Shown here: one piece after another, positions 1-64,000 of the stretch
Layout: the number at the start of each line of letters is the position of its first letter
How positions within the stretch are numbered: the stretch's first letter is position 1
Source of the DNA: Streptomyces sp. SCL15-4
Lineage (GTDB): Bacteria; Actinomycetota; Actinomycetes; Streptomycetales; Streptomycetaceae
Assembly (NCBI RefSeq): GCF_033366695.1
Contig: NZ_JAOBTQ010000001.1
Coordinates: 496,001-560,000 of the forward strand
Length of the DNA stretch: 64,000 bases
Direction: 5' to 3'
Notes under the pieces: model-generated
Database searches by the model: none
The model's input: the letters and a program-made list of their open reading frames with translations, nothing else
Told to the model about the DNA's origin: nothing
Position numbers and translations under genes: made by a program

Positions 1-536
1 GTGCCGGGTTCGGCCGGGGCCTCGCGCGCGGGCACCTTGGTCACTTCGAGCACCTTCGCGCCCGTCACCCGCGGCGCGCCGGCCGGCAGTTCCCCGGCCC
101 GGACCGTGCCCCGCACGGTCCGTCCCGGGCCGACGTCGCGCACGGTTTCGGTCCGGTTGCCCACGGCCCCGCCGTCCTCGCTCACGAAGGTGAAGACGAC
201 GGAGTAGGTCAGCGTCTCGGTGCCCTCGTTGGTGACCTCGTACGCGGCGGAGATCCCCGGGTCCGCGCCCGTGGCGAGGCCTTCCGCGGAGACGGAGTGG
301 TCGCGGGTGGGCGAGGGGGACGCCGGCGGGAGGGTCAGCGACGTGATCCGCACGCCGTCCTTGCCCGGGTCGTCGGCCCGTGTGCCGCTCCGCGACGCGG
401 CCGGGCGGGCGCCGGTGCTCCCGGCCGCCGCGTGCTCCGTCCCGCAGGCCGTGAGCAGCAGGGCGGTCGCGGCCAGGGCCGGGAGCAAGGGGATGGCCGC
501 GGCGGAAGCCGGGCGGAGGTCAGCGGGTCTGCGCAT
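1..536 (-). CDS. Secreted lipoprotein with FxLYD-like domain, partial (3' end off the window)
   Basis: The reading frame starts at ATG 536 and runs leftward off the window edge with no stop (178 codons visible). Residues 1-31 form a lipoprotein signal peptide: basic start (MRRP), hydrophobic core and lipobox LTAC with the lipidated cysteine at 31, followed by a Pro/Ala/Ser-rich linker. From about residue 65 the pattern (SAAYEVTNEGTETLTY, then a conserved F-F-x-S pair and a Gly-rich turn) fits the beta-sandwich FxLYD fold found in actinobacterial envelope lipoproteins. The predicted location is the outer face of the membrane. The role is unknown. It diverges from the StrR-like gene and shares its upstream region, including the DasR-type site at 701-716, so co-regulation is possible but not shown. 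Confidence 0.75.
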   Translation of the reverse strand, partial: MRRPADLRPASAAAIPLLPALAATALLLTACGTEHAAAGSTGARPAASRSGTRADDPGKDGVRITSLTLPPASPSPTRDHSVSAEGLATGADPGISAAYEVTNEGTETLTYSVVFTFVSEDGGAVGNRTETVRDVGPGRTVRGTVRAGELPAGAPRVTGAKVLEVTKVPAREAPAEPG

Positions 537-700
537 TCCGTCATCCCATCAGAAAAGCCGGCGACCCCGCGCGGAGCGCTGCCGGCTTCCGCTGTCCTCA
601 TCGACGGATGGCCCGCTCCCCCAGGTGCGGCCGTTCAAGTGCGGAGGAGCAGCGGTTGAACGGCGGTGGGCCGTACGGGGGTTCACCTGCGTCCGTATTG

Positions 701-716
701 ATTTGACTAGACCAAT
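701..716. promoter_or_regulatory. DasR-type operator (dre) upstream of the StrR-like activator
   Basis: The 16-mer ATTTGACTAGACCAAT matches the palindrome ATTGGTCTAGACCAAT at 14 of 16 positions. It overlaps the -35 of the promoter called at 703-731, as the second operator does at the chitinase gene. DasR is the GntR-family repressor of chitin/GlcNAc genes in Streptomyces and is relieved by glucosamine-6-phosphate. Binding here is inferred. Confidence 0.6.
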
Positions 717-731
717 CATCGGGTCTACTGT
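703..731 (+). promoter_or_regulatory. Candidate promoter of the StrR-like gene
   Basis: TTGACT (703-708), a 17-base spacer, then TACTGT (726-731). This would give a leader of roughly 170 bases before the start at 911. The -35 lies inside the DasR-type site. A second inverted pair (TAGACC and GGTCTA) brackets 708-726. Confidence 0.5.
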
Positions 732-910
732 CCTGCCGGTGTTGTGATCACCCGTTGACGGCGTACGGGGAGGGGGAGCCGAGGGCTGGGTGGATGCCGG
801 AGCCGTGGCCCCGTTCTTGACGGCGCTCGTCCTTCCGGTTCTCCAGCACGACCGATGCTGTTCCAGCGAGCCGCCCATCATCGTGTGTGCCCGCGGAGGT
901 GCATGACGGA

Positions 911-1948
911 GTGACCGGAACCATCAGGAGCATCGCGCCCCTCACCGACGACGTCGATTCCCCTGACGGGATCGACCTCTCCGCCCTTCCGGTCCACCTG
1001 TTGTCCACCACCGGTCTGAAGACGGACGGCTCTTCCTTCCTCCGGTCGGCGGGCCTCGACCCGGAACACGTGCGCACGCTGTACGAGGCGGGAGCGGAGG
1101 CACCTCCGATCGTGGTGCACCGGCGCACCATGCGGGTCGTCGACGGAAGGCACCGGCTGTGCGCCGCCCGGCTGCGCGGCGAGGAGTACATAGCGGCCCG
1201 GCTCGTCGACGGCGAGGACGACGACATCTTCCTCCTGGCCGTGAAGCTCAACATGAGGCACGGCCTTCCGCTGTCCCGGGACGACCGGATGGCCGCGGCC
1301 CGGCGCATCATCCGCGGTCACCCGGACTGGTCCGACCGGCGCATCGCGCGGGCCAGCGGTCTGTCGGACAAGACGGTGGCCGCCGTCAGACGCTCGGCCG
1401 GCGACCTGGCGGAGACGGGGACGCGCGTGGGGCGGGACGGACGAGCGCGGCCGCGGCAGACCGCCGAGGCCCGCATACGCGCGGCGGAACTGCTGCGGGA
1501 CAATCCCCGCATCTCCCTGCGGGAACTCGCGAGCGCGGCCGGGATCTCGCTGGGCACGGCCCGGGACGTCAGGGTACGCGTGCTGCGCGGGGCCGATCCG
1601 GTCCCGGACGGGCAGCGCCGGCCGAGGGCCTCGCAGGGCCCGCCCGCGCCGTCGGCGGAGCCGCTCACCGCTCCGCTGAACCCCGCGGAACGGCAGCGCG
1701 CCATCGCCCGGCTGGCCCGCGATCCGTCGCTGCGGCAGACCGAGACGGGCCGTACCGTACTGCGCATCCTGGCCGTCCACTCGCTGGGCGCCGCCGAGTT
1801 GGAGCGTCTGGCCCGCGCCGTCCCGCCGCACGGCGTCGACGCGGTGCTCACGCTGGCCCGCGCGTGCGCCGACGACTGGTCCCGGTTCGTCCGGCGTCTG
1901 GAGTCGGGCGCACTGGTCGGGCCGGCGGAGGGCCGACGCCGGCCGTGA
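911..1948 (+). CDS. StrR-family pathway-specific activator (ParB-like domain plus HTH)
   Basis: The protein has 345 residues and shows a ParB/Srx-like N-terminal domain with the signature VVDGRHRLCAARL near residue 80. Two helix-turn-helix segments follow, one around WSDRRIARASGLSDKTV and one around SLRELASAAGISLGTA. This is the layout of StrR (streptomycin) and NovG-type activators, which bind several promoters within their own antibiotic cluster. I chose GTG 911 because GGAGGT lies at 895-900; an in-frame GTG at 887 has that ribosome site inside the coding region. The gene is monocistronic and converges on the leftward biosynthetic operon ending at 2007. The promoter overlaps a DasR-type operator, so chitin-derived amino sugar may control it. 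Family assignment is fairly sure; targets are inferred. Confidence 0.85.
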   Translation: MTGTIRSIAPLTDDVDSPDGIDLSALPVHLLSTTGLKTDGSSFLRSAGLDPEHVRTLYEAGAEAPPIVVHRRTMRVVDGRHRLCAARLRGEEYIAARLVDGEDDDIFLLAVKLNMRHGLPLSRDDRMAAARRIIRGHPDWSDRRIARASGLSDKTVAAVRRSAGDLAETGTRVGRDGRARPRQTAEARIRAAELLRDNPRISLRELASAAGISLGTARDVRVRVLRGADPVPDGQRRPRASQGPPAPSAEPLTAPLNPAERQRAIARLARDPSLRQTETGRTVLRILAVHSLGAAELERLARAVPPHGVDAVLTLARACADDWSRFVRRLESGALVGPAEGRRRP

Positions 1949-2006
1949 TCCGGCGGGCCGGTCCGGTGCGGCGCCGTGGGCCTCCGGCGGTGGGAGGCGA
2001 TCGGCG

Positions 2007-2561
2007 TCACAGGGGCCTGCCGGTCCGTGACCGCTCCGTGGCCAGCAGGGCGGCCGCGTACGCGCGCAAAACGGGCTGTTCCCACTCGTCGACGACCTGG
2101 CGGACCCGGCAGCCGCCCGCCCGTACCGGCAGGGCGACCGCCGCGGCGTAACGGTACATCCGGTAGTCGCCGGACGCGGTGGCGTGGAAGGCCCGGGGGC
2201 TGCCGCCGGCCAGCTCGGCCCACTCCCGCTGGCCGAGGCCCAGCGCCGTACGGGACAGCTCCAGCAGGAACGGTGCGCACAGTCCCGGCCGGAGCGCCGT
2301 CACCGCCATGCCGTTCCTCGTGGTGGCGAGGTCGGCGCACAACGGTCCGTCGTCGCAGGCGTGCCGTTCGTCCAGCGCGCCGAGCACGGTGTCGACGGCC
2401 CAGTCCTGCTCCGGGCCGCGGCGGGGCAGCAGATACGCGGCGTGGAACGCGCACGGATGGGAGGCACCGGCGGGTCCGCCCACCCTCCAGATGGCGCAGA
2501 TCCGGCGGGTGCGCCCCAGCACCAGGGCATTGACGTGAAGTCCTGGTCGCGTGGCTGGCAT
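2007..2561 (-). CDS. Hypothetical protein, last gene of the leftward biosynthetic operon
   Basis: I do not recognise this 184-residue protein. It has no signal peptide or membrane segment. It contains several cysteines and histidines in its first half and a predicted helical C-terminus rich in Arg and Ala (around RQVVDEWEQPVLRAYAAALL). The start at 2561 is preceded by AGGAG at good spacing; an upstream in-frame start at 2582 has no such site. It lies 90 bases downstream of the VioC/AsnO-like oxygenase on the same strand, so it is probably co-transcribed with it, and it converges with the StrR-like gene. A tailoring or accessory role in the same pathway is inference from position only. Confidence 0.6.
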   Translation of the reverse strand: MPATRPGLHVNALVLGRTRRICAIWRVGGPAGASHPCAFHAAYLLPRRGPEQDWAVDTVLGALDERHACDDGPLCADLATTRNGMAVTALRPGLCAPFLLELSRTALGLGQREWAELAGGSPRAFHATASGDYRMYRYAAAVALPVRAGGCRVRQVVDEWEQPVLRAYAAALLATERSRTGRPL

Positions 2562-2651
2562 CGCCTGTCTCCTGGAGGGCACCGCGTGGTGCGGTCGGGG
2601 TGGTGGGCGCCGGCCGGGTCCGGGGCGGCCGGACCCGGCGGGGGAATGCCC

Positions 2652-3641
2652 TCAGTGGCTCAGGACGTAACCGTCGCCGGGCCGGTGACCGCGGGAGCGC
2701 CGCAGATCGGCGACGGCGAAGGTGCGCAGCAGCCAGCGGTCGGCACCGTCGTAGCGGGGCCGGAACGCCGTACGCCCGTGCGTCGTCACGCGGTTGTCCA
2801 CGACGACGAGGTCGCCGGGGGCCAGCCGGACCGTGTGGGCGGCGGCGTCCACGGCGGCCTCCAGTTCGGCGAGCGCCATGCGGGCCCGGGGCGTGGTCCC
2901 GGTGGTGGCGGCGAAGTCCACGCGCAGGTCGGGGTCGTCCGCATCGCCGCACAGGACGGGGCCGGGCGGGGTGGACCCGCCCGCCGTTCCGAAGGAGGGC
3001 GGCGGCTGGGTGCTGAACTCCGGGAGGCGGAGGATCTCGCGTGTCCGGTCCGGCAGGGCGGGCAGTGCCTGGCGGACCGACCCGGTGCGCAGGGCCGCCG
3101 TGCCGTCGTGGTCGGCGCGCAGGCACAGCAGCATCACGAAGTCCGGCCGGTGCTCGTGGAAGGCGTTCTCCGTGTGGAAGGAGAGCGGTGTGGAGCCCGC
3201 GTTCCCCTGGAACTCCTCCTGCCCCGGGACCGGCACCACGTCCTGCACCAGCGCGCCCGACTTCTCCGCCGCGTAGGCGGCCGGGTCCCCGAGGCCGCCG
3301 GCCGCGGTCATCAGCAGGGTCGTGGCCGGCGTTGTCGCCCGGCGGCGGACGGAGCCGCTCACGACCGGGGTGGGGGGCAGCGGTTCCTCGTCCACGGGGA
3401 TGCCGCGGATCAGCAGGGCGCCGGTGTCACCGGAGTGCCGGCGGAAGGCGCGGACGGTCTCCCGCAGCCGCACGGGCAGCCGCTCCCAGGCCGCGCGCGC
3501 CGCGGCGGTGAACTCCGGGTCGTCCAGCATGCCGTTCGCGGTGCGGGCCACGCTCCGCGCGGCCCGCCCTACGGCCTCGGACTCGTCGGCGGACAGCGCC
3601 AGCGCGGGCGGAGCGGCCGTCTTCAGGCCGACGGTGCTCAT
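2652..3641 (-). CDS. Fe(II)/2-oxoglutarate oxygenase of the VioC/AsnO (TauD/clavaminate synthase-like) family
   Basis: This 329-residue protein has the iron-binding facial triad of the TauD superfamily: H156 and E158 in SFHTENAFHEHRPDF and H288 in VTTHGRTAF, with the 2-oxoglutarate-binding arginine near 306 (RWLLRTF). HTE rather than HTD, together with the FH-HRPDF context, is typical of the VioC, AsnO and MppO group, which hydroxylate free L-arginine, L-asparagine or enduracididine in antibiotic pathways. The substrate is therefore probably an amino acid or amino-acid-derived intermediate, which is inference. Its ATG overlaps the TGA of the WD40 gene (ATGA), so translation is likely coupled. 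Length and all key residues are normal for the family. Confidence 0.88.
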   Translation of the reverse strand: MSTVGLKTAAPPALALSADESEAVGRAARSVARTANGMLDDPEFTAAARAAWERLPVRLRETVRAFRRHSGDTGALLIRGIPVDEEPLPPTPVVSGSVRRRATTPATTLLMTAAGGLGDPAAYAAEKSGALVQDVVPVPGQEEFQGNAGSTPLSFHTENAFHEHRPDFVMLLCLRADHDGTAALRTGSVRQALPALPDRTREILRLPEFSTQPPPSFGTAGGSTPPGPVLCGDADDPDLRVDFAATTGTTPRARMALAELEAAVDAAAHTVRLAPGDLVVVDNRVTTHGRTAFRPRYDGADRWLLRTFAVADLRRSRGHRPGDGYVLSH

Positions 3642-5518
3642 CGGGGATCCCTCCGGTCCTGCCAGTTTGTGGCCAGTTCGGTGGGGGCGGGTGCACGGCC
3701 GGGGCCGGCCTCCGCCGACCAGAGCAGCACCCTGCTGTCCCACGAGGCGGTGACCGGGTGGTCGCCCAGCCAGGTCACGGCGCTGACGGCGCTGCCGTGC
3801 CCGTCCAGCACATGGCTGTGCAGCGGGGCCAGGGTGTCGGGGTCGAGGACCCACAGCCGCGCGGTGTAGTCGTAGGAGCCCGTGACCAGCAGCGGCCGGC
3901 CGCCGGGGTGCCACGCCGCGCACTTGGCGGACTCGTCGTGGCCGACCAGGACCTGGAGCAGTTCACCGGTCCGCAGGTCGTACAGGCGGCAGGTGCGGTC
4001 CCGGGAGACGGTGGCGAGCAGCGCCCGGCCAGCCACCTCCGTCACCGACCCGCCGTTGATCAGCTCGCCGTGCCCGCCGAAGGAGCGGATGAGGGTTCCG
4101 TCGGTGTCGATCAGGTGGGCCTGACGGTCGGTGGAGTAGGTGACCAGGCGTCCGGAGCCGACCCAGGACACGTCCTTGATGGCCCCGTGGTGGCCGTCGT
4201 AGTGGATGCCGGGCACCAGCTCGCCGCCCGTCCAGGTGTACAGGTCGAGCCCGCCCTCGTAGTCGGCGACCGCGAGCCGCTGTCCGTCCGGCGACCAGGC
4301 GACCCGGTTCACCGGGTGCTCGCGCTCGACGAACGCGACATCGCGGCCGGTCCGCGCGTCGGCCACCCCGACCCGGCCGGAGAAGGAGCCGTACGCGAGG
4401 AGTCCGGGCAGCGCGGCGGACAGCGCGACCGTGTTGACGAGGCTGCCGTTGCCCACCGGGACCTCGGGCGCCGTCGCGCCCGGGTCGTCCCAGAAGCGGA
4501 CCGTGCCGTTGTCGCAGCCCGCCGCGAGCGCCTCGCCGGCGGCGGAGACGTGGTTGACGCCGTGGGTGGCGACCGGCGCGTCGAGGGTGATCTCGCGGAC
4601 CTCGTCGGGCAGGGCGTCCGCGGGGATCTCGGGTACGTCGATCACGGCCGGCCGCGCCGAGAAGGTGCCCGCGACCAGGGTCCGGCCGTCCGCCGACCAG
4701 TCCACCGAGCGGGGCCACAGGTGCGGGCCGTACCAGCGCACCAGGGGGCGGCAGTCGGCGATGTGCCAGAGGGTGACCGTGCTGTCGTAGGCCCCGATGA
4801 CGAGCCGGGCGCCGTCCTGGGACCAGGCGACCGACTTCACGGCGGCGGTGTACGGGCCGACCTTGGTGACCAGTTCGCCGTCGGAGCGCACGATGTGCAC
4901 GAAGCCGTCGTCGCAGCTGGCCGCGAGCAGGGTGCCGTCCGGGGACCACCGGCACATCTCCGCGTGACCGGCCTGCGGAAGGTCGCGCAGCAGGGATCCG
5001 TCGGTGTCCCACAGCCGGATGGTCGCGTCCTCGCCGCAGCTCGCGAGGACGCCCGTGGCGGAGGCGTCCACCGACATGCAGTGGTCGGCGTGGAAGATGA
5101 CACCGTCCTCCAGGGTGCCGGTGCGGATGTCCCAGATCCGGCCCGTGCCGTCCTGGGAGACGGTGACCAGGCGGTTCTCGTCCAGCCAGGCCAGCGCGTT
5201 GAGGTCGTCGGGCTGCCGGGCGAGCAGCTGGACCTGGCGGCCGGTGGCCACGTCCCAGATCCGGCAGGTCTTGTCGGCCGAGCCGCTGGCCAGCAGCCGG
5301 CCGGAGGGCGAGAACCGCACACCGTTGACCAGGCGGGAGTGGCGGCCGACCCAGAGCGGGGCGGTACCGGACCGCTCCCACAGGGCCACCCGCCCGTCGT
5401 AGCCGGCGCTGGCGAAGTGGACGCCGTCCGGGCTGAAGGCCACGGACGTCTGGGGGGAGGCGTGCACCGCGGTGCCGCTGTCGGGGGACTCGGGCTGGAA
5501 GACGTCGACGGTTCGCAT
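3638..5518 (-). CDS. WD40-repeat protein (about two seven-bladed propellers)
   Basis: This 626-residue protein is built almost wholly of WD40 repeats. Blades are marked by repeated SPDG turns and closing W/L-D motifs such as CRIWDVATG, GRIWDIRTG and IRLWDTDG; I count roughly thirteen or fourteen, consistent with two joined propellers. There is no signal peptide, membrane segment or fused kinase or protease domain, so it is probably a cytoplasmic scaffold. It sits inside a biosynthetic operon, 48 bases after the glycosyltransferase-like gene, and its stop overlaps the start of the oxygenase (ATGA). A stand-alone WD40 protein in such an operon is unusual; it may organise the pathway enzymes. 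The ribosome site is weak (AAGGAG is about 13 bases away), so the start is less certain. Confidence 0.85.
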   Translation of the reverse strand: MRTVDVFQPESPDSGTAVHASPQTSVAFSPDGVHFASAGYDGRVALWERSGTAPLWVGRHSRLVNGVRFSPSGRLLASGSADKTCRIWDVATGRQVQLLARQPDDLNALAWLDENRLVTVSQDGTGRIWDIRTGTLEDGVIFHADHCMSVDASATGVLASCGEDATIRLWDTDGSLLRDLPQAGHAEMCRWSPDGTLLAASCDDGFVHIVRSDGELVTKVGPYTAAVKSVAWSQDGARLVIGAYDSTVTLWHIADCRPLVRWYGPHLWPRSVDWSADGRTLVAGTFSARPAVIDVPEIPADALPDEVREITLDAPVATHGVNHVSAAGEALAAGCDNGTVRFWDDPGATAPEVPVGNGSLVNTVALSAALPGLLAYGSFSGRVGVADARTGRDVAFVEREHPVNRVAWSPDGQRLAVADYEGGLDLYTWTGGELVPGIHYDGHHGAIKDVSWVGSGRLVTYSTDRQAHLIDTDGTLIRSFGGHGELINGGSVTEVAGRALLATVSRDRTCRLYDLRTGELLQVLVGHDESAKCAAWHPGGRPLLVTGSYDYTARLWVLDPDTLAPLHSHVLDGHGSAVSAVTWLGDHPVTASWDSRVLLWSAEAGPGRAPAPTELATNWQDRRDPR

Positions 5519-5566
5519 GCTCTTGTCGCACTCCTTGAACGCGTGTCGGTTTCGGCGGCGGAAGGG

Positions 5567-6793
5567 TCAGGTTCCGGTGGTGCGGTGGTGTGTCCGCGGG
5601 CGGGGCGCGGGCGCCGGCTCGCGGGCCAGTTCCGTGCCGGTGTCCAGGCCCTCCTCGACCAGTGCGCGCAGGGGGTCCATGACCCGGCGCAGCAGCGGGA
5701 GCCCGGCCACCTGCGCCAGACCGCCCAGCGGGATGGTCTCGGCGGCGCGCGCCCGTACGGCCGGATCGAGGCGCGGCTCGCCGGTCAGCGCGGGGCCGGG
5801 GGCGGCGAGCAGACGGGCCAGGACGAAGCCGTAGAGGACGCCGGCGGTCCAGGCACCGGTGGCGTGGTGGATGTGCAGTCCGCCGGCCGTGAGCCGGCGC
5901 AGCAGCGCGGCCGGCCGGGGCTCGATCCTGGCCAGGTGCCGGATCCGGTCGGGGTCCAGGCCCAGGTCCGGTACGCACTCGTCCCAGTAGGTCTTCACGT
6001 AGGTGCCGTCGGGGCCGGTGGGCGTGATGCCGTAGACATGGCCCTTGAAGAAGTGGGGGTAGAAGGCCAGTGGTCCGAGGGTGGCGGTGCCGGTCCGGCC
6101 GCCGCCCGTGTCGTCGGCGAAGCAGGGTGAACGCCGGGGCCCCTGGTTGTCGTTGCCCACCAGGCTGTCGCCCGCGCCGTGTTCGACCAGGTTGGGCACG
6201 GAGATGAACAGTGCCCGGCCCCGCCGGCGCAGGAACGCGGCCAGCGCCTCGTCGTCGGGGGGCGCGTCGGCCGCGAGCAACGTCTTCGCGTGGGCGGCGA
6301 ATTCGGCGGCCAGCGCGCGGGGCAGCACGACGGCGAGAGAGGGCACGTACTCGTCCGGGACGGCCTGGGCCCAGCCGGCGCCCGCGAGGGCGGCGAGCCG
6401 GACCGGCGAGCCGTTCCAGTGGTTCCAGTTGCTGTAGAAGGCGATCGGGTCGTCCGGCCGGCTCCGTACGGCCTCGGCCACGAGGTCCGTGAATCCCGCG
6501 GCGGGCAGGGCGTCGTCCTGGAGGACGAGCCGGTGGCTCGCCTCCCCGTACGGGCCGTCCCAGGCGGACGCCGCGGTGCGCAGGGCGCTCGGGGGTCCGT
6601 CGGGCTCCGGGTCGAGGACGACGCACCGGTCGTCGCCGTGGAGCCGGGCCAGGACGGCCTCCGCCTGGTGCCGCCGGCGCGGGTGGGCCATGATCCGGAT
6701 GCCGATGCGCGGTGCCGGGCCGGGACGGCCGGCGGTGGCGGCCGGACGCTGTGTCATGTCACTTCCTCGGAGGGCCGCGGGGGTCTGTGTCAT
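5567..6793 (-). CDS. Putative glycosyltransferase (GT-A-like fold)
   Basis: The 408-residue protein begins with RIGIRIMAHPRRRHQA and continues with an RLVLQDDALPAAGF segment that resembles the acidic metal/nucleotide-binding stretch of GT-A glycosyltransferases in actinobacterial clusters. IAFYSNWNHWN follows. The last 70 residues carry a hydrophobic amphipathic stretch. The donor and acceptor are unknown. Two start codons 36 bases apart (6793 and 6757), each preceded by GGAAG and each opening with MTQ, lie in a degenerate tandem repeat at 6755-6968; I take the upstream one. The gene follows the MFS exporter and precedes the WD40 gene in one leftward operon. The family call is moderate and rests on the short acidic motif and context. 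Confidence 0.6.
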   Translation of the reverse strand: MTQTPAALRGSDMTQRPAATAGRPGPAPRIGIRIMAHPRRRHQAEAVLARLHGDDRCVVLDPEPDGPPSALRTAASAWDGPYGEASHRLVLQDDALPAAGFTDLVAEAVRSRPDDPIAFYSNWNHWNGSPVRLAALAGAGWAQAVPDEYVPSLAVVLPRALAAEFAAHAKTLLAADAPPDDEALAAFLRRRGRALFISVPNLVEHGAGDSLVGNDNQGPRRSPCFADDTGGGRTGTATLGPLAFYPHFFKGHVYGITPTGPDGTYVKTYWDECVPDLGLDPDRIRHLARIEPRPAALLRRLTAGGLHIHHATGAWTAGVLYGFVLARLLAAPGPALTGEPRLDPAVRARAAETIPLGGLAQVAGLPLLRRVMDPLRALVEEGLDTGTELAREPAPAPRPRTHHRTTGT

Positions 6794-6968
6794 GTCACTT
6801 CCTTGGCGGACACGGGCAACGGGGACAGGTGACTTCCACGGAGGCCGCGGGACGCCGGGCACTCCCCTGAGGTTGCGGGAAACCGGGCATGTCACTTCCC
6901 GGAGGTCGCGGGGCGCTGGGGCATGTCGTGTGCTCGGTGGCCGAGGAGAAGCGGGTCATGTGGCTTCC
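6755..6968. repeat. Degenerate tandem repeat (period about 35 bases) at an operon junction
   Basis: CATGTCACTTCC or a close variant occurs at 6755, 6791, 6826, 6888, 6922 and 6957, each followed about 5-10 bases later by a GGAGG-CGCGGG-like block. Spacings are 36, 35, 62, 34 and 35. Read on the coding (minus) strand, most copies give GGAAGTGACATG, a ribosome site plus start codon. One end copy is the MFS stop region and two are the alternative starts of the glycosyltransferase gene, which suggests tandem duplication of the gene junction. Confidence 0.7.
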
Positions 6969-8320
6969 TTGGCCGCCGCGGGGGGCGGTTCACGGTCCGG
7001 CCCGGTGTCCCGGGCCGCCCGCGCCGGGTCCGGGCGGTACGGGGGCGGGGCGGCCGTCTCCTCCTCTTCCTCCGGGCCGGCGGCGCGGGCCGCCACGCGG
7101 TGGGCCGTGGCCCGTAGCCCGGCGGCCGCGAGCAGGACGATCCCGCCGAACGCGGCGCACACCCAGAGGGCACCCCGGTCCAGGACGAATCCGGCGAGCG
7201 CGGGGGTCAGGAGCCCGGACACCGCCCAGGAGAGCTGGAAGAGCGACATGTACCGGCCGCGGATCGCCTCCGGGGCGCTGCTCGCCACCAGGGCGTTGGC
7301 GGCGGGGAGGCTGATCATCTCGCCCACGGTGAAGGCCAGCAGCACCGGCACGAGCAGGACGATCGCGGTGGTGGCGGGCAGTCCGGTCACCAGGTACAGG
7401 CCGGTGAAGACGGCCGTGAAGACCAGGGCCGCCCGGACCAGCAGCCGCTCCCGGGGCACACCGGAGACCTTCGCGGTGACCGGCAGCTGCGCCAGCGTGA
7501 TGACCACGCTGTTGATCCCGAGGAAGAACGCCGGGACCCAGCCCGGCAGTCCCATGATCTCCACGGTGTACGCGGGCAGCAGCGTCGCCGGCAGCGCCCA
7601 GGCGAAGGTGAGGAGCATGAAGGAGAGACAGAACGCGGTGAACGCGTGGTCCTTCAGCGCTCCCCGCCAGCCGGTCTGCGTTCCGCTGCCGGGATCCTCG
7701 GTATCGGGCGTGTCCTTGGTGTCGGTCCCGGTGCGCTGCCGGGTCGTGGGAACGCGCACCCCGGCCAGCAGTACCGCGGCGACCAGTGAGGTCGCCACGT
7801 TCACGGCCAGTACCAGGTCCGCGGCACCGTGGCCGAAGGCGACGGTCAGCGCGGAACTGGCCAGCGCGCCGGTCGCGACGGTGAAGTTCTTGATGGTGCC
7901 CACCGCCGCGTAGGTGGCGTCCAGCGCGCGCCCGGAGGCCAGGTCGACCACGAGCACCGGCCAGCTCGCCCAGTACAGCCGGTCGCCGGCCATGACCAGG
8001 AACGTCGCCACCGCGATGAGGGTCCAGTCGGAGGCGAACGGATAGAGGCCGTAGCCCAGGGCGGTGACCAGGTTGGAGCCGACCAGCACGCTCTTGGCGG
8101 CGAACCGGTCGACCAGCCAGCCCGCCACCAGCGCCATCGGCAGGGAGGCCAGGGTGCCGGCGCTGACCGCCGAGCCGATCGCCGAGAAGGACAGGCCGGT
8201 GCCGAAGGAGAAGTACAGGAACGCGAGAGGGGCGAACAGGCCCCAGCCGAACGTGTCGACGAAGACGGAGGCGAAGATCCGGCCCCGCTGCCGGACCGGG
8301 GGCAGCACCGGGCCGGTCAC
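6956..8320 (-). CDS. MFS transporter, probable exporter of the cluster product
   Basis: This 454-residue protein has about twelve hydrophobic segments and the MFS cytoplasmic loop motif around GWLVDRFAAKSVLVG between helices 2 and 3. The layout is of the drug/proton antiporter type, with a charged Thr-rich central loop (near TRQRTGTDTKDTPD) between the two six-helix halves and a Glu-rich cytoplasmic tail. GTG 8320 overlaps the stop of the upstream glycosyltransferase (GTGA), indicating tight translational coupling. Its stop lies in the repeat that precedes the next gene. Export of, and self-resistance to, the pathway product is the likely role, inferred from family and position. The substrate is unknown. 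Confidence 0.85.
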   Translation of the reverse strand: MTGPVLPPVRQRGRIFASVFVDTFGWGLFAPLAFLYFSFGTGLSFSAIGSAVSAGTLASLPMALVAGWLVDRFAAKSVLVGSNLVTALGYGLYPFASDWTLIAVATFLVMAGDRLYWASWPVLVVDLASGRALDATYAAVGTIKNFTVATGALASSALTVAFGHGAADLVLAVNVATSLVAAVLLAGVRVPTTRQRTGTDTKDTPDTEDPGSGTQTGWRGALKDHAFTAFCLSFMLLTFAWALPATLLPAYTVEIMGLPGWVPAFFLGINSVVITLAQLPVTAKVSGVPRERLLVRAALVFTAVFTGLYLVTGLPATTAIVLLVPVLLAFTVGEMISLPAANALVASSAPEAIRGRYMSLFQLSWAVSGLLTPALAGFVLDRGALWVCAAFGGIVLLAAAGLRATAHRVAARAAGPEEEEETAAPPPYRPDPARAARDTGPDREPPPAAAKEAT

Positions 8321-9447
8321 GTCGGCCCCTTGCCGGACTCGGGCCGCACCTTGTGCCAGGTGTCGCGGCCGGTGGCCAGTTCCCACACGGCCCGCCAGGC
8401 GGAGGTCGACTCCAGGATCTCGAAGGGCAGCAGGAGGAACCAGCCCGAGCCCACCCGCAGGACCTCCCACACCGGGTCGCGGGCGACGCGGCGGATGCGC
8501 AGGGCCTCGCCGGCCAGCAGGGCGGCGGCGGGGAGGCGCAGCGCGCGGCGGCGCACCGCTCCGGCGACCACCGGCACCACGGCGAGCTGTGCCAGGAGGC
8601 TGAGCGTCATCAGCGCGACGGCTCCGCGCGGCCGGGGCGGCAGCGGCGGGCCGGCCAGCAGCCGGAAGCCGATGTCCAGTTGGCCGCGGATCCAGCGGGT
8701 GCGCTGTCTGAGCGCGGGACCGACCACCGAGGTGCGCGTCCCGTACGAGAAGGAGACGATCCGGCCCATCCGCACCCCGCGGGCGGCGGCCCGTACGGCC
8801 CATTCGTACAGTTCCTCGACGCCGTCCTCGCGCAGCGGCCCGACGGCGTCCAGCGCCGTGCGGCGGAAGTAGACGGAGCTGCCGAGAAGCATGTGCATGC
8901 CGGTACGGCGGTTCACGTACTCCATCGCGCCGAAGAAGGCGGCCGATTGCGCCAGCGTGGTGCGATTGACCAGGTCACCGCCCGGTTCCGGGAGTTCGAT
9001 GGCGTCCACCACGTCCAGGTCCCGGGTCTCGAGCGCCGTGACCGCCTGCCGCAGCTGGCCGGGGTCCGGCACCGTGTCGGCGTCGTATAGGGCGACGAAC
9101 GGGTCGCCGACGTCGCGCAGGGCGTGGTTGAGGGCCTTGGCCTTGGGGGTCATCGAGGGGACCGCCACCACCCGCAGGTCGCCGGCGAAGTCCGCCCCGG
9201 CCGACTCGGCGACGGCCTCCGCGACCGCCACGTCGTCCGGGGTCCGGGCGTCCAGCAGCCAGCGCACGGACAGCTTCTCGTGCGGGTAGTCCAGCAGCTT
9301 CAGCATGCCGGCCGAGCGCCGCAGGATGTCGGCGGTCTCGCGGTAGAAGGGGATGAGAACGGTGACCGGGGGCAGGTCCGGGCCGTCGGCCCCGGGCGGC
9401 TCCCGGTGTGGGTCGAGACGGGCGGAAGGGAGAAGGAATCCAGTCAC
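8317..9447 (-). CDS. Family 2 glycosyltransferase, membrane-associated
   Basis: This 376-residue protein has the GT2 hallmarks in order: VTVLIPFYRE at the nucleotide-binding strand, ALYDADTVPD (DxD metal site), an acidic acceptor region (EDGVEELYEW) and QRTRWIRGQ, which satisfies the QxxRW motif of processive GT2 enzymes. Two hydrophobic segments follow (ALMTLSLLAQLAVVPVVAG and a later stretch), so it is probably anchored in the membrane with its active site in the cytoplasm. I chose GTG 9447 because AGAGGA lies 7 bases upstream; the longer open frame above it runs through a tandem repeat and is not coding-like. It is the first gene of the leftward operon. Donor and acceptor are unknown; polymer or lipid-linked sugar synthesis is possible. 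Confidence 0.85.
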   Translation of the reverse strand: MTGFLLPSARLDPHREPPGADGPDLPPVTVLIPFYRETADILRRSAGMLKLLDYPHEKLSVRWLLDARTPDDVAVAEAVAESAGADFAGDLRVVAVPSMTPKAKALNHALRDVGDPFVALYDADTVPDPGQLRQAVTALETRDLDVVDAIELPEPGGDLVNRTTLAQSAAFFGAMEYVNRRTGMHMLLGSSVYFRRTALDAVGPLREDGVEELYEWAVRAAARGVRMGRIVSFSYGTRTSVVGPALRQRTRWIRGQLDIGFRLLAGPPLPPRPRGAVALMTLSLLAQLAVVPVVAGAVRRRALRLPAAALLAGEALRIRRVARDPVWEVLRVGSGWFLLLPFEILESTSAWRAVWELATGRDTWHKVRPESGKGPT

Positions 9448-9572
9448 TGTGGTCCTCTGCTGGCGGGTCCTCTGCTGCGGGTCTCTGCCGGGGGCCTCTG
9501 CCGGCGGTCGGGTGGAGGGACGGAGCCCGGGCCGTGGGCCGCTTGTGGCCGGGCGGAGACCGGCGGGGCGCG

Positions 9573-9820
9573 GACGGTACGGCGCGTCGGCCGGACCGGC
9601 GCGGGACGTACGGCGGTCGGCCCGGCCCTCACCGGTCCTACGGCGCGTCGGCCGAACCGCCACAAGCCGTACCGCACATCGACCGGCCTCGCACACGCCG
9701 TACCGCACGCCGACCGACTCCGCGCACGCCGTACCGCACGCCGGCCGATCCGGCGCACGCCGTACCGCACATCGACCGGCCCGGCACGGGCCGTACGGTG
9801 CGTCGACCGGCCCGCGCGGC
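9573..9820. repeat. Tandem repeat array, 31-base unit, about eight copies
   Basis: Units begin at 9635, 9666, 9697, 9728, 9759 and 9790, exactly 31 bases apart, with two more diverged copies upstream (near 9574 and 9605) and a decayed partial copy after the last. Four central units open with the same GCCGTACCGCAC; the other 19 bases vary around CGACCGG. The period is not a multiple of three and no gene covers it. The array fills most of the 592-base gap (9448-10039) between the GT2 gene and the cyclohydrolase gene. I see nothing else in that gap except the GT2 ribosome site. Confidence 0.8.
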
Positions 9821-10039
9821 CGTTCCGGCGGCACGTCCCGCCGGTCACGGCGCCGAGGCCGTCCAAGGCGGTGGCGGACTTCCGAAAGGGCTCGCCGCCG
9901 TTCGGCGCGGACGGCGCCGAGCCGCCTTTCCGGCAGCGCCACGGCCTTGCCCCGCCTCGCCGGCCGGCTCGGCACGACGGTTCCCGGTCCCGGTCAGGGC
10001 CCGGGAGCAAGGGCCGGTGCGGCCCCGGCCGGCGCGCGG

Positions 10040-10684
10040 TCAGACGTCCAGCGCGTGGCCCGCTCGCTCGCGCTTGGCCTTCAGGTAGGCCCGGTTGTTC
10101 TCGTTGAGGAACGTTCCGGTGGTGACGACGTCGGTGATGTCAATCCCGTTCGAGCGCAACTGGGCGCCCTTTTCCGGGTTGTTGGTGAGGAGCCGTACGG
10201 TGGTCACACCCAACGCCTCCAGCATGTCCGCGGCCACTCGGTAGTCGCGCATATCGTGCTCGAAGTTCAATACCGCATTGGCCTCGAAGGTGTCGAGTCC
10301 CTGGTCCTGCAGGAGATACGCGTCGAACTTGTTGTAGAGGCCGATCCCGCGGCCTTCCTGCCGCAGATAGAGGATGATTCCGCCCTCTCGGGAGCAGACG
10401 GCGAGAGCCTCGTGCAACTGCGGGCCGCAGTCGCAGCGCTGCGAGCCGAAGACGTCCCCGGTGAGGCATTCGGAATGCACCCGCACCAACGGTTCGGGGG
10501 TCCGGTCCCAGCCGGGCAGGAGGAGCGCGATGTGCTCGCGGCCGTCCCGCAGACCGTGGAAGCTCACCATCGTGCTGGGCCGGCGACCCAGTCCGGGCAC
10601 GTCGACCGGGACGTCCACCCGGGATCTCACCCGCACCGTCTGCGCCGGCGCGTCAATGACGCCCGAATTCTCCTCCGTGCGCAT
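10040..10684 (-). CDS. ribA: GTP cyclohydrolase II
   Basis: This 214-residue protein carries the GCH II signature. Zinc-binding cysteines are C73, C84 and C86 in SECLTGDVFGSQRCDCG. GTP-binding and catalytic loops include LRQEGRGIGLYNK and LLTNNPEK. It converts GTP to 2,5-diamino-6-ribosylamino-4(3H)-pyrimidinone 5'-phosphate, formate and pyrophosphate, the first step towards riboflavin and some antibiotics. It is a stand-alone GCH II with no DHBP synthase fusion and no other rib gene nearby, so it is probably a cluster-dedicated copy rather than the housekeeping one. Start 10684 has GGAGGG upstream; the in-frame ATG at 10702 does not. It lies 54 bases downstream of the small peptide gene on the same strand and is probably co-expressed with it. 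Confidence 0.92.
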   Translation of the reverse strand: MRTEENSGVIDAPAQTVRVRSRVDVPVDVPGLGRRPSTMVSFHGLRDGREHIALLLPGWDRTPEPLVRVHSECLTGDVFGSQRCDCGPQLHEALAVCSREGGIILYLRQEGRGIGLYNKFDAYLLQDQGLDTFEANAVLNFEHDMRDYRVAADMLEALGVTTVRLLTNNPEKGAQLRSNGIDITDVVTTGTFLNENNRAYLKAKRERAGHALDV

Positions 10685-10738
10685 GTCCCACCCTCCAGCC
10701 ACTCGTTTTCCTGCGGAATTCGATGAACGGTTCGGTGG

Positions 10739-10894
10739 TCATCCCCACTGCGAATCCCCGGGATTTCCGTCGGCCGCGGCGATCTCGTGGTGAGGTGCGT
10801 CGTGCATTCCTCCGAGGGCCGGTGAACCGAGCACCAAGGCAGCCGCCACGATCAGGGCGGCGATGATTCCGTGAAGGTTCTTGGACGCGTCCAT
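10739..10894 (-). CDS. Small exported or membrane peptide (51 aa)
   Basis: The ORF starts at ATG 10894 with GGAGAGG seven bases upstream. The peptide has a short charged N-terminus (MDASKNLHG), a hydrophobic stretch of about 16 residues (IIAALIVAAALVLGSPAL) and a His/Asp-rich tail ending GDSQWG. It looks like a signal peptide with a mature part of 20-25 residues, or a small membrane peptide. It is transcribed divergently from the LuxR-type regulator at 11043 and lies just upstream of the cyclohydrolase gene. The arrangement resembles peptide-signal/regulator pairs, but I know of no proof for this family. A signalling role is inference; it could instead be a structural or precursor peptide. 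Confidence 0.65.
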   Translation of the reverse strand: MDASKNLHGIIAALIVAAALVLGSPALGGMHDAPHHEIAAADGNPGDSQWG

Positions 10895-10983
10895 GGATAC
10901 ACCTCTCCGTCTTTTCCGGCGCATCCGTCCGGATCAGGTCCGGGTGTTTCCCGGTGCACCCCATGCTGCGCAGGAGTTCACTC

Positions 10984-11011
10984 TTGCGACAGGGGAACGC
11001 TGTGGCAAGAT
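10984..11011 (+). promoter_or_regulatory. Candidate promoter of the LuxR-type regulator
   Basis: TTGCGA (10984-10989), 16-base spacer, CAAGAT (11006-11011), about 30 bases before the start at 11043. It lies in the 148-base divergent region shared with the small peptide gene. Confidence 0.4.
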
Positions 11012-11042
11012 CCTGCATCGCGTGAACATGAAGGTGGGACAT

Positions 11043-12074
11043 ATGTGCATGAACGCGCACACCGCGCCCGGAATTCAGGATTCCGACATCTGCGAGGCAG
11101 GACTGGGCTTCTACGCGGACGTACTGAAGGGCCGTACGCCGGCCGAGGAGTGTCCCGAATGCCTGACCCGCCTGGGGCTGCTCCGACGGGGAGCCGACGG
11201 CGGCCTGGTCGCCATACCGCCGGGGCTCGCCGCCATCGGCCTGGTCCGCCCCCTGGAGGCCGCCATCGATGCCCGGCAGCACGCCCTCGACTCGGTGCGC
11301 AGATCGATCAACCGCGCCGAGCAGGTCTACCGGGACACCTACCGCAACGACGGCGTCCAGGCCGCCCGTGTCATCACCGGGGAGGAGATCATCAGCACCA
11401 CCCTCTCCCTGGCCGTGGAGTCCTGCCAGGAGGAACTCCTCACCGCCCAGCCCGGCGGCGGCCGGCCGCGGGAACTGCTGGAGAAGGCCCTCGCCTCCGA
11501 CGTGGCCGCACTCCGGCGCGGCGTCCGGCAGCGCACCATCTACCAGCACACCGTCCGCACCCACAGCCCGACCCTCTTCTACGTGGAGAAGATCTCCGAG
11601 GCCGGGGCCGAAGTGCGCACGCTGGACACGGTGTTCGACCGTCTCATCGTGTGCGACCGGCGGATCGCCTTCGTGCCCGACCCCGGCACCCGGCGGAGCC
11701 AGACCGCCCTGGCCGTCGAACATCCCGGCCTGATCCGGTACCTGGTCTCGGTCTTCGAGGACGCCTGGGAGCGCGCCACCCCGCTCGACTGCCCTCCCGG
11801 TGCCCACCGCCCGCCCCTGCTCGCCGACGAGACCCGCCGGGCGGTCCTGCAGCTCATGGTGAACGGCTACACCGACGAGGCCATCGCCGGCCGGCTCGGC
11901 ATGAGCGTCAGGACCGTCGCCAACCACGTGCGCAAGGCGTCGGAGGTCTTCAACAGCCGCAGCCGCGCCCAGCTCGCGTACCTCATCGCCAAGGCGGGCG
12001 CCCTGGACGAAGGGCTCGACACCGCCGTCCGCGCGCCGGAGGAACCGGATTCGCGTGTGGTACGGACCTGTTGA
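11043..12074 (+). CDS. LuxR-type transcriptional regulator
   Basis: The 343-residue protein ends in a LuxR/FixJ helix-turn-helix: LMVNGYTDEAIAGRLGMSVRTVANHVRKA. The N-terminal part has a winged-helix-like segment (GLGFYADVLKGRTPAEECPEC through LGLLRR) followed by a helical linker and a domain without receiver or AAA motifs. This resembles the TrmB-like/LuxR regulators common in Streptomyces, so the input signal is probably not phosphorylation. ATG 11043 is preceded by GAAGGTGGG; upstream in-frame starts lack this. It is divergent from the 51-residue exported peptide and immediately upstream of the radical SAM operon, so it probably controls one or both. Targets and ligand are unknown. Confidence 0.8.
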   Translation: MCMNAHTAPGIQDSDICEAGLGFYADVLKGRTPAEECPECLTRLGLLRRGADGGLVAIPPGLAAIGLVRPLEAAIDARQHALDSVRRSINRAEQVYRDTYRNDGVQAARVITGEEIISTTLSLAVESCQEELLTAQPGGGRPRELLEKALASDVAALRRGVRQRTIYQHTVRTHSPTLFYVEKISEAGAEVRTLDTVFDRLIVCDRRIAFVPDPGTRRSQTALAVEHPGLIRYLVSVFEDAWERATPLDCPPGAHRPPLLADETRRAVLQLMVNGYTDEAIAGRLGMSVRTVANHVRKASEVFNSRSRAQLAYLIAKAGALDEGLDTAVRAPEEPDSRVVRTC

Positions 12075-12100
12075 CCCCTCGCTCAAGGTCACTTTAGGGT
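12071..12100 (+). promoter_or_regulatory. Candidate promoter of the rightward biosynthetic operon
   Basis: TTGACC (12071-12076), 18-base spacer, TAGGGT (12095-12100), 50 bases before the radical SAM start. The -35 overlaps the stop codon of the LuxR-type gene. Confidence 0.4.
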
Positions 12101-12149
12101 TGCGTCCGGATCACCGAACAATGGACTTACGGCCACAGATGGGGATTCC

Positions 12150-13355
12150 ATGGACGAGAACGGCATATCTCAGCGCAGTTCGGTGGAAACCTCCGATTCC
12201 GCAGCCACGCTGCCGCCGGTCAGTCTCGATCAGGCCCACTCCCCGCAGAAGGTGCTGGCACACGGTGACCTGCTGCGGAGGTTCGTCGCCGGCGAGGAGT
12301 TCAAACCGGTCCACATGAGGATCGGGATCATGGGCGCCTGCAACATGCGCTGCAACTTCTGCAACTTCCACTCCCCCAACGAGGAACAGTTCTACGACCT
12401 GTTCTCCTTCAAGGACTCGATCCCCACCGACAAGGCCGTCACGCTGATGCGGGAGTTCGCGGCCAACGACGGCCGCGCGGTGACCTTCTGCGGCAGCGGC
12501 GAGTGCACCATCCATCCCGGGTACACGGAGATCAGCCGGGCCGCCCACGAGGCCGGACTGCGCATCGGTCTGATCACCAACGGCTCCCGGCTCGGCCGTC
12601 CGGCCGTCGCCGAGACCGTCGCGGCCACCCACACCTGGGTGCGCATCGGCCTCAACGCCGGGACCGAGGCCACGTTCAACGAGATCACCCGGGACCGGGA
12701 GCAGACCTTCGCCTCCTTCGTCTCAGCGGTCGGACGGCTGCGGGAGACGGCGGTGGCACCGGACTTCCGGATCGGCTTCAACTTCGTGATCACCCGGCAG
12801 AACCACCGGGAGATCCTGGCCGCGGCCCGGATCGGACGGGAGTCCGGGGCCCACTACGTGCGCTTCGAGCCGGAGTTCTACAGCGCGCTCGGCCACGAGA
12901 CCATCGAGACGGTGATGCCGGACATCGCCGAATCCCTGCGCCGGGCGGCCGAGTTGTCCACGGACACCTTCGAGGTCTCGGTACCCAAGCTCGACCGCGG
13001 CCCGATGGACCAGGTCGAGGAGGTCGAGGGCGACTTCGAGCGCTGTCACTACAGCCGATTCGTCACCGCGGTGGGCGCCGACGGCAATCTGTATCCGTGC
13101 CCGCAGGTCCACCTCAACAGCCGCTACCTGATCGGCAACGTGCTCGACCAAGGCTACGCCGAGGTGCTGGAGGGCGGCCCGCGCGCCGAGTGGGAGGCCG
13201 CCAATCCGCGCCGTACCGACCTGTGCAAGTCGTGCTTCTACCGCCCGCAGAACGAACTCCTGGAGCATCTCCACCGCGGTCAGATCCAGCTCGACCAGGC
13301 GCTGGACGCATACGCCGTGGAAGTCCCGAGCACCCTGCACGCCGACTTCGTCTGA
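12150..13355 (+). CDS. Radical SAM enzyme with SPASM-type C-terminus
   Basis: The 401-residue protein has the radical SAM cluster motif CNMRCNFC (C64, C68, C71) after a 60-residue N-terminal stretch. The GSGECTIHPGY and LITNGS segments belong to the SAM-binding barrel. The C-terminal cysteines (ERCHYSRF, LYPCPQ, CKSCFY) are placed as in SPASM/Twitch domains that hold auxiliary Fe-S clusters. Such enzymes perform radical oxidations, epimerisations or peptide crosslinks; examples in small-molecule pathways are the BtrN-type aminocyclitol dehydrogenases. A peptide substrate is possible given the small ORF nearby, but a sugar or cyclitol fits the rest of the cluster better. It starts at ATG 12150 behind GGGGA and heads the rightward operon. 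Confidence 0.85.
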   Translation: MDENGISQRSSVETSDSAATLPPVSLDQAHSPQKVLAHGDLLRRFVAGEEFKPVHMRIGIMGACNMRCNFCNFHSPNEEQFYDLFSFKDSIPTDKAVTLMREFAANDGRAVTFCGSGECTIHPGYTEISRAAHEAGLRIGLITNGSRLGRPAVAETVAATHTWVRIGLNAGTEATFNEITRDREQTFASFVSAVGRLRETAVAPDFRIGFNFVITRQNHREILAAARIGRESGAHYVRFEPEFYSALGHETIETVMPDIAESLRRAAELSTDTFEVSVPKLDRGPMDQVEEVEGDFERCHYSRFVTAVGADGNLYPCPQVHLNSRYLIGNVLDQGYAEVLEGGPRAEWEAANPRRTDLCKSCFYRPQNELLEHLHRGQIQLDQALDAYAVEVPSTLHADFV

Positions 13356-13423
13356 CGGCCGTGCCGCCGGCCCGGCGGCCGGAAACACCCACCCACTCTC
13401 ACGGAATCGGTCCGGCACACACC

Positions 13424-15511
13424 ATGCAGATCCGCCACTTGCAACGGGTCCTGGCGCCCGAGCCGGCCCCACGTGACACCCCCGGCGGCCACCCGCTCCG
13501 CTCCATCGTGCGGCGGCTGGCGCGCGTCGAGCGCGAGGGCTCACGCGTCACCGTCATCGCGTCCGCCACCACCGTGCGCGACGGCCTCCGGCGCGAGGAG
13601 CTGACGCTCGGCTCGCCGGCGCGCGGCGAGTTCCGCGCGGTCCTGCTCTCCCCGGAGCACGCCCGGCCGGGGCCCGGCGTGCTGGTCCTCGGCGGCAAGA
13701 ACGCCCGGCTGGAACAGCTGACCGGCGAGGCGGCGCCCGACCACCCGGACCGCAACACCGCCGAGCGCCTGGCCCGCGCCGGTCTCACCACGCTGGCGTT
13801 CGACCACGGCGTCCTCGGCGGCGTCCCGTCCGAGCGGCTCGGCGGGCGGGACGAGGGGGCCGTCCTGGCCCACGCGTTCACGCTCACCGGCCGTTGTCTG
13901 CTCGGCGCCCTCGTCGGGGACGCGCTCGGCGTCCTGGCGGTGCTGCGCGCCCATCCGCTGGTCGACGGCGAGCGCGTCGGGCTGCTCGGGCACAGCATGG
14001 GCGCGGCCGTGGCGCTGCACACCGCGCTGCTGGCCGAGCGTCCGCTGCCGGTGTGCGCCGCCAGTCATCTGGGCACCTATCCGGCCCTGTTCGGACGGCT
14101 CTTCACGGGCTTCGAGGGCGCGGTGCTGCCGGGCATCCTCGAATACGCCGATCTGCCGGACCTCTACGCCGCCCTGGCCCCGGCGCCGCTCCAGCTCCAG
14201 TACGGCACCGACGACCCCTTCCTGGACCCGGCCGACACCCGTGCCGCCGCGGAGACGGTCCGCCGGGGCTACCGGACGGCCGGTGTGCCGGAGCCCGAGG
14301 TGCTCGAACTGCCCATGGGTCACGGCACCCACGTGGCGCACGCGGCGCGGTTCCTCACCCGCGCGCTGGCCGCGCCCGCTGCGGACCCGGCGCCCGTGCC
14401 GGCCCAGCGCATCCGCTTCGACGCCACCGAGCGTCGAGCCGTTCTGGACCGCGTGGACACGGCACTGGCCTCCGGTGTCCTCACCCAGGGACCGCTGGTC
14501 GCCCGGTTCGAGGAGCTGGCCGGCGACTGGACCGGCACGGCGGGCGTCGCCGTCTCGTCCGGCTCCGCCGCCCTGGAGATCGCCCTGCGGATCCTGGACG
14601 TGGCGGGCGGGACCGTGCTGATGCCCGTCAACACGTTCTTCGCGACCGCCGCCGCGGCCGTCCGCGCGGGCGCCCGGGTCCGGTTCGTCGACATCGAACC
14701 CGAGGGACTGGGCATGGACCCGGCCGCGCTGCGCGCCGCCCTGGACCGCGAGCCCGGCGCCCGGGCCGTGGTGCCCGTCCACATCGGGGGCATCGTGCCG
14801 CCCTCGCTCGACGAGGTGCTCGCCCTGTGCGCGGAGCGCGGCGTTCCGGTCCTGGAGGACGCCGCGCACGCCTTCGGCAGCACCCTGCGCGGCAGACCGG
14901 CGGGCAGCCTCGGCCGGTTCGGCGCGTTCTCCTTCTTCCCGACCAAGGTCGCGCTCAGCGGCGAGGGCGGACTGGTCACCGGCGCGGCGCCGGAGGACCT
15001 GGAAGCCGTACGGCGGTGGCGGGACCACGGCAAGAGTGCCGCGGGCTCCACCCTGCACGACCGGCCGGGCGGCAACTGGCGGCTCAGCGAACTGCACGCC
15101 GCGGTCGGCACGGTGGACCTCGAACGCTTCGCCGCCACCCTCGCCGCCCGGCGGGCCCTCGCCCGGCGCTACGACGCGCTGCTCGACGGGGTCCCCGGAC
15201 TGCGGCCGCATCCGGTGCCCGGGGAGTCCGGGAGCAACTACTACAAGTACCTGGCCCACCTGGACGAGTCCGTCGACCGGGAGGTCCTGAAGAAGCGGCT
15301 GCGGGACCGGCACGGTGTGCACCTGGCGGGCGAGGTGTACGACCACCTCCTGTGCGACCAGCCGTACTTCGGGGCCGCCGCGGGCCCGGACGGCGACTTC
15401 CCGCGGGCCCGGCGGTTCGCCCGGCACCACATCGCGCTGCCCCTGTTCCCCTCGCTCACCGAGGAGGAGCAGGAGCGGGTGGTCTCGGCGCTCCGCGGCG
15501 AGCTGTCGTGA
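13424..15511 (+). CDS. Fusion protein: alpha/beta hydrolase plus DegT/StrS-type PLP aminotransferase
   Basis: This single 695-residue frame joins two enzymes. Residues about 60-315 are a dienelactone-hydrolase-like alpha/beta hydrolase with nucleophile S191 in LLGHSMGAA, an acid in YGTDDPFLD and a histidine in MGHGTHVAH. Residues about 330-695 are a StrS/DnrJ aminotransferase with the PLP lysine K508 in FFPTKVALSGEGG, the VEDAAHAFGS-like strand (LEDAAHAFGS) and the C-terminal NYYKYLAHL core. StrS enzymes transaminate keto-sugars, keto-cyclitols or aldehydes. I see no stop or frameshift at the junction, so the fusion looks genuine. The ribosome site before ATG 13424 is weak. GTG of the next gene overlaps its stop, so the aminotransferase and the reductase are probably made together. 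Confidence 0.88.
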   Translation: MQIRHLQRVLAPEPAPRDTPGGHPLRSIVRRLARVEREGSRVTVIASATTVRDGLRREELTLGSPARGEFRAVLLSPEHARPGPGVLVLGGKNARLEQLTGEAAPDHPDRNTAERLARAGLTTLAFDHGVLGGVPSERLGGRDEGAVLAHAFTLTGRCLLGALVGDALGVLAVLRAHPLVDGERVGLLGHSMGAAVALHTALLAERPLPVCAASHLGTYPALFGRLFTGFEGAVLPGILEYADLPDLYAALAPAPLQLQYGTDDPFLDPADTRAAAETVRRGYRTAGVPEPEVLELPMGHGTHVAHAARFLTRALAAPAADPAPVPAQRIRFDATERRAVLDRVDTALASGVLTQGPLVARFEELAGDWTGTAGVAVSSGSAALEIALRILDVAGGTVLMPVNTFFATAAAAVRAGARVRFVDIEPEGLGMDPAALRAALDREPGARAVVPVHIGGIVPPSLDEVLALCAERGVPVLEDAAHAFGSTLRGRPAGSLGRFGAFSFFPTKVALSGEGGLVTGAAPEDLEAVRRWRDHGKSAAGSTLHDRPGGNWRLSELHAAVGTVDLERFAATLAARRALARRYDALLDGVPGLRPHPVPGESGSNYYKYLAHLDESVDREVLKKRLRDRHGVHLAGEVYDHLLCDQPYFGAAAGPDGDFPRARRFARHHIALPLFPSLTEEEQERVVSALRGELS

Positions 15512-16692
15512 CGCCCGTCGTCCACGCGTTCCGTCGCGGGGCGTGGCAGCCCTCCCTCGACACGGCGGCGCTGCCGGGGCCGGCCGGGATCCGGCTCGCG
15601 CTGGTGCCGGAGATCGTGGCCGCGGACGACCGCCGCTGGTGGGACCGTACGGCTCCGGGCCTGCCTCCCGTACCGGCCGGGCGGCGCGCGCTGCTGCTGC
15701 GCGCCCTGGAGCTGTTCGAGCACGGGGTCCTCACGGTGGGCGGGCTGGGGCGGCAGAGCGCCGAGGACTTCCGCGCGGCGCTGTGGGAGACGGCCGGGCT
15801 CCCCCGGTCCCTCGTCGACCGCTGGTGCGGGATGCTCAAGGCCGCGCCGGCGGAGCGGCCGGTGCCGGAGCCCGACGCGACGGTGGCGCTGGTGGCGTTG
15901 CCGGGCAACACCTTCACCTGCCTGGACGCGGTCCTCGAACAGGCGGAACGTTCCGCCGCGGTGTGGATCCGGCCCAGCAGACGCGAGCCCCTCTCGGCGG
16001 CCCGGCTGACCGCCGCCCTGCTGGAGGCGGGCTGGCCGCCGGAGCGGATCGTGTTCTGCCCGACCGGCCGGCGGGAACTCGACGGCCTGGTCCGGCTCAC
16101 CGACCGTCAGGTCGTCTTCGGCGGTTCCTCGCTGGCCGCGTCGGTCCGCTCCTCGGCCGGGCTGAGTCTGCGCGGGCCCGGCCGTGGCTGTGCGCTGGTG
16201 CCCGAGGACATGGGGACCGCCGAGGCGGTCGAGTGGCTGCTGCCGTTGGTCGCGGCCGACTCCGGCCGGTTCTGCAGCAACGTGCGCACCGTGGTCCGTT
16301 CCGGGCCGGCCGAGCCGCTGGCCACCGCCCTGGCCGGCGCCCTCGACGCGGCCACCGGTGAGCCAGGCGGCGGCGACTGGCCGCTGACGGCCTTCCGGGA
16401 CCCGGGCGCGGCCGAGCGCGCGGCCCGTTCCGTGACGGACCTTTTGGGTCCGGCGGACCGGCTGCTGACCCGCCGGCCGCCGGTCGTCGGGACGCCCGGC
16501 GGCGACCGCTACGTCACCCCGCACCTGGTGCTGATCGGGGAGCCGGACCCTGATCCGCGACGGCACCCGCTGATCGGCCACGAAGTCCCGTTCCCGTTCG
16601 CGGCCGTGGTGAGCGCCACCGGCCCGGCCGCCGAGGCGATCGCCGGCCGGTCCCTGTTCGTGTACCGCCCTCCGGCGCGGGCGACGGCATGA
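15508..16692 (+). CDS. Aldehyde dehydrogenase-superfamily protein, LuxC-like acyl reductase
   Basis: The 394-residue protein has the C-terminal half of the aldehyde dehydrogenase fold with catalytic C256 in SGRFCSNVRTVV, and VALVALPGNTFTCLD at the cofactor-binding region. Sequence outside these motifs is divergent, as in LuxC-type acyl reductases, which reduce activated acyl groups to aldehydes with NADPH. GTG 15508 overlaps the stop of the aminotransferase fusion. The adenylating LuxE/PaaK-like enzyme follows after 10 bases. Together they can form a carboxylate to acyl-AMP/thioester to aldehyde route feeding the aminotransferase. The reductive direction is inferred from this neighbourhood; an ordinary oxidising dehydrogenase is the alternative. 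Confidence 0.75.
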   Translation: MTPVVHAFRRGAWQPSLDTAALPGPAGIRLALVPEIVAADDRRWWDRTAPGLPPVPAGRRALLLRALELFEHGVLTVGGLGRQSAEDFRAALWETAGLPRSLVDRWCGMLKAAPAERPVPEPDATVALVALPGNTFTCLDAVLEQAERSAAVWIRPSRREPLSAARLTAALLEAGWPPERIVFCPTGRRELDGLVRLTDRQVVFGGSSLAASVRSSAGLSLRGPGRGCALVPEDMGTAEAVEWLLPLVAADSGRFCSNVRTVVRSGPAEPLATALAGALDAATGEPGGGDWPLTAFRDPGAAERAARSVTDLLGPADRLLTRRPPVVGTPGGDRYVTPHLVLIGEPDPDPRRHPLIGHEVPFPFAAVVSATGPAAEAIAGRSLFVYRPPARATA

Positions 16693-16702
16693 GGAGAAGT
16701 CG

Positions 16703-17836
16703 ATGACCAGCGTACGAAGCGCTCCGCCGACCCCCGCGACGGTCTGGGCCGCCATGCGCGAGCGCGTCCCGGAACTCACCGTCGACCTGGACACCTGGAC
16801 GCGCCGCATGATGCGGTGGCACTTCTCGCCGGAGACCGGCTCGCCCTTCTGGGTCTCCCGCCGGTCCTCGCTCGGCTTCGATCCGCTGACGGATGTCGAC
16901 GGCTTCGCGGCCCTGGAGCTCTTCGGCCTCTTCGACAAGGAGGAGCTGCGCGCCGCGTCCGCGCGCGACCTTCGTCCGCGCGGCTACCAGGGGCGCCCCT
17001 TCCGGATCTTCGAGACCGGCGGGACGACCGGCGCCCCCTGCCGGATCGTCAACGTCACCCGCCTCGACCTCGACGTGCGGATCTACTCCGTCATGCTGAG
17101 GGCGCGCGGGCTGGCGGGCGGCGACATCCTGGCGATGACGCCGATGGGCCCGCACGCCTACGGGCACTTCGTGGAGGCCCTCGCGGACACCTGGAACGGT
17201 GCCGTGCACGCCATCGACCTCGACCCGCGCTGGGTCAAGGCGACGCTGCGCACCGGCGGCGACCCCCGCGCGTACACCGACCACCTGATCGCCCAGACGG
17301 TGCCGCTGCTGACCCGCGAGCGGCCCGCGCTGCTGTTCACCACACCACGCCTGCTCGTCGAACTGGCCCTGCGGCTGCCCGAGCCCCTGCACACGTACGG
17401 GGTCCGCGCGGTGTGCACCGGAGGCACGTCGTGCACGCCGGCCGAGGCGCAGCACCTGCGGGAGACGCACCTGACGGGCGTGCAGTGGATCGACACCTAC
17501 GGCAACACCCTGGTCGGCCACGCCCTCCAGGCCGACGCGGTGCCGGACGGCCCCGCGCTGCCGGAGGGCGGCACCCACTCGTACCATCTGCCGCCGCCCT
17601 TCGCGGTGCTGACCGTCGTCGACCCGGACGACCCGTGGCGGGAGGTGGCGGTGGGCGAACGGGGCCGGGTGCGGGCCACCACGCTGCTGGAGGACCTGTT
17701 CATCCCCAACCTCCTCGAACGCGACAGCGCGGTCCGCACGGGCCCCCACCCCTGGTTCCCCTGGGACGGAGTGGCCGCCGTACGGCCGGCCGACACGGCC
17801 GGCGACGAGGAGGAAGCCGTGGAGGGCGTGTACTGA
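16703..17836 (+). CDS. Adenylate-forming enzyme, PaaK/LuxE-like
   Basis: The 377-residue protein has the AMP-forming motif FETGGTTGAPCRI near residue 110 and the later conserved segments VCTGGTSCTPAE and WIDTYGNTL, matching phenylacetate-CoA ligase and acyl-protein synthetase relatives. It is shorter than most ligases (about 430 residues) and seems to lack the mobile C-terminal subdomain, as in LuxE. It should activate a carboxylic acid as acyl-adenylate and pass it to a thiol, possibly the cysteine of the neighbouring reductase. AGGAG lies just before ATG 16703. It sits in the rightward operon between the reductase and the PhyH oxygenase. The acid substrate is unknown. Confidence 0.8.
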   Translation: MTSVRSAPPTPATVWAAMRERVPELTVDLDTWTRRMMRWHFSPETGSPFWVSRRSSLGFDPLTDVDGFAALELFGLFDKEELRAASARDLRPRGYQGRPFRIFETGGTTGAPCRIVNVTRLDLDVRIYSVMLRARGLAGGDILAMTPMGPHAYGHFVEALADTWNGAVHAIDLDPRWVKATLRTGGDPRAYTDHLIAQTVPLLTRERPALLFTTPRLLVELALRLPEPLHTYGVRAVCTGGTSCTPAEAQHLRETHLTGVQWIDTYGNTLVGHALQADAVPDGPALPEGGTHSYHLPPPFAVLTVVDPDDPWREVAVGERGRVRATTLLEDLFIPNLLERDSAVRTGPHPWFPWDGVAAVRPADTAGDEEEAVEGVY

Positions 17837-17883
17837 CCCGCTCACCGCGCGCCGCCCGCACCCCTCGCACCGGAGGAAATCCC

Positions 17884-18768
17884 ATGCCGCACCCCACCAT
17901 GCCGCGACCGGCCCTGTCCTCCAACGGCGTGCCGATAGCGTTCTCGCCGGACCTGTTCGGCCCGCTGCGCGGAAGTGCCGGACTCCTCGGCGATCCCGGC
18001 GCCCTGCGCGAACGCCTGCACGCCGACGGCTACGTGTACCTGCCCGGTGTCCTGGACCGGGCGGAGGTGCTGCGCCTGCGCGGCGCGTACTTCTCCCTCT
18101 TCCCGGACGGCTACCTGGCCGACGGCACCCGTCCCGAGGACGGCGTCTTCTCCGGCAGCGTGCCGGCGGGGCTCCCGGAGCACGGGCTGCCCCGGCACCC
18201 GGCCCACGCCTTCGTCCGGTCGGCCGGGTTCGAGCGGTTCATGGCCGACCCGCTGCTGTCCGACCTGGCCGAAACCCTGCTCGGCGGCAGTGTCCGGATG
18301 CTGCCCCGGCGGATCCTGCGCCACTTCCACCGAGGCTCCCGGCGCGCGTCCCGGGCCCATGTGGACCTCGACTACATGAACGCCGTCTCGGCGTCCCCGC
18401 GCGTGGTCACCCTGTGGATACCGGTGGGCGACTGCCCGCTGGCCACCGGCCCGCTGATCTACCTGGAAGGGTCGCACCGGCTCCGGCCCGAGGAGTACGC
18501 GCCGCTGCGCGAGGTCACCGACCGCCCCGGCGACCGGCGGCCGATCAGCCACGACCTGGAGCTGACCGCCCGTCACCTGGGACGCCGCTGGCTGTGGACC
18601 GACTTCCGCGCCGGAGACCTGATGGTGCACCTTCCGCGGATCGTGCACGCCTCGCTGGACAACACCACCGACACCCTGCGCCTGTCCGCCGACGTGAGGT
18701 TCATCCGTGCGCAGGACACGCCCGACCCGCGCTGGCTCGTCCCGTGGTCGGCGGACGACGGCGCCTGA
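17884..18768 (+). CDS. Phytanoyl-CoA dioxygenase (PhyH) family Fe(II)/2-oxoglutarate oxygenase
   Basis: The 294-residue protein has the HxD iron motif (H159, D161 in RAHVDLDYM). The distal histidine (probably H255 in IVHASLDN) and the 2-oxoglutarate-binding arginine R266 (TLRLSAD) lie at the expected spacing. The segment GPLIYLEGSHRL is typical of PhyH proteins. In secondary metabolism these enzymes hydroxylate, halogenate or epoxidise small substrates; there is an aspartate in the motif, so a halogenase is unlikely. The start has GGAGGAAA five bases upstream. The gene lies 47 bases after the adenylating enzyme in the same operon. It is the second 2-oxoglutarate oxygenase of the cluster, of a different subfamily from the VioC-like one. 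Confidence 0.85.
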   Translation: MPHPTMPRPALSSNGVPIAFSPDLFGPLRGSAGLLGDPGALRERLHADGYVYLPGVLDRAEVLRLRGAYFSLFPDGYLADGTRPEDGVFSGSVPAGLPEHGLPRHPAHAFVRSAGFERFMADPLLSDLAETLLGGSVRMLPRRILRHFHRGSRRASRAHVDLDYMNAVSASPRVVTLWIPVGDCPLATGPLIYLEGSHRLRPEEYAPLREVTDRPGDRRPISHDLELTARHLGRRWLWTDFRAGDLMVHLPRIVHASLDNTTDTLRLSADVRFIRAQDTPDPRWLVPWSADDGA

Positions 18769-18800
18769 CCTTCCCGCACCCAGCCGATCGGAGCCCTCCT

Positions 18801-20009
18801 GTGTCCACCGCGCCCGAGCCGACCGTTTCCCGCCTCGCCGACCGTCTGACCGCCTACGCGGTCCTGGCCCACGACCCGGCGGTGCCGCGGATCGCCGCCG
18901 ACTACTGGGCCCTGAGCGAGGACCACTACCGCACGGTGGACGCCGCGCTCGCCGGCCTGGTGGCCGCGGACCCGGCCGCCTGCGGCGCCTACCGGGCCGT
19001 CGTCGGCGACCCCGCGGACACGGCGGCGCAGCACACGCTGCGCGACCGCCTCGGCGTCCTGCTCGCCGGGCGGGCCGGAAGGCGGGCGGAACTGGCGGCG
19101 GCGGTCGCCGAGGCCGACGGGCGGATCTGGATCGACTACCACCTCGGGGCCGACTACACGGCGGCGGAGCCGGCACCGCGCTCCGGGACACCCGCCGTGC
19201 CGCGGGTCCGCCAGGAGTCCTCAGATGTCGCCCCGGTCCAGGTGGTGATCCCCTTCCGGGACCGCTCGGGCGGCCCGCGCACCCGCAATCTGCTGGCCTG
19301 CCTGCGCGCCCTCGCCGACCAGGAGGACGCCCCGGCGCACCAGGTGACGGTGGTGGAGTGCGACGGCGGGCCGCGCTCCCGGGACCTGCTCGACGGCGTG
19401 GTCGACCGGTACGTCCTCGCGCCCAAGGACGGCCTGTTCAACAAGGCGTGGACGGTCAACGTGGGAGTCGTGGAGGCCACCCGCCCTCTCCCGGCCGGTC
19501 GGGCGGTCCAGGTGTGCGTCCTGGACGCCGACATCCTGGTCGACCGGCACTTCGTCGCCCGCAACACCGCGCGGCTGGCCGACGGCGGGCACGGCGCCCA
19601 CCTGCCGTTCCGCTGGTCGCTGTCGCTGGACGGCCCGTCCACCGCGCGCGCCATCGGCCTGCGCACCGAGGCCGGTGCCGCCGACGTGCCCGGTTCCGTG
19701 CTGCGCGGCCTGCTGCTGCGCGAACCTCCGGGCGGCTGTGTGTGGGTGCGGTCCGACGTCTTCCACGCGGTGGGCGGATTCGACGAGCGGTACGAGGGGT
19801 GGGGCGGCGAGGACGACGACGTGGTCGCCCGGCTGGCCGCCGCCGCCCCGCTGCGCCGCTACGACGACGCGCTGCTGCACCTGGACCATCCGCGCCCGGA
19901 GATGACCCGGGACGACGGCAGGCCCTTCAACGCGCACATCGAGCCGCTGAGCTGGTCCCCGGAACACGGCTACGGCGACCCGGAGAAGTTCACCCCGGCC
20001 CCGGCCTGA
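18801..20009 (+). CDS. Family 2-like glycosyltransferase with GT7-type C-terminal motif
   Basis: The 402-residue protein has an N-terminal helical extension of about 140 residues, then a GT-A core: VQVVIPFRDRS, NKAWTVNVGV, CVLDADILVD (DxD) and the galactosyltransferase-like acceptor motif GGFDERYEGWGGEDDDV. This last motif is shared by GT2/GT7/GT27 enzymes. It should transfer a sugar from a nucleotide donor in the cytoplasm; no membrane segment is seen. GTG 18801 is preceded by GGAG. It is the last gene of the rightward operon and its 3' end overlaps the convergent Gfo/Idh gene by 20 bases. The function of the N-terminal extension is unknown. Confidence 0.82.
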   Translation: MSTAPEPTVSRLADRLTAYAVLAHDPAVPRIAADYWALSEDHYRTVDAALAGLVAADPAACGAYRAVVGDPADTAAQHTLRDRLGVLLAGRAGRRAELAAAVAEADGRIWIDYHLGADYTAAEPAPRSGTPAVPRVRQESSDVAPVQVVIPFRDRSGGPRTRNLLACLRALADQEDAPAHQVTVVECDGGPRSRDLLDGVVDRYVLAPKDGLFNKAWTVNVGVVEATRPLPAGRAVQVCVLDADILVDRHFVARNTARLADGGHGAHLPFRWSLSLDGPSTARAIGLRTEAGAADVPGSVLRGLLLREPPGGCVWVRSDVFHAVGGFDERYEGWGGEDDDVVARLAAAAPLRRYDDALLHLDHPRPEMTRDDGRPFNAHIEPLSWSPEHGYGDPEKFTPAPA

Positions 20010-20958
20010 CCGGCGCTCCGCCCAGGGCGTCGGAACGCTCCGCGGCCACGATCACGTCGTCGACGAGGACGGCCTCGGCCACCGGGCACACCGGTGGCCG
20101 CCCGTCCCGCACGGCCGCCCGGAAGTCGGCGAGCAGCGGCAGATGGGGATTGGGGTGTCCGGGCGCGTCCACCACGCGGTGCTCTCCCGCCGGGCCGGTG
20201 ACGCGCAGTTCGCCCGAGTCCAGCGGGTCCAGGACCAGCGAGCGGTTGCCGCCGTGGAGGGCCAGCCGGTCCACCGGCGGTCCGCCGCCCCACTCCAGCA
20301 GGCAGTGCGCGCGCGTCCCGCCGGGCCAGGCCAGCTCCAGATCGGCGGTGCGTTCGGCGCCGGCGGGGAACCGCCGGCCCAGCCGGGCCCGTACCTCGGC
20401 GGGCGGTCCGAACAGCGTCAGCAGCAGGTCCAGGCGGTGGCTGCCCGCGTCGGCGAGCACCCCGCCGCCGGACACGGCCGGATCGGTGCGCCAGCGCATG
20501 GGGTCGTCCGGGCCCGGGTCGAACGCGTACCGGAACCGGACCTCGATCCGCTCCGGTGTCCATCCGGCCAGCTCCCGGCGGACCTCGCCGAGGACGGGGG
20601 CGAGTCTGCGGTAGTAGGCGACGCCCGCGCGGGCCCGCGCGGTGGCGAGCCCGGCGCCGCCCGGGCGCAGCGCCCCGGCCAGTGGTTTCTCCACCAGCAC
20701 GGGCAGCCCGGCGTCGAGGACGGCCTTGGCGAGCGGGACGTGGCGGTCGACGGGAGTGGCGACGTACACCGCGTCCGTTCCCTCCAGCAGGCCCCGCGGG
20801 GAGGTGCCGGACCGGGGCACGCCCCACCGGGCCGCCGCCGACGCCGTACGCCCCGGGTCCCGGCCCCACAGGAAGACCGGTTCCTCGCCGAGCGCGCGCA
20901 GGGCGGGCAGCACGCGGCGGGAGACGATGTCGCCGTGGCCGGCCACGGCCCACCTCAC
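19990..20958 (-). CDS. Gfo/Idh/MocA-family NAD(P)-dependent oxidoreductase
   Basis: The 322-residue protein has an N-terminal Rossmann fold (WAVAGHGDIVSRRVLPAL, with an atypical GHGDI turn), the family signature VLVEKPLAG and the substrate-domain motif GGGVLADAGSHRLDLL, which contains the conserved Asp and His. Family members oxidise sugar or inositol hydroxyls or reduce keto-sugars. Paired with a StrS aminotransferase, they often make the ketone that is transaminated to an amino sugar (as in the kanosamine route), which is a plausible role here. GTG 20958 lies 10 bases after the stop of the zinc alcohol dehydrogenase, so the two are co-transcribed. Confidence 0.87.
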   Translation of the reverse strand: MRWAVAGHGDIVSRRVLPALRALGEEPVFLWGRDPGRTASAAARWGVPRSGTSPRGLLEGTDAVYVATPVDRHVPLAKAVLDAGLPVLVEKPLAGALRPGGAGLATARARAGVAYYRRLAPVLGEVRRELAGWTPERIEVRFRYAFDPGPDDPMRWRTDPAVSGGGVLADAGSHRLDLLLTLFGPPAEVRARLGRRFPAGAERTADLELAWPGGTRAHCLLEWGGGPPVDRLALHGGNRSLVLDPLDSGELRVTGPAGEHRVVDAPGHPNPHLPLLADFRAAVRDGRPPVCPVAEAVLVDDVIVAAERSDALGGAPVRPGPG

Positions 20959-20968
20959 GGGCGTGTCC

Positions 20969-21964
20969 TCACGGGACGATCGCCACCTTGAGCGTGCGGG
21001 GCGGCGGGCCGTCGTAGGGGGCCTGCTCCGCGTCCGGGTAGAGGACGCGGCTGGCCGACAGCCGCTCCATCGCCTTGGGCAGCTCCTCCAGGGAGTAGGT
21101 GTGGGTGAGCAGCTCGGGCAGGTGCAGCTCCCGGCTGCGGGCGAGGCGTTCGGCGGTCGCCAGGGCCTCGGCCCGCGCGGTGTCGAGGGGTTCGGCGGAG
21201 CTGTGCACCCGGATGCCCTTGCGCTCCCAGGTCACCAGGTCCACGGTGACCCGGGTGTCGATGTGGTGGGTGCCGAGCATGACCACGAGCCCGTTCTGGC
21301 GTACCAGGTCCACGCACGCGTTGAGCGTGGTCGGGGTGCCCACGGCGTCCACGGCCACGTCGAACGCGGCTCCGACGCCGAGCAGCTGGTCGCGGCTGCC
21401 GTCGACACGGCGCACCGCGTCGGCACCGAGGCGCGAGGAGCGCTCCAGCCGCCAGTCGTCCAGGTCGACGGCCGTGATCTCCGCGGCCCCGCGCAGGGCC
21501 GCCATCCGCAGTGCCATCAGGCCCACCGGGCCCTGCCCGACCACCACCACCCGGTCGCCGAGCCGCACCCCGCGGGTGGCGTGGACGGCCAGCGGCAGCA
21601 GTTGCAGCAGGGCCCCCTGCGCGAAGGGCACCGTGTCCGGCAGCGCGCCCACGGAGATCTCCCGGGCGAGCGCGTAGTCGGCGTACCCGGAGGTCAGCGG
21701 TGTACGGACGAACACGCGCCGGCCCGGGGCCACCCGGGTCACGCCCGGTCCGACGGCCTCCACCGTGCCGGCGATCTCGTGGCCGAAGCAGCCCTGGGAG
21801 CAGTGCTCGCGCAGCCCGTGGTAGTGGTAGTAGGCGAGGTCGCTGCGGTTGCAGACGGTGCACGCCCGCACCCGGACCAGGACCTCCAGCGGCCCGGGCT
21901 CCGGCACCGGCACACCGGTGGCCAGGCGGATGTCGCGCCGGCCGGCCAGTTCATACCGTCGCAT
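20969..21964 (-). CDS. Zinc-dependent medium-chain alcohol dehydrogenase
   Basis: The 331-residue protein has the MDR layout: catalytic-zinc cysteine in ACTVCNRSDL, GCFGHEIAGTVEAVG with the GHE zinc region, and the nucleotide-binding VVVVGQGPVGLMALR. The four-cysteine structural zinc loop appears to be missing, as in sorbitol-dehydrogenase-like and some pathway enzymes. It probably oxidises or reduces a sugar or cyclitol hydroxyl with NAD(P). The gene overlaps the MFS stop by 14 bases upstream and is followed after 10 bases by the Gfo/Idh gene, so all three form a leftward operon that faces the rightward biosynthetic operon. Confidence 0.87.
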   Translation of the reverse strand: MRRYELAGRRDIRLATGVPVPEPGPLEVLVRVRACTVCNRSDLAYYHYHGLREHCSQGCFGHEIAGTVEAVGPGVTRVAPGRRVFVRTPLTSGYADYALAREISVGALPDTVPFAQGALLQLLPLAVHATRGVRLGDRVVVVGQGPVGLMALRMAALRGAAEITAVDLDDWRLERSSRLGADAVRRVDGSRDQLLGVGAAFDVAVDAVGTPTTLNACVDLVRQNGLVVMLGTHHIDTRVTVDLVTWERKGIRVHSSAEPLDTARAEALATAERLARSRELHLPELLTHTYSLEELPKAMERLSASRVLYPDAEQAPYDGPPPRTLKVAIVP

Positions 21965-23339
21965 GCTTCTTCTCCTCCGTCGGGGGCACAGCGATTCTGC
22001 GGGCGATCGGGACGGCCGCGGCGGTGACCGCCAGGGCGAGGGCGAACACGGCGGCGAAGGCGGCGGTGTCCTGTCCCACGCGCACATGCGCCGCGTTGAA
22101 CAGCGCGCCGCACAGGCCGACCAGGAGCACGCTGCAGAGGTTGTCGGACAGTTGCAGCGAGGCCGAGTTGCGGCCCTGCCGGCCGGCGGGCGAGTGTTCG
22201 AGGGTGAGGACGCCGATGCCGGGCAGCAGCAGGCCCATGCCGAACCCGGCGATCACGAGCCCGGCGCCCACGGTCGCGGCGGGCATCGCCCGCAGGGTGC
22301 CGCAGAGGGTCAGGGCCGTGCCCGCCCCGTGGATCAGCACGCCGGCGAGGACCACCCGCTCGCGGGGCAGCGGCAGCCCGGGGTGCCCTTGCAGCCAGGA
22401 GCCGGCGAACCAGGTGAGGGCCGCGCCGGTGAGCGACATCCCGGCGGTGCCGGGCGACCACTGGCGTTCGTTGACCAGCATCAGCGGGATGTAGGTCTCG
22501 ATGGTGAAGTAGGCGCCCGCCGTGACGCCGCGCAGCAGCACCAGCGACGGTATGCCGCGCGCCGCGCGCAGGCTGCCGGCGGGCAGCGACGGCCGTACCC
22601 AGACGGCCAGCAGTACGAGTCCGGCGGCGGCCGCCGCCGCCCGGCGGAGGCCGGTCTCCGCTCCCGCGTACTGGAGCAGCCCGGCTCCGAGGGCGACCGC
22701 CGTCGCGGGCAGCAGCCGCAGCCCGTCCGGCTCCTCCCGGTCCTCGCCGCCGGTCGTCGGGAGCCGCCGCAGCAGCGCGGCGGGCAGGGTCAGGGCCAGC
22801 ACGCCGAGTGCCGCGATGCCGTGGAACACCCACGCCCACGACAGGTGCTGGGCGACCGCCCCGGCGACCGGCGGCCCCACCATGGAAGGAACGATCCAGC
22901 AGGCGGTGACCAGGGAGAACATCCGGGGCCTGAGGGCCGCCGGATAGACCCGGCCGACCACCACGTACAGCGCGACGGTGACCGCTCCCCCGCCGAGCCC
23001 CTGGACACACCGGCCCAGCACGAACGGGGCGATGGAGGTGGCGGTGCCGCAGAGCAGCGCGCCGCCGGAGAAGCACAGCAGTCCGGCGGACAGCACCGGC
23101 GCCGGTCCCCGCCGGTCGGCCGAGCCGCCGCCCAGCACCGTGCCCACCATGCCGGTGGTGAGGAACCCGCCGAAGGCGAGCCCGTACAGCCCGAGCCCGT
23201 CGAGGTCCTGGACGGCGAGCGGCATCACCGTGCCGAGGGCGAGCCCGGCGAACGCGACGAGGACGAACAAGGCGGCCACCGCGAGGGTGCACGCCCGGTA
23301 GGCGGCCGAGAACAGACCGCCCGGGGCCGACGACGTCAT
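21951..23339 (-). CDS. MFS transporter (second exporter of the cluster)
   Basis: The 462-residue protein shows twelve to fourteen hydrophobic helices, the loop 2-3 motif near GGGSADRRGPAP and a motif C-like glycine-rich helix in VPSMVGPPVAGAV that is characteristic of drug antiporters. This suggests export by proton antiport. It heads a leftward operon with the two dehydrogenases. Start 23339 has only a weak ribosome site; longer in-frame starts upstream are possible. It is divergent from the GH3 gene and the dre site at 23491 lies between them, so its expression might also respond to DasR. The substrate is unknown, presumably the cluster product or a precursor. Confidence 0.83.
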   Translation of the reverse strand: MTSSAPGGLFSAAYRACTLAVAALFVLVAFAGLALGTVMPLAVQDLDGLGLYGLAFGGFLTTGMVGTVLGGGSADRRGPAPVLSAGLLCFSGGALLCGTATSIAPFVLGRCVQGLGGGAVTVALYVVVGRVYPAALRPRMFSLVTACWIVPSMVGPPVAGAVAQHLSWAWVFHGIAALGVLALTLPAALLRRLPTTGGEDREEPDGLRLLPATAVALGAGLLQYAGAETGLRRAAAAAAGLVLLAVWVRPSLPAGSLRAARGIPSLVLLRGVTAGAYFTIETYIPLMLVNERQWSPGTAGMSLTGAALTWFAGSWLQGHPGLPLPRERVVLAGVLIHGAGTALTLCGTLRAMPAATVGAGLVIAGFGMGLLLPGIGVLTLEHSPAGRQGRNSASLQLSDNLCSVLLVGLCGALFNAAHVRVGQDTAAFAAVFALALAVTAAAVPIARRIAVPPTEEKKHATV

Positions 23340-23478
23340 GACGTCTCGAAGGGGGCGTACATGGTCGTCTCCCGTCACCTGAGGTCGAACACCGGGGGAG
23401 GCTCGCACAGCTCCCGGGACGCGTCAACCCCAGTGATCACCAAGGAAGTTGACCCATCGGTAAAGGCAAGTGATCTCC

Positions 23479-23508
23479 TTGACACCGCGGATTGGTACAG
23501 GCCAATAT
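23479..23508 (+). promoter_or_regulatory. Promoter of the GH3 gene with DasR-type operator
   Basis: TTGACA (23479-23484), 18-base spacer, CAATAT (23503-23508). The palindromic ATTGGTACAGGCCAAT at 23491-23506 matches the DasR operator pattern and covers the spacer and -10, so a bound repressor would block initiation. Confidence 0.65.
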
Positions 23509-23586
23509 CCCCCTCATCATGGCGCCGCCGTCGCCGGGGGCCCTTGTGTCACCGCCGACCACCCCGAGCTCACCCGAAGGACTCAC

Positions 23587-25101
23587 ATGGCCGCCACCAG
23601 CCACCCGGACCTCATGCGACTGGCCAACTCCGTGCTCCAGCCGGGGTTCGTCGGAACCACCGCACCGGACTGGCTGCTCCGCAGGATCGGCGAGGGCCTG
23701 CGCTCCGTCGTGCTGTTCGGCCGCAACATCGTGGACCCCGAGCAGGTCCGGGCGCTCACCGGGTCGCTGCGCGCCGAGAACCCCGACCTCATCGTGGCCA
23801 TCGACGAGGAGGCCGGGGACGTCACCCGCCTGGAGGCCCGCAACGGCTCCTCCTGGCCCGGCAACCTGGCCCTCGGCGCCGTCGACGACGTCGATCTCAC
23901 CGAGCGGGTCGCCCGGGACATCGGCCGTGCGCTGCGCGAGGCCGGCGTCTCCCTGAACTACGCGCCCAGCGCCGACGTCAACTCCAACCCGGCGAACCCG
24001 GTGATCGGCGTGCGCTCCTTCGGCTCCCGCACCGACGTGGTGGCCCGTCACACCGCGGCCTGGGTCCGCGGCCTGCAGTCGGCCGGTGTCGCCGCCTGCG
24101 CCAAGCACTTCCCCGGGCACGGTGACACCAGCGTCGACTCCCACCACGGCCTCCCGCGGGTGACGGCGGACGCCGCCAGCATCGCGCGGATCGCGCTGCC
24201 GCCCTTCGTCGCCGCGATGGAGGCGGGCGTCCGCACTGTCATGACCGCGCACATGCTGGCTCCCGCCTTCGACGAGGAGTGGCCCGCCACGCTCAGCGAC
24301 CGCGTCATCGGCGACCTGCTCCGCAAGGAACTCGGCTTCACCGGCCTGGTGGTCACGGACGGCATCGAGATGGCCGCGGTCTCCGACCGCTACGGCATCG
24401 AGGGCGCGACCGTGAGAGCGGTGACCGCGGGGTGCGACGCGGTGTGCGTCGGCGGCGAGAGCGCGGAGGCCGCCACGACGGAACGGCTCGCGGACGCGCT
24501 CGTCGCGGCCGTCCTCGACGGCACCCTGCCCGAGGAACGGCTCGCCGAAGCGGCCGGCCGGGTCGAGGAGTTCGCCGCCTGGTCCGCCGGGCTGGTCCGC
24601 GCGGCCACGGCGGACGAGACGGCCGGCGGCATCGGACTCGTCGCCGCCCGGCGCGCGGTCACCGTCCACCGGAACCCGGCCGCAGGCGTCCGGTTCCCGC
24701 TGGCGGGCGACCCGCACGTGGTGGAGCTGTCGCCGGTCACCAACCTCGCCATCGACGGCAGTACGCCGTGGGGCGTGGCCGAGCCCCTGCGGGCCCTGCG
24801 CCCGGGCACCACGTCGGTGCGGATCGGCGAGTACGACCTCACCGACGACCCCGGCCTCCTGGAGCGGGAGGCGCTCACTCCCGCCGCCGGCCGGGCCCTC
24901 GTCGTCGTGGTCCGCGACACCGCCCGCTGCCCGTGGATGGCGCGGGCCCTGGCCACCCTGGTCCGCCACCGGCCCGACGCCCTGGTCGTGGAGATGGGGG
25001 TCCCGGGCGGCGAACGCCCCGGCGCGGTCCACGTGATCACCCACGGCGCGACCCGGGTCTCGGGCATCGCGGCCGCCGAACTCCTCGTCGGGGCCGGCTG
25101 A
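23587..25101 (+). CDS. GH3 beta-N-acetylglucosaminidase (NagZ-like)
   Basis: The 504-residue protein has the GH3 N-acetylhexosaminidase signature CAKHFPGHGDTSVDSHH, containing the Asp-His acid/base dyad loop of NagZ-type enzymes. The nucleophile aspartate is in VVTDGIEMAAVSD. A C-terminal alpha/beta domain of about 170 residues follows the barrel. There is no signal peptide, so it works in the cytoplasm, cleaving terminal GlcNAc from imported chitobiose or muropeptide-like sugars. The start at 23587 has GAAGGA six bases upstream; the longer upstream frame crosses the promoter. The dre site over its promoter places it in the DasR regulon by inference. Confidence 0.9.
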   Translation: MAATSHPDLMRLANSVLQPGFVGTTAPDWLLRRIGEGLRSVVLFGRNIVDPEQVRALTGSLRAENPDLIVAIDEEAGDVTRLEARNGSSWPGNLALGAVDDVDLTERVARDIGRALREAGVSLNYAPSADVNSNPANPVIGVRSFGSRTDVVARHTAAWVRGLQSAGVAACAKHFPGHGDTSVDSHHGLPRVTADAASIARIALPPFVAAMEAGVRTVMTAHMLAPAFDEEWPATLSDRVIGDLLRKELGFTGLVVTDGIEMAAVSDRYGIEGATVRAVTAGCDAVCVGGESAEAATTERLADALVAAVLDGTLPEERLAEAAGRVEEFAAWSAGLVRAATADETAGGIGLVAARRAVTVHRNPAAGVRFPLAGDPHVVELSPVTNLAIDGSTPWGVAEPLRALRPGTTSVRIGEYDLTDDPGLLEREALTPAAGRALVVVVRDTARCPWMARALATLVRHRPDALVVEMGVPGGERPGAVHVITHGATRVSGIAAAELLVGAG

Positions 25102-25138
25102 CCGACGGCGGCGGGCCGGCCCCTCGCACCGGTGCGGA

Positions 25139-25171
25139 CCGGCTCGGGCCTCGGGGCCTTTTCCGAGCCGG
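25139..25171 (+). terminator. Hairpin after the GH3 gene
   Basis: Perfect 9-base inverted repeat CCGGCTCGG/CCGAGCCGG (25139-25147 and 25163-25171) with a 15-base loop, 38 bases after the stop. There is no U tract, as usual in Streptomyces. Confidence 0.5.
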
Positions 25172-25296
25172 CCGGCGACGGCACGGGCGATCGAGTGGAC
25201 CGCCGGCCGGCCGGAAGGGGGTGGACCGCCGGTCACCGGGTAGCCGGGACCCAGGGGTGCCGCAGCGGAACGAGGCACCACGACGGAAGGAATGTG

Positions 25297-25443
25297 ATGG
25301 CCGGAGTCGTCGAACGTATCAAGCAGTTCGCCAGGAGCCCGCAGGGCCGGCGGACGATCGAGCAGGTGCGCCGGACCGCCGCCGACCCGCGCCGCCGCGC
25401 CCAGGCACAGGAACTGGTGCGGAAGCTGCGCGGCCGCCGGTGA
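25297..25443 (+). CDS. Small basic hypothetical protein (48 aa)
   Basis: ATG 25297 is preceded by GGAAGGA at ideal spacing. The 48-residue product is strongly basic and helical (for example RTIEQVRRTAADPRRRAQAQ). It has no membrane segment. Small proteins of this type, often annotated as hypothetical, are common in Streptomyces; nucleic-acid binding is conceivable from its charge. It stands alone between the GH3 and phytase genes. The coding call rests on the good ribosome site and the regular amphipathic pattern. Confidence 0.65.
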   Translation: MAGVVERIKQFARSPQGRRTIEQVRRTAADPRRRAQAQELVRKLRGRR

Positions 25444-25800
25444 GCCCGGAGCGCACGCGGGCGGCGGGAACGGACCGGAGAACGGCCGGCGCGGTTGTCG
25501 CCGCGCCGCCGGGCCCGGGCCGTACGCCGCCCGTGATGCGCCGAAGGATCCCGCCGTCCGCCATCCCTCGGTACGTTCATGCCGAGGACGGGCGTTTCTG
25601 ATCCGGTCGTCCCGGAAGACCCATGCCGGCACGCCGCGGGAAACCCGGCGCCCGCCGGAGCCTGGCTCATAGAGCGCTTGTGAACGGGAGTTGGCGCGTG
25701 GTCGTCTCTCCTGTGACCAGGTGTCCAGCTCATGGTCTCCTGCAGGCAAAGTTCTCCCCCCAAGATCGGCATGTCCGCGACACCGACCTAGGAAGCGCTT
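25444..25800. other. Intergenic region with hairpin and repeated 11-mer
   Basis: There is no gene in these 357 bases. A GC-rich hairpin (GGCGCGG at 25488-25494, CCGCGCC at 25501-25507) may terminate the small gene. AGCGCTTGTGA occurs twice, at 25673-25683 and at 25794-25804; the second overlaps the phytase start and follows its AGGAAG ribosome site. Confidence 0.5.
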
Positions 25801-27117
25801 GTGAGAACGCATCGCACACCGCGTAAAGCCGCCGCCCTCGCCCTGGGTGCCGCCCTGCTCGCCCTCCTGTCCGCCGCCCCGGCCGGGGCCGACGACGAGG
25901 ACCTGCCGACGGTCACCCCGACCAGCGAGACCCCCGCCCTCTACGACGACGAGGCGGGCGGCAACTCCGACGCGGACGACCCCGCGATCTGGCGCAACGC
26001 GGCCGACCCCGGCCACAGCCTCGTCATCGCGACCGCGAAGAAGGGCGGCCTGCGCGTGTACGGCCTGGACGCCCGCCCGGTGCAGTCGCTGCCCGCGCCG
26101 CGCCCGGCGGCCGAGGGCGACGCCCCGGGCCGCTTCAACAACGTCGACCTCGTCACCGGCCTGAGCACTCCCGCCGGCCGGACCGACGTGGCCGTGGTCA
26201 GCGACCGGGGCAACGACCGGCTGCGGATCTACCGCATCGACCCGGCCAAGCCGGGCGCTCCGCTGACCGACGTCACCGACCCGGCCGCCGTCCCGGTCTT
26301 CTCCGCCGACCAGGCCGAGATCAACGAGCAGCGCACCGCGTACGGCCTCGCCACCTGGCAGGACAAGGCGACCGGCCGCTCCTACGCGCTGGTCAGCCAG
26401 CGCGAGCGGACCCGGCTCGCCCTCGTCGAACTGACCCCGACCGCACGCGGCACCGTCGGCTACCGCAAGGTCCGCACGCTCGACCTCCCGGCGTCGTTCC
26501 GCCTGCCCGACGGCACCACCTGGTCCCCCTGCGCCGAGCCCGGCGAACTCCCGCAGGTCGAGGGCATGGTGGTGGACCCCGCCACCGGCACCCTCTACGC
26601 CGGCCAGGAGGACGTCGGCATCTGGCGGCTGCGCGCCGACCTGACCGACAGGCCGGTCCTGGTGGAGAAGGTCCGCGAGTACGGCGTTCCCGGTGTCTAC
26701 GACGAGACCACCGAGGAGTGCACGGCCGGCGCCGACCCCGGTTTCGGCGGCAAGCGGCTGACCGCCGACGTCGAGGGCCTGACCCTGTTCCAGGAGTCCG
26801 ACGGGGACGGCTATCTCTTCGCCTCCAGCCAGGGCGACAACACCTTCGCCGCGTACGACCGCGAGGTGAGCGAGGACAACGAGTACGAGGGCGGCTTCCG
26901 CGTCGGCCCGGCCTCCGCGACGCTCGACGGATCGGAGGAGTGCGACGGCGCCGCCGTCCTGAACGCCCCGCTCGGCAGCCGCTACCCGCACGGCCTGCTG
27001 GTCGTCCAGGACGGCCACGACACTCCGGAGACCTCCGACGGCGAGGGCGGCACCCGCACGGCGACCGGCTTCAAGTTCGTCGACCTGGCCGACGTGGTCG
27101 ACGCCGCCGACCTGTGA
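25801..27117 (+). CDS. Secreted phytase-like beta-propeller protein (3-phytase family)
   Basis: The 438-residue protein has a Sec signal peptide (residues about 1-30, ending SAAPAGA). The mature part carries the beta-propeller phytase motif DADDPAIWRN close to the N-terminus, VVSDRGNDRLRIYRID and many Asp/Glu pairs that bind calcium in this family. It should release phosphate from phytate outside the cell. GTG 25801 has AGGAAG upstream. The gene is single, followed by a strong hairpin terminator. Phytase genes in Streptomyces are often under phosphate control; I do not see a convincing PHO box here. Six-bladed alkaline phytase activity is inferred from motifs. Confidence 0.85.
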   Translation: MRTHRTPRKAAALALGAALLALLSAAPAGADDEDLPTVTPTSETPALYDDEAGGNSDADDPAIWRNAADPGHSLVIATAKKGGLRVYGLDARPVQSLPAPRPAAEGDAPGRFNNVDLVTGLSTPAGRTDVAVVSDRGNDRLRIYRIDPAKPGAPLTDVTDPAAVPVFSADQAEINEQRTAYGLATWQDKATGRSYALVSQRERTRLALVELTPTARGTVGYRKVRTLDLPASFRLPDGTTWSPCAEPGELPQVEGMVVDPATGTLYAGQEDVGIWRLRADLTDRPVLVEKVREYGVPGVYDETTEECTAGADPGFGGKRLTADVEGLTLFQESDGDGYLFASSQGDNTFAAYDREVSEDNEYEGGFRVGPASATLDGSEECDGAAVLNAPLGSRYPHGLLVVQDGHDTPETSDGEGGTRTATGFKFVDLADVVDAADL

Positions 27118-27141
27118 CGCCCGCACCACGCTGACACCCAC

Positions 27142-27179
27142 ACCGGCCGCCGGACGGACCACCGCACCCGGCGGCCGGT
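27142..27179 (+). terminator. Strong hairpin terminator after the phytase gene
   Basis: Perfect 12-base inverted repeat ACCGGCCGCCGG (27142-27153) and CCGGCGGCCGGT (27168-27179) with a 14-base loop, 24 bases after the stop codon. It may also serve the convergent gene ending at 27242. Confidence 0.7.
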
Positions 27180-27241
27180 CCGGCGGTGCCGACGGCCGCG
27201 CACGTCGGCCGGCACCGGCTCGGCCGGTGAGCGGCGGGCCG

Positions 27242-27691
27242 TCAGCGGAGGCGCAGGGCGAGGACGTCCCGGTGGCCGTTGGTGTCGCCCGGCACGAGGC
27301 CGTCGTCGTGGGGGAAGACGGCGGTGCGGCCGGCCGCGTCCGCCGTGACCTCCGCCGTTCCGGTCTGACTCTCGGTGCCGTCCGCGGCCACGTCCAGCCG
27401 ACTCACCACGCCCGTGCGCACGTCCTTCACGAAGACGCCGGCGAGGCCGTTGGTGTCGCCCGGGACCAGGTTGTCGGCATCCGAGACGAACGCCACGAAG
27501 CGGCCGTTCCCGCTGACCACCGCGCCGCCCGAGTCGCCATTGGCGAGGGTGCCGTCCGCGGCCGTGCTCACCACCGCCGGTCCCGGATCCCTCGTCCCTC
27601 CGCTCGCCGGCGGCGCTGCCGCCGCCGGAGCCACCGCCGTCACACAGGCCAGCGCCACCACCGGCAAGACGGCCGATCCGTGCCACCGCAT
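27242..27691 (-). CDS. Short secreted protein with TolB/PD40-like repeats
   Basis: The 149-residue product starts at ATG 27691 with GGAGGGG just upstream. It has a signal peptide (hydrophobic residues to about 26, PAAAA cleavage region). Two repeats of about 50 residues follow, each with a SGNGRFVAFVSD-like strand or a PGDTNG turn (NLVPGDTNGLAGVFVKD, then LVPGDTNGHRDVLALRLR). These resemble blades of large secreted propeller proteins, which normally have six or more. Here only about two to three blades exist, so the protein may be a truncated relic or may oligomerise. The function is unknown. Confidence 0.6.
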   Translation of the reverse strand: MRWHGSAVLPVVALACVTAVAPAAAAPPASGGTRDPGPAVVSTAADGTLANGDSGGAVVSGNGRFVAFVSDADNLVPGDTNGLAGVFVKDVRTGVVSRLDVAADGTESQTGTAEVTADAAGRTAVFPHDDGLVPGDTNGHRDVLALRLR

Positions 27692-28044
27692 GTCCCCTCC
27701 CCCGCCCACCCGAACCGGACACCGCCCGAACGCGGGCGGCGCCACCGAGCGGCCCGCTGCTCCGCGCGTGTTCCGCGGACCACGGCGAGCCAACCCCGGC
27801 CCGCCCGCCCGGGTCGACAGACGATCCGGCCGCCCCGGGCCGCCTGGCGGAGCCCGCGGGCCCGCGGCCCGCCGCCGCCGGCCGGACCGCCCGAGGGAGC
27901 CGACGAGCCGGCCGGTCGCCGGGTGACCGTTCGGGCAGACCGGCCGGGTCCTTTGTCCATCCGCTCCGCCCTTCCCTCCCGGCCGCTCCTGCGGCAGAGT
28001 CGGCCGCCAGGCGATGCAAGAGATCTCGTTCGAACGGATCTTCC
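27692..28044. other. Gene-free gap
   Basis: These 353 bases separate two divergent genes (27691 leftward, 28045 rightward). I see no coding pattern, tRNA or clear promoter beyond generic GC-rich sequence. Confidence 0.5.
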
Positions 28045-30219
28045 ATGCGACACACCACCGAGTCCCGACGGAACACCGGCCCCGACCGCGAACAGGCCAG
28101 GCCCAGCAGGTCCTTTCACGGTCCCGGCACGCTCCCGGCCGCCGTGGTCGCGGCCGGACGCGGCCGGACGCCTCGGGCGGGTTCGCCGGCCGCCCTGCAA
28201 CGAGCGATCGGGAACGCGGCCGTCGCGCGGATGATCGAGCGCGAGCGGGACCGGGAAGGAGCCGGCCAGAGCGCCGTGCAGGCGTTCGGCGGCGGTGAGG
28301 CGAGCCGGGAGGACGCCGTGCGGGAGGCCGCGAGGACTGCCGGGCAGGGCGGGAGCCGGCTGCCGGACGGTGTGCGTACGACCATGGAGAGCGCCTTCGG
28401 CACCACGCTCGACCACATCAGGGTCTCGGTCGACGAGCAGGCCGCCGCGAGCATCGGCGCCAGGGCGTACACCGTCGGCGACAACATCGTCGTCCAGAGC
28501 GCGAGCGTCCTGCGCGACGTCGAGACGATGGCCCACGAGATCCACCACACCACCCAGCGCGACGCCCCCGCAGGTCTCAGCGATCCCGGCGACAGATGGG
28601 AGCGCGAGGCGTCCGACGTCGGAGCCAGGGTCGCCCGCGGCGAGAGCGTCCGCCACAGCGCGGCCGACGACGAGGAGCAGCGGGACGGCGCCGTACACCG
28701 CACCGCGATCCAGCGCCGCGTCGGCTTCGAGTTCGAGTCGCAGTGGCGGGTGCGCGATCACAACGACCTGACCCCGGAGGACGAGCGGAGATACCAGGAC
28801 GAGGTCTCGCAACGGGACGCCGTCATCGGTGCGCAGATCCTGGCGCGCATGGCCGACCGGAGACAGGACAGCGATCTCCTGGACGAGAGCGAGCAGAGCG
28901 CGACCGGCGAGGAGTTGAGGAACAGGTGGCTCACGGGCGAGCCCGGACGGTACCAGGCCACCGACGAGGGCCGGGCGCGGCTCGAGCGGGCACGGCGGGA
29001 GTCCCCCGGCGCGTACGCGGCACACGTGGACTTCGCCACCCTGCCTCTGCTCCAGAACGGCCGGATCAGGGAGGCGCCCATCCCCGGCCGTGACGTCCCC
29101 AAGATGGGCACCGTCGGCCGCGGCACGGGTTACCGGCTCACCTCGGACGTCAGCCCCACGGGCGGCTCGGCCCTGGAATGGGTGACCGATCCGCTCACCA
29201 CGAGGGACGAACTGCTCCAGGTGATGGACGAGATCACGCAGGTGTCGAGCGCCCTGGACGCCCGGAAGGACCAGGAGTCCTTCCCGCTCCGGGAGGTCGA
29301 CCTCGGCGGCTTCAGGGCGTCCCCCGGGATCATGGTGTTTCCGCTGAACGGCGTGCTCGTCTACACACCGCAGATGACCGCCGGGTTCAAGCTGGACCAG
29401 CTGCCCCGGCTGGTGAAGTACCTCCAAGTGCCGGACAAAAAGCCCCTGTTCATCACGCCCGGCGCCTTCGGGCGGCGCAAGGAGGCCAGGCAGGATCTGC
29501 ACCAGGACAGCCTCCGCACGGTCGACGGCATCCGCCGGGCGGCCGAGGCGCGGGCCAGGGACCTCCCCAAGGAGATCACCGGCGGCGCCGCCACGGACGG
29601 ACTGGTCGGCCTGGCCACCCTGATCGGCAGCTATCTGACGTACGGCGCCGGACTCGGGGACCGGGCGAACTCGAAGTCGATCGCCGGCGGTCTGATGTCC
29701 CGTACCTCCTTCGCGCACAACTTCACGCTGCTGCCCCATGCGACGCAGCTCTACTACCAGGCGCACCCGGCGGAGTTCGCCTCGTTCGTCCTCGAGGCAT
29801 CCGGTTACGACCCGGCCGACGAGCAGGCCCTGGTGTACCCGAGGAGCGTCGAGCACGGCGACGCCGGTCACCGCGTCGAGCGGCGGATCCCGCTGACCCG
29901 CCACCAGTGGCTGATGGGCATGCCGGCCGGCAAGGACCTGCTGCGGAATTACAGGCACCTGAGCGAGGAGGAGAAGACCGAGGTCGACGGGAACGCGGAG
30001 GACTGGGAGCACATCCACGGCTCGCTCGGCGCGCTGGGCGCGGTGGACGACCAGGTGGGCAGGCCGGGCAGGCAGGAGGGCGCGGTGGTGGCCGAGCTGC
30101 GCCGGATGAAGGACGGTCTGCGCACCGCGGACCTCACCCCCCTCACCCTCGCCGCCTTCGATCTCGTCGAGCGCCTGAACGAGGGCAGGTCCCTCACGTA
30201 CAAGAAGAGGAAGCGGTAG
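28045..30219 (+). CDS. DUF4157 (eCIS core-domain) protein, putative contractile-injection effector
   Basis: The 724-residue protein has a disordered basic N-terminus with the PAALQRAIGNAAVARM segment often seen in eCIS cargo. A DUF4157 domain follows at residues about 105-180: LPDGVRTTMESAFGTTLDHI through TMAHEIHHTTQR, with an intact HExxH zinc-protease motif (H164, E165, H168). The C-terminal 480 residues begin RVGFEFESQ, with ALEWVTDPL and VYTPQMTAGF further on; this pattern is faintly like amidoligase (glutamine-synthetase-fold) proteins, which is a weak guess. DUF4157 proteins are loaded into extracellular contractile injection systems. No sheath, tube or baseplate gene is in this window. 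There is no signal peptide. Confidence 0.75.
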   Translation: MRHTTESRRNTGPDREQARPSRSFHGPGTLPAAVVAAGRGRTPRAGSPAALQRAIGNAAVARMIERERDREGAGQSAVQAFGGGEASREDAVREAARTAGQGGSRLPDGVRTTMESAFGTTLDHIRVSVDEQAAASIGARAYTVGDNIVVQSASVLRDVETMAHEIHHTTQRDAPAGLSDPGDRWEREASDVGARVARGESVRHSAADDEEQRDGAVHRTAIQRRVGFEFESQWRVRDHNDLTPEDERRYQDEVSQRDAVIGAQILARMADRRQDSDLLDESEQSATGEELRNRWLTGEPGRYQATDEGRARLERARRESPGAYAAHVDFATLPLLQNGRIREAPIPGRDVPKMGTVGRGTGYRLTSDVSPTGGSALEWVTDPLTTRDELLQVMDEITQVSSALDARKDQESFPLREVDLGGFRASPGIMVFPLNGVLVYTPQMTAGFKLDQLPRLVKYLQVPDKKPLFITPGAFGRRKEARQDLHQDSLRTVDGIRRAAEARARDLPKEITGGAATDGLVGLATLIGSYLTYGAGLGDRANSKSIAGGLMSRTSFAHNFTLLPHATQLYYQAHPAEFASFVLEASGYDPADEQALVYPRSVEHGDAGHRVERRIPLTRHQWLMGMPAGKDLLRNYRHLSEEEKTEVDGNAEDWEHIHGSLGALGAVDDQVGRPGRQEGAVVAELRRMKDGLRTADLTPLTLAAFDLVERLNEGRSLTYKKRKR

Positions 30220-30337
30220 CGCCCGCGCGGGCGGCCACCGTGATGTGTACGCACGGTCGAGCTGTGTGTCGGCACGGTCGGCCCCGGCGCGGTGCGCGCC
30301 CGGCGGCCCGCGGAACCGGGGGAAGGGAGAGGAGCCG

Positions 30338-31006
30338 GTGAATCCGTTCCAGGTACTGGCCGCGGTGGCGGCCGCGTGGGAGCGGCTGGGGCCGTATCTG
30401 AGGCGTCTTGGAGCAGCGCCCGGGGCGCGGCTGGCGTCGGCCCTGGAGGGGCTGCGCGCGGCGGGTGACGAAGGCGAGCGCCGCTGCCACGCCGAGGCCG
30501 CCGCACGGCTGGTCCTCGGCTGTCTGCCACCGGAGGAGGCCGGGAGGCTGGGTGCCGGTGACGGCGCCCGGTACTCCGGGAGCGCGCGGGACGTCACCGT
30601 CCACGGATTCCGCGCCGCCGACCTCGCCGTGCTCCTGGTCGACGGCAGCCCCATGGTGGGTCCCGTGCTCGGCCCGGTCCGCGAGCGCCTGCTCGCGCAT
30701 CCGGTGCTGGACGACGCGGACGTACGCCGCCGGGGCGGTGATCCGACGGCGCCGGACCTGATCCGGCTGCCGGCGGCCGGAGGGCGCGCGGTGCTGCCGC
30801 GTTTCCAGTTCCGCGAGGGCGCGCTGGCGTGGCGGGTGGTGCTGGAGGTGAACGCGCTGCTGGACGCGGGCCGGGACCCGTGGGGAGCGGCCGACTGGTG
30901 GCTGTCGGCCAACACCTGGCTGCGCACCACGCCGGCCGCGCTGCTGGGGACGGCCCGGGACGAGGAACTGGTCGCCGCGGCACGGTCGTTGCTGGACGGG
31001 GAGTGA
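30338..31006 (+). CDS. Antitoxin-like protein, partner of the RES toxin
   Basis: The 222-residue product starts at GTG 30338 behind AGGAG. Its C-terminal 60 residues (RFQFREGALAWRVV, then DPWGAADWWLSAN and TPAALLG) match the Xre/MbcA/ParS toxin-binding domain found in antitoxins of RES toxins. The N-terminal part is longer than in typical antitoxins (usually 120-170 residues in total) and I do not see a clear HTH. Its stop overlaps the GTG of the RES gene (GTGA), the usual toxin-antitoxin coupling with the antitoxin first. It should bind the RES protein and block its NAD-degrading site. Confidence 0.72.
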   Translation: MNPFQVLAAVAAAWERLGPYLRRLGAAPGARLASALEGLRAAGDEGERRCHAEAAARLVLGCLPPEEAGRLGAGDGARYSGSARDVTVHGFRAADLAVLLVDGSPMVGPVLGPVRERLLAHPVLDDADVRRRGGDPTAPDLIRLPAAGGRAVLPRFQFREGALAWRVVLEVNALLDAGRDPWGAADWWLSANTWLRTTPAALLGTARDEELVAAARSLLDGE

Positions 31007-31659
31007 CGGTGCCGAACGTCCCTCCGCCGGCCGCGCTGCCCGGCACACCCACGAAGGTGACGCTCCCCGAGGGCACCGCGCTGTTCCGGGTGCACGCCTC
31101 GGCCCTCGCCGGCACCGCGTTCAACCCCGTCCCGGCCGACCGGCTCTACGGCGGCGGGCGCTTCGACGCGACGGAGGCCCGGCCCTACACCTACCTGTAC
31201 GCGGGACTCGCGCCGGCGGCGGCGGTCTGCGAGTCGCTGCTGCGGTCGGTGCCGTTCGCCGCGGACGGCGGTCCCCGGGTGCTGCCGCGCACGGGCACCG
31301 TCCGCAAGCGCTGCACGTTCCTGAGGCTGGTCGCCGACGTCACGGTGGTGTCGCTGATGTCGGGCGCCGACCTCGCGGCCGTGGGACAGGACTCCTGGCT
31401 GGTGCAGGCCGAGGCCGCCGAGTATCCGTGGACGCGGAACTGGGGTCACTGGATCCGTGACCGGACCGAGCCGTGGGCGCAGGGCTTCGTCTGGCCGTCC
31501 AAGCGGGAACCCGCCGACCGGGTCGTGATCCTGTTCGGCGACCGGTGCGCGCCGGACACGGTGGCCGAGTCCGAGCCGGCCGTCGACTTCGGCACTGCCG
31601 ACGGCGAGGACTGGCTGAACTCCGTCCTCGCGCCGTACCACGCGCGCGTCGCGCCCTGA
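31003..31659 (+). CDS. RES-domain toxin (NAD+ phosphorylase family)
   Basis: The 218-residue protein has the RES pattern: ALFRVHASALAGTAFN near the N-terminus with the conserved Arg, GGGRFDATEARPYTYLYAG in the strand that precedes the catalytic region, AAAVCESLL with the conserved Glu, and DSWLVQAE with the conserved Ser/polar position. RES toxins deplete cellular NAD by phosphorolysis or hydrolysis and cause growth arrest. GTG 31003 overlaps the antitoxin stop; GTG 31009 is an alternative. It converges on the metacaspase gene 38 bases away. Activity and neutralisation are inferred from family. Confidence 0.85.
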   Translation: MTVPNVPPPAALPGTPTKVTLPEGTALFRVHASALAGTAFNPVPADRLYGGGRFDATEARPYTYLYAGLAPAAAVCESLLRSVPFAADGGPRVLPRTGTVRKRCTFLRLVADVTVVSLMSGADLAAVGQDSWLVQAEAAEYPWTRNWGHWIRDRTEPWAQGFVWPSKREPADRVVILFGDRCAPDTVAESEPAVDFGTADGEDWLNSVLAPYHARVAP

Positions 31660-31697
31660 TACGACGACGGGCCATTCCGACTCGCCGCGCTTCTCGC

Positions 31698-33692
31698 TCA
31701 GTTGCCGCCCGGGATGATCGTGCGCAACGGGATCGTACGCGTCGTCCACTCGCCCGGTGCCCGCGGGCGGGCCTCTGCCAGGTCGCGGTCGTCCCGGCCG
31801 GGCGGCGTGAGACGCAGGACGGTGTCCGCGCCGGTCCGGCGGGCACCGCGATCGCCGGGGCTGTCGGGGTTCCAGGGCGGCAGGTGGAAGGGAACGGTGT
31901 TCAACTCTCCTTCGGAGACGATGAGTTTGAGCCAGTCCCGGGCCTCCGCTCCGGGGCGGGCCCGGCGCGCGGGCACGGACATCGCCACCGGCCGGTCGTC
32001 CAGCGCGAATCCGGTACGGCCGGGCCCGATGAAGTGGCCCGGGTACAGGTCCGTGTGGGCGGCATGGCTGTCGGTGAGATTCAGCAGGACGCACCAGAGG
32101 GTTCGCGTCGCCGAGCGGTTGTGGAGGCGGATGGACAGCCAGGGTTCCCGTGGCCGGCCGGCCGGCGAGTGGCCGTAGCGGCAGACGATCTCCCCGCTGC
32201 CCTCCGGGAGGACGGGGCCCGGCCGGTCGGAGCTCCAGGGCCCGTCGTAGGTCCAGGGCAGGATCTCGACGCGGACCAGGTCCTTCAGCGGTGACGACGG
32301 GTTGTCCAGGGTGAGCAGCCGGTGCCAGCGCGTGAGATGGCACAGGCAGTCGGCGACGCGGCGGGCGTCCTCCGGCCCGTCGAGCGGCAGCGGCGGTACG
32401 GCCGCCGAGCCGTCGCGCCGCAGAACGCCGGCTTCCAGGCCGGCGCCCCGCTTCGAGGACACGGCGACGCGCAGCAGGTGGCCCGGGGCCGAGGCCGGGT
32501 CGCCGGTCAGCCGGAGCAGCGGTGCAGGGCCGCCCCCGGGGCCCGCCGAGCCGATGGTGTCCCGGAGCAGCGCGGCGGCCCCGCGGGCCGCGGCGGAACC
32601 GTCCGGTGTCTCGATGCGGACGCGGGTGGGCGGCAGGGCGAGCGCCGACAGCGCGACCGGATGCGCCCGCCGGCGATCGGGCTCCCAGCCGACGGGTTCC
32701 ACCTCGGCGCGGTCGGCGTGGACGGTCCGGACGCGTACGACGCGGTGTGCGGCGGCGGGTGCGGTGAGCGTGAACTCGGTGCCGTCGGGGTCGTCGCCGT
32801 ACAGCCCGTGCACCCGGCCGCAGTCGACCTCCCAGCCGTGCGGTCCGTGCCGCAGCAGGTGCGGGTCACGGCCACGGGTCACCGCTCCGCCGAGGAAGGG
32901 CCGGTCGGCGGGGCCGCCCGGGGTGGGCGGGAACAGGACCGGGTGCTGGTCGGCGCGCTCGGTCTGGACCGCGCAGTGGGCGGCGGCCAGCACATCGCGG
33001 TAGGTCGCGCCCGGTCCCGCCGCCCGCAGCGCCTCCAGCAGGGCGTGGGTGAACACTCCGTGGGGGACGCCGGCGAAGTCCCTTTCGTAGGAGAGCTGGT
33101 CCAGCCGGCCGGCGGCGAGGAGCACATGGCGGGCCGTGGGTGTGCCGGTGCCCTCGGCCGGCCCTCGTTGCGCGCAGGGCGCGTCCCACCAAGCGGCGGG
33201 CGGCGCGTAGCGCGCAGTCAGTCCCGCCGCAGCGGACGTACGGGTGGCGCCGCCCGAGAAGCAGCAGTCGAGGACGGCGGCCACGTGCGCGCCCCGCGCG
33301 GCGACCGCGTCCAGCAGCCTGCCCAGCTCCTTGTCGACGAGCGGCCGGCCGCCCTCGCGCGGGCTGTCGGCGCAGACCAGCGCCTGGTAGCGGCCGGTGG
33401 CCTCGGTCCGCCGGTGCAGGGGCAGGACGGCCTCGTAGTCGGTGCCGTGCCCGGAGAACCAGAAGAGCGCCGTGTCACCGGGCCCGGCGGCCCCGAGGTG
33501 GTCGCGGACGGCGGCGACCACGCCGTCGGTCGTGGCCTCGCCGTTCCTCAGGAAGAGGGGCTCGAACGGTCCCTGCCCAAGGGCACCGAGCAGACTCGCC
33601 GCCGCTTCCACGTCGTTGACGGCACCTCTCAGGCCGCGCTGGGGAGCGGGGTAGTCGTCGATTCCCACGAACAGCGCGTACACAGTCCCCAT
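31698..33692 (-). CDS. Caspase-like (metacaspase) peptidase with unknown C-terminal region
   Basis: The 664-residue protein opens with a peptidase C14 domain (residues about 1-290): YALFVGIDDYP, catalytic H82 in FWFSGHGTDY and catalytic C144 in VLDCCFSGG. The remaining 370 residues contain repeated beta-rich stretches and no known domain that I can name; there is no signal peptide or membrane segment. Bacterial caspase-like proteases cut after basic residues and often act in regulated cell death or stress response. ATG 33692 has GGGAG upstream; the longer frame to 33734 lacks support. It is 96 bases downstream of the CHAT-protease gene on the same strand, so two proteases of the caspase clan are probably in one operon. 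Confidence 0.87.
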   Translation of the reverse strand: MGTVYALFVGIDDYPAPQRGLRGAVNDVEAAASLLGALGQGPFEPLFLRNGEATTDGVVAAVRDHLGAAGPGDTALFWFSGHGTDYEAVLPLHRRTEATGRYQALVCADSPREGGRPLVDKELGRLLDAVAARGAHVAAVLDCCFSGGATRTSAAAGLTARYAPPAAWWDAPCAQRGPAEGTGTPTARHVLLAAGRLDQLSYERDFAGVPHGVFTHALLEALRAAGPGATYRDVLAAAHCAVQTERADQHPVLFPPTPGGPADRPFLGGAVTRGRDPHLLRHGPHGWEVDCGRVHGLYGDDPDGTEFTLTAPAAAHRVVRVRTVHADRAEVEPVGWEPDRRRAHPVALSALALPPTRVRIETPDGSAAARGAAALLRDTIGSAGPGGGPAPLLRLTGDPASAPGHLLRVAVSSKRGAGLEAGVLRRDGSAAVPPLPLDGPEDARRVADCLCHLTRWHRLLTLDNPSSPLKDLVRVEILPWTYDGPWSSDRPGPVLPEGSGEIVCRYGHSPAGRPREPWLSIRLHNRSATRTLWCVLLNLTDSHAAHTDLYPGHFIGPGRTGFALDDRPVAMSVPARRARPGAEARDWLKLIVSEGELNTVPFHLPPWNPDSPGDRGARRTGADTVLRLTPPGRDDRDLAEARPRAPGEWTTRTIPLRTIIPGGN

Positions 33693-33788
33693 GACGGAAG
33701 TCTCCCAGACGACGGCCCGCGTGTCCGGGCTCAACCGGGTTGTCCGCGGGGCGAGTTGCGGTCACCGCTCTTGCCCATCGCCTCGTTC

Positions 33789-36700
33789 TCACTGGCCGAG
33801 GTGGGTGAAGCCCGCCCACCCCCGCAGGTCGTCCGGGTCCACGGAGCCGGCCTGGCGGGCCAGTTCGGGCGGCATGGTGGCGGGAGGCCGCCGGCCGGGG
33901 TCGAGCATCCACAACTGGGCGAGCCGCAGCGCCACGGCCGGGCGCGCGCCCTCCGCGTTCAGGTAGTGGTGCACCATGAACATCAGGTACGACGTGGCCT
34001 CGTCCGGCACCGGCCACAGCGAGCCCAGCACCGACCTGGCACCCTCCACGAGGAACGCCGTGGACAGCGTGAACGCCTCGTCGTAGCCGCGTCCCGAGAC
34101 ATGCGTGGTGCAGGCGGCCAGCGACACCAGCCCGAGCCGGCCGGGCCGGTTCCGGTGCTGGGCACGCTCGGTGAGCTGTTCGGCGGCGAGGGTGCCGCCG
34201 GCGAGGTGCAGCCGCGCGGTGCCGGCCGCGGCGTCCCCGGGTACGTCGGCGTGACAGGCCAGGTGCAGCACTCCGCCCGGAGACAGGCCGCGCAGCCGCA
34301 GCCAGCCGAGGACTTCCGCCGGAGTGCCGCTGCCGGTGGACGCGCCGGTCTCGTGCCGGCCCAGGTACGGCGCGGTGCGGTAGAAGGCGGCGTGCAGGGC
34401 GGCGGCCTCCCGGCCCGCGTGGGGCAGGTCGCCGCCCGGGTCGCCGACGACCAGGCCCGGCGCGTGGAGCGGAACCGGCTCGCGGGCGACGACCTCGCAG
34501 AACAGCCGCGCCGAGGCGGCGTACGAGATGACGGCGTCCTGGACGGCGTACCGGTACCGGCCGCCCGGCGCACGTCTGCGGGCCGCGTGCCAGGGCACGG
34601 CGGCGAGGTGTCCCATCGGGACCAGCACGACCCTGGGAGGCCAGGCGGCGCCCTGGGCGCGCAGGTGCGCGAGGAGCGGTTCCAGCACGGCCCGCGACGC
34701 CCAGTCGCACAGGTCCTCCAGCGTGCGGCGCCCGATGTCGCGGCCGTCGGCGGACGGTGGCGGCGCGCCGTCGGCGGGCCCCATGTCCCGATTGCCGGGG
34801 GTCGTGCCCGGGCCGAGGTAGGCGGTGAGCGGACCGGCGTCCGCCGTCAGTCCTCCCAGGAACACCAGGCTGGTCCGGCCGTCGGCGTGGACGGTGACGG
34901 CCGAGCCGCCCGGGCCGGCTCCGGTCCCCTCTCCGGGCACCAGGTAGACCATCGCGTCCGCACCGGTACGGCGCAGTGCCGTGGCGATGTCACGGAGGGA
35001 GGGCGGGGTGAGCAGGTCGCCGGGGCGGGTGCCGGGTGCCGTCGTCGCCGTGCCGTCGGCCGGCGCGGCGGCCGTGAGGTCGTCGGTGTCGGCCAGGACC
35101 CGGAGCGCCCGGTACCGGAGGTCGCCGGAGATGCCGTCGGCCGGTGCGCGGTCGTCCGCGCCGGCCGCCGTACGCCACTCGGCGGCGAGGTCCAGACGGC
35201 CCGCGGCCACGAGCCGTTCCGGCACCGTGCCGGCCGCCGAGGCCGCGTGCAGGACGAGTCCGCGGCCGGCGTCGAGTGCCTGCACCGCTTCGTCGGGACA
35301 GCCGTCGGCGATGCACCAGCGAGCCACCGACAGGGCGTCCGAGGCGGAGAAGGAGAGGGCCTCGGTCGTGTACTGCGCGCGGGACTGCAACAGGACCTGC
35401 CAGGCGTGACCGCGCAGGGCCCGCAGCCCGGCCTCGCGGCCGCGGGCGAGGCAGGCGGCCCGGTCGCCGCGCCCGGCCAGGCCGGCCGAGCGGTGGGCTT
35501 CGGCGAACTGCATCACTGCCATCGCCCATCCGAAGTGGCCCGGATGGGGCAGGAGCCGCACGGCCTCCTCGGACCGGCGGAGGGCTTCGTCGAGGTCGGT
35601 CACGTCGCCGCCCGTACGGTATCTGCGCAGCCGGAGCAGGGCCAGGGCCTGGGCGAACCGGAACCGGTTCCCGCCGCCGACGACGGCGGCGGGACGCGGC
35701 GCGAGGGCTTCCTCCAACAGCGCGATCGCGTCGTCGAGCCGGCCGGTCTCCACGCCTTGCAGCACGCGCGCGCCGAGCACGAGACCGGCCAGGCCCCGGG
35801 TCTCGGCGCGGTCCCCCGGTGACAGCGTCACCGATTCGTACCGGAGCCGGTCGATGTCGATGTCCTCGGGCGGAGGCTCGGCCCCGGCGGCGACGAACCG
35901 CTGGGCCGAGGTCAGCACGTCGAACATCGTGGCCGCTCTGGACCGCATGGCGTCGTCCGCGGGGAGCCTGTCCCGGGCGTCGCGCAGGTCGGCCGCCGCC
36001 GCGGCCAGCCCGGCGGCGTCCTTCACGGCGAACGCCCGGCGGGCCATGACCAGGGCGTGCTGCACCGCCGCGCAGACGCGCGTGTACGCCGTCACCGACG
36101 GGTCGGCGCGCAGGACGGCCAGTTCGGCGGCGACCTCGGCGAGGGCGTCCTGCGTGCCCCGCACCTGTGCCCGGAAGGTGAGCGCGTTGACACGCCACAC
36201 CTCCCGGTTGCCCCGCAGTTCGGCGTCCTCGGCCACGGGGTCCGTCATGGCGAGGGCGATGTCGAAGTGTTCCAGCGCGGCCTCGACCCGGTCCAGGTCG
36301 TGGGACTGACCGGCTTCGTTCAAGGCCGCCTGCCCGGCCACCATGTGCAGGCTCGCCCGCACGGGGTCGTCCTCGTGCAGGACGTCCACGGCCGCGCGGA
36401 TCCGCTCCCGCACCACCTCGGCGGTGGGCCGCATGCCCGACTCGCCGAGGAAGGGCGCGAAGTAGGCCAGCAGCACCAAGGGCAGCCGGCGCAGGGCGGG
36501 TACCGCGTCGGCGTGCGCGCAGCGCTCGATCACCCTCTGCAGGTCCTCGCCCCCGGAGCCGACACCCGTCAGGCCGAGCGGCTGGAGGTCCTCGGCCCCG
36601 TCTTCGCCGGTCCCCTGCCCGCCTGTTCCCGGCTCGGCGATGGCCTCTCGCAGAGCGGACGCCGCCTGCCGTCCCGCGATGACGACGGGATCGCCGGGGA

Positions 36701-37883
36701 CGTCCGGCAGGTGTCCGGCGCGCACCCGCGCCTCTCTGACGTAGCCGCGGGCGGCCTCTGTGAAGTGCCGCAACCGGGGCGGACACACGGCGAGGACGTC
36801 GGTGTACGCGTCCTCCGTGGCGCGCAGCGCCTCCGCGTCGAGCGTGGTGAGCCCGACCAGTTGCCATCCGGCTGCCAGGCTCATCAGGGTGGTCCAGCGG
36901 TCGGGGGCGTCCACGGGCCACCGCTCGGCCACCTGCCGCAACACGGCGAGCGCCCGTGACGCGTCCTCGGACCGCGTCTGCTCCCCGGCCCGTTCGCACA
37001 GCAGCACGCCGTACTTCCTCAGCAGCGGCACCGGGAGTTCCGCCAGCGCGGGGCTGTCGAGCGGCAGGTGGTCCAGCTGTGCCAGGGCCAGCGCGGCGGC
37101 GCGCCGGTCTCGATGTGCACGCGCGTCCGGCAGACGCATGAGCAGGATCCGGGCGAGCTGGACGCGGGCGATCGGGAACCAGCCGTCCTCGCACTCGGTG
37201 GAGTTCTCCCCGTCCTCGACGGCCCGCCGGACCTCGGCGAGCGCCCGGTCGCAGTCGGCGTCCACGCCCGTCAGGTCGTAGCGGCCGGCGAACTGCTGTC
37301 CGTAGTGGAAGCGGAAGAAGGCCGACTGGTCCATGGGGCCGGGTACGCCGTCGAGCGCCTCGCCGAGTTCCGCGATCGCCGCGTCCAGGTCGGCCGGGTC
37401 GTTCACGAAGGAGTAGCGGAGTCCGTAGGCGACGCCCAGCCGGGCCCGGACCTGGCGGGTCATCTCCTCGCCCGGGGCGAGGCCGGACGCGGCGGCCTCC
37501 AGTTGCCGGACGGGCTCCACCAGGAGTTCGGCCTGCCGCCGCGGGGACATTCCCGGGTCACTGGCCGCCTCGTAGCGGTGCCAGAGCAGTTGGCCGAGGA
37601 CGCCGCGCCACAGCGGCGCGTCGACGTGGCCGGGATCGTCGCCGAGCGCCTGCTCGACGGCGGCGATCGCGGCGTCGAGGTCGCGGGGGTCGCCCTGGCG
37701 TGCCTCCAGCTCCGCGAGCCACAGGGCCATCGCCACCCGCGTCGCCGAGGCGTCGGGGTCACCGCCCGGCGGCTGCCCGGCCAGCTCCGCGCGGGCCTGG
37801 CCGACCCATTCCCTCAGTTCGTCGTCCGGTACGCCCCCGAGGCCCCCGTCCGCCCGTTCCCGCTCGGCACTGCCGTCCCGCAT
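33789..37883 (-). CDS. TPR-CHAT protease (1364 aa)
   Basis: The first ~950 residues are helical repeat sequence of TPR type (many A-L-E-A patterns with LDAAIA-like helices). The last ~350 residues are a CHAT domain: PRVVLVPMGHLAAVPWHAA, the catalytic histidine in GVLHLACHADV and the catalytic cysteine in LVSLAACTTHVSG, ending DEATSYLMFMVHHYL. CHAT is a separase-like caspase-clan protease; TPR-CHAT proteins act as partners or executors in bacterial immunity, such as Craspase and gasdermin systems. No Cas or gasdermin gene is visible nearby. It is followed by the metacaspase gene. Start 37883 has GGAG upstream; GTG 37907 is an alternative. Confidence 0.87.
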   Translation of the reverse strand: MRDGSAERERADGGLGGVPDDELREWVGQARAELAGQPPGGDPDASATRVAMALWLAELEARQGDPRDLDAAIAAVEQALGDDPGHVDAPLWRGVLGQLLWHRYEAASDPGMSPRRQAELLVEPVRQLEAAASGLAPGEEMTRQVRARLGVAYGLRYSFVNDPADLDAAIAELGEALDGVPGPMDQSAFFRFHYGQQFAGRYDLTGVDADCDRALAEVRRAVEDGENSTECEDGWFPIARVQLARILLMRLPDARAHRDRRAAALALAQLDHLPLDSPALAELPVPLLRKYGVLLCERAGEQTRSEDASRALAVLRQVAERWPVDAPDRWTTLMSLAAGWQLVGLTTLDAEALRATEDAYTDVLAVCPPRLRHFTEAARGYVREARVRAGHLPDVPGDPVVIAGRQAASALREAIAEPGTGGQGTGEDGAEDLQPLGLTGVGSGGEDLQRVIERCAHADAVPALRRLPLVLLAYFAPFLGESGMRPTAEVVRERIRAAVDVLHEDDPVRASLHMVAGQAALNEAGQSHDLDRVEAALEHFDIALAMTDPVAEDAELRGNREVWRVNALTFRAQVRGTQDALAEVAAELAVLRADPSVTAYTRVCAAVQHALVMARRAFAVKDAAGLAAAAADLRDARDRLPADDAMRSRAATMFDVLTSAQRFVAAGAEPPPEDIDIDRLRYESVTLSPGDRAETRGLAGLVLGARVLQGVETGRLDDAIALLEEALAPRPAAVVGGGNRFRFAQALALLRLRRYRTGGDVTDLDEALRRSEEAVRLLPHPGHFGWAMAVMQFAEAHRSAGLAGRGDRAACLARGREAGLRALRGHAWQVLLQSRAQYTTEALSFSASDALSVARWCIADGCPDEAVQALDAGRGLVLHAASAAGTVPERLVAAGRLDLAAEWRTAAGADDRAPADGISGDLRYRALRVLADTDDLTAAAPADGTATTAPGTRPGDLLTPPSLRDIATALRRTGADAMVYLVPGEGTGAGPGGSAVTVHADGRTSLVFLGGLTADAGPLTAYLGPGTTPGNRDMGPADGAPPPSADGRDIGRRTLEDLCDWASRAVLEPLLAHLRAQGAAWPPRVVLVPMGHLAAVPWHAARRRAPGGRYRYAVQDAVISYAASARLFCEVVAREPVPLHAPGLVVGDPGGDLPHAGREAAALHAAFYRTAPYLGRHETGASTGSGTPAEVLGWLRLRGLSPGGVLHLACHADVPGDAAAGTARLHLAGGTLAAEQLTERAQHRNRPGRLGLVSLAACTTHVSGRGYDEAFTLSTAFLVEGARSVLGSLWPVPDEATSYLMFMVHHYLNAEGARPAVALRLAQLWMLDPGRRPPATMPPELARQAGSVDPDDLRGWAGFTHLGQ

Positions 37884-38252
37884 CCCCGTACTCCGTCCCG
37901 GAGCCACCGCGTCCCCGAAGACCAGTGAACCTCAACTCCCGGCGTCCGTCGGGTCGTCGGCGGGTCGTCCTCCGGATGGATTCCGGCACCGCGCCCACGC
38001 CGCCCGGCCGGCCGGCGCAACAGGCGCCGCCTCCCCCGATTCCCCGTGTCGCATGCCGGTTCGCGGGCCGCCGTCCGCCGTCCGCCGTACCCGTCGGGTC
38101 TCTTGACGCCTGGTCCCGGCGCCGAGTCGCCCGTCTCCCGCGTCGTGCCCGTCGGACTCGCCGTCAGGCACAGCACGGCCGGGGCGGACCCGCCCGGCCA
38201 CGGTCACCGAGAGCGTCACGGGCGCGCGTCGGCGATCCGGGCGGCACGCTCT
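37884..38252. other. Gene-free gap upstream of the TPR-CHAT gene
   Basis: These 369 bases separate the TPR-CHAT start from the stop of the next leftward gene. Open frames here are antisense shadows; I see no RNA gene or clear promoter motif. Confidence 0.5.
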
Positions 38253-38675
38253 TCAACGGGTGACCGCCTCGACGGCGGCCAGGTCCTCGCCGGTCAGTTC
38301 CGCGACGCGGTGCGCCGGCACACCGGCCGCCAGGGCGCGGGCGAGCAGGACGTCGCGGCCGTCGGTGCAGGAGCGGTAGCCCAGCAGTTCCTCCTCCAGC
38401 CGCGCCACGTCCGGCGGAGCGGTGCGGTGGCGCAGCCGGCTCAGTTCCTCCTCGCCGAGCGGCACGGGCAGCCGCTCGGCGTCCTCGGGAATGCCCGCGG
38501 TCTCCTCCGGCGGCACCAGACGCAGGTCCGCGGAGGTCTCGGTGACTCCCTGGGCGTCGAGCCAGGCCCGTACCGCGGGTGACTCCAGACAGGCCAGATC
38601 ACCCACGGCCGCGAGCGGCACGCCGGGCGCGGTCGCCGAATCGGACTGCAGCACGAGGTAGGCGTCGTCGGTCAT
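38253..38675 (-). CDS. Hypothetical protein (possibly DUF6003-type)
   Basis: The 140-residue product starts at ATG 38675 behind AAGGAG. It opens with MTDDAYLVLQSDSATAPG, has an acidic middle (DLRLVPPEETAGIPEDAERL) and ends in a helical segment resembling a helix-turn-helix (LARALAAGVPAHRVAELTGED). I recall similar Streptomyces proteins annotated as DUF6003, but cannot confirm this. It lies 370 bases upstream of the TPR-CHAT/metacaspase pair on the same strand and is divergent from the chitinase gene. No function can be assigned. Confidence 0.65.
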   Translation of the reverse strand: MTDDAYLVLQSDSATAPGVPLAAVGDLACLESPAVRAWLDAQGVTETSADLRLVPPEETAGIPEDAERLPVPLGEEELSRLRHRTAPPDVARLEEELLGYRSCTDGRDVLLARALAAGVPAHRVAELTGEDLAAVEAVTR

Positions 38676-38833
38676 CGTCTGCTCCTTTCGCCGGAAGACT
38701 TGTCGGCACGGCACCCCTTGTACCCACGTTCGGCGCGCATGGTCATCCCGGTGCGGACCTGGTCGGACGTTCGAATGTGGTCCAGTCCGCCGCCGCGTGC
38801 CCTGTCCTGCGCCAGGGCGTCTCCGCTCCGCAG

Positions 38834-38865
38834 ATTGGTCTAGTCCCTTTTTGGTCCAGACCATT
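38834..38865. promoter_or_regulatory. Tandem DasR-type operators before the chitinase gene
   Basis: Two adjoining 16-mers, ATTGGTCTAGTCCCTT (38834-38849) and TTTGGTCCAGACCATT (38850-38865), match the dre palindrome. They also form the direct repeats of TGGTCYAGNCC long known upstream of Streptomyces chitinase genes. Confidence 0.85.
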
Positions 38866-38892
38866 GACCCACCTGTGTGAGGACGCTATTCC
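38864..38892 (+). promoter_or_regulatory. Chitinase promoter
   Basis: TTGACC (38864-38869), 17-base spacer, TATTCC (38887-38892). The second operator touches the -35. The expected leader is about 60 bases. Confidence 0.65.
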
Positions 38893-38957
38893 AGTAGTCG
38901 GCACCACCCTTCCCGCGCCAGACCATCGGCCACGCCCCTCCACACACCGGGACTGAC

Positions 38958-40484
38958 ATGAGACTCGTGCGTTCCTTCCGCGCGGCCCTCACCGCGACCG
39001 CCACCACGGCGGCCGCGGTGGGCCTCGCCCTCACGGGAACCGGCACCGCCGAAGCCGCGACACCCCTGCCGAACCACGTCTTCGCCCCGTACTTCGAGGC
39101 CTGGACCGGCGAGAGCCCCGCCGCCCTGTCCGCCCAGTCGGGCGCCAAGCACCTGACGATGGCGTTCCTCCAGACAGCCGCCAAGGGCTCCTGCACGCCG
39201 TACTGGAACGGCGACACGAGCATGCCGATCGCCGCCTCGACCTTCGGCGCCGACATCAAGACGATCCAGGCGGCCGGCGGCGACGTCATCCCCTCGTTCG
39301 GCGGATACACGGCCGACACCACCGGCACCGAGATCGCCGACAGCTGCACCGACGTCCAGCAGATCGCCGCCGCGTACGAGAAGGTCATCACCACCTACGA
39401 CATCTCGCGGCTCGACATGGACATCGAGGTGGACTCCCTCGACAACTCCGCCGGCATCGACCGCCGCAACAAGGCCATCAAGCTGGTCCAGGACTGGGCG
39501 GCGGCCAACGGACGCAAGGTGGAGATCTCCTACACCCTGCCGACCACCACGCACGGCCCCGCGGAGAACGGCGAGGCACTGCTGCGCAACGCGGTGAGCA
39601 ACGGCACCCGGGTCGACGTCGTGAACCTCATGACGTTCGACTACTACGACAACCAGCCCCACGACATGGCGAAGGACACCCAGACCGCCGCCCAGGGCCT
39701 GTACGACCTGCTGGCCGAGCTGTACCCGGGCAAGACCCCGGCCCAGCTGTGGAACATGGTCGGCGTCACCGAGATGCCGGGCGTCGACGACTTCGGCAAG
39801 GCGGAGACCTTCACCCTGGCCAACGCCCGGACGGTGTACGACTGGGCGGTCGCCAAGGGCATCAACACGCTGTCGTTCTGGGCGTTGCAGCGGGACAACG
39901 GCAGTTGTGCGGGCGGAGGGGCCGCGGACAACTGCTCGGGCATCGAGCAGAACACGTGGGACTTCACGCGTGTCTTCGCGCCGTTCACCAGTGGCGGCGC
40001 CACCAACCCGGCCAACGACTTCTCCGTGGCGCTCACCCCGGCCTCCGGGTCCGTGACGGCCGGCCAGTCCGCGACGGCCACGGTGAAGACGGCCGTGACG
40101 AAAGGCAACGCCCAGGACGTGAAGCTGAGCGTCAGCGGGGCCCCGGCGGGTGTCACCGCCTCCCTCAGCCCGACGTCGGTCACCGCGGGCGGCTCCTCCA
40201 CACTCACCCTGGCCACCACCTCGGCCGCGGCGTCGGGCACGTACACGGTCACCGTGACCGGCGCGGGCGCCTCCGGCAGCCACTCGGCGACCTACGCCCT
40301 GACCGTCACCGGCGGCTCCGGCAGCCAGTGCACGGCCGCCCCGTGGGCCAAGGACGCCGTGTACACCGGCGGCCAGCAGGTCTCGTACAAGGGCCACACC
40401 TGGAAGGCCAAGTGGTGGACGACCGGCGAAGAGCCCGGCACCACCGGCCAGTGGGGCGTCTGGCAGGACCTCGGCGCCTGCTGA
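38958..40484 (+). CDS. Secreted GH18 chitinase with C-terminal chitin-binding module
   Basis: The 508-residue protein has a twin-arginine-free signal peptide (residues 1-34, ending GTAEAA). A GH18 barrel follows (about 40-345) with the DxDxE motif in [12 protein letters not shown]157 is the acid/base. A fibronectin/Ig-like domain (about 355-455, [17 protein letters not shown] start) and a CBM5/12 module (last 50 residues, with aromatic [20 protein letters not shown]) complete it. It hydrolyses chitin outside the cell. Its control by DasR is indicated by two dre sites over the promoter. The terminator hairpin after the stop is shared with the convergent Lrp gene. Confidence 0.93.
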
Positions 40485-40511
40485 ACCGCGCCACCGTCCG
40501 GGCCCCGTCCG

Positions 40512-40538
40512 CCGGGACCGCCTACAGGGCGGTCCCGG
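40512..40538. terminator. Bidirectional hairpin between chitinase and Lrp genes
   Basis: Perfect 11-base inverted repeat CCGGGACCGCC (40512-40522) and GGCGGTCCCGG (40528-40538) with a 5-base loop, lying 28 bases after the chitinase stop and overlapping the 3' end of the convergent Lrp gene. Confidence 0.7.
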
Positions 40539-41046
40539 TCCGGGGCTCGGGATGTGCGTCCGGATTCCGTGTCAGGCCGGCCAGCTCGTCGACCAGGGGC
40601 TGGACCCGGTAGGGGATGACGGCGCTCAGGGCGATGACCGTCGTGCTGCGGCGGACGCCCGGGACCTCCAGGACTCGGTCGATCACCTGTTGCACATGCT
40701 GGTTGCTCGTGCCCGCGATGCGGCACCAGATGTCACCGGGGCCCGTCACGATGCGGGCCTCCAGGATCTGCGGCACGGCCCGCAGGCGCGCGGTGATGGC
40801 CGCGCGGGCCGACTGGTCCACCTCGAACGTGGTGAACGCCTCGACCACGTGACCGAGGGCGGCGACGTCCACGTCCGGTCCGTAGCCGGTCACCACGCCG
40901 GCGCCGGTCAGCCGGTCGAGCCGGGCCTGCAACGTGCCGCGCGCGACGCCGAGTCGGCGGGCGATCTCCAGCAGGCCCTCACGCGGGCGCTCCCGGAGCA
41001 GGCGCAGCATCCGGCCGTCGAGCGCGTCGAGCCCCTGTCGTGCCAC
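40522..41046 (-). CDS. Lrp/AsnC-family transcriptional regulator
   Basis: The 174-residue protein has the Lrp layout: winged HTH (LDALDGRMLRLLRERPREGLLEIARRLGVARGTLQARL), then an effector-binding alpha/beta domain with the typical VTGPGDIWCRI strand and PGVRRSTTVIALS. GTG 41046 is preceded by AGGA; the longer frame upstream crosses the divergent promoter. Lrp proteins form octamers and sense amino acids or related small molecules. It is divergent from the nitroreductase gene across 136 bases, which is probably its target. No ligand can be inferred. Confidence 0.85.
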   Translation of the reverse strand: MARQGLDALDGRMLRLLRERPREGLLEIARRLGVARGTLQARLDRLTGAGVVTGYGPDVDVAALGHVVEAFTTFEVDQSARAAITARLRAVPQILEARIVTGPGDIWCRIAGTSNQHVQQVIDRVLEVPGVRRSTTVIALSAVIPYRVQPLVDELAGLTRNPDAHPEPRTGTAL

Positions 41047-41182
41047 CGTTCCTGCCGATCTGCCGCCTGAGAGACATCTTCTCGCCTCGCTCTTTGTCAG
41101 ATTAGCAACGCGAAGAGGTATCTGTTGTCCATTCGACTGCCGATGGCTCACGCTGTGGGCTCCCCGTCCACGAGGAGCAGTC

Positions 41183-41869
41183 GTGAGACAGCACACCCAT
41201 CCGTTCGTCCCCTACCGGCCCGAACGGTACGACGAAGCCGAGACGGTCCGGCGGGGGAAGGACTTCGTGTCGTTCCTCGACCGCCGGCGCAGCGTGCGGT
41301 TCTTCAGCGACGAGCCGGTCCCGCGCACGTGCGTCGACCTCGCCATCGCCGCGGCGAACACCGCGCCGTCCGGGGCCCACTTCCAGCCGTGGAAGTTCGC
41401 CGTGATCGGCGACGCCGAGACCAAGCACCGCATCCGGGTCGCCGCCGAGGAGGAGGAGCAGGTCAACTACGAGGGCGGACGGCTCCCGCCCGAGTGGCGC
41501 GCCGCGCTCGCGCCCCTCGAAACGAGTGCGGACAAGAGGTACCTGGACGCCGTGCCGTGGATCGTGGTCTGCTTCGCCGAGAAGAGCACCGCGATGCCGG
41601 ACGGTTCACTGCGCAAGAACTACTACGTGAACGAGAGCGTGGGCATCGCGTGCGGCTTCTTCATCGCCGCGCTGCACGCGATGGGGCTGAGCACCCTGAC
41701 GCACACGCCCAACCCGATGGGCTTCCTCACCGAAATCTGTGAACGGCCCCGCAACGAACGGCCCTACATCCTCTTTCCCATCGGCTACGCCGCACCCGAC
41801 TGCGAGGTCCCGGACCTGACGCGCAAGTCGCTGGAGGAGGCGACCATCGAGAGCCCGCGCCCGCGCTGA
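41183..41869 (+). CDS. Nitroreductase-family flavoprotein
   Basis: The 228-residue protein shows the FMN-binding signature RRSVRFFSDEPV, NTAPSGAHFQPWKFAVI and a C-terminal FPIGYAAPD segment. It resembles the iodotyrosine-deiodinase/BluB-like branch of the nitroreductase superfamily, which uses FMN for reductive or oxidative chemistry on aromatic or small substrates. It has no signal peptide and should act in the cytoplasm. GTG 41183 follows GAGGAG at good spacing. It is probably controlled by the divergent Lrp-type gene. Its place between two chitin-degradation genes does not by itself suggest a chitin role. Confidence 0.85.
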   Translation: MRQHTHPFVPYRPERYDEAETVRRGKDFVSFLDRRRSVRFFSDEPVPRTCVDLAIAAANTAPSGAHFQPWKFAVIGDAETKHRIRVAAEEEEQVNYEGGRLPPEWRAALAPLETSADKRYLDAVPWIVVCFAEKSTAMPDGSLRKNYYVNESVGIACGFFIAALHAMGLSTLTHTPNPMGFLTEICERPRNERPYILFPIGYAAPDCEVPDLTRKSLEEATIESPRPR

Positions 41870-41929
41870 GCCTGCCGGTGCCGTGCCGAACTACGTCTCC
41901 TCGATGGAAAGTTCACCTCGTCCGAACCC

Positions 41930-41957
41930 TTGACCGAGCCCGGCCCACGGTTATGGT
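41930..41957 (+). promoter_or_regulatory. LPMO promoter
   Basis: TTGACC (41930-41935), 16-base spacer, TATGGT (41952-41957). The -10 lies in the first DasR-type operator. Confidence 0.55.
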
Positions 41958-41989
41958 CTAGACCTAACGAGCGAAAGGTCCAGACCAAG
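41952..41989. promoter_or_regulatory. Two DasR-type operators before the LPMO gene
   Basis: TATGGTCTAGACCTAA (41952-41967) contains TGGTCTAGACC, nearly the full consensus core; AAAGGTCCAGACCAAG (41974-41989) follows 22 bases later. The first covers the -10, the second sits just downstream of the expected start of transcription. Confidence 0.85.
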
Positions 41990-42109
41990 TTCGGCCTCCG
42001 CTCACGGCCCATGGCGCAGGCGCGGCCGGCGGACCGCGCTCCCGCACAACCGACGCGGCCGGATCCCTCGGACGACGGCAACGACACACATCGAAGGAAG
42101 TGGCACGGC

Positions 42110-42826
42110 ATGAACACGAAAAGACGAGCGGCTCTCACGATCGGCGCACTGGTCGCTCCGGTGCTCGCCGTCAGCCTCCCGGCGAGCACGGCCGGCGCGC
42201 ACGGCTGGGTGACGCTGCCCACGAGCCGGCAGCAGCAGTGCGCCGAGGGCGTCGTCGCCTGCGGCCAGATCAAGTACGAGCCGCAGAGCGTCGAAGGGCC
42301 CAAGGGCCTGCACAGCTGCAGTGCCGGGCACACGGAGTACGCCGAACTCGACGACGACAGCAAGGGCTGGAAGGCCACCGCGGTCGGCACCACGGCGACG
42401 TTCACCTGGCACAACACCGCCCGCCACGCCACCACCAACTGGCAGTACTTCATCGGCGGCCAGAAGATCGCCGAGTTCGACGGCCGCAACCAGCAGCCGG
42501 CCGCGGACGTCAGCCAGCAGGTGAACTTCGGCGGCTTCACCGGCCGGCAGAAGGTGCTGGCCGTCTGGAACATCGCGGACACCGCCAACGCGTTCTACTC
42601 CTGCGTCGACGTCAACATCGGCGGAAGCGGCGACGGCGGCAGCGGCGGTGGCAACGGCGGCGGGGACACCTGCGCGGTGCCGGCCTGGGACGCCACACGT
42701 GTCTACAACGGCGGCGACACCGTCTCCTACGGCGGCCACACCTGGCGCGCCAAGTGGTGGGTGTCCGGTGACAAGCCCGGCACCACCGGCCAGTGGGGCG
42801 TCTGGGAAGACCTCGGGACCTGCTAG
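42110..42826 (+). CDS. Chitin-active lytic polysaccharide monooxygenase (AA10) with CBM5/12
   Basis: The 238-residue protein has a signal peptide ending just before H31 (TAGA/HGWV), so the mature protein begins with the copper-binding histidine. The second histidine of the brace lies in NTARHATTNWQYF and the axial phenylalanine in NAFYSCVDV. A Gly/Ser linker and a C-terminal CBM5/12 module close to that of the chitinase upstream follow. It cleaves crystalline chitin oxidatively outside the cell and boosts chitinase action. Regulation by DasR is indicated by two dre sites. A hairpin terminator follows the stop. Confidence 0.93.
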   Translation: MNTKRRAALTIGALVAPVLAVSLPASTAGAHGWVTLPTSRQQQCAEGVVACGQIKYEPQSVEGPKGLHSCSAGHTEYAELDDDSKGWKATAVGTTATFTWHNTARHATTNWQYFIGGQKIAEFDGRNQQPAADVSQQVNFGGFTGRQKVLAVWNIADTANAFYSCVDVNIGGSGDGGSGGGNGGGDTCAVPAWDATRVYNGGDTVSYGGHTWRAKWWVSGDKPGTTGQWGVWEDLGTC

Positions 42827-42837
42827 ACCGCGCTCCC

Positions 42838-42879
42838 GGGCGCGCCGGCACCCTCCTCCCGGAGCCCGCCGGCGCGCCC
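42838..42879 (+). terminator. Hairpin after the LPMO gene
   Basis: Perfect 12-base inverted repeat GGGCGCGCCGGC (42838-42849) and GCCGGCGCGCCC (42868-42879), 12 bases after the stop. Confidence 0.65.
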
Positions 42880-42958
42880 CGGCCCGACAACGGCCCCGGG
42901 GCACCGGCCCGCCCGGGCGGCCCGTTTGCGCAGTGCGCGGCGGGGGACCCAGCGACTC

Positions 42959-43900
42959 ATGAGAACAACACCACCTCGCCGGACGCGGCGGGACACGGTT
43001 CCGCGGCTCCTGGACAGTCTCGAACGACAGCCTCGCGGCGATGCGGTGATCGACGCGCTCAGCCGGGCTGTGCGGGCCCTGCCGCTGCGCGGTGGCCGGG
43101 ACCTGCTGCACGGCAGGTGGCTGGGCCACCCGGTGCATCCGCTGCTGGTGCAGGTACCGGTCGGCAGCTGGCTGTCGGCCGCGGTGCTGGACCTGTGTCC
43201 CGGCCGCACCCGGGAGGCCGGCTCGCTGATCGCCGTCGGGCTGGCCGCCGCCGCCCCGGCCGCGCTGGCCGGAGCCGTCGACTGGGCGGAGCTGCACCAG
43301 CGCCAGCAGCGCGTCGGCCTGGTGCACGCGCTGGCCAACACGGCGGCCGTCGGACTGTACGCCGCCTCGCTCGCCTGCCGCGTCAGGGGCCGCACGGCGG
43401 CCGGCCGCGGCCTCGGCTTCCTGGGGCTGACGGCGGTGGCGACCGGCGGCCTACTGGGCGGCCACCTCGCCTACCGGCAGGCCGCGGGCGCCAACCACGC
43501 GGAAGAGGTCCCGCAGGTCGTCTCGGAGGGCTGGCACCGGATCGGTCCCGTGTCCGAGTTCCCGGCCGGCCGGTCGGCGCGGCGCGGCGTGGACGATGTG
43601 CCGGTCCTGGTCGTCCGCGAAGCCGACGGGGCCTTCCACGCGCTGGCCGACCGGTGCAGCCATCTCGCGGGACCGCTGTCCGAGGGCGCCGTCGCCGACG
43701 GATGCGTCCAGTGCCCCTGGCACGGCAGCGTCTTCCGGCTCGCGGACGGCTGGAACGTACACGGCCCGGCGACTTCTCCCCAGCCCGTCTTCGACACACG
43801 CGTCGTCGACGGACACCTGGAGGTGCGCCTGCGGGACGGGGACGACGTGACGGAGGACGGCCGGGAACCGGGCACGGCGGAGGACGGCGCGGCCCGGTGA
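42959..43900 (+). CDS. Membrane protein with DUF2231-type N-terminus and Rieske 2Fe-2S domain
   Basis: In the 313-residue protein, residues about 55-185 hold four hydrophobic helices opening with GHPVHPLLVQVPVGSW, the hallmark of DUF2231 membrane proteins. Residues about 205-295 form a Rieske domain with CSHLAG and CPWHGSVF, the two Cys-His pairs that bind the cluster. It is probably a membrane-anchored electron carrier. ATG 42959 overlaps no other gene; the ribosome site (GGGGGA) is rather distant. The tail is acidic and variable. It is single, between the LPMO terminator and a long gene-free stretch. The redox partner is unknown. Confidence 0.85.
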   Translation: MRTTPPRRTRRDTVPRLLDSLERQPRGDAVIDALSRAVRALPLRGGRDLLHGRWLGHPVHPLLVQVPVGSWLSAAVLDLCPGRTREAGSLIAVGLAAAAPAALAGAVDWAELHQRQQRVGLVHALANTAAVGLYAASLACRVRGRTAAGRGLGFLGLTAVATGGLLGGHLAYRQAAGANHAEEVPQVVSEGWHRIGPVSEFPAGRSARRGVDDVPVLVVREADGAFHALADRCSHLAGPLSEGAVADGCVQCPWHGSVFRLADGWNVHGPATSPQPVFDTRVVDGHLEVRLRDGDDVTEDGREPGTAEDGAAR

Positions 43901-44545
43901 GCCGCCAGGGCCGGTCAGGCCGGCCGGCGGCGACCGGAGGGCACGTCACAGCGCCACGGCGGTGACCGCGGCCCTTGGCGCGGGGCAGCGGCAGATGCCG
44001 GGACACGCGGCCCGGGCCGCGGTCGGCCCTCGATCCCCGACAGGCCGCGACAGGCGGTGGCGAGCGCCTGGCCGGGAGTGAGACCTCGGGAGTCGTGCTC
44101 GTAGAGGCAGAAGCCCGCACTTTCCCTCGGCCCGGCGCACGGAGAGCACGGCGAGCGCCCGCCAGGAACGGCCTGGCCCCCCGGCGCACAGGTCGACGAC
44201 CAGCAGTCCGACGACCCGGCGCCCGGATCGCCGGGTCGTCCGTGCGCCTGGGCGCGCCCCGAATGCCGGGAAAAGCGGCCAGGGCGCAGGAGCGACCGGC
44301 GACCCGGTACGGCAGCAGGCCGGAGCGCGAACTCCGCACAAGGGAGAACTGCCGGCCTCGGTACGCGGGCGTACGGCCGGGGGAGGTTTTGTGCGGCAGG
44401 GGCGGAGTGGGTTAGCCTGCGGCGTATTTTCTCATCACGCAGTTCCGTGAAGTGCGGAAATGCACAGCGTTCGGGCCCACGCGGGCCGCCGGGGTGTTCG
44501 GGTCCTCACCGCCGAGGACCCATGGGGAGCGGGACGAGGTTGCGC
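43901..44545. other. 645-base stretch without a recognisable gene
   Basis: Open frames on both strands here lack coding-like third-position bias and match nothing I know. The last 130 bases contain an AT-richer patch (TATTTTCTCATCACG near 44425) that may hold the promoter of the poly-HAMP kinase. Decayed remnants of an older gene cannot be excluded. Confidence 0.5.
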
Positions 44546-48823
<4,278 letters not shown>

Positions 48824-48860
48824 ACGCGCGAGCGCGCACGCGCCGAGGAGCACTCCTATC

Positions 48861-51305
48861 GTGAGCACGACCGAGCAGTCACCTGAGCCGGAGGGCATCG
48901 AGCCGCGCCCGGAGCCGTCCGCGCCCGACGGCCCGCCGGACGCCGGCGATCCGGTGCCGTCGGACCTGTCCGGCGTCTCCCCCACCTCCCCCGTCGGCCG
49001 GCTCGCCGCCACCGTGGAGCGGCTGCGCCGCGAGGTGCGCGCCGCGCAGGCGGAGGCGGAGGGCAGGGCGCTGATCGAGCTGGCCAAGGGCATCCTGGTG
49101 GAGCGGCTGGGCTGCGGTCCGGCGCAGGCCGCGCGGCAGCTCGCCGAGCTGACCGAGCAGGCCGGGGCGACCCCGCTGGAGTTCGCGGTGGAGGTCATCA
49201 ACCAGGCCGCCCGCGACCGGATGTCGGAGATCACCACCACCTTCCTGGCCGCCGCCGCGGGCGCCGCCGAGCGTGACGCCGCGGCCGTGCGGCTGCGGGC
49301 GGCCGAGAGCGGGGCGCTGGCCGCGGACGACACGCAGGCCGTCGCCGACTCCCTGCTGGAGCACGCGCTGCGCCCGCTGGGCGCGGTGGCCGTGGCCGTG
49401 TGGGCCGCGGGCGCCGACGGCTCGCTGACCCTCGCCGGGAGCGCCGGGTTCTCTCCCGCGGAGGCCACGCGGTGGCGTTATGTGCCGCCGGAGGTGGCGA
49501 CGGTGGCGCGCCGGGGCCTGACCGAGCGCACCGGTCAGTGGTTCGGCTCCCTCGCCGAGACCGGGCTGCCGACCATCGGCCGGCACCTGCACCCGGACGG
49601 CGGCCGGGCGGCGGTGCCCGCGGGTACCGGGGGCCGCATCCACGGGGTCCTGGAGATCGCCTGGCCGGGGCCGCTGGAGCCGCAGCCGGCGCGGGTCGTA
49701 CGGCAGGTGGACGCCCTCGCCGAGCTGTGCGCGCACACTCTGGAGACGTACACGCTGCGCCGGGAGGCCGAGCAGGAGCCGCGTATCCTGCCCGACGCCG
49801 CCGAGTTGATGGACCTCGCGGACGGGCTGCACGACCCCGCCCTGGTCCTGGTGCCGCACCTCGACGACTCCGGGCAGCTGGTCGACTTCCGCATCCAGCA
49901 CATCAACAACCACTTCCTGGACCCGGCGGGCCGGCCGCGGGCGGTGGTCAACGGTGCGCTGCTGCTGGAGGCGTACCCGATGGCCGCGGGCAAGAGCGAG
50001 CTGTTCCACCGGGTGGAGCGGGTGTACGCCACTGGCGAGCCGTTCCGGGCCCGCCGCATGCAGCTGACCTCGCTCGTCGACCAGGTGTCGCTGTCGGCGG
50101 TCGCGGACATCAGCATCAGCCGGCACGGCAACAGCGTGCTGCTGATCTGGCGCATCGAGGACGAGACGGCGCGGCTGGCGAGCCTGCTCCAGCACGCCCA
50201 GCGCCTGGGCCGCATCGGCGGGTTCGAGGAGAACCTGCTCACCGGTGAGATCACCTGGAACGACCAGCTGTTCCACCTCTACGGCCGGCCCCCGGCCACC
50301 ATGCCGGTGCCGCTGGAGGAGCTGCCCGCACACGCGCATCCCGACGACTCCGTGCACATCGGCCGGTTCCTGCGCACGCTGCTGCACCACCGGCGGCCCG
50401 CCTCGGCGGCCTTCCGGCTGCAACGTCCCGACGGTGTCACCCGGCACATCCGCGTGGTCGCCGAGCCGGTCCTGGACACCGACGGCCGGCTGTTCGTCGT
50501 ACGGGGCGCCTACCAGGACATCTCCGCCCAGCACTGGACGGAGGTGGCGCTCGCCGCGACCCGGGACCAGCTCGCCCACACCGAGCAGCAGGCCGCCGAG
50601 CGCAACCGGCTGACCCTTCAGTTGCAGCACGCCATCATGCCGCCGACCCGGGCGCCGCTGGCGGTGCCCGGTCTGGAGGTCGCGGTGCGGTACCGACCGG
50701 CGGAGACCGAGCACCTGGTGGGCGGCGACTGGTACGACGCCGTGGTGCTGCCGTCCGGGCTGGTCCTGATGTGCGTGGGCGATGTGGCGGGCCATGGCAT
50801 CGAGGCCGCCACCAGCATGGTCGTCCTGCGCAACGCGCTGCGCGGTCTGGCCGTGACCGGTGCCGGGCCGGGCCAGCTGCTGTCGTGGCTGAACATCGTG
50901 GCGCACCATCTGACCGGCGCGGTCACCGCCACCGCGGTGTGCGCGCTGTACGACCCCGACCGGCACACCCTGCGCTGGGCGCGGGCCGGCCACCTGCCGC
51001 CGGTCCTGGTCCGCGGCTCGGAGGCGGCGCCGCTGCCGCTGGTCAGGGGTCTGCTGCTGGGCGCGGTGCCGGACGCCGTGTACGAGGAGGCGGAGCTGGA
51101 GTTCGCGCCGGAGGACACGCTGCTGTTGTACACCGACGGCCTGATCGAGCGCCGTGACCGGTCGGTGGAGGAGTCCCTGGCCCACCTGCTGACCGCGGCC
51201 CGATCGGCGCCGAAGACCCTGGACCAGCAACTGGACGGCCTGCTGACCTACAGCAGGTCGGACACGGACGACGACACGTGCATCGTGGGCATCCGCGTGG
51301 TGTAG
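48861..51305 (+). CDS. ANTAR-GAF-PAS-SpoIIE (PP2C) phosphatase
   Basis: In the 814-residue protein, residues about 65-105 form an ANTAR-like RNA-binding motif (ALIELAKGILVERLGC, ARQLAELTEQAG). A GAF-like segment follows (~150-290), then two PAS regions (~320-440 and 450-565, LGRIGGFEENLLTGEITWNDQ) and a SpoIIE phosphatase domain (~590-814) with the metal aspartates in GGDWYDAV and VGDVAGHGIEAA. Such proteins dephosphorylate anti-anti-sigma factors and tune stress sigma factors in Streptomyces. GTG 48861 is ten bases after GAGGAG. It lies directly downstream of the hybrid kinase, so a shared signalling pathway is likely. Confidence 0.88.
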   Translation: MSTTEQSPEPEGIEPRPEPSAPDGPPDAGDPVPSDLSGVSPTSPVGRLAATVERLRREVRAAQAEAEGRALIELAKGILVERLGCGPAQAARQLAELTEQAGATPLEFAVEVINQAARDRMSEITTTFLAAAAGAAERDAAAVRLRAAESGALAADDTQAVADSLLEHALRPLGAVAVAVWAAGADGSLTLAGSAGFSPAEATRWRYVPPEVATVARRGLTERTGQWFGSLAETGLPTIGRHLHPDGGRAAVPAGTGGRIHGVLEIAWPGPLEPQPARVVRQVDALAELCAHTLETYTLRREAEQEPRILPDAAELMDLADGLHDPALVLVPHLDDSGQLVDFRIQHINNHFLDPAGRPRAVVNGALLLEAYPMAAGKSELFHRVERVYATGEPFRARRMQLTSLVDQVSLSAVADISISRHGNSVLLIWRIEDETARLASLLQHAQRLGRIGGFEENLLTGEITWNDQLFHLYGRPPATMPVPLEELPAHAHPDDSVHIGRFLRTLLHHRRPASAAFRLQRPDGVTRHIRVVAEPVLDTDGRLFVVRGAYQDISAQHWTEVALAATRDQLAHTEQQAAERNRLTLQLQHAIMPPTRAPLAVPGLEVAVRYRPAETEHLVGGDWYDAVVLPSGLVLMCVGDVAGHGIEAATSMVVLRNALRGLAVTGAGPGQLLSWLNIVAHHLTGAVTATAVCALYDPDRHTLRWARAGHLPPVLVRGSEAAPLPLVRGLLLGAVPDAVYEEAELEFAPEDTLLLYTDGLIERRDRSVEESLAHLLTAARSAPKTLDQQLDGLLTYSRSDTDDDTCIVGIRVV

Positions 51306-51417
51306 TCCCCGGCCGGATCGGAAGACCGGTTCCCGTCGGCCGACGGGAACCGGTCGGCACGGTGCGCGGGTGGCAGGAACGCGGTAGGACGTCCGGTGCC
51401 GGGGTACGCGGGGCGGC

Positions 51418-51951
51418 ATGGTGGGACGTGCGGTGTGGCAGGGACTCCTGGCGGGTGCGGCCGGGGTCGTGGTGATGACCCTGGGTGAGAAGGCCGAGCA
51501 GCGCCTGACCGGCCGGCCGGATTCGCATGTTCCGGCGCGCACGCTGGAGCGGCTGGCGGGGCTGCCGGAACGGCCGGGGCGGCAGTCGCCGCTGGTGAAT
51601 CGGGTGATGCACTACGGGCAGGGTGCCCTGCTGGGGGTGCTGCGGTCGGTGATGGCGCAGGCCGGGCTGCGCGGGCCGGTGGCGTCGGCGCAGTTCGCCG
51701 TGGTGCGGCTCACCAACGACCAGATCCTGGAGAACGCCACCGGGGTCGGCGCGCCGCCGCAGACCTGGCCGCGCGCGGAACTGGTGGTCGACCTGCTGCA
51801 CAAGACCGTCTACGCCTTCGCCACCGGAGCCGTCGCCGACATCCTGGCCGCCCGGTCCGGCCCCGGCCCCGGGCAGCGGCACGCCGCCGGACGACCGGCC
51901 CGGCGCACCGATGCCGGACCACTCCCCCGCCATCAGGCTTACGGACGCTGA
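51418..51951 (+). CDS. Small predicted membrane protein
   Basis: The 177-residue protein has a hydrophobic N-terminal helix (VWQGLLAGAAGVVVMTLG), a second weaker hydrophobic stretch (GQGALLGVLRSVMAQ) and a third near residue 135 (VYAFATGAVADILA). The tail is hydrophilic and probably disordered. I do not recognise the family with certainty; similar proteins are annotated as hypothetical membrane proteins in actinomycetes. A GGGGCGG patch precedes the ATG. It lies between the phosphatase and the metallohydrolase genes, both on the same strand, with moderate gaps. No function can be assigned. Confidence 0.65.
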   Translation: MVGRAVWQGLLAGAAGVVVMTLGEKAEQRLTGRPDSHVPARTLERLAGLPERPGRQSPLVNRVMHYGQGALLGVLRSVMAQAGLRGPVASAQFAVVRLTNDQILENATGVGAPPQTWPRAELVVDLLHKTVYAFATGAVADILAARSGPGPGQRHAAGRPARRTDAGPLPRHQAYGR

Positions 51952-52076
51952 GTGAGCGCGGCGAGGCCGGACGAATCGGCTCCCGGCGGAGCGGGTACCC
52001 CGCCCCGAGGAACGGCGTCCGGCGGCCACCGGGCGCGGGACGCCCGCCGGCTCGGGCGGAAGGAGCGGGTGAGTCC

Positions 52077-52931
52077 ATGGCCACCACAGAAGAGCTTATC
52101 GACGACGCGCTCGACCTCCACTTCATCGGCAACGCCACCGTGCTGCTGCGCTACGGCCCGCTGACGCTGCTCACCGACCCGAACTTCCTGCACCGCGGCG
52201 AGTACGCCCATCTCGGATACGGCCTGCTGAGCCGACGCCTGACCGAGCCCGCCCTCGGCCCGGAGGAGCTGCCCCGCATCGACGGGATCGTGCTGTCCCA
52301 TCTGCACGGCGATCACTGGGACCGCAGGGCCCGACGGTCGCTGGACCGTGCGATCCCGGTCCTCAGCACACCCCATGCCGCACGCCGCCTGAAGGTGCTG
52401 CACGGCTTCCGGCGGACGGCGGGACTGCGGACGTGGCAGGCGCTCACCCTCCAGCGGCAGGGGATACGGGCGACCGTCACCGCGCTGCCCGGCCGGCACG
52501 CCGGGGATCCGGTGCTGCGCGGGCTGCTGCCTCCTGTGATGGGCAGCATGATCGAGTTCGGTCCCGTGGGCGGACCGTCCCGGCTGCGTCTGTACGTCTC
52601 CGGGGACACGCTCCTCTACGACGGCCTGGAGGAGATCGCCCGCCGCTTCCCGGCCGCCGACCTGGCCGTCCTCCATCTCGGCGGCACGCGCCTGCCCGGC
52701 GGGTTCGTGGTCACCATGAACGGGGCGCAGGGCGCCGAACTGGCCCGGCGTCTTCGGCCCCACGCCGTGCTGCCCGTGCATTACGAGGACTACACGGTGA
52801 TGCGCTCGCCCCTGTCCGCCTTCCTCGCCGAGGCCGGCCGGCTCGGCCTCGGGGACCGGATCGTGCCCTGCCCGCACGGCGGCCGGGCCCGCCTGCCCGC
52901 CGGGCCCGGAGCACGGCCGCTGGTACGGTGA
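52077..52931 (+). CDS. Metallo-beta-lactamase-fold hydrolase (UlaG/NAPE-PLD-like)
   Basis: The 284-residue protein has the MBL signature LSHLHGDHWD (HxHxDH), an upstream HFIGNATVLLRYG strand, the next metal ligand in PGRHAG, LYVSGDTLLYD with the bridging aspartate, and the final histidine in PVHYEDY. The HFIGNATVLLRYG and GDHWD context is that of the UlaG/N-acyl-phosphatidylethanolamine phospholipase D-like branch, so a phosphodiester, ester or lactone substrate is possible. No signal peptide is seen. ATG 52077 has GAGCGGG upstream. It converges with the DUF5133 gene 15 bases away. Confidence 0.85.
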   Translation: MATTEELIDDALDLHFIGNATVLLRYGPLTLLTDPNFLHRGEYAHLGYGLLSRRLTEPALGPEELPRIDGIVLSHLHGDHWDRRARRSLDRAIPVLSTPHAARRLKVLHGFRRTAGLRTWQALTLQRQGIRATVTALPGRHAGDPVLRGLLPPVMGSMIEFGPVGGPSRLRLYVSGDTLLYDGLEEIARRFPAADLAVLHLGGTRLPGGFVVTMNGAQGAELARRLRPHAVLPVHYEDYTVMRSPLSAFLAEAGRLGLGDRIVPCPHGGRARLPAGPGARPLVR

Positions 52932-52946
52932 CCGGCGCCGCTCCCG

Positions 52947-53189
52947 TCAGGCCGCCGGGGTCCGGGTCACCCGGCTGGCACGGCGGTCGGCCCGCAGCCG
53001 GTCCAGGAGGGCGTCGGCCGCCGCGAGGGCCTGGTCCACCGACTCCGCGCGGGTCAGCGCGCACAGCCTGCGGGAGGTGACTTCGAGTTCCCGGCTGGAA
53101 CGGCCGGTGGGTTGCAGGTCGTGGCGGAAGCGCGCCTCGGCATAGCGCGCCAGTACCGCACGTAGTTCCTTCTCCGCAGGCGGCAACAC
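52947..53189 (-). CDS. DUF5133-type small protein
   Basis: The 80-residue product reads PPAEKELRAVLARYAEARF at its start and has a conserved-looking cysteine in SRRLCALTRAE, matching the small helical DUF5133 proteins common in Streptomyces, often found near regulators and of unknown function. I chose GTG 53189 because GGAAGAGGGG lies seven bases upstream; the frame continues to an ATG at 53303 without a ribosome site. The divergently placed dehalogenase-like gene and the convergent metallohydrolase give no strong functional hint. Confidence 0.65.
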   Translation of the reverse strand: MLPPAEKELRAVLARYAEARFRHDLQPTGRSSRELEVTSRRLCALTRAESVDQALAAADALLDRLRADRRASRVTRTPAA

Positions 53190-53334
53190 CGTCAACCCCT
53201 CTTCCGACACGGGCCGTCGTACCGGCCCCCACACAGCTGTGAGCGCACCCTCCGGGTGCCTCTCCCCAGAGGCCGTCTGCCCCGGTCGGATCACGGTATG
53301 CATGGTTGTTGTCGCGTTCCGCTCGGTCCGGTGT

Positions 53335-54249
53335 TCAGGTGTGCCGGCCGGTCGCGCGAGTGACGCCGGGGCCGTGCTCCGCGCCGCTCCGCCAGAAGCC
53401 GAGCAAGGCGGTGACGAGTGCTTCGGGAGCGTCTTCGGCGATGTGGTGGCCGGAGTCGATCGGAGCGCCGTCCAGCCGGCCCGCCACCCAGTCGCGCCAG
53501 ACGCCCGGCACATCGCCGTAGAGGTCGGTCATGTCGTCACGGGTGGCCCACAGCACCTGCACGGGGCAGCCGATGCGCCGGCCGGCCCGCCGGTCGGCGT
53601 CGTCGTGCTCCCGGTCGATGCCGAGACCGGCGCGGTAGTCCTCGCACATGGCGTGCACGGTGGCCGGGTCGTGGATCGCGCGGCGGTAGTCGTCGTACGC
53701 CTCGGCGCCCATCTGCTCGGCGGTGGCCTTGTACCAGGCGTCCGGGTCGGCGTTGATGACGCGTTCGGCGGGCTTGTCGGTCTGTCCGAGGAAGAACCAG
53801 TGCCACCAACGGGCGGCGAAGCCCGCGTCGCAGCGCCGCAGCGCCTCCCCGATGGGCACGGCGTCCAGTACGCTCACGGCGGACACGGCTTCCGGGTGGT
53901 CCAGGGCGAGGCGGGTGGCCACATAGGCGCCCCGGTCGTGGCCGACGACGGCGAACCGGTCGTGCCCGAGGCCGCGCATGACCTCCAGGCAGTCGCCGGC
54001 CATGGCGCGCTTGGCGTACGGACTGTGCCGCGCGTCGGTCGGGGGCTTGTCGGACTCGCCGTAGCCGCGCAGGTCGGGGCAGACCACCGTGTGCCCCGCG
54101 GCGGCCAGCATCGGGGCCACGCGGTGCCAGGTGGCGTGCGTACGCGGGTGGCCGTGGAGGAGCAGGACCGCGGGGCCGCTGCCACCGTGCCGCACCCGCA
54201 ACCGGACGCCGTTGCCCTCGCGACGTGTCGACTCGAACCCGTCGAACAT
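53335..54249 (-). CDS. Haloacetate dehalogenase-like alpha/beta hydrolase
   Basis: The 304-residue protein follows fluoroacetate dehalogenase closely. The oxyanion motif is LLHGHPRTHATW. The nucleophile D105 with its carboxylate-binding arginine lies in GHDRGAYVATR, WWHWFFLGQ carries the His-Trp halide pocket, and the catalytic histidine is in DSGHHIAEDAPE. It probably hydrolyses haloacetates or small esters/epoxides in the cytoplasm. ATG 54249 has AGGAGGAG upstream. The AraC-type gene ends 90 bases upstream on the same strand and may regulate it. Defluorinase activity is inferred from the residues listed and would depend on pocket size. Confidence 0.85.
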   Translation of the reverse strand: MFDGFESTRREGNGVRLRVRHGGSGPAVLLLHGHPRTHATWHRVAPMLAAAGHTVVCPDLRGYGESDKPPTDARHSPYAKRAMAGDCLEVMRGLGHDRFAVVGHDRGAYVATRLALDHPEAVSAVSVLDAVPIGEALRRCDAGFAARWWHWFFLGQTDKPAERVINADPDAWYKATAEQMGAEAYDDYRRAIHDPATVHAMCEDYRAGLGIDREHDDADRRAGRRIGCPVQVLWATRDDMTDLYGDVPGVWRDWVAGRLDGAPIDSGHHIAEDAPEALVTALLGFWRSGAEHGPGVTRATGRHT

Positions 54250-54339
54250 GAACTCTCCTCCTGCGCCGGGGACATCACGGCCCGCCTGCCCCGGAGTGCC
54301 GCCGGCACACGGTCCTGCGGTGGGCCGCGTGCACCGCCG

Positions 54340-55302
54340 TCACGAAGCGTCCTCCTTCGCGGCGGCGTCCCGCCACTCGCTGGGTGAGCAGCCGTAGACG
54401 GACTTGAAGACGCGGCTGAAGTGCGCGGCGTTCTTGAATCCCCAGCCGCGGGCCACCGCCGAGATCGTGCGGCCGGCCCGGCCGCGGCGCAGCAGTTCGC
54501 GTGCGCACTCCTCGATCCGCCGCTGCTGGATGAGCCGGTGCACCGTGGTGTCCTCGTCCTCGAACAGCGCGTGCAGGTAGCGCAGTGAGAAGCCGTGGGC
54601 CTCGGCGATCCGGGCGGGTGACAGTGCGGGGTCGCGCAGGTGCGCTTCGATGTGGGCCCGGATCGCGGCCAGCAGCAGGGTGCGCGGGGTGTCCGGTGTG
54701 CTGTCGCCCTGTCCGCCCGCCTGCTCGTCGACGAGTGTGGCGACGAGGTCCGCGAGGTGGCCGGCGAGACGGTCCTTGACGTGGTCGGCGAAGGCGGTGG
54801 TGCCGGACGCCAGGCCGGTGGCGAGCGGACGCAGCAGCGCCGCCACGCCCTCGCCCGCGGGGATGGCGCGGCCGGTGAGGTGCCGGACGCGCCGCGCGGA
54901 CGGACCCAGGGAGCGTTCGGGCATCCGCAGGGCGTACAGGTGGAACGGTGTGTGCTGGTCCAGCGCGAAGGGCCGGCTCAGGTCGAGCAGGGCCAGCTGA
55001 CCGGAGCGTACGACGTCCTCGCGGCCGTCCTGCCGGATGGCGCCGGTGCCCTCCTGCTGCACGAGCAGGACCAGGCGGCCGTCCTCGGCGGCCGGCGCGG
55101 GACGGCTGAGCCGCAGCGGGGCGGCCCGCATCGACAGCAGCCGCAGCCGGCCCGCGTCGCCCGAGCCGAGCGTGCCCCGGAAGCCGGCGGTCCCCGCGGG
55201 GAAGGTCATCTCCACGGGTGCCAGCCGCCGCCGGACCGCGCGTTCCCACTCCCGGGCCCGGTCCGCCCCCGGCATCGGTGCTGTTCTTGCCTCGTTCTGC
55301 AC
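54340..55302 (-). CDS. AraC-family transcriptional regulator
   Basis: The 320-residue protein has an N-terminal cupin-like AraC_binding_2 domain (GQLALLDLSRPFALDQH) and two helix-turn-helix motifs at the C-terminus (LSPARIAEAHGFSLRYLHALF and ISAVARGWGFKNAAHFSRVF). It lies directly upstream of the dehalogenase-like gene, same strand, and is the natural candidate to control it. It is a paralogue of the second AraC gene at 58628-59653; the two share RYLH-LFEDE and RRRxEECAREL segments. The ligand is unknown. Confidence 0.87.
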   Translation of the reverse strand: MQNEARTAPMPGADRAREWERAVRRRLAPVEMTFPAGTAGFRGTLGSGDAGRLRLLSMRAAPLRLSRPAPAAEDGRLVLLVQQEGTGAIRQDGREDVVRSGQLALLDLSRPFALDQHTPFHLYALRMPERSLGPSARRVRHLTGRAIPAGEGVAALLRPLATGLASGTTAFADHVKDRLAGHLADLVATLVDEQAGGQGDSTPDTPRTLLLAAIRAHIEAHLRDPALSPARIAEAHGFSLRYLHALFEDEDTTVHRLIQQRRIEECARELLRRGRAGRTISAVARGWGFKNAAHFSRVFKSVYGCSPSEWRDAAAKEDAS

Positions 55303-55458
55303 GGTGGCCCCTCCCGGTCCTCCGGCCCCGGTGGGACGGATCGGTGACGCCTTCAGCCTCGTCGGGGGCGTCGGGGAGGGGTTAGGTCATGTGACCTGTC
55401 CTGGTGGTGCGTGTGACCTGTCCTCGATGGTGCGTCGACCTGTTCCGGCGGGAGCCGG

Positions 55459-58400
55459 CTACGCGGCGCCGCGTTCCAGGGCGCGTGCCAGGGCGGCGCG
55501 CGAGGCGATGCCGAGCTTGGGGAAGACCTTCGCCAGGTGTCCGCCGACGGTCCGCGGGGACAGGCTCAGCCGGGCGCCGATCTCCTTGTTGGTCAGCCCG
55601 TCCGCGGCGAGCCGGGCGATGCGCAGTTCCTGCGCGGTGAGCGCGTCCGGACCGCCTGCGCGGCCGTCGGCGGACCGCAGTTCGCGTTCGGCGCGCTCGG
55701 CCCAGGGGACGGCGCCCAGTGCGCGGAAGGTCTCCGAAGCCTGCTGGAGGACCTCGGGCGCCCGCGGGCGGCGGCGGTCGCGCAGCCAGGTGCCGTGGGC
55801 CAGCCGCAGCCGGGCCAGTTCGAACACCCACTGGTCGGCGCCGGGCACGGCGTACGCCGCCGCGTAGAGCGCGTCGGCCTCCTCGTCGGCGGCGGCGAGC
55901 GCCCGGGCGGCGGCCAGCAGGAACGCGTGGTGCGGGGAGATGTCGCCGATGTACGCCGCCTCGCCCGCCGCCACGTGCGCCCGTGCCTGCGCGGTCCGTC
56001 CGGTGCGCAGCGCCGCGTCCACGAAGTCGAAGAACGGCAGGTGGAACCACGGCAGGCCGGGCGGCAGGACGCCGGGCGGGGTCAGGCCGGCGAGGGCGGT
56101 GTACGCCTCCTCGTCGCGGCCGTGGCCGAGGGCGGCCAGGGCCCGCAGATGGGTGAGGTGGTCCGTCACGAACTTCATCCGCACCCGTTCGGCCAGGGGC
56201 CGGATGGCGCGTTCGACCGCGAGCAGGCCGTCCTCGTCGCCGCGTCCGGCGAGGAAATGGGCGTAGTGGTGCCGGAAGAGCAGGGCGTTGCAGTGGTAGC
56301 CGAGGGCGTCGGCCGCCTCGGCCTCGCGCAGGCAGACCTCCGCCTGGTCCCAGTGGCCGCGCAGATAGTTCTGGTAGCCGCCGGCCTTGGCGATGCTGCC
56401 CTGGGTGGCGTAGGCGTGCTGGCCCAGGAAGCGGCGCCACAGGGACGCGTCTGCCATGTCGACCGCGGCGGCGGTCCACAGCAGCAGCCACGCCGCCCCC
56501 GCCTGCTGTTCCTGGCTCATCGTCGCGGCCATGGCGCGCAGTTCGGTGCCCGTGCCGTGCGCGGTGCGGGCGGGGTCGGACCAGGCCCGGCGGCACAGGT
56601 CGGCCAGTGCGGAGACCTGGTGCCGGTGGGCGCGCAGGGCGGTCCAGCCGCGCGTGTCGGAGGTGTACACCGTCGCCAGCAGCAGTTTGAAGTAGACCTG
56701 TTCGGCGAGGTCGTCGAACGGTCCGGTGCCGGGTCCGGAGCGGGACAGGGCGTCGAGGGCTTGTGGGAGGAGGGTGAAGGACGACTCGAAGTCGACGTGG
56801 TGGCTCTGGTCGACGTAGACGACGGCGTAGGCGTACAGCGGCGCGCTGTCGACGGGGACGGGCGCGCGGCGCAGTTCCTCGACGAGTTTCGCCGCGTACG
56901 GCAGCCGTCCGCCGCGTGCCGCCATGGCGGCGGCCCAGGTCAGGCGGCGGGCGCGGGCTCCGGCGGCGGTGCTCAGGGCCGCCGCGCGGTGCAGCAGGAG
57001 AGCGCCCTCGGCGTCGCCGCCGCGCAGCGCGAGCCGGCGGCCGGCCTCCTGGAGCCGTCCGGCCAGCGCGTCGTCGGGCCGGACGGTGGCGTCCGCCTCG
57101 TGGCCGAGCGCCCGGGGATCGTCGTGCGGGAGGGCGGCGGCGAGCCGGCGGTGGGCGGCCCGCCGTTCGGGCCCCGGGGCCCGGGCGACGACGGCGCCGC
57201 GCACCAGCGGGTGCCGGAAGGTGAGCCTGCCGTCCGGTTCCAGGCGGGCCAGGCCGCTGGTCTCGATCTCGTCGAGCACCTCGTCGGCGCGCCGTGGGGC
57301 GAGGCCGTCCAGCAGGGCCGGGGTCACCCAGATCGCCGCCGTGCCGCCCAGAGCCGCGTACAGCAGTACGTGGGCGGCCTCGGCGGACAGCCGGTCCAGC
57401 CGCGGGGCGAACAGCCGCTCCAGCCGGTGTCCGAGCGGGAACCTTCTCGGCAGCGGCATGACGCCGCGGGCCTGGTCGGGGTGGAGGTGCACGGGCAGTT
57501 CGACCAGCGCCAGCGGGTTGCCGGCCGCTTCCTGGAGGATGCGTTCGGCCGTGGTGACCGCGAGGTGCGGGTGCCGGGTGCTCAGGAGGGTGCGGGCGTG
57601 CTCGCCGTCCAGTGCGGTCAGGTCTACGACGGTGCCGGGCCTGCCCTCGGCCGTGGGCCCCTCCGGGCGACCCGCACTGACGAAGACCAGGGGCACCTCG
57701 GCGGTCCGGCGCTGGAGGAACGCGAACACGGCCGCGCTGGAGGAGTCCACCCATTGCAGGTCGTCCACGAGGACGAGCACCGGGCGCATGCGTGCCTCGC
57801 CGGCGAGGAGCGCCAGCACGGCGGCGCCCACGAGGAAACCGCCCCGGACCGGTTCGGCGGCCTCGCCGAGGGCGAAGGCCAGGGCCCGCCGCTGCGGCTC
57901 CGGCAGGGCGCGCATACGGCTGGTGAGCGGCCACAGCAATTGGTGCAGCGCGCCGAACGCCACGCCGGCCTCCGCCTCGGAGCCCACCGCGCGCAGCACG
58001 GTGAAGCCCAGGGCACGTGCCTCGGCGTGGGCCCAGTCCAGCAGCGCCGTCTTGCCGATACCGGGCGCGCCCTGGAAGAGGGTGCCCGTGCCACCGCTGC
58101 CCGACCGGGCACCGTCCAGGACCCGGCGCAGCAGGGCCTGCTCGGCGCCCCGCCCGGCGAGCGCGGGCCGCTCCTGCGCCGGACGCTTCGCGACCGGAAG
58201 GCCGGCGGCGGGAGGGGCCTGGGCGAGGAGCCCTCCCGAGCCCGGCGGAGGCGGCACCATGGCCTCCGGGAAGGACCCGGCCGACGCGGGCGGTGCCGCG
58301 ACGGCGTACGCAGGCGGCGCCACGGCCTCCGACGACGACCCGCCCAACCCAGCGGGCGCGGGCGGCGGAACAGCACCGTACGGAGGCAGCGCGGACGCCC

Positions 58401-58638
58401 CGGACGACAGCACGACCGCCTCCGGCGACGAACCGCCCCACCCGGCCGACGCACCCTCCGAAGGCAGCCCGGCCGACGGCGCTACAGCCTGCGACGGCAG
58501 CCCGTCCGTTCCGGTCGTTCCAGGCGACGGTGGCACGGCCTCCGGGCGCAGCCCGTCCCGCCCGGCCGCCCCCGCCGGTGACGCGACGGCCTCCGGGGAC
58601 ACCGCGGTCGTCCCGGCCGGGACGCCGTCAGGCCGCAC
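55459..58638 (-). CDS. LAL-type LuxR regulator with AAA ATPase domain
   Basis: The 1059-residue frame has an Ala/Pro-rich N-terminus of about 155 residues with a repeated SPEAV/SSEAV motif. An AAA/STAND ATPase follows, with Walker A GAPGIGKTALL and Walker B VLVLVDDLQWVD, then a long TPR-like middle and a C-terminal LuxR HTH (LTAQELRIARLAADGLTNKEI). Large ATP-binding LuxR (LAL/MalT-like) regulators control sugar use or antibiotic clusters. GTG 58638 overlaps the stop of the AraC gene by 11 bases; since the N-terminal repeat is not part of the usual fold, translation may instead start further in, for example near 58260. Confidence 0.83.
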   Translation of the reverse strand: MRPDGVPAGTTAVSPEAVASPAGAAGRDGLRPEAVPPSPGTTGTDGLPSQAVAPSAGLPSEGASAGWGGSSPEAVVLSSGASALPPYGAVPPPAPAGLGGSSSEAVAPPAYAVAAPPASAGSFPEAMVPPPPGSGGLLAQAPPAAGLPVAKRPAQERPALAGRGAEQALLRRVLDGARSGSGGTGTLFQGAPGIGKTALLDWAHAEARALGFTVLRAVGSEAEAGVAFGALHQLLWPLTSRMRALPEPQRRALAFALGEAAEPVRGGFLVGAAVLALLAGEARMRPVLVLVDDLQWVDSSSAAVFAFLQRRTAEVPLVFVSAGRPEGPTAEGRPGTVVDLTALDGEHARTLLSTRHPHLAVTTAERILQEAAGNPLALVELPVHLHPDQARGVMPLPRRFPLGHRLERLFAPRLDRLSAEAAHVLLYAALGGTAAIWVTPALLDGLAPRRADEVLDEIETSGLARLEPDGRLTFRHPLVRGAVVARAPGPERRAAHRRLAAALPHDDPRALGHEADATVRPDDALAGRLQEAGRRLALRGGDAEGALLLHRAAALSTAAGARARRLTWAAAMAARGGRLPYAAKLVEELRRAPVPVDSAPLYAYAVVYVDQSHHVDFESSFTLLPQALDALSRSGPGTGPFDDLAEQVYFKLLLATVYTSDTRGWTALRAHRHQVSALADLCRRAWSDPARTAHGTGTELRAMAATMSQEQQAGAAWLLLWTAAAVDMADASLWRRFLGQHAYATQGSIAKAGGYQNYLRGHWDQAEVCLREAEAADALGYHCNALLFRHHYAHFLAGRGDEDGLLAVERAIRPLAERVRMKFVTDHLTHLRALAALGHGRDEEAYTALAGLTPPGVLPPGLPWFHLPFFDFVDAALRTGRTAQARAHVAAGEAAYIGDISPHHAFLLAAARALAAADEEADALYAAAYAVPGADQWVFELARLRLAHGTWLRDRRRPRAPEVLQQASETFRALGAVPWAERAERELRSADGRAGGPDALTAQELRIARLAADGLTNKEIGARLSLSPRTVGGHLAKVFPKLGIASRAALARALERGAA

Positions 58639-59653
58639 GGGGCGTGTCCCGGCCGGGGCCGGCGGCCGGTGTGGTGGCCGCGATCCGGGCGGGGGCGCCG
58701 TGCGCCTCGCCCGGTGTCCGGCCCGCCGTGCTCAACTGCCGCCATTCGCGCGGCGAGTGCCCGTACGCCCGCCGGAAGGCCCGGCTGAAGTGGGCCGGGT
58801 TGACGAAGCCCCAGCGGTGCGCCACCGCCGCCACGGCGGGCGCGGCCCGGCCGCCGCGGGCCAGTTCCCGCGCGCACTCCTCCAGCCGGCGGCGCTGGAC
58901 GAGCCGCGCGACGGTGATGCCCTCGTCCTCGAAGAGCCGGTGCAGGTAGCGCACGGAGATGTGGTGGGCCGTCGCCACCGACTCCGGTGTCAGCCCGGGG
59001 TCCTCCAGATGACGGTCGATGTGGTCGCGGATGCGCAGGACGAGTTCACCGCGTCCGCTGTCCGCGCCGCCGGACGGACCGCGCTCGGCCACCAGCGTGC
59101 CGAAGAGGTCCTCCACGCCGGCCGCGAGCCGTGCCGCGACGGCGGGGCCGTAGGAGTCCGCCGGGTCGAGGAGCCGGGTGAGGAAGGGGCCGAGGACGGC
59201 GCCGATCCCGTCCGTCCCGCTGACGGTGGTCACCGTGACCGCGCGCAGTTCCTTGTCGGACACGTCCAGCCCGCGGCGGGGCAGGTGGACGATGTGGCAG
59301 GCGAACCGCTCGGGAAAGTCCAGGGTGTACGGCCGTGCCGTGTCGTAGAGGAGGAGGTCACCGGCCTCTGCGACGGCGCTGCGGCCGTCCTGGACCAGCG
59401 TCGCCGTGCCGGCCGTCAGGACGAGCACCGCCACGCACGGGTCGCCCGGCCCGCTCCGGCCGACGCGCTGGGCGTCGGCCTGGAGGGAGCAGACGGGCAG
59501 GTGCCCGAGGCGGCCGCCGGTGATCCGGCCGGTGAAGGGCGCGCTGCCGCGAGGTGTCACCGCCATCGGGGTCGGGGCCGTGGCGAGCGCGCCCCGCCAG
59601 CGGTCGAGTCTGTCCCCGACGGGCACCGTGTCCGTCGACAGCACGAGGTCCAC
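58628..59653 (-). CDS. AraC-family transcriptional regulator (second copy)
   Basis: The 341-residue protein has the AraC_binding_2-type N-terminal domain (GDLLLYDTARPYTLDF) and the double HTH at the C-terminus (VATAHHISVRYLHRLF, VAHRWGFVNPAHFSRAF). GTG 59653 is preceded by AGGAG seven bases upstream; the longer frame to 59803 lacks a site. Its stop overlaps the LAL regulator, suggesting an operon of two regulators. It resembles the AraC protein at 54340-55302 (shared RRRLEECAREL). Targets are unknown; the gene upstream is the STAND regulator on the same strand. Confidence 0.87.
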   Translation of the reverse strand: MDLVLSTDTVPVGDRLDRWRGALATAPTPMAVTPRGSAPFTGRITGGRLGHLPVCSLQADAQRVGRSGPGDPCVAVLVLTAGTATLVQDGRSAVAEAGDLLLYDTARPYTLDFPERFACHIVHLPRRGLDVSDKELRAVTVTTVSGTDGIGAVLGPFLTRLLDPADSYGPAVAARLAAGVEDLFGTLVAERGPSGGADSGRGELVLRIRDHIDRHLEDPGLTPESVATAHHISVRYLHRLFEDEGITVARLVQRRRLEECARELARGGRAAPAVAAVAHRWGFVNPAHFSRAFRRAYGHSPREWRQLSTAGRTPGEAHGAPARIAATTPAAGPGRDTPRAA

Positions 59654-59841
59654 CCGGCTCTCCTCTCTCTCCTTACCGGAAATCAACCAGCCGGCCGCGC
59701 CGCGCACCAGGCACTCTCCAGGCAGAAACAGGCAGCGCCGGAATGTGCGCGCGGAGAACAGTGCCGTGCGCGCAGGGGCAAGTCCGGTCGGCGGCGGCCC
59801 CATAGGGTGGCGGGGCCGACTTCGCCGGGCGGTGGGACCGG

Positions 59842-62130
59842 TCAGCGGGTGTCCAGGCGGGCGAGCCGGGAGCGGGCCTCGGCGACCCGTCTCGGGTCGG
59901 CGCCGGGTCCGAGCGCGATGCAGCGCGTGAACGCCTCGCGTGCCTCGGCTTCGCGGCCGGCGCCGAGGAGTGCGTCACCGAGCGAACGGAGATAGCGGCT
60001 CTCCAGGGCGACGTTGCCGTCGGCGTGGCACAGTTCGACGGAGATCCGCAGGTGCCGTACGGCTTCGTCCCAGCGGCCCAGGCGGACGTAGGCGCGGCCG
60101 AGACCCGCGAGGGCGTTGACGCGGGTGACGGCGGCGATGTGCCGTTCCACACGGTCACCGGCCTCGTCGAGCCGTGCCAGGGCCTGCTGGTACGCCTCGG
60201 CCGCTTCCTCGCCGCGCCGGTCGCCCTCCAGGTCCTGGGCGCGGCCGAGCAGCGCCTGGAGCAGGCCGGGCAGGTCTCCGGCGGCGTCGAACAGGGCGGT
60301 GGCGTGGGTGTTGTGCTCGAAGGCCGGGCCGCTCTCGCCGAGCAGGTGGTGGGCCCAGCCCGCGTACTGGTGGGCCCACGCCTGCTGGACGCGGTCGCCG
60401 GCCAGCCGGGCCGCGGCGAGCGCGAGGGCCGAGTACTCCAGGCTGTCCCGGGGTCTGCCCTCGCACAGGAGCACGGCCCAGGCATAGTAGTTGAGCTGGG
60501 TGGCCTCGAGCAGCGGGTCGCCGAGCGCCGCGGCGGAGCGGACGGCCGTCTCGAAGATCTCCGGCCAGTGCCCCCAGAAGATCCACTGGTCGGAGAACCA
60601 GTGCAGGGACTCGGCCACCTCGACGACGGTCGCGTGGTCGCCGTCCGCCGCGGCGGCGTGCAGGGCCGCCAGCCAGTTCGGGGCTTCGGCCTGGAGCCAT
60701 TCGCGTGCCTTGTCGGCGCTGGAGAGGTCCACGGTGCCCTGCCAGGTGGGCGGCGGCGCGCCGTGGTCGGGTTCGTACCACCGGCCGGCCACGACGGCCG
60801 TCTGGAGCAGCCAGCGGAACATCGAGCGGCGGCTCCGCTCGACGTCCTCGGCGTCGTCCTCGGCGGCGAGCCGGGTACGGCCGTACAGGCACAGCAGGTC
60901 GTGCAGCCGGTAGCGGTCCCCGGTGGCGCCGAGCAGGCCCGCCTCGACCAGTTCCTCCAGGGTGTCCTCGGCGTCGTGGAGGTCCTGGCCGGTGAGGTGG
61001 GCCGCGCAGGCGGCGCCCGTGTCGGGGCCGGGGATCAGGGACAGGCGCCGGAACATGCGGGCGGCGGCGGGGGTGAGCTGGCGGTAGGACAGGTCGAAGG
61101 CGCTCGCCACGCGTACGTCGCCCGCGGACAGCGCGTCCAGGCGGCGTTCCTCGCGGGCCAGCCGGTCCGCGAGCCGGCGCACGCTCCAGCCGGTGCGGGT
61201 CGCCAGCCAGTTGCCGGCCACGCGCAGAGCGAGCGGCAGGTACTCGCACAGCCGGGCCACCTCGTGGAGGGCGTCTGGTTCGGCCGCCGCCCGGTCCTCG
61301 CCGACGAGGGAGGCGAGGAAGGCGGCGGACTCGGCGGCGTCGAGCCGGCCGAGTGGCAGGCGGTGCACGTCGTCGAGCCCGGTGAGCATACGGCGGCTGG
61401 TCACGAGCACCAGCGCGCGGCCGGAGCCGGGCAGCAGCGGACGTACCTGGGCCTCGTCGCGGGCGTCGTCCAGCACCAGCAGGCAGCGGCGGTCGGCGAG
61501 CACCTGCCGGTAGAGGGCCGGGTGGGACTGCGGGCCGGACTTGGCCAGGTCGCGGTCGGGCACGCCGAAGGCCTTGAGCACCCGGACCATCAGCTCCGAG
61601 GCGGCGGGCGGGGTGCGGTCGGTGCCCCGCAGGTCGACCATGAGCTGGCCGTCCGGGAAGCGGTCGGCGAGCCGGCGGGCGGCGCGCAGGGCGAAGGTGG
61701 TCTTGCCGGTTCCGGGTGCGCCGTGGACGGCGACGACGACGGGCTGGGCGTTCGCGGCCGCGGTGTCCGGCTCGGTGTCGTCGTCCGCGGGTGGTCCGGC
61801 GAGTTTCTCCAGTTCCGCCAGTTCGTCCGCGCGGCCCACGAAGTCGTCGACGCCACGGGGGAAGGAGCGCACACCGACGGGGCTGTATCCGGCGGTACGG
61901 CCGGCCCGGGCGGCGGCGAGCAGCCGCTCGCGTTCGGTGTCGTCGAGTCCGAGCCCGTCGGCGAGCGCGGCGACCGTGCGCCGCTGCGGGGCGGCGCGGC
62001 GCCCGCGTTCCAGGTCGCCGATGCCGCGCACGCTGACGCCGGACGCGTCGGCCAACGCCTCGATCGTCAGCGACTTCTCCAGCCGCATCTCCCGCAGCAG
62101 CGCCCCGAAAACCACCTCTTGTGCGGACAT
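59842..62130 (-). CDS. XRE-HTH STAND regulator (NB-ARC plus TPR)
   Basis: The 762-residue protein begins with a cro/C1-type HTH (SLTIEALADASGVSVRGIGD), then an NB-ARC-like NTPase with Walker A VHGAPGTGKTTFA and Walker B RCLLVLDDARDE, and a C-terminal array of TPR helices (from about 450 on, for example ALAGLGRAYVRLGRWDEAV). It resembles AfsR-like and other STAND regulators without the SARP domain. These proteins integrate signals and switch secondary metabolism or defence responses. Start 62130 has GAGGGG six bases upstream. It is the first gene of a leftward row of regulators. Confidence 0.85.
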   Translation of the reverse strand: MSAQEVVFGALLREMRLEKSLTIEALADASGVSVRGIGDLERGRRAAPQRRTVAALADGLGLDDTERERLLAAARAGRTAGYSPVGVRSFPRGVDDFVGRADELAELEKLAGPPADDDTEPDTAAANAQPVVVAVHGAPGTGKTTFALRAARRLADRFPDGQLMVDLRGTDRTPPAASELMVRVLKAFGVPDRDLAKSGPQSHPALYRQVLADRRCLLVLDDARDEAQVRPLLPGSGRALVLVTSRRMLTGLDDVHRLPLGRLDAAESAAFLASLVGEDRAAAEPDALHEVARLCEYLPLALRVAGNWLATRTGWSVRRLADRLAREERRLDALSAGDVRVASAFDLSYRQLTPAAARMFRRLSLIPGPDTGAACAAHLTGQDLHDAEDTLEELVEAGLLGATGDRYRLHDLLCLYGRTRLAAEDDAEDVERSRRSMFRWLLQTAVVAGRWYEPDHGAPPPTWQGTVDLSSADKAREWLQAEAPNWLAALHAAAADGDHATVVEVAESLHWFSDQWIFWGHWPEIFETAVRSAAALGDPLLEATQLNYYAWAVLLCEGRPRDSLEYSALALAAARLAGDRVQQAWAHQYAGWAHHLLGESGPAFEHNTHATALFDAAGDLPGLLQALLGRAQDLEGDRRGEEAAEAYQQALARLDEAGDRVERHIAAVTRVNALAGLGRAYVRLGRWDEAVRHLRISVELCHADGNVALESRYLRSLGDALLGAGREAEAREAFTRCIALGPGADPRRVAEARSRLARLDTR

Positions 62131-62419
62131 TCCCGCCCCCTCCACCCCACCGAGTACTTGAACATTGTATGAGATGGGCGGAGCGTTTCTGATCAAGGAA
62201 GGGACGCCCGGGGACGCGCTGCCCGCAGACCCTCACCGGGCGGCGAGCGCCGCCGCCAAGGGCCCGCCTCGCGCCGGGTCACCGGTCGGTGAGGTGCGGC
62301 GGATACCGGCGGTGGGGGCCGTCCGGCTCTTTGGGGCTCCGCAGAGCGGTCAGCGCACCGCCCGGGCGCATGCCGGCGGCGATCACGCCGGAGACCTCGC
62401 CGCCGTCTCCGGCCGGCGC

Positions 62420-64000
62420 CTACCGTACGTCGCAGGCGGCCGCCTGCGTGTGGCCGGCTCCGCCCTGCCGGTACGCCCCGCACCCGAGGGCGACTTTGGA
62501 GCCCTGCTCCGACTGGCGCAGGATGACCAGCGTCTTGTCCCGCGGCGGCATGTTGCTGCCCTGATCGTAGGAGATGTAGCCGGTCGCGCCGTCGAAGGAG
62601 ATGCCGCTCTTCAGTGCCGTGAGCATGGCGTTGGGGTCCACGCCGCCCTGGCCGGAGAGGGCCATGTCGGCTGCCCGGGAGAGGACGTGGAAGGCGTCGT
62701 AGGACACGGCGGAGTGGCCGTCGTCGCGCCAGGGGTCGTCCTTGGGCGGTCCGGTCACGAAGGCGTCGTACCGGCTGACGAACTGCTTGGTCTTCTCGTC
62801 GGCGGCGTCGTCGCCGGCCGGCAGCCGGTGCGCCGAGTAGTACAGGCGGAGCCAGTCCTTGTCGTTGAACTCCCCCGTGAGGACCACGTTCGTGAGTTCG
62901 TTGCCGCCCAGCATGGTGATGTCGCGATGGGTGCACGTACCCTGCGTGTCCAGGGCGTTGACGAAGGCGACGAAGTCACGGGCGCGCGCGGACCAGTAGA
63001 CGACCGTCGGATCGGTGCCGCTCAAGGCGTCGCACACCGTCTCCGCGAGATCGTGCGCACTCCGGATCTGCGGTGTGCCCGCGGGTGCGCCCGTGAAGTC
63101 GCCCTCCTGGGAGAAGTTGACCAACTGCGCCTTGCCGCGGAAATGTTCGCGGAACCGGTCCGCGAGGCTCTTGCTGTACAGATCCGCCGAACTCTGGATC
63201 ACCACCGCCGCCTTGGCCGGTTCGCATCCGCCGGCGGCGCGCGCCATGATGGGGAAGCCGGTGGCGAAGTTCGCCTCGATGTGCGCTTCCGTGCTGTTGA
63301 GCGGCGTGAAAGGCCAGTAGTTGGCGCTGACCAGCATCTCGTCCGCGGTGGCGGTGGTGCCGATCACGGGAAGTTCGGCCTGTTCCAGGATGTCCAGGGC
63401 GTTGCGCGTCGTCTCCTTGCTCTGCGCGAAGCCGAGAACGCCGATCACCTCCTCGTAATCCTTGCCGTCCTTGCCGTCCTTGCCGTCCTTGCCCGGCCGG
63501 CCGCGCTTGACCTCGTCGACGAGTTTCTGCGCCTCCTTTTCGGCGTTCTCGAAACCCTTGCCGGTCGTGACCACCCTGACCCTGAGCCGCACCCGCGAAT
63601 CGTCGGAGACCGCGTCCTTGTTCAGTTTCTGCTGCCACATGGCGATGCCGCGCAGCTCCGGGATCGCGCCGTCGAACAGAGTGTCCGTCTCGGAGGTCGG
63701 ACCGTTCGACGTGAACGCGACGACCGTGCGCACGGTCTTGCCCTGTGCTGCCGCGAAGTGTTCGGCCTGCCGGTTCTGGGCGTCGATCTTCGCGCGCGTC
63801 TCGTCGTACCACTGCTTCGGGTGCAGCGGGACGGGCTGGGAGTACCTGCTGCCGGCCACCGGCATGTCGCCGGCGACGCAACTGCCCGAATGCGACGTCA
63901 CCGGACCGAGGAGCGCCGCCCCGCCGACTCCCAGGAGCCCCAGCACCAGCGCGGTGCCACCGGCCACGCCCGCGGTCATCGTGCGTCCGCCGACACGGTA
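62420..64000 (-). CDS. Type 1 periplasmic-binding-fold protein, membrane-anchored, start beyond or at the window edge
   Basis: The reading frame is open to the right edge (about 526 codons). An ATG at 63979 is followed by a single hydrophobic helix (GTALVLGLLGVGGAALLG) and an extracytoplasmic domain. From about residue 75 the segments TVVAFTSNGPTSETD, VIGVLGFAQSKETT and LPVIGTTATADEML, then ITMLGGNELTN and SAVSYDAFHVL, fit branched-chain-amino-acid/ligand-binding (LivJ-like) proteins. A Gly-Lys-Asp tetra-repeat interrupts the domain near residue 165. The true start may lie beyond the edge, for example behind a cytoplasmic domain. The ligand is unknown; paired receptors of this type sit beside kinases or transporters. 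Confidence 0.7.
   Translation of the reverse strand, partial: YRVGGRTMTAGVAGGTALVLGLLGVGGAALLGPVTSHSGSCVAGDMPVAGSRYSQPVPLHPKQWYDETRAKIDAQNRQAEHFAAAQGKTVRTVVAFTSNGPTSETDTLFDGAIPELRGIAMWQQKLNKDAVSDDSRVRLRVRVVTTGKGFENAEKEAQKLVDEVKRGRPGKDGKDGKDGKDYEEVIGVLGFAQSKETTRNALDILEQAELPVIGTTATADEMLVSANYWPFTPLNSTEAHIEANFATGFPIMARAAGGCEPAKAAVVIQSSADLYSKSLADRFREHFRGKAQLVNFSQEGDFTGAPAGTPQIRSAHDLAETVCDALSGTDPTVVYWSARARDFVAFVNALDTQGTCTHRDITMLGGNELTNVVLTGEFNDKDWLRLYYSAHRLPAGDDAADEKTKQFVSRYDAFVTGPPKDDPWRDDGHSAVSYDAFHVLSRAADMALSGQGGVDPNAMLTALKSGISFDGATGYISYDQGSNMPPRDKTLVILRQSEQGSKVALGCGAYRQGGAGHTQAAACDVR
63465..63502 (-). repeat. 9-base microsatellite encoding Gly-Lys-Asp
   Basis: TTGCCGTCC is repeated about four times (near 63465-63500), giving GKDGKDGKDGKD in the substrate-binding-like protein. 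This is a collagen-like, flexible insertion and may vary in length between strains. Confidence 0.7.

Follow-up and report, generated by a model that had tools for sequence, protein, structure and literature searches.

Is the region around a radical SAM gene of Streptomyces sp. SCL15-4 a new biosynthetic gene cluster, and is it a single one? The window, i.e. the whole stretch of 64,000 nucleotides that we analysed, had been described in an initial annotation as possibly holding one undescribed cluster without PKS or NRPS genes at 911-23339. Two opposing gene sets are indeed present, and domain profile matches recovered most of the claimed enzyme types. The locus is, however, made of two neighbouring gene sets that are found apart elsewhere, rather than of one new cluster. 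The view of a biosynthetic locus free of PKS and NRPS genes was supported, while its treatment as one unit was not, since there are two modules.

Two gene modules and their junction

Module A (about 2007-12074) contains an AsnO-type oxygenase, a WD40 protein, a GT2 glycosyltransferase, domain-less proteins, an MFS transporter, GTP cyclohydrolase II and a LuxR-type regulator. Module B (12150-25101) contains a radical SAM enzyme, an esterase-like/StrS fusion, an EhpG/EhpF-like pair, a PhyH oxygenase, a glycosyltransferase, a Gfo/Idh oxidoreductase, a zinc dehydrogenase, an MFS exporter and a GH3 enzyme. The block in common with the sole relative found to carry both modules, Streptomyces sp. WZ.A104, runs from approximately 2046 to 25119. 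The borders therefore shift: this conserved block excludes the HTH gene at 911-1948 and takes in the GH3 gene at 23587-25101, which the original span had omitted. Module A occurred without module B in 3/3 genomes tested, and module B without module A in 5/5, in one of which (G355) it is decayed. Because A and B occur independently elsewhere, we consider them two modules, each of which stands without the other. Such a modular make-up cautions against setting cluster limits by gene list, which can fuse separate pathways.

The genes of module A that precede its regulator lie on the minus strand. The first gene of the shared block (2007-2582) encodes a protein with no Pfam or NCBIfam match, with relatives of 55–57% identity in loci L072, L074 and L076. 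It is followed by an Fe/2-oxoglutarate oxygenase (2652-3641) with a TauD match, which had been called VioC-type. Its score against the NCBIfam VioC equivalog was 174.2 bits with a cut-off of 418.6, and the asparagine oxygenase 2og5 (E 6.1e-115) was far closer than the arginine hydroxylase 2wbq (about 4e-40). We therefore renamed it AsnO-type. AsnO is the asparagine oxygenase of the CDA lipopeptide. The match to 2og5 spans the whole oxygenase domain and retains the Fe-binding HxE...H, and asparagine is the predicted substrate; unlike in the CDA system, the block has no NRPS gene, and the partners are WD40, GT2 and GTP cyclohydrolase II proteins.

Profile matches bore out both the WD40 beta-propeller protein (3638-5518; PF00400 and many propeller families) and GTP cyclohydrolase II (10040-10702; PF00925, NF001591), which in an alignment to 2bz0 retains the zinc cysteines and the position of E. 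coli Tyr105. Both expected exporters are present as MFS proteins (PF07690), one of them here (6956-8320; E 9.7e-42) and the other in module B. Among three proposed glycosyltransferases, the GT2 enzyme (8317-9663, start uncertain; PF13641 E 1.6e-14) and the Glyco_transf_7C enzyme of module B were confirmed. The third (5567-6757) has 27 relatives at E <= 1e-10 and no Pfam or NCBIfam match, and its possible glycosyltransferase nature is a guess by eye.

Between the modules lies a plus-strand regulator gene (10893-12074). The hallmark of StrR activators, as which it had been annotated, is a ParB-type N-terminal domain with an HTH. No ParB-type domain was found among the Pfam and NCBIfam matches of this protein, which comprise GerE (PF00196 E 1.2e-7) and related HTH families only; the StrR name was thus replaced by LuxR/GerE-type. 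Of 343 Streptomyces genomes sampled, 323 (source genome counted) have a relative at E <= 1e-30, and the regulator accompanies module A in the same three loci, L072, L074 and L076.

The radical SAM gene starts 75 bases after the regulator gene, which raises the possibility, in line with the initial annotation, that in this strain A and B form one supercluster making one hybrid molecule under the regulator, for example a glycosylated amino-sugar with a hydroxyasparagine-derived part. The A-B junction is common to WZ.A104 over the block of ~23 kb, and this genome (locus L052) has a relative of module A's FGE-like gene directly beyond GH3. A third case is suggested by Streptomyces sp. NPDC049916, with relatives of the radical SAM and 5567-6757 genes, each on a contig of 164601 bases. 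Yet in other genomes each module is found whole in the absence of its partner. In relatives, B also carries operator-like sites of its own, one of which is retained before GH3 here. We regard a single hybrid product as the less probable reading.

Enzymes and conservation of module B

The first gene of module B (12150-13355, plus strand) encodes a radical SAM enzyme with a C-terminal SPASM/twitch-like cysteine motif (PF04055, PF13186), in agreement with the earlier radical SAM/SPASM call. Residue alignments covered part of the loci, with 12 sequences in alignments A1, A2 and A4 and 17 in A3. Cysteines 64, 68 and 71 of the CxxxCxxC motif are kept in 15, 16 and 16 of 17 sequences, and C299, C317, C359 and C362 of the C-terminal cluster in 17/17. 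The folds nearest to the predicted model (mb039a707cbfc) were DesII, BlsE and SkfB, several of them tied at 13–18% identity. DesII and BlsE act on sugars, and SkfB is a peptide enzyme. Compared with DesII, BlsE and SkfB (and BtrN), the module B enzyme probably forms its own family, without a close solved relative.

The hydrolase-StrS fusion (13424-15511, plus strand) was borne out by PF01041 (E 2.9e-82) and by esterase profile matches. S191, D264, H300 and K508 are present in 12/12 sequences; K508 is the PLP lysine, as in StrS/DegT aminotransferases. Profile and fold comparison placed sugar aminotransferases nearest to the StrS part, and the fold list also includes Fic25, which is active on an amino acid derivative. 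Nearest to the other part are acetyl xylan esterases, by weak profile matches (E 2e-9 to 5e-8), and S191/D264/H300 form a candidate Ser-Asp-His triad. Since the fold matches listed for the fused model are all aminotransferases, the esterase reading rests on the sequence profiles.

Next on the plus strand is the acid-activating and reducing pair, which was recovered as an ALDH-superfamily protein (15508-16692; weak Aldedh match and profile matches to ALDH structures) and an EhpF homologue (16703-17836; 3hgu/3l2k profile E 2.9e-56, spanning profile positions 22-366). These matches replaced LuxC/LuxE as names for the pair. The former protein has an invariant cysteine (Cys263, 12/12) and its gene adjoins the EhpF-type gene, pointing to a putative reductase role as an EhpG-like partner. 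EhpF and EhpG are described as a gene pair in phenazine (D-alanylgriseoluteic acid) operons (PMC11278526; PMC3175449). The likeness lies in neighbouring AMP-binding and aldehyde-dehydrogenase proteins, with a clear EhpF homologue in module B; the difference is that the module B locus has no phenazine genes.

The PhyH-type Fe/2-oxoglutarate oxygenase (17884-18768, plus strand; PF05721 E 3.2e-14) was likewise confirmed and retains H191, D193, H287 and R298 in 23/23 sequences. An accessory Glyco_transf_7C glycosyltransferase (18744-20009, plus strand; PF02709 E 1.7e-10) follows. The two claimed dehydrogenases are present on the minus strand as a Gfo/Idh/MocA oxidoreductase (19990-20958; PF22725, PF01408) and a zinc-type alcohol dehydrogenase (20969-22087, start uncertain; PF00107, PF08240). 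The MFS exporter gene (21951-23408, minus strand, start uncertain; PF07690 E 3.9e-37) was found in L013 alone besides the window, out of 35 loci. The module ends with a dedicated GH3 beta-N-acetylhexosaminidase (23587-25101, plus strand; PF00933 E 9.2e-68), which scores under the cut-off of NF003740 and has no signal peptide by eye. It is an extra copy beside the housekeeping ones (57% identity to the copy at 2.20 Mb). A resistant target for self-protection would be such an additional copy with an altered active site. The KHFPGHG...DSH motif is retained in the window, and in a comparison that took in cluster GH3s of at least 481 aa, 36 columns are group-specific.

A gene was scored as present when tblastn gave E <= 1e-20 with an identity of 35% or more; for the EhpG-like and Gfo genes the E-value alone decided. 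Of 35 related loci, 21 have the full set of eight core domains of module B; 20 of them are actinobacterial and one is from Bradyrhizobium. Ten of the 35 loci have shortened flanks, and counts of gene content refer to the other 25, which are 21 kb or longer. Among these, the Glyco_transf_7C gene is present in 6, Gfo is absent in 6 and the zinc dehydrogenase in 7. Around the relatives of the radical SAM gene in cyanobacteria and clostridia most of the core is missing, so this enzyme also serves elsewhere. The recurring core, the kept catalytic residues and the nearby exporters and regulator support a biosynthetic role that needs neither PKS nor NRPS genes. Module B looks sugar-based and is conserved, with a PKS/NRPS-free core in many actinobacteria and a Bradyrhizobium; as a pathway it is apparently unstudied.

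Operator-like sites and a possible GlcNAc link

The dre consensus given for promoters of the DasR regulon is A(G/C)TGGTCTAGACCA(G/C)T (PMC4398421). Such sites with at most two mismatches lie ahead of the radical SAM gene in 16 of the 35 loci, with 0.26 expected, and in 15 of 22 Streptomyces loci. S. netropsis and S. alboflavus are examples of strains with module B alone and its operator-like sites. The site is absent in the other 19 loci, among them L013. In the window, the stretches ahead of the radical SAM gene and of the regulator gave no DasR-type site, the best match having four mismatches. At up to three mismatches the window holds 18 matches against a shuffle mean of 12.4; 5 of 100 shuffles reach 18, and the total is not clearly above chance.

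Before GH3, at 23491-23506, the window has the operator-like dyad ATTGGTACAGGCCAAT, with three mismatches to the DasR core. A TTGG-N6-CCAA dyad lies within 250 bp before the cluster GH3 in all 19 loci with a GH3 start and at least 150 upstream bases, the window included, and is the sole such match in the window. Upstream of the DasD-like GH3 paralogue it was found in 0/5. Together with das-like neighbour genes in five loci, the dre-like sites in relatives lend support to an earlier hint at chitin or GlcNAc. The predicted DasR-like sites suggest a simple means of switching the pathway on, and as most Streptomyces loci have one before the radical SAM gene, the pathway there should be GlcNAc-switched. 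In the window lineage the site is unrecognisable and the module A regulator lies directly upstream; thus control of module B is probably shared with, or taken over by, this regulator.

Proposed pathway and product of module B

We find it somewhat probable that two specialised-metabolism modules meet at this locus, of which B converts a sugar-derived substrate to an amino compound and in most Streptomyces is switched by GlcNAc. Family and fold matches alone do not fix the function of the enzymes; for substrate, reaction order, product and regulation we infer the following. An aminosugar drawn from the GlcNAc/chitin pool is the likeliest substrate. The Gfo/Idh and zinc dehydrogenases would oxidise hydroxyls, the StrS domain would aminate a ketone or aldehyde, and the fused esterase would cleave off an acyl group. 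Radical chemistry on the sugar, be it dehydrogenation, epimerisation, deamination or a change of the ring, may fall to the radical SAM enzyme. The EhpF/EhpG-like pair would activate a carboxylate with ATP and reduce it to an aldehyde, PhyH may hydroxylate, and the MFS protein would export the product. To our knowledge, no characterised pathway combines ATP-driven reduction of an acid to an aldehyde with both a radical SAM enzyme and an aminotransferase of the sugar type, and none of the openly licensed papers listed in a literature search described this gene set.

It is possible that the product inhibits hexosaminidases. In a more specific version, which we think unlikely, module B makes a GlcNAc-derived iminosugar or amino-carbasugar that inhibits N-acetylhexosaminidases, GH3 is a protected or product-processing copy, and a DasR-type repressor provides the GlcNAc switch. 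An aminated sugar acid would then arise through the StrS fusion together with the radical SAM enzyme, and the aldehyde made by the EhpF/EhpG-like pair would close on the amine. If so, an inhibitor of chitin breakdown would be made just while chitin is degraded. Nagstatin, siastatin B and allosamidin are aminosugar-like glycosidase inhibitors of Streptomyces. Such compounds would fit the GlcNAc link and the dedicated hexosaminidase; gene clusters for the three did not turn up among the openly licensed papers listed.

The dehydrogenase of azasugar clusters is of the zinc type, and module B likewise has an aminotransferase and a zinc-type dehydrogenase. Bacterial azasugar three-gene clusters hold an aminotransferase, a phosphatase and a dehydrogenase together (PMC8382821). 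Their aminotransferase is of the GabT type whereas module B has StrS, and module B goes beyond them with the radical SAM enzyme, the EhpF/EhpG-like pair and PhyH. An azasugar three-gene cluster was rejected, as no phosphatase is among the genes of the block.

Enzymes of sugar type could instead build a cell-surface sugar or exopolysaccharide and no secreted small molecule. Glycosyltransferases are found in the 6 of 25 loci noted above and near L028 and L035, but they lie outside the constant core, polymerase and flippase are absent from the annotated genes, and MFS genes adjoin several loci; we judge a surface sugar quite improbable. Catabolism of an unusual chitin-derived sugar would account for the das-like neighbours and dre-like sites, and GH3, esterase and dehydrogenases are found in catabolism too, but it is very improbable, as the core genes include no kinase or aldolase, and ATP-driven carboxylate reduction, amination and the radical SAM step point towards synthesis. 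For the favoured biosynthetic route to an amino compound, named public strains carry module B, so the product can be sought directly.

Gene content and borders of the locus

The window (G000:C1:496001-560000) lies in a genome of 8.42 Mb, and the closest named relatives of its genes are from Streptomyces. Codon-position GC content served to locate the genes, and Pfam and NCBIfam to name them. The gene list of the initial annotation is mostly correct, apart from three entries. The regulator at 10893-12074, taken for a StrR activator, has a LuxR/GerE HTH and lacks a ParB-type domain in Pfam and NCBIfam; it is therefore not StrR. The clavaminate-synthase-like protein is an AsnO-type rather than a VioC-type oxygenase (2og5, E 6.1e-115, vs about 4e-40 for arginine hydroxylase). 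One of the three proposed glycosyltransferases, the 5567-6757 protein, is without any known domain.

The sole relative found with both module A (about 2007-12074) and module B (12150-25101) complete is Streptomyces sp. WZ.A104 (locus L013 with flanks L051 and L052). The DNA common to both strains runs from 2046 to 25119, which replaces the borders 911 and 23339 first proposed. The first 0.67 kb is 70% identical and the remaining pieces 79.6-83.8%, and no part of the 20 kb preceding the window matches the WZ.A104 locus. The shared DNA thus includes the GH3 gene, but neither the phytase at 25801 nor the HTH gene at 911. The locus is real and conserved and, as far as the searchable literature goes, undescribed; it is ordinary in kind, with an unusual pairing of enzymes.

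Occurrence of modules A and B together and apart

The initial claim that the locus is a single cluster is only partly supported: the A-B junction is common to the window and L013, but each module also occurs alone. The left operon and its divergent regulator are complete in G226, G488 and G363 (loci L072, L074 and L076), with identities of 55-57% for the first protein, 71% for AsnO, 85% for WD40, 70-75% for the 5567-6757 protein, 73-80% for MFS, 81-82% for GT2, 79% for GTP cyclohydrolase II and 75-76% for the regulator. None of these three genomes has a radical SAM relative at E <= 1e-20. Conversely, the 5567-6757 protein is absent from all five tested genomes carrying a radical SAM locus, including G355, where the B core itself is decayed (L045). 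An empty search result is no proof of absence by itself; the same two queries do give matches in other genomes. Counting the own genome, 6 of 394 sampled family genomes have the radical SAM and 4 of 392 sampled genus genomes the 5567-6757 protein; of the 35 named loci with a radical SAM relative, only L013 has module A genes.

A serious rival, which we consider rather unlikely, is that A and B form one unit, a supercluster, in the window strain. We retain it because of the shared junction, the close spacing of regulator (end 12074) and radical SAM gene (start 12150), a relative of module A's FGE-like gene just past GH3, at the distal end of module B, in WZ.A104 (L052 2896-3678, 80%), and a third A-B case in Streptomyces sp. 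NPDC049916, hinted at by contigs of the same length. The window lacks any such relative of the FGE-like gene. FGE-like and 2-hydroxyacid dehydrogenase genes accompany module A in L072, L074 and L076; in G488 they lie on the side opposite the regulator, behind which dynamin-like GTPases and an SSB protein are encoded.

The module B core

Of the 35 loci, 21 (20 actinobacterial and one from Bradyrhizobium, L035) combine all eight core domains: radical SAM, esterase part, StrS, EhpG-like, EhpF-type, PhyH, Gfo and Zn-dehydrogenase. In the 25 loci that span 21 kb or more, the esterase part, StrS, EhpG-like, EhpF-type and PhyH genes were each detected in 21, Gfo in 19, Zn-dehydrogenase in 18, GH3 in 17 (DasD-like ones included) and GT in 6. 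The esterase part is absent from two loci with a decayed set (L032, L039) and two distant, clostridial ones (L037, L041). Two cyanobacterial loci, both on short contigs, contain little of the core besides radical SAM and esterase genes (tblastn E <= 1e-20). Residues S191, D264, H300 and K508 of the esterase-like/StrS fusion protein and Cys263 of the EhpG-like protein are kept in 12/12 sequences, and PhyH H191, D193, H287 and R298 in 23/23. In the radical SAM protein, C299, C317, C359 and C362 are kept in 17/17, and C64, C68 and C71 in 15, 16 and 16 of 17, with losses in L032 and L039.

Neighbouring genes differ among loci. In nine (L014-L017, L020-L022, L031, L036), a conserved phosphoesterase, NACHT NTPase, domain-less protein and periplasmic-binding-like protein (Pfam on L016 only) lie immediately upstream of module B, at about 1.2-9.7 kb within the locus. 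In the non-Streptomyces actinobacterial loci L024, L025 and L026, module B is flanked by an MFS gene and a large protein resembling the DMF amidase beta subunit (DMFA2_C, Pfam on L025). The clostridial relatives L037, L038 and L041 (47-55%) belong to a different cluster, which may be aminoglycoside-like: its other members are a StrS gene, another radical SAM, an AAT-type acyltransferase (Pfam on L041) and a BtrH_N-like protein (Pfam on L037).

Operator-like sites and the cluster GH3

The dre consensus was taken from PMC4398421. Of the 35 loci, 16 (15 of the 22 from Streptomyces, and L029) have a site with at most two mismatches to TGGTCTAGACCA that begins 12-130 bases 5' of the radical SAM gene, as against 0.26 expected from the match rate elsewhere in the same loci; these and the following site counts come from related genomes and are not independent trials. 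It is absent in the other 19, including L013, and in the window. The existence of two sequence forms of the site argues for its upkeep.

Another dyad, TTGG-N6-CCAA, precedes the cluster GH3 by no more than 250 bases in 19/19 loci, among them the window and L052, but none of five DasD-like GH3s. Those before cluster GH3 make up 26 of the 30 matches in 704,322 bases (37 loci), and the window's sole match is one of them. This dyad is a candidate DasR operator. Speaking against DasR control, the 18 DasR-core matches in the window (up to three mismatches) are not clearly above the shuffle mean of 12.4. A GlcNAc switch in the relatives would be testable.

In a quick tree, cluster and DasD-like GH3s separated (support 0.998 for the DasD-like group), and a branch with support 0.923 split the DasD-like group and a NagZ-like pair from the cluster copies; 36 columns are group-specific between cluster and DasD-like GH3s. 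The window genome holds two more hexosaminidase-like GH3s (57% and 45%) and, in addition, two weak matches. Protection, processing or substrate supply are possible roles of the cluster GH3.

A das-like set of GntR/UTRA, solute-binding and permease proteins with a 55-57% GH3 adjoins the radical SAM gene in L018, L027, L029, L032 and L039; four of these loci also have a glucosamine-6-phosphate isomerase type protein (Pfam on L018 only; the others assigned through similarity). Next to a das-like locus, genes have decayed in place: the radical SAM gene is missing cluster cysteines in L032 and L039 and the greater part of its match in L045, and the core is largely gone.

Elsewhere in the window, GH18 chitinase and LPMO10 genes (38836-42823) each have two dre-like sites (1-2 mismatches) close to their start. 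A row of eCIS-core, RES, caspase (C14) and CHAT domain proteins at 28045-37907 resembles a conflict or cell-death locus, and 44447-48820 encodes a hybrid histidine kinase of 1458 aa with six HAMP stretches and GAF and receiver domains.
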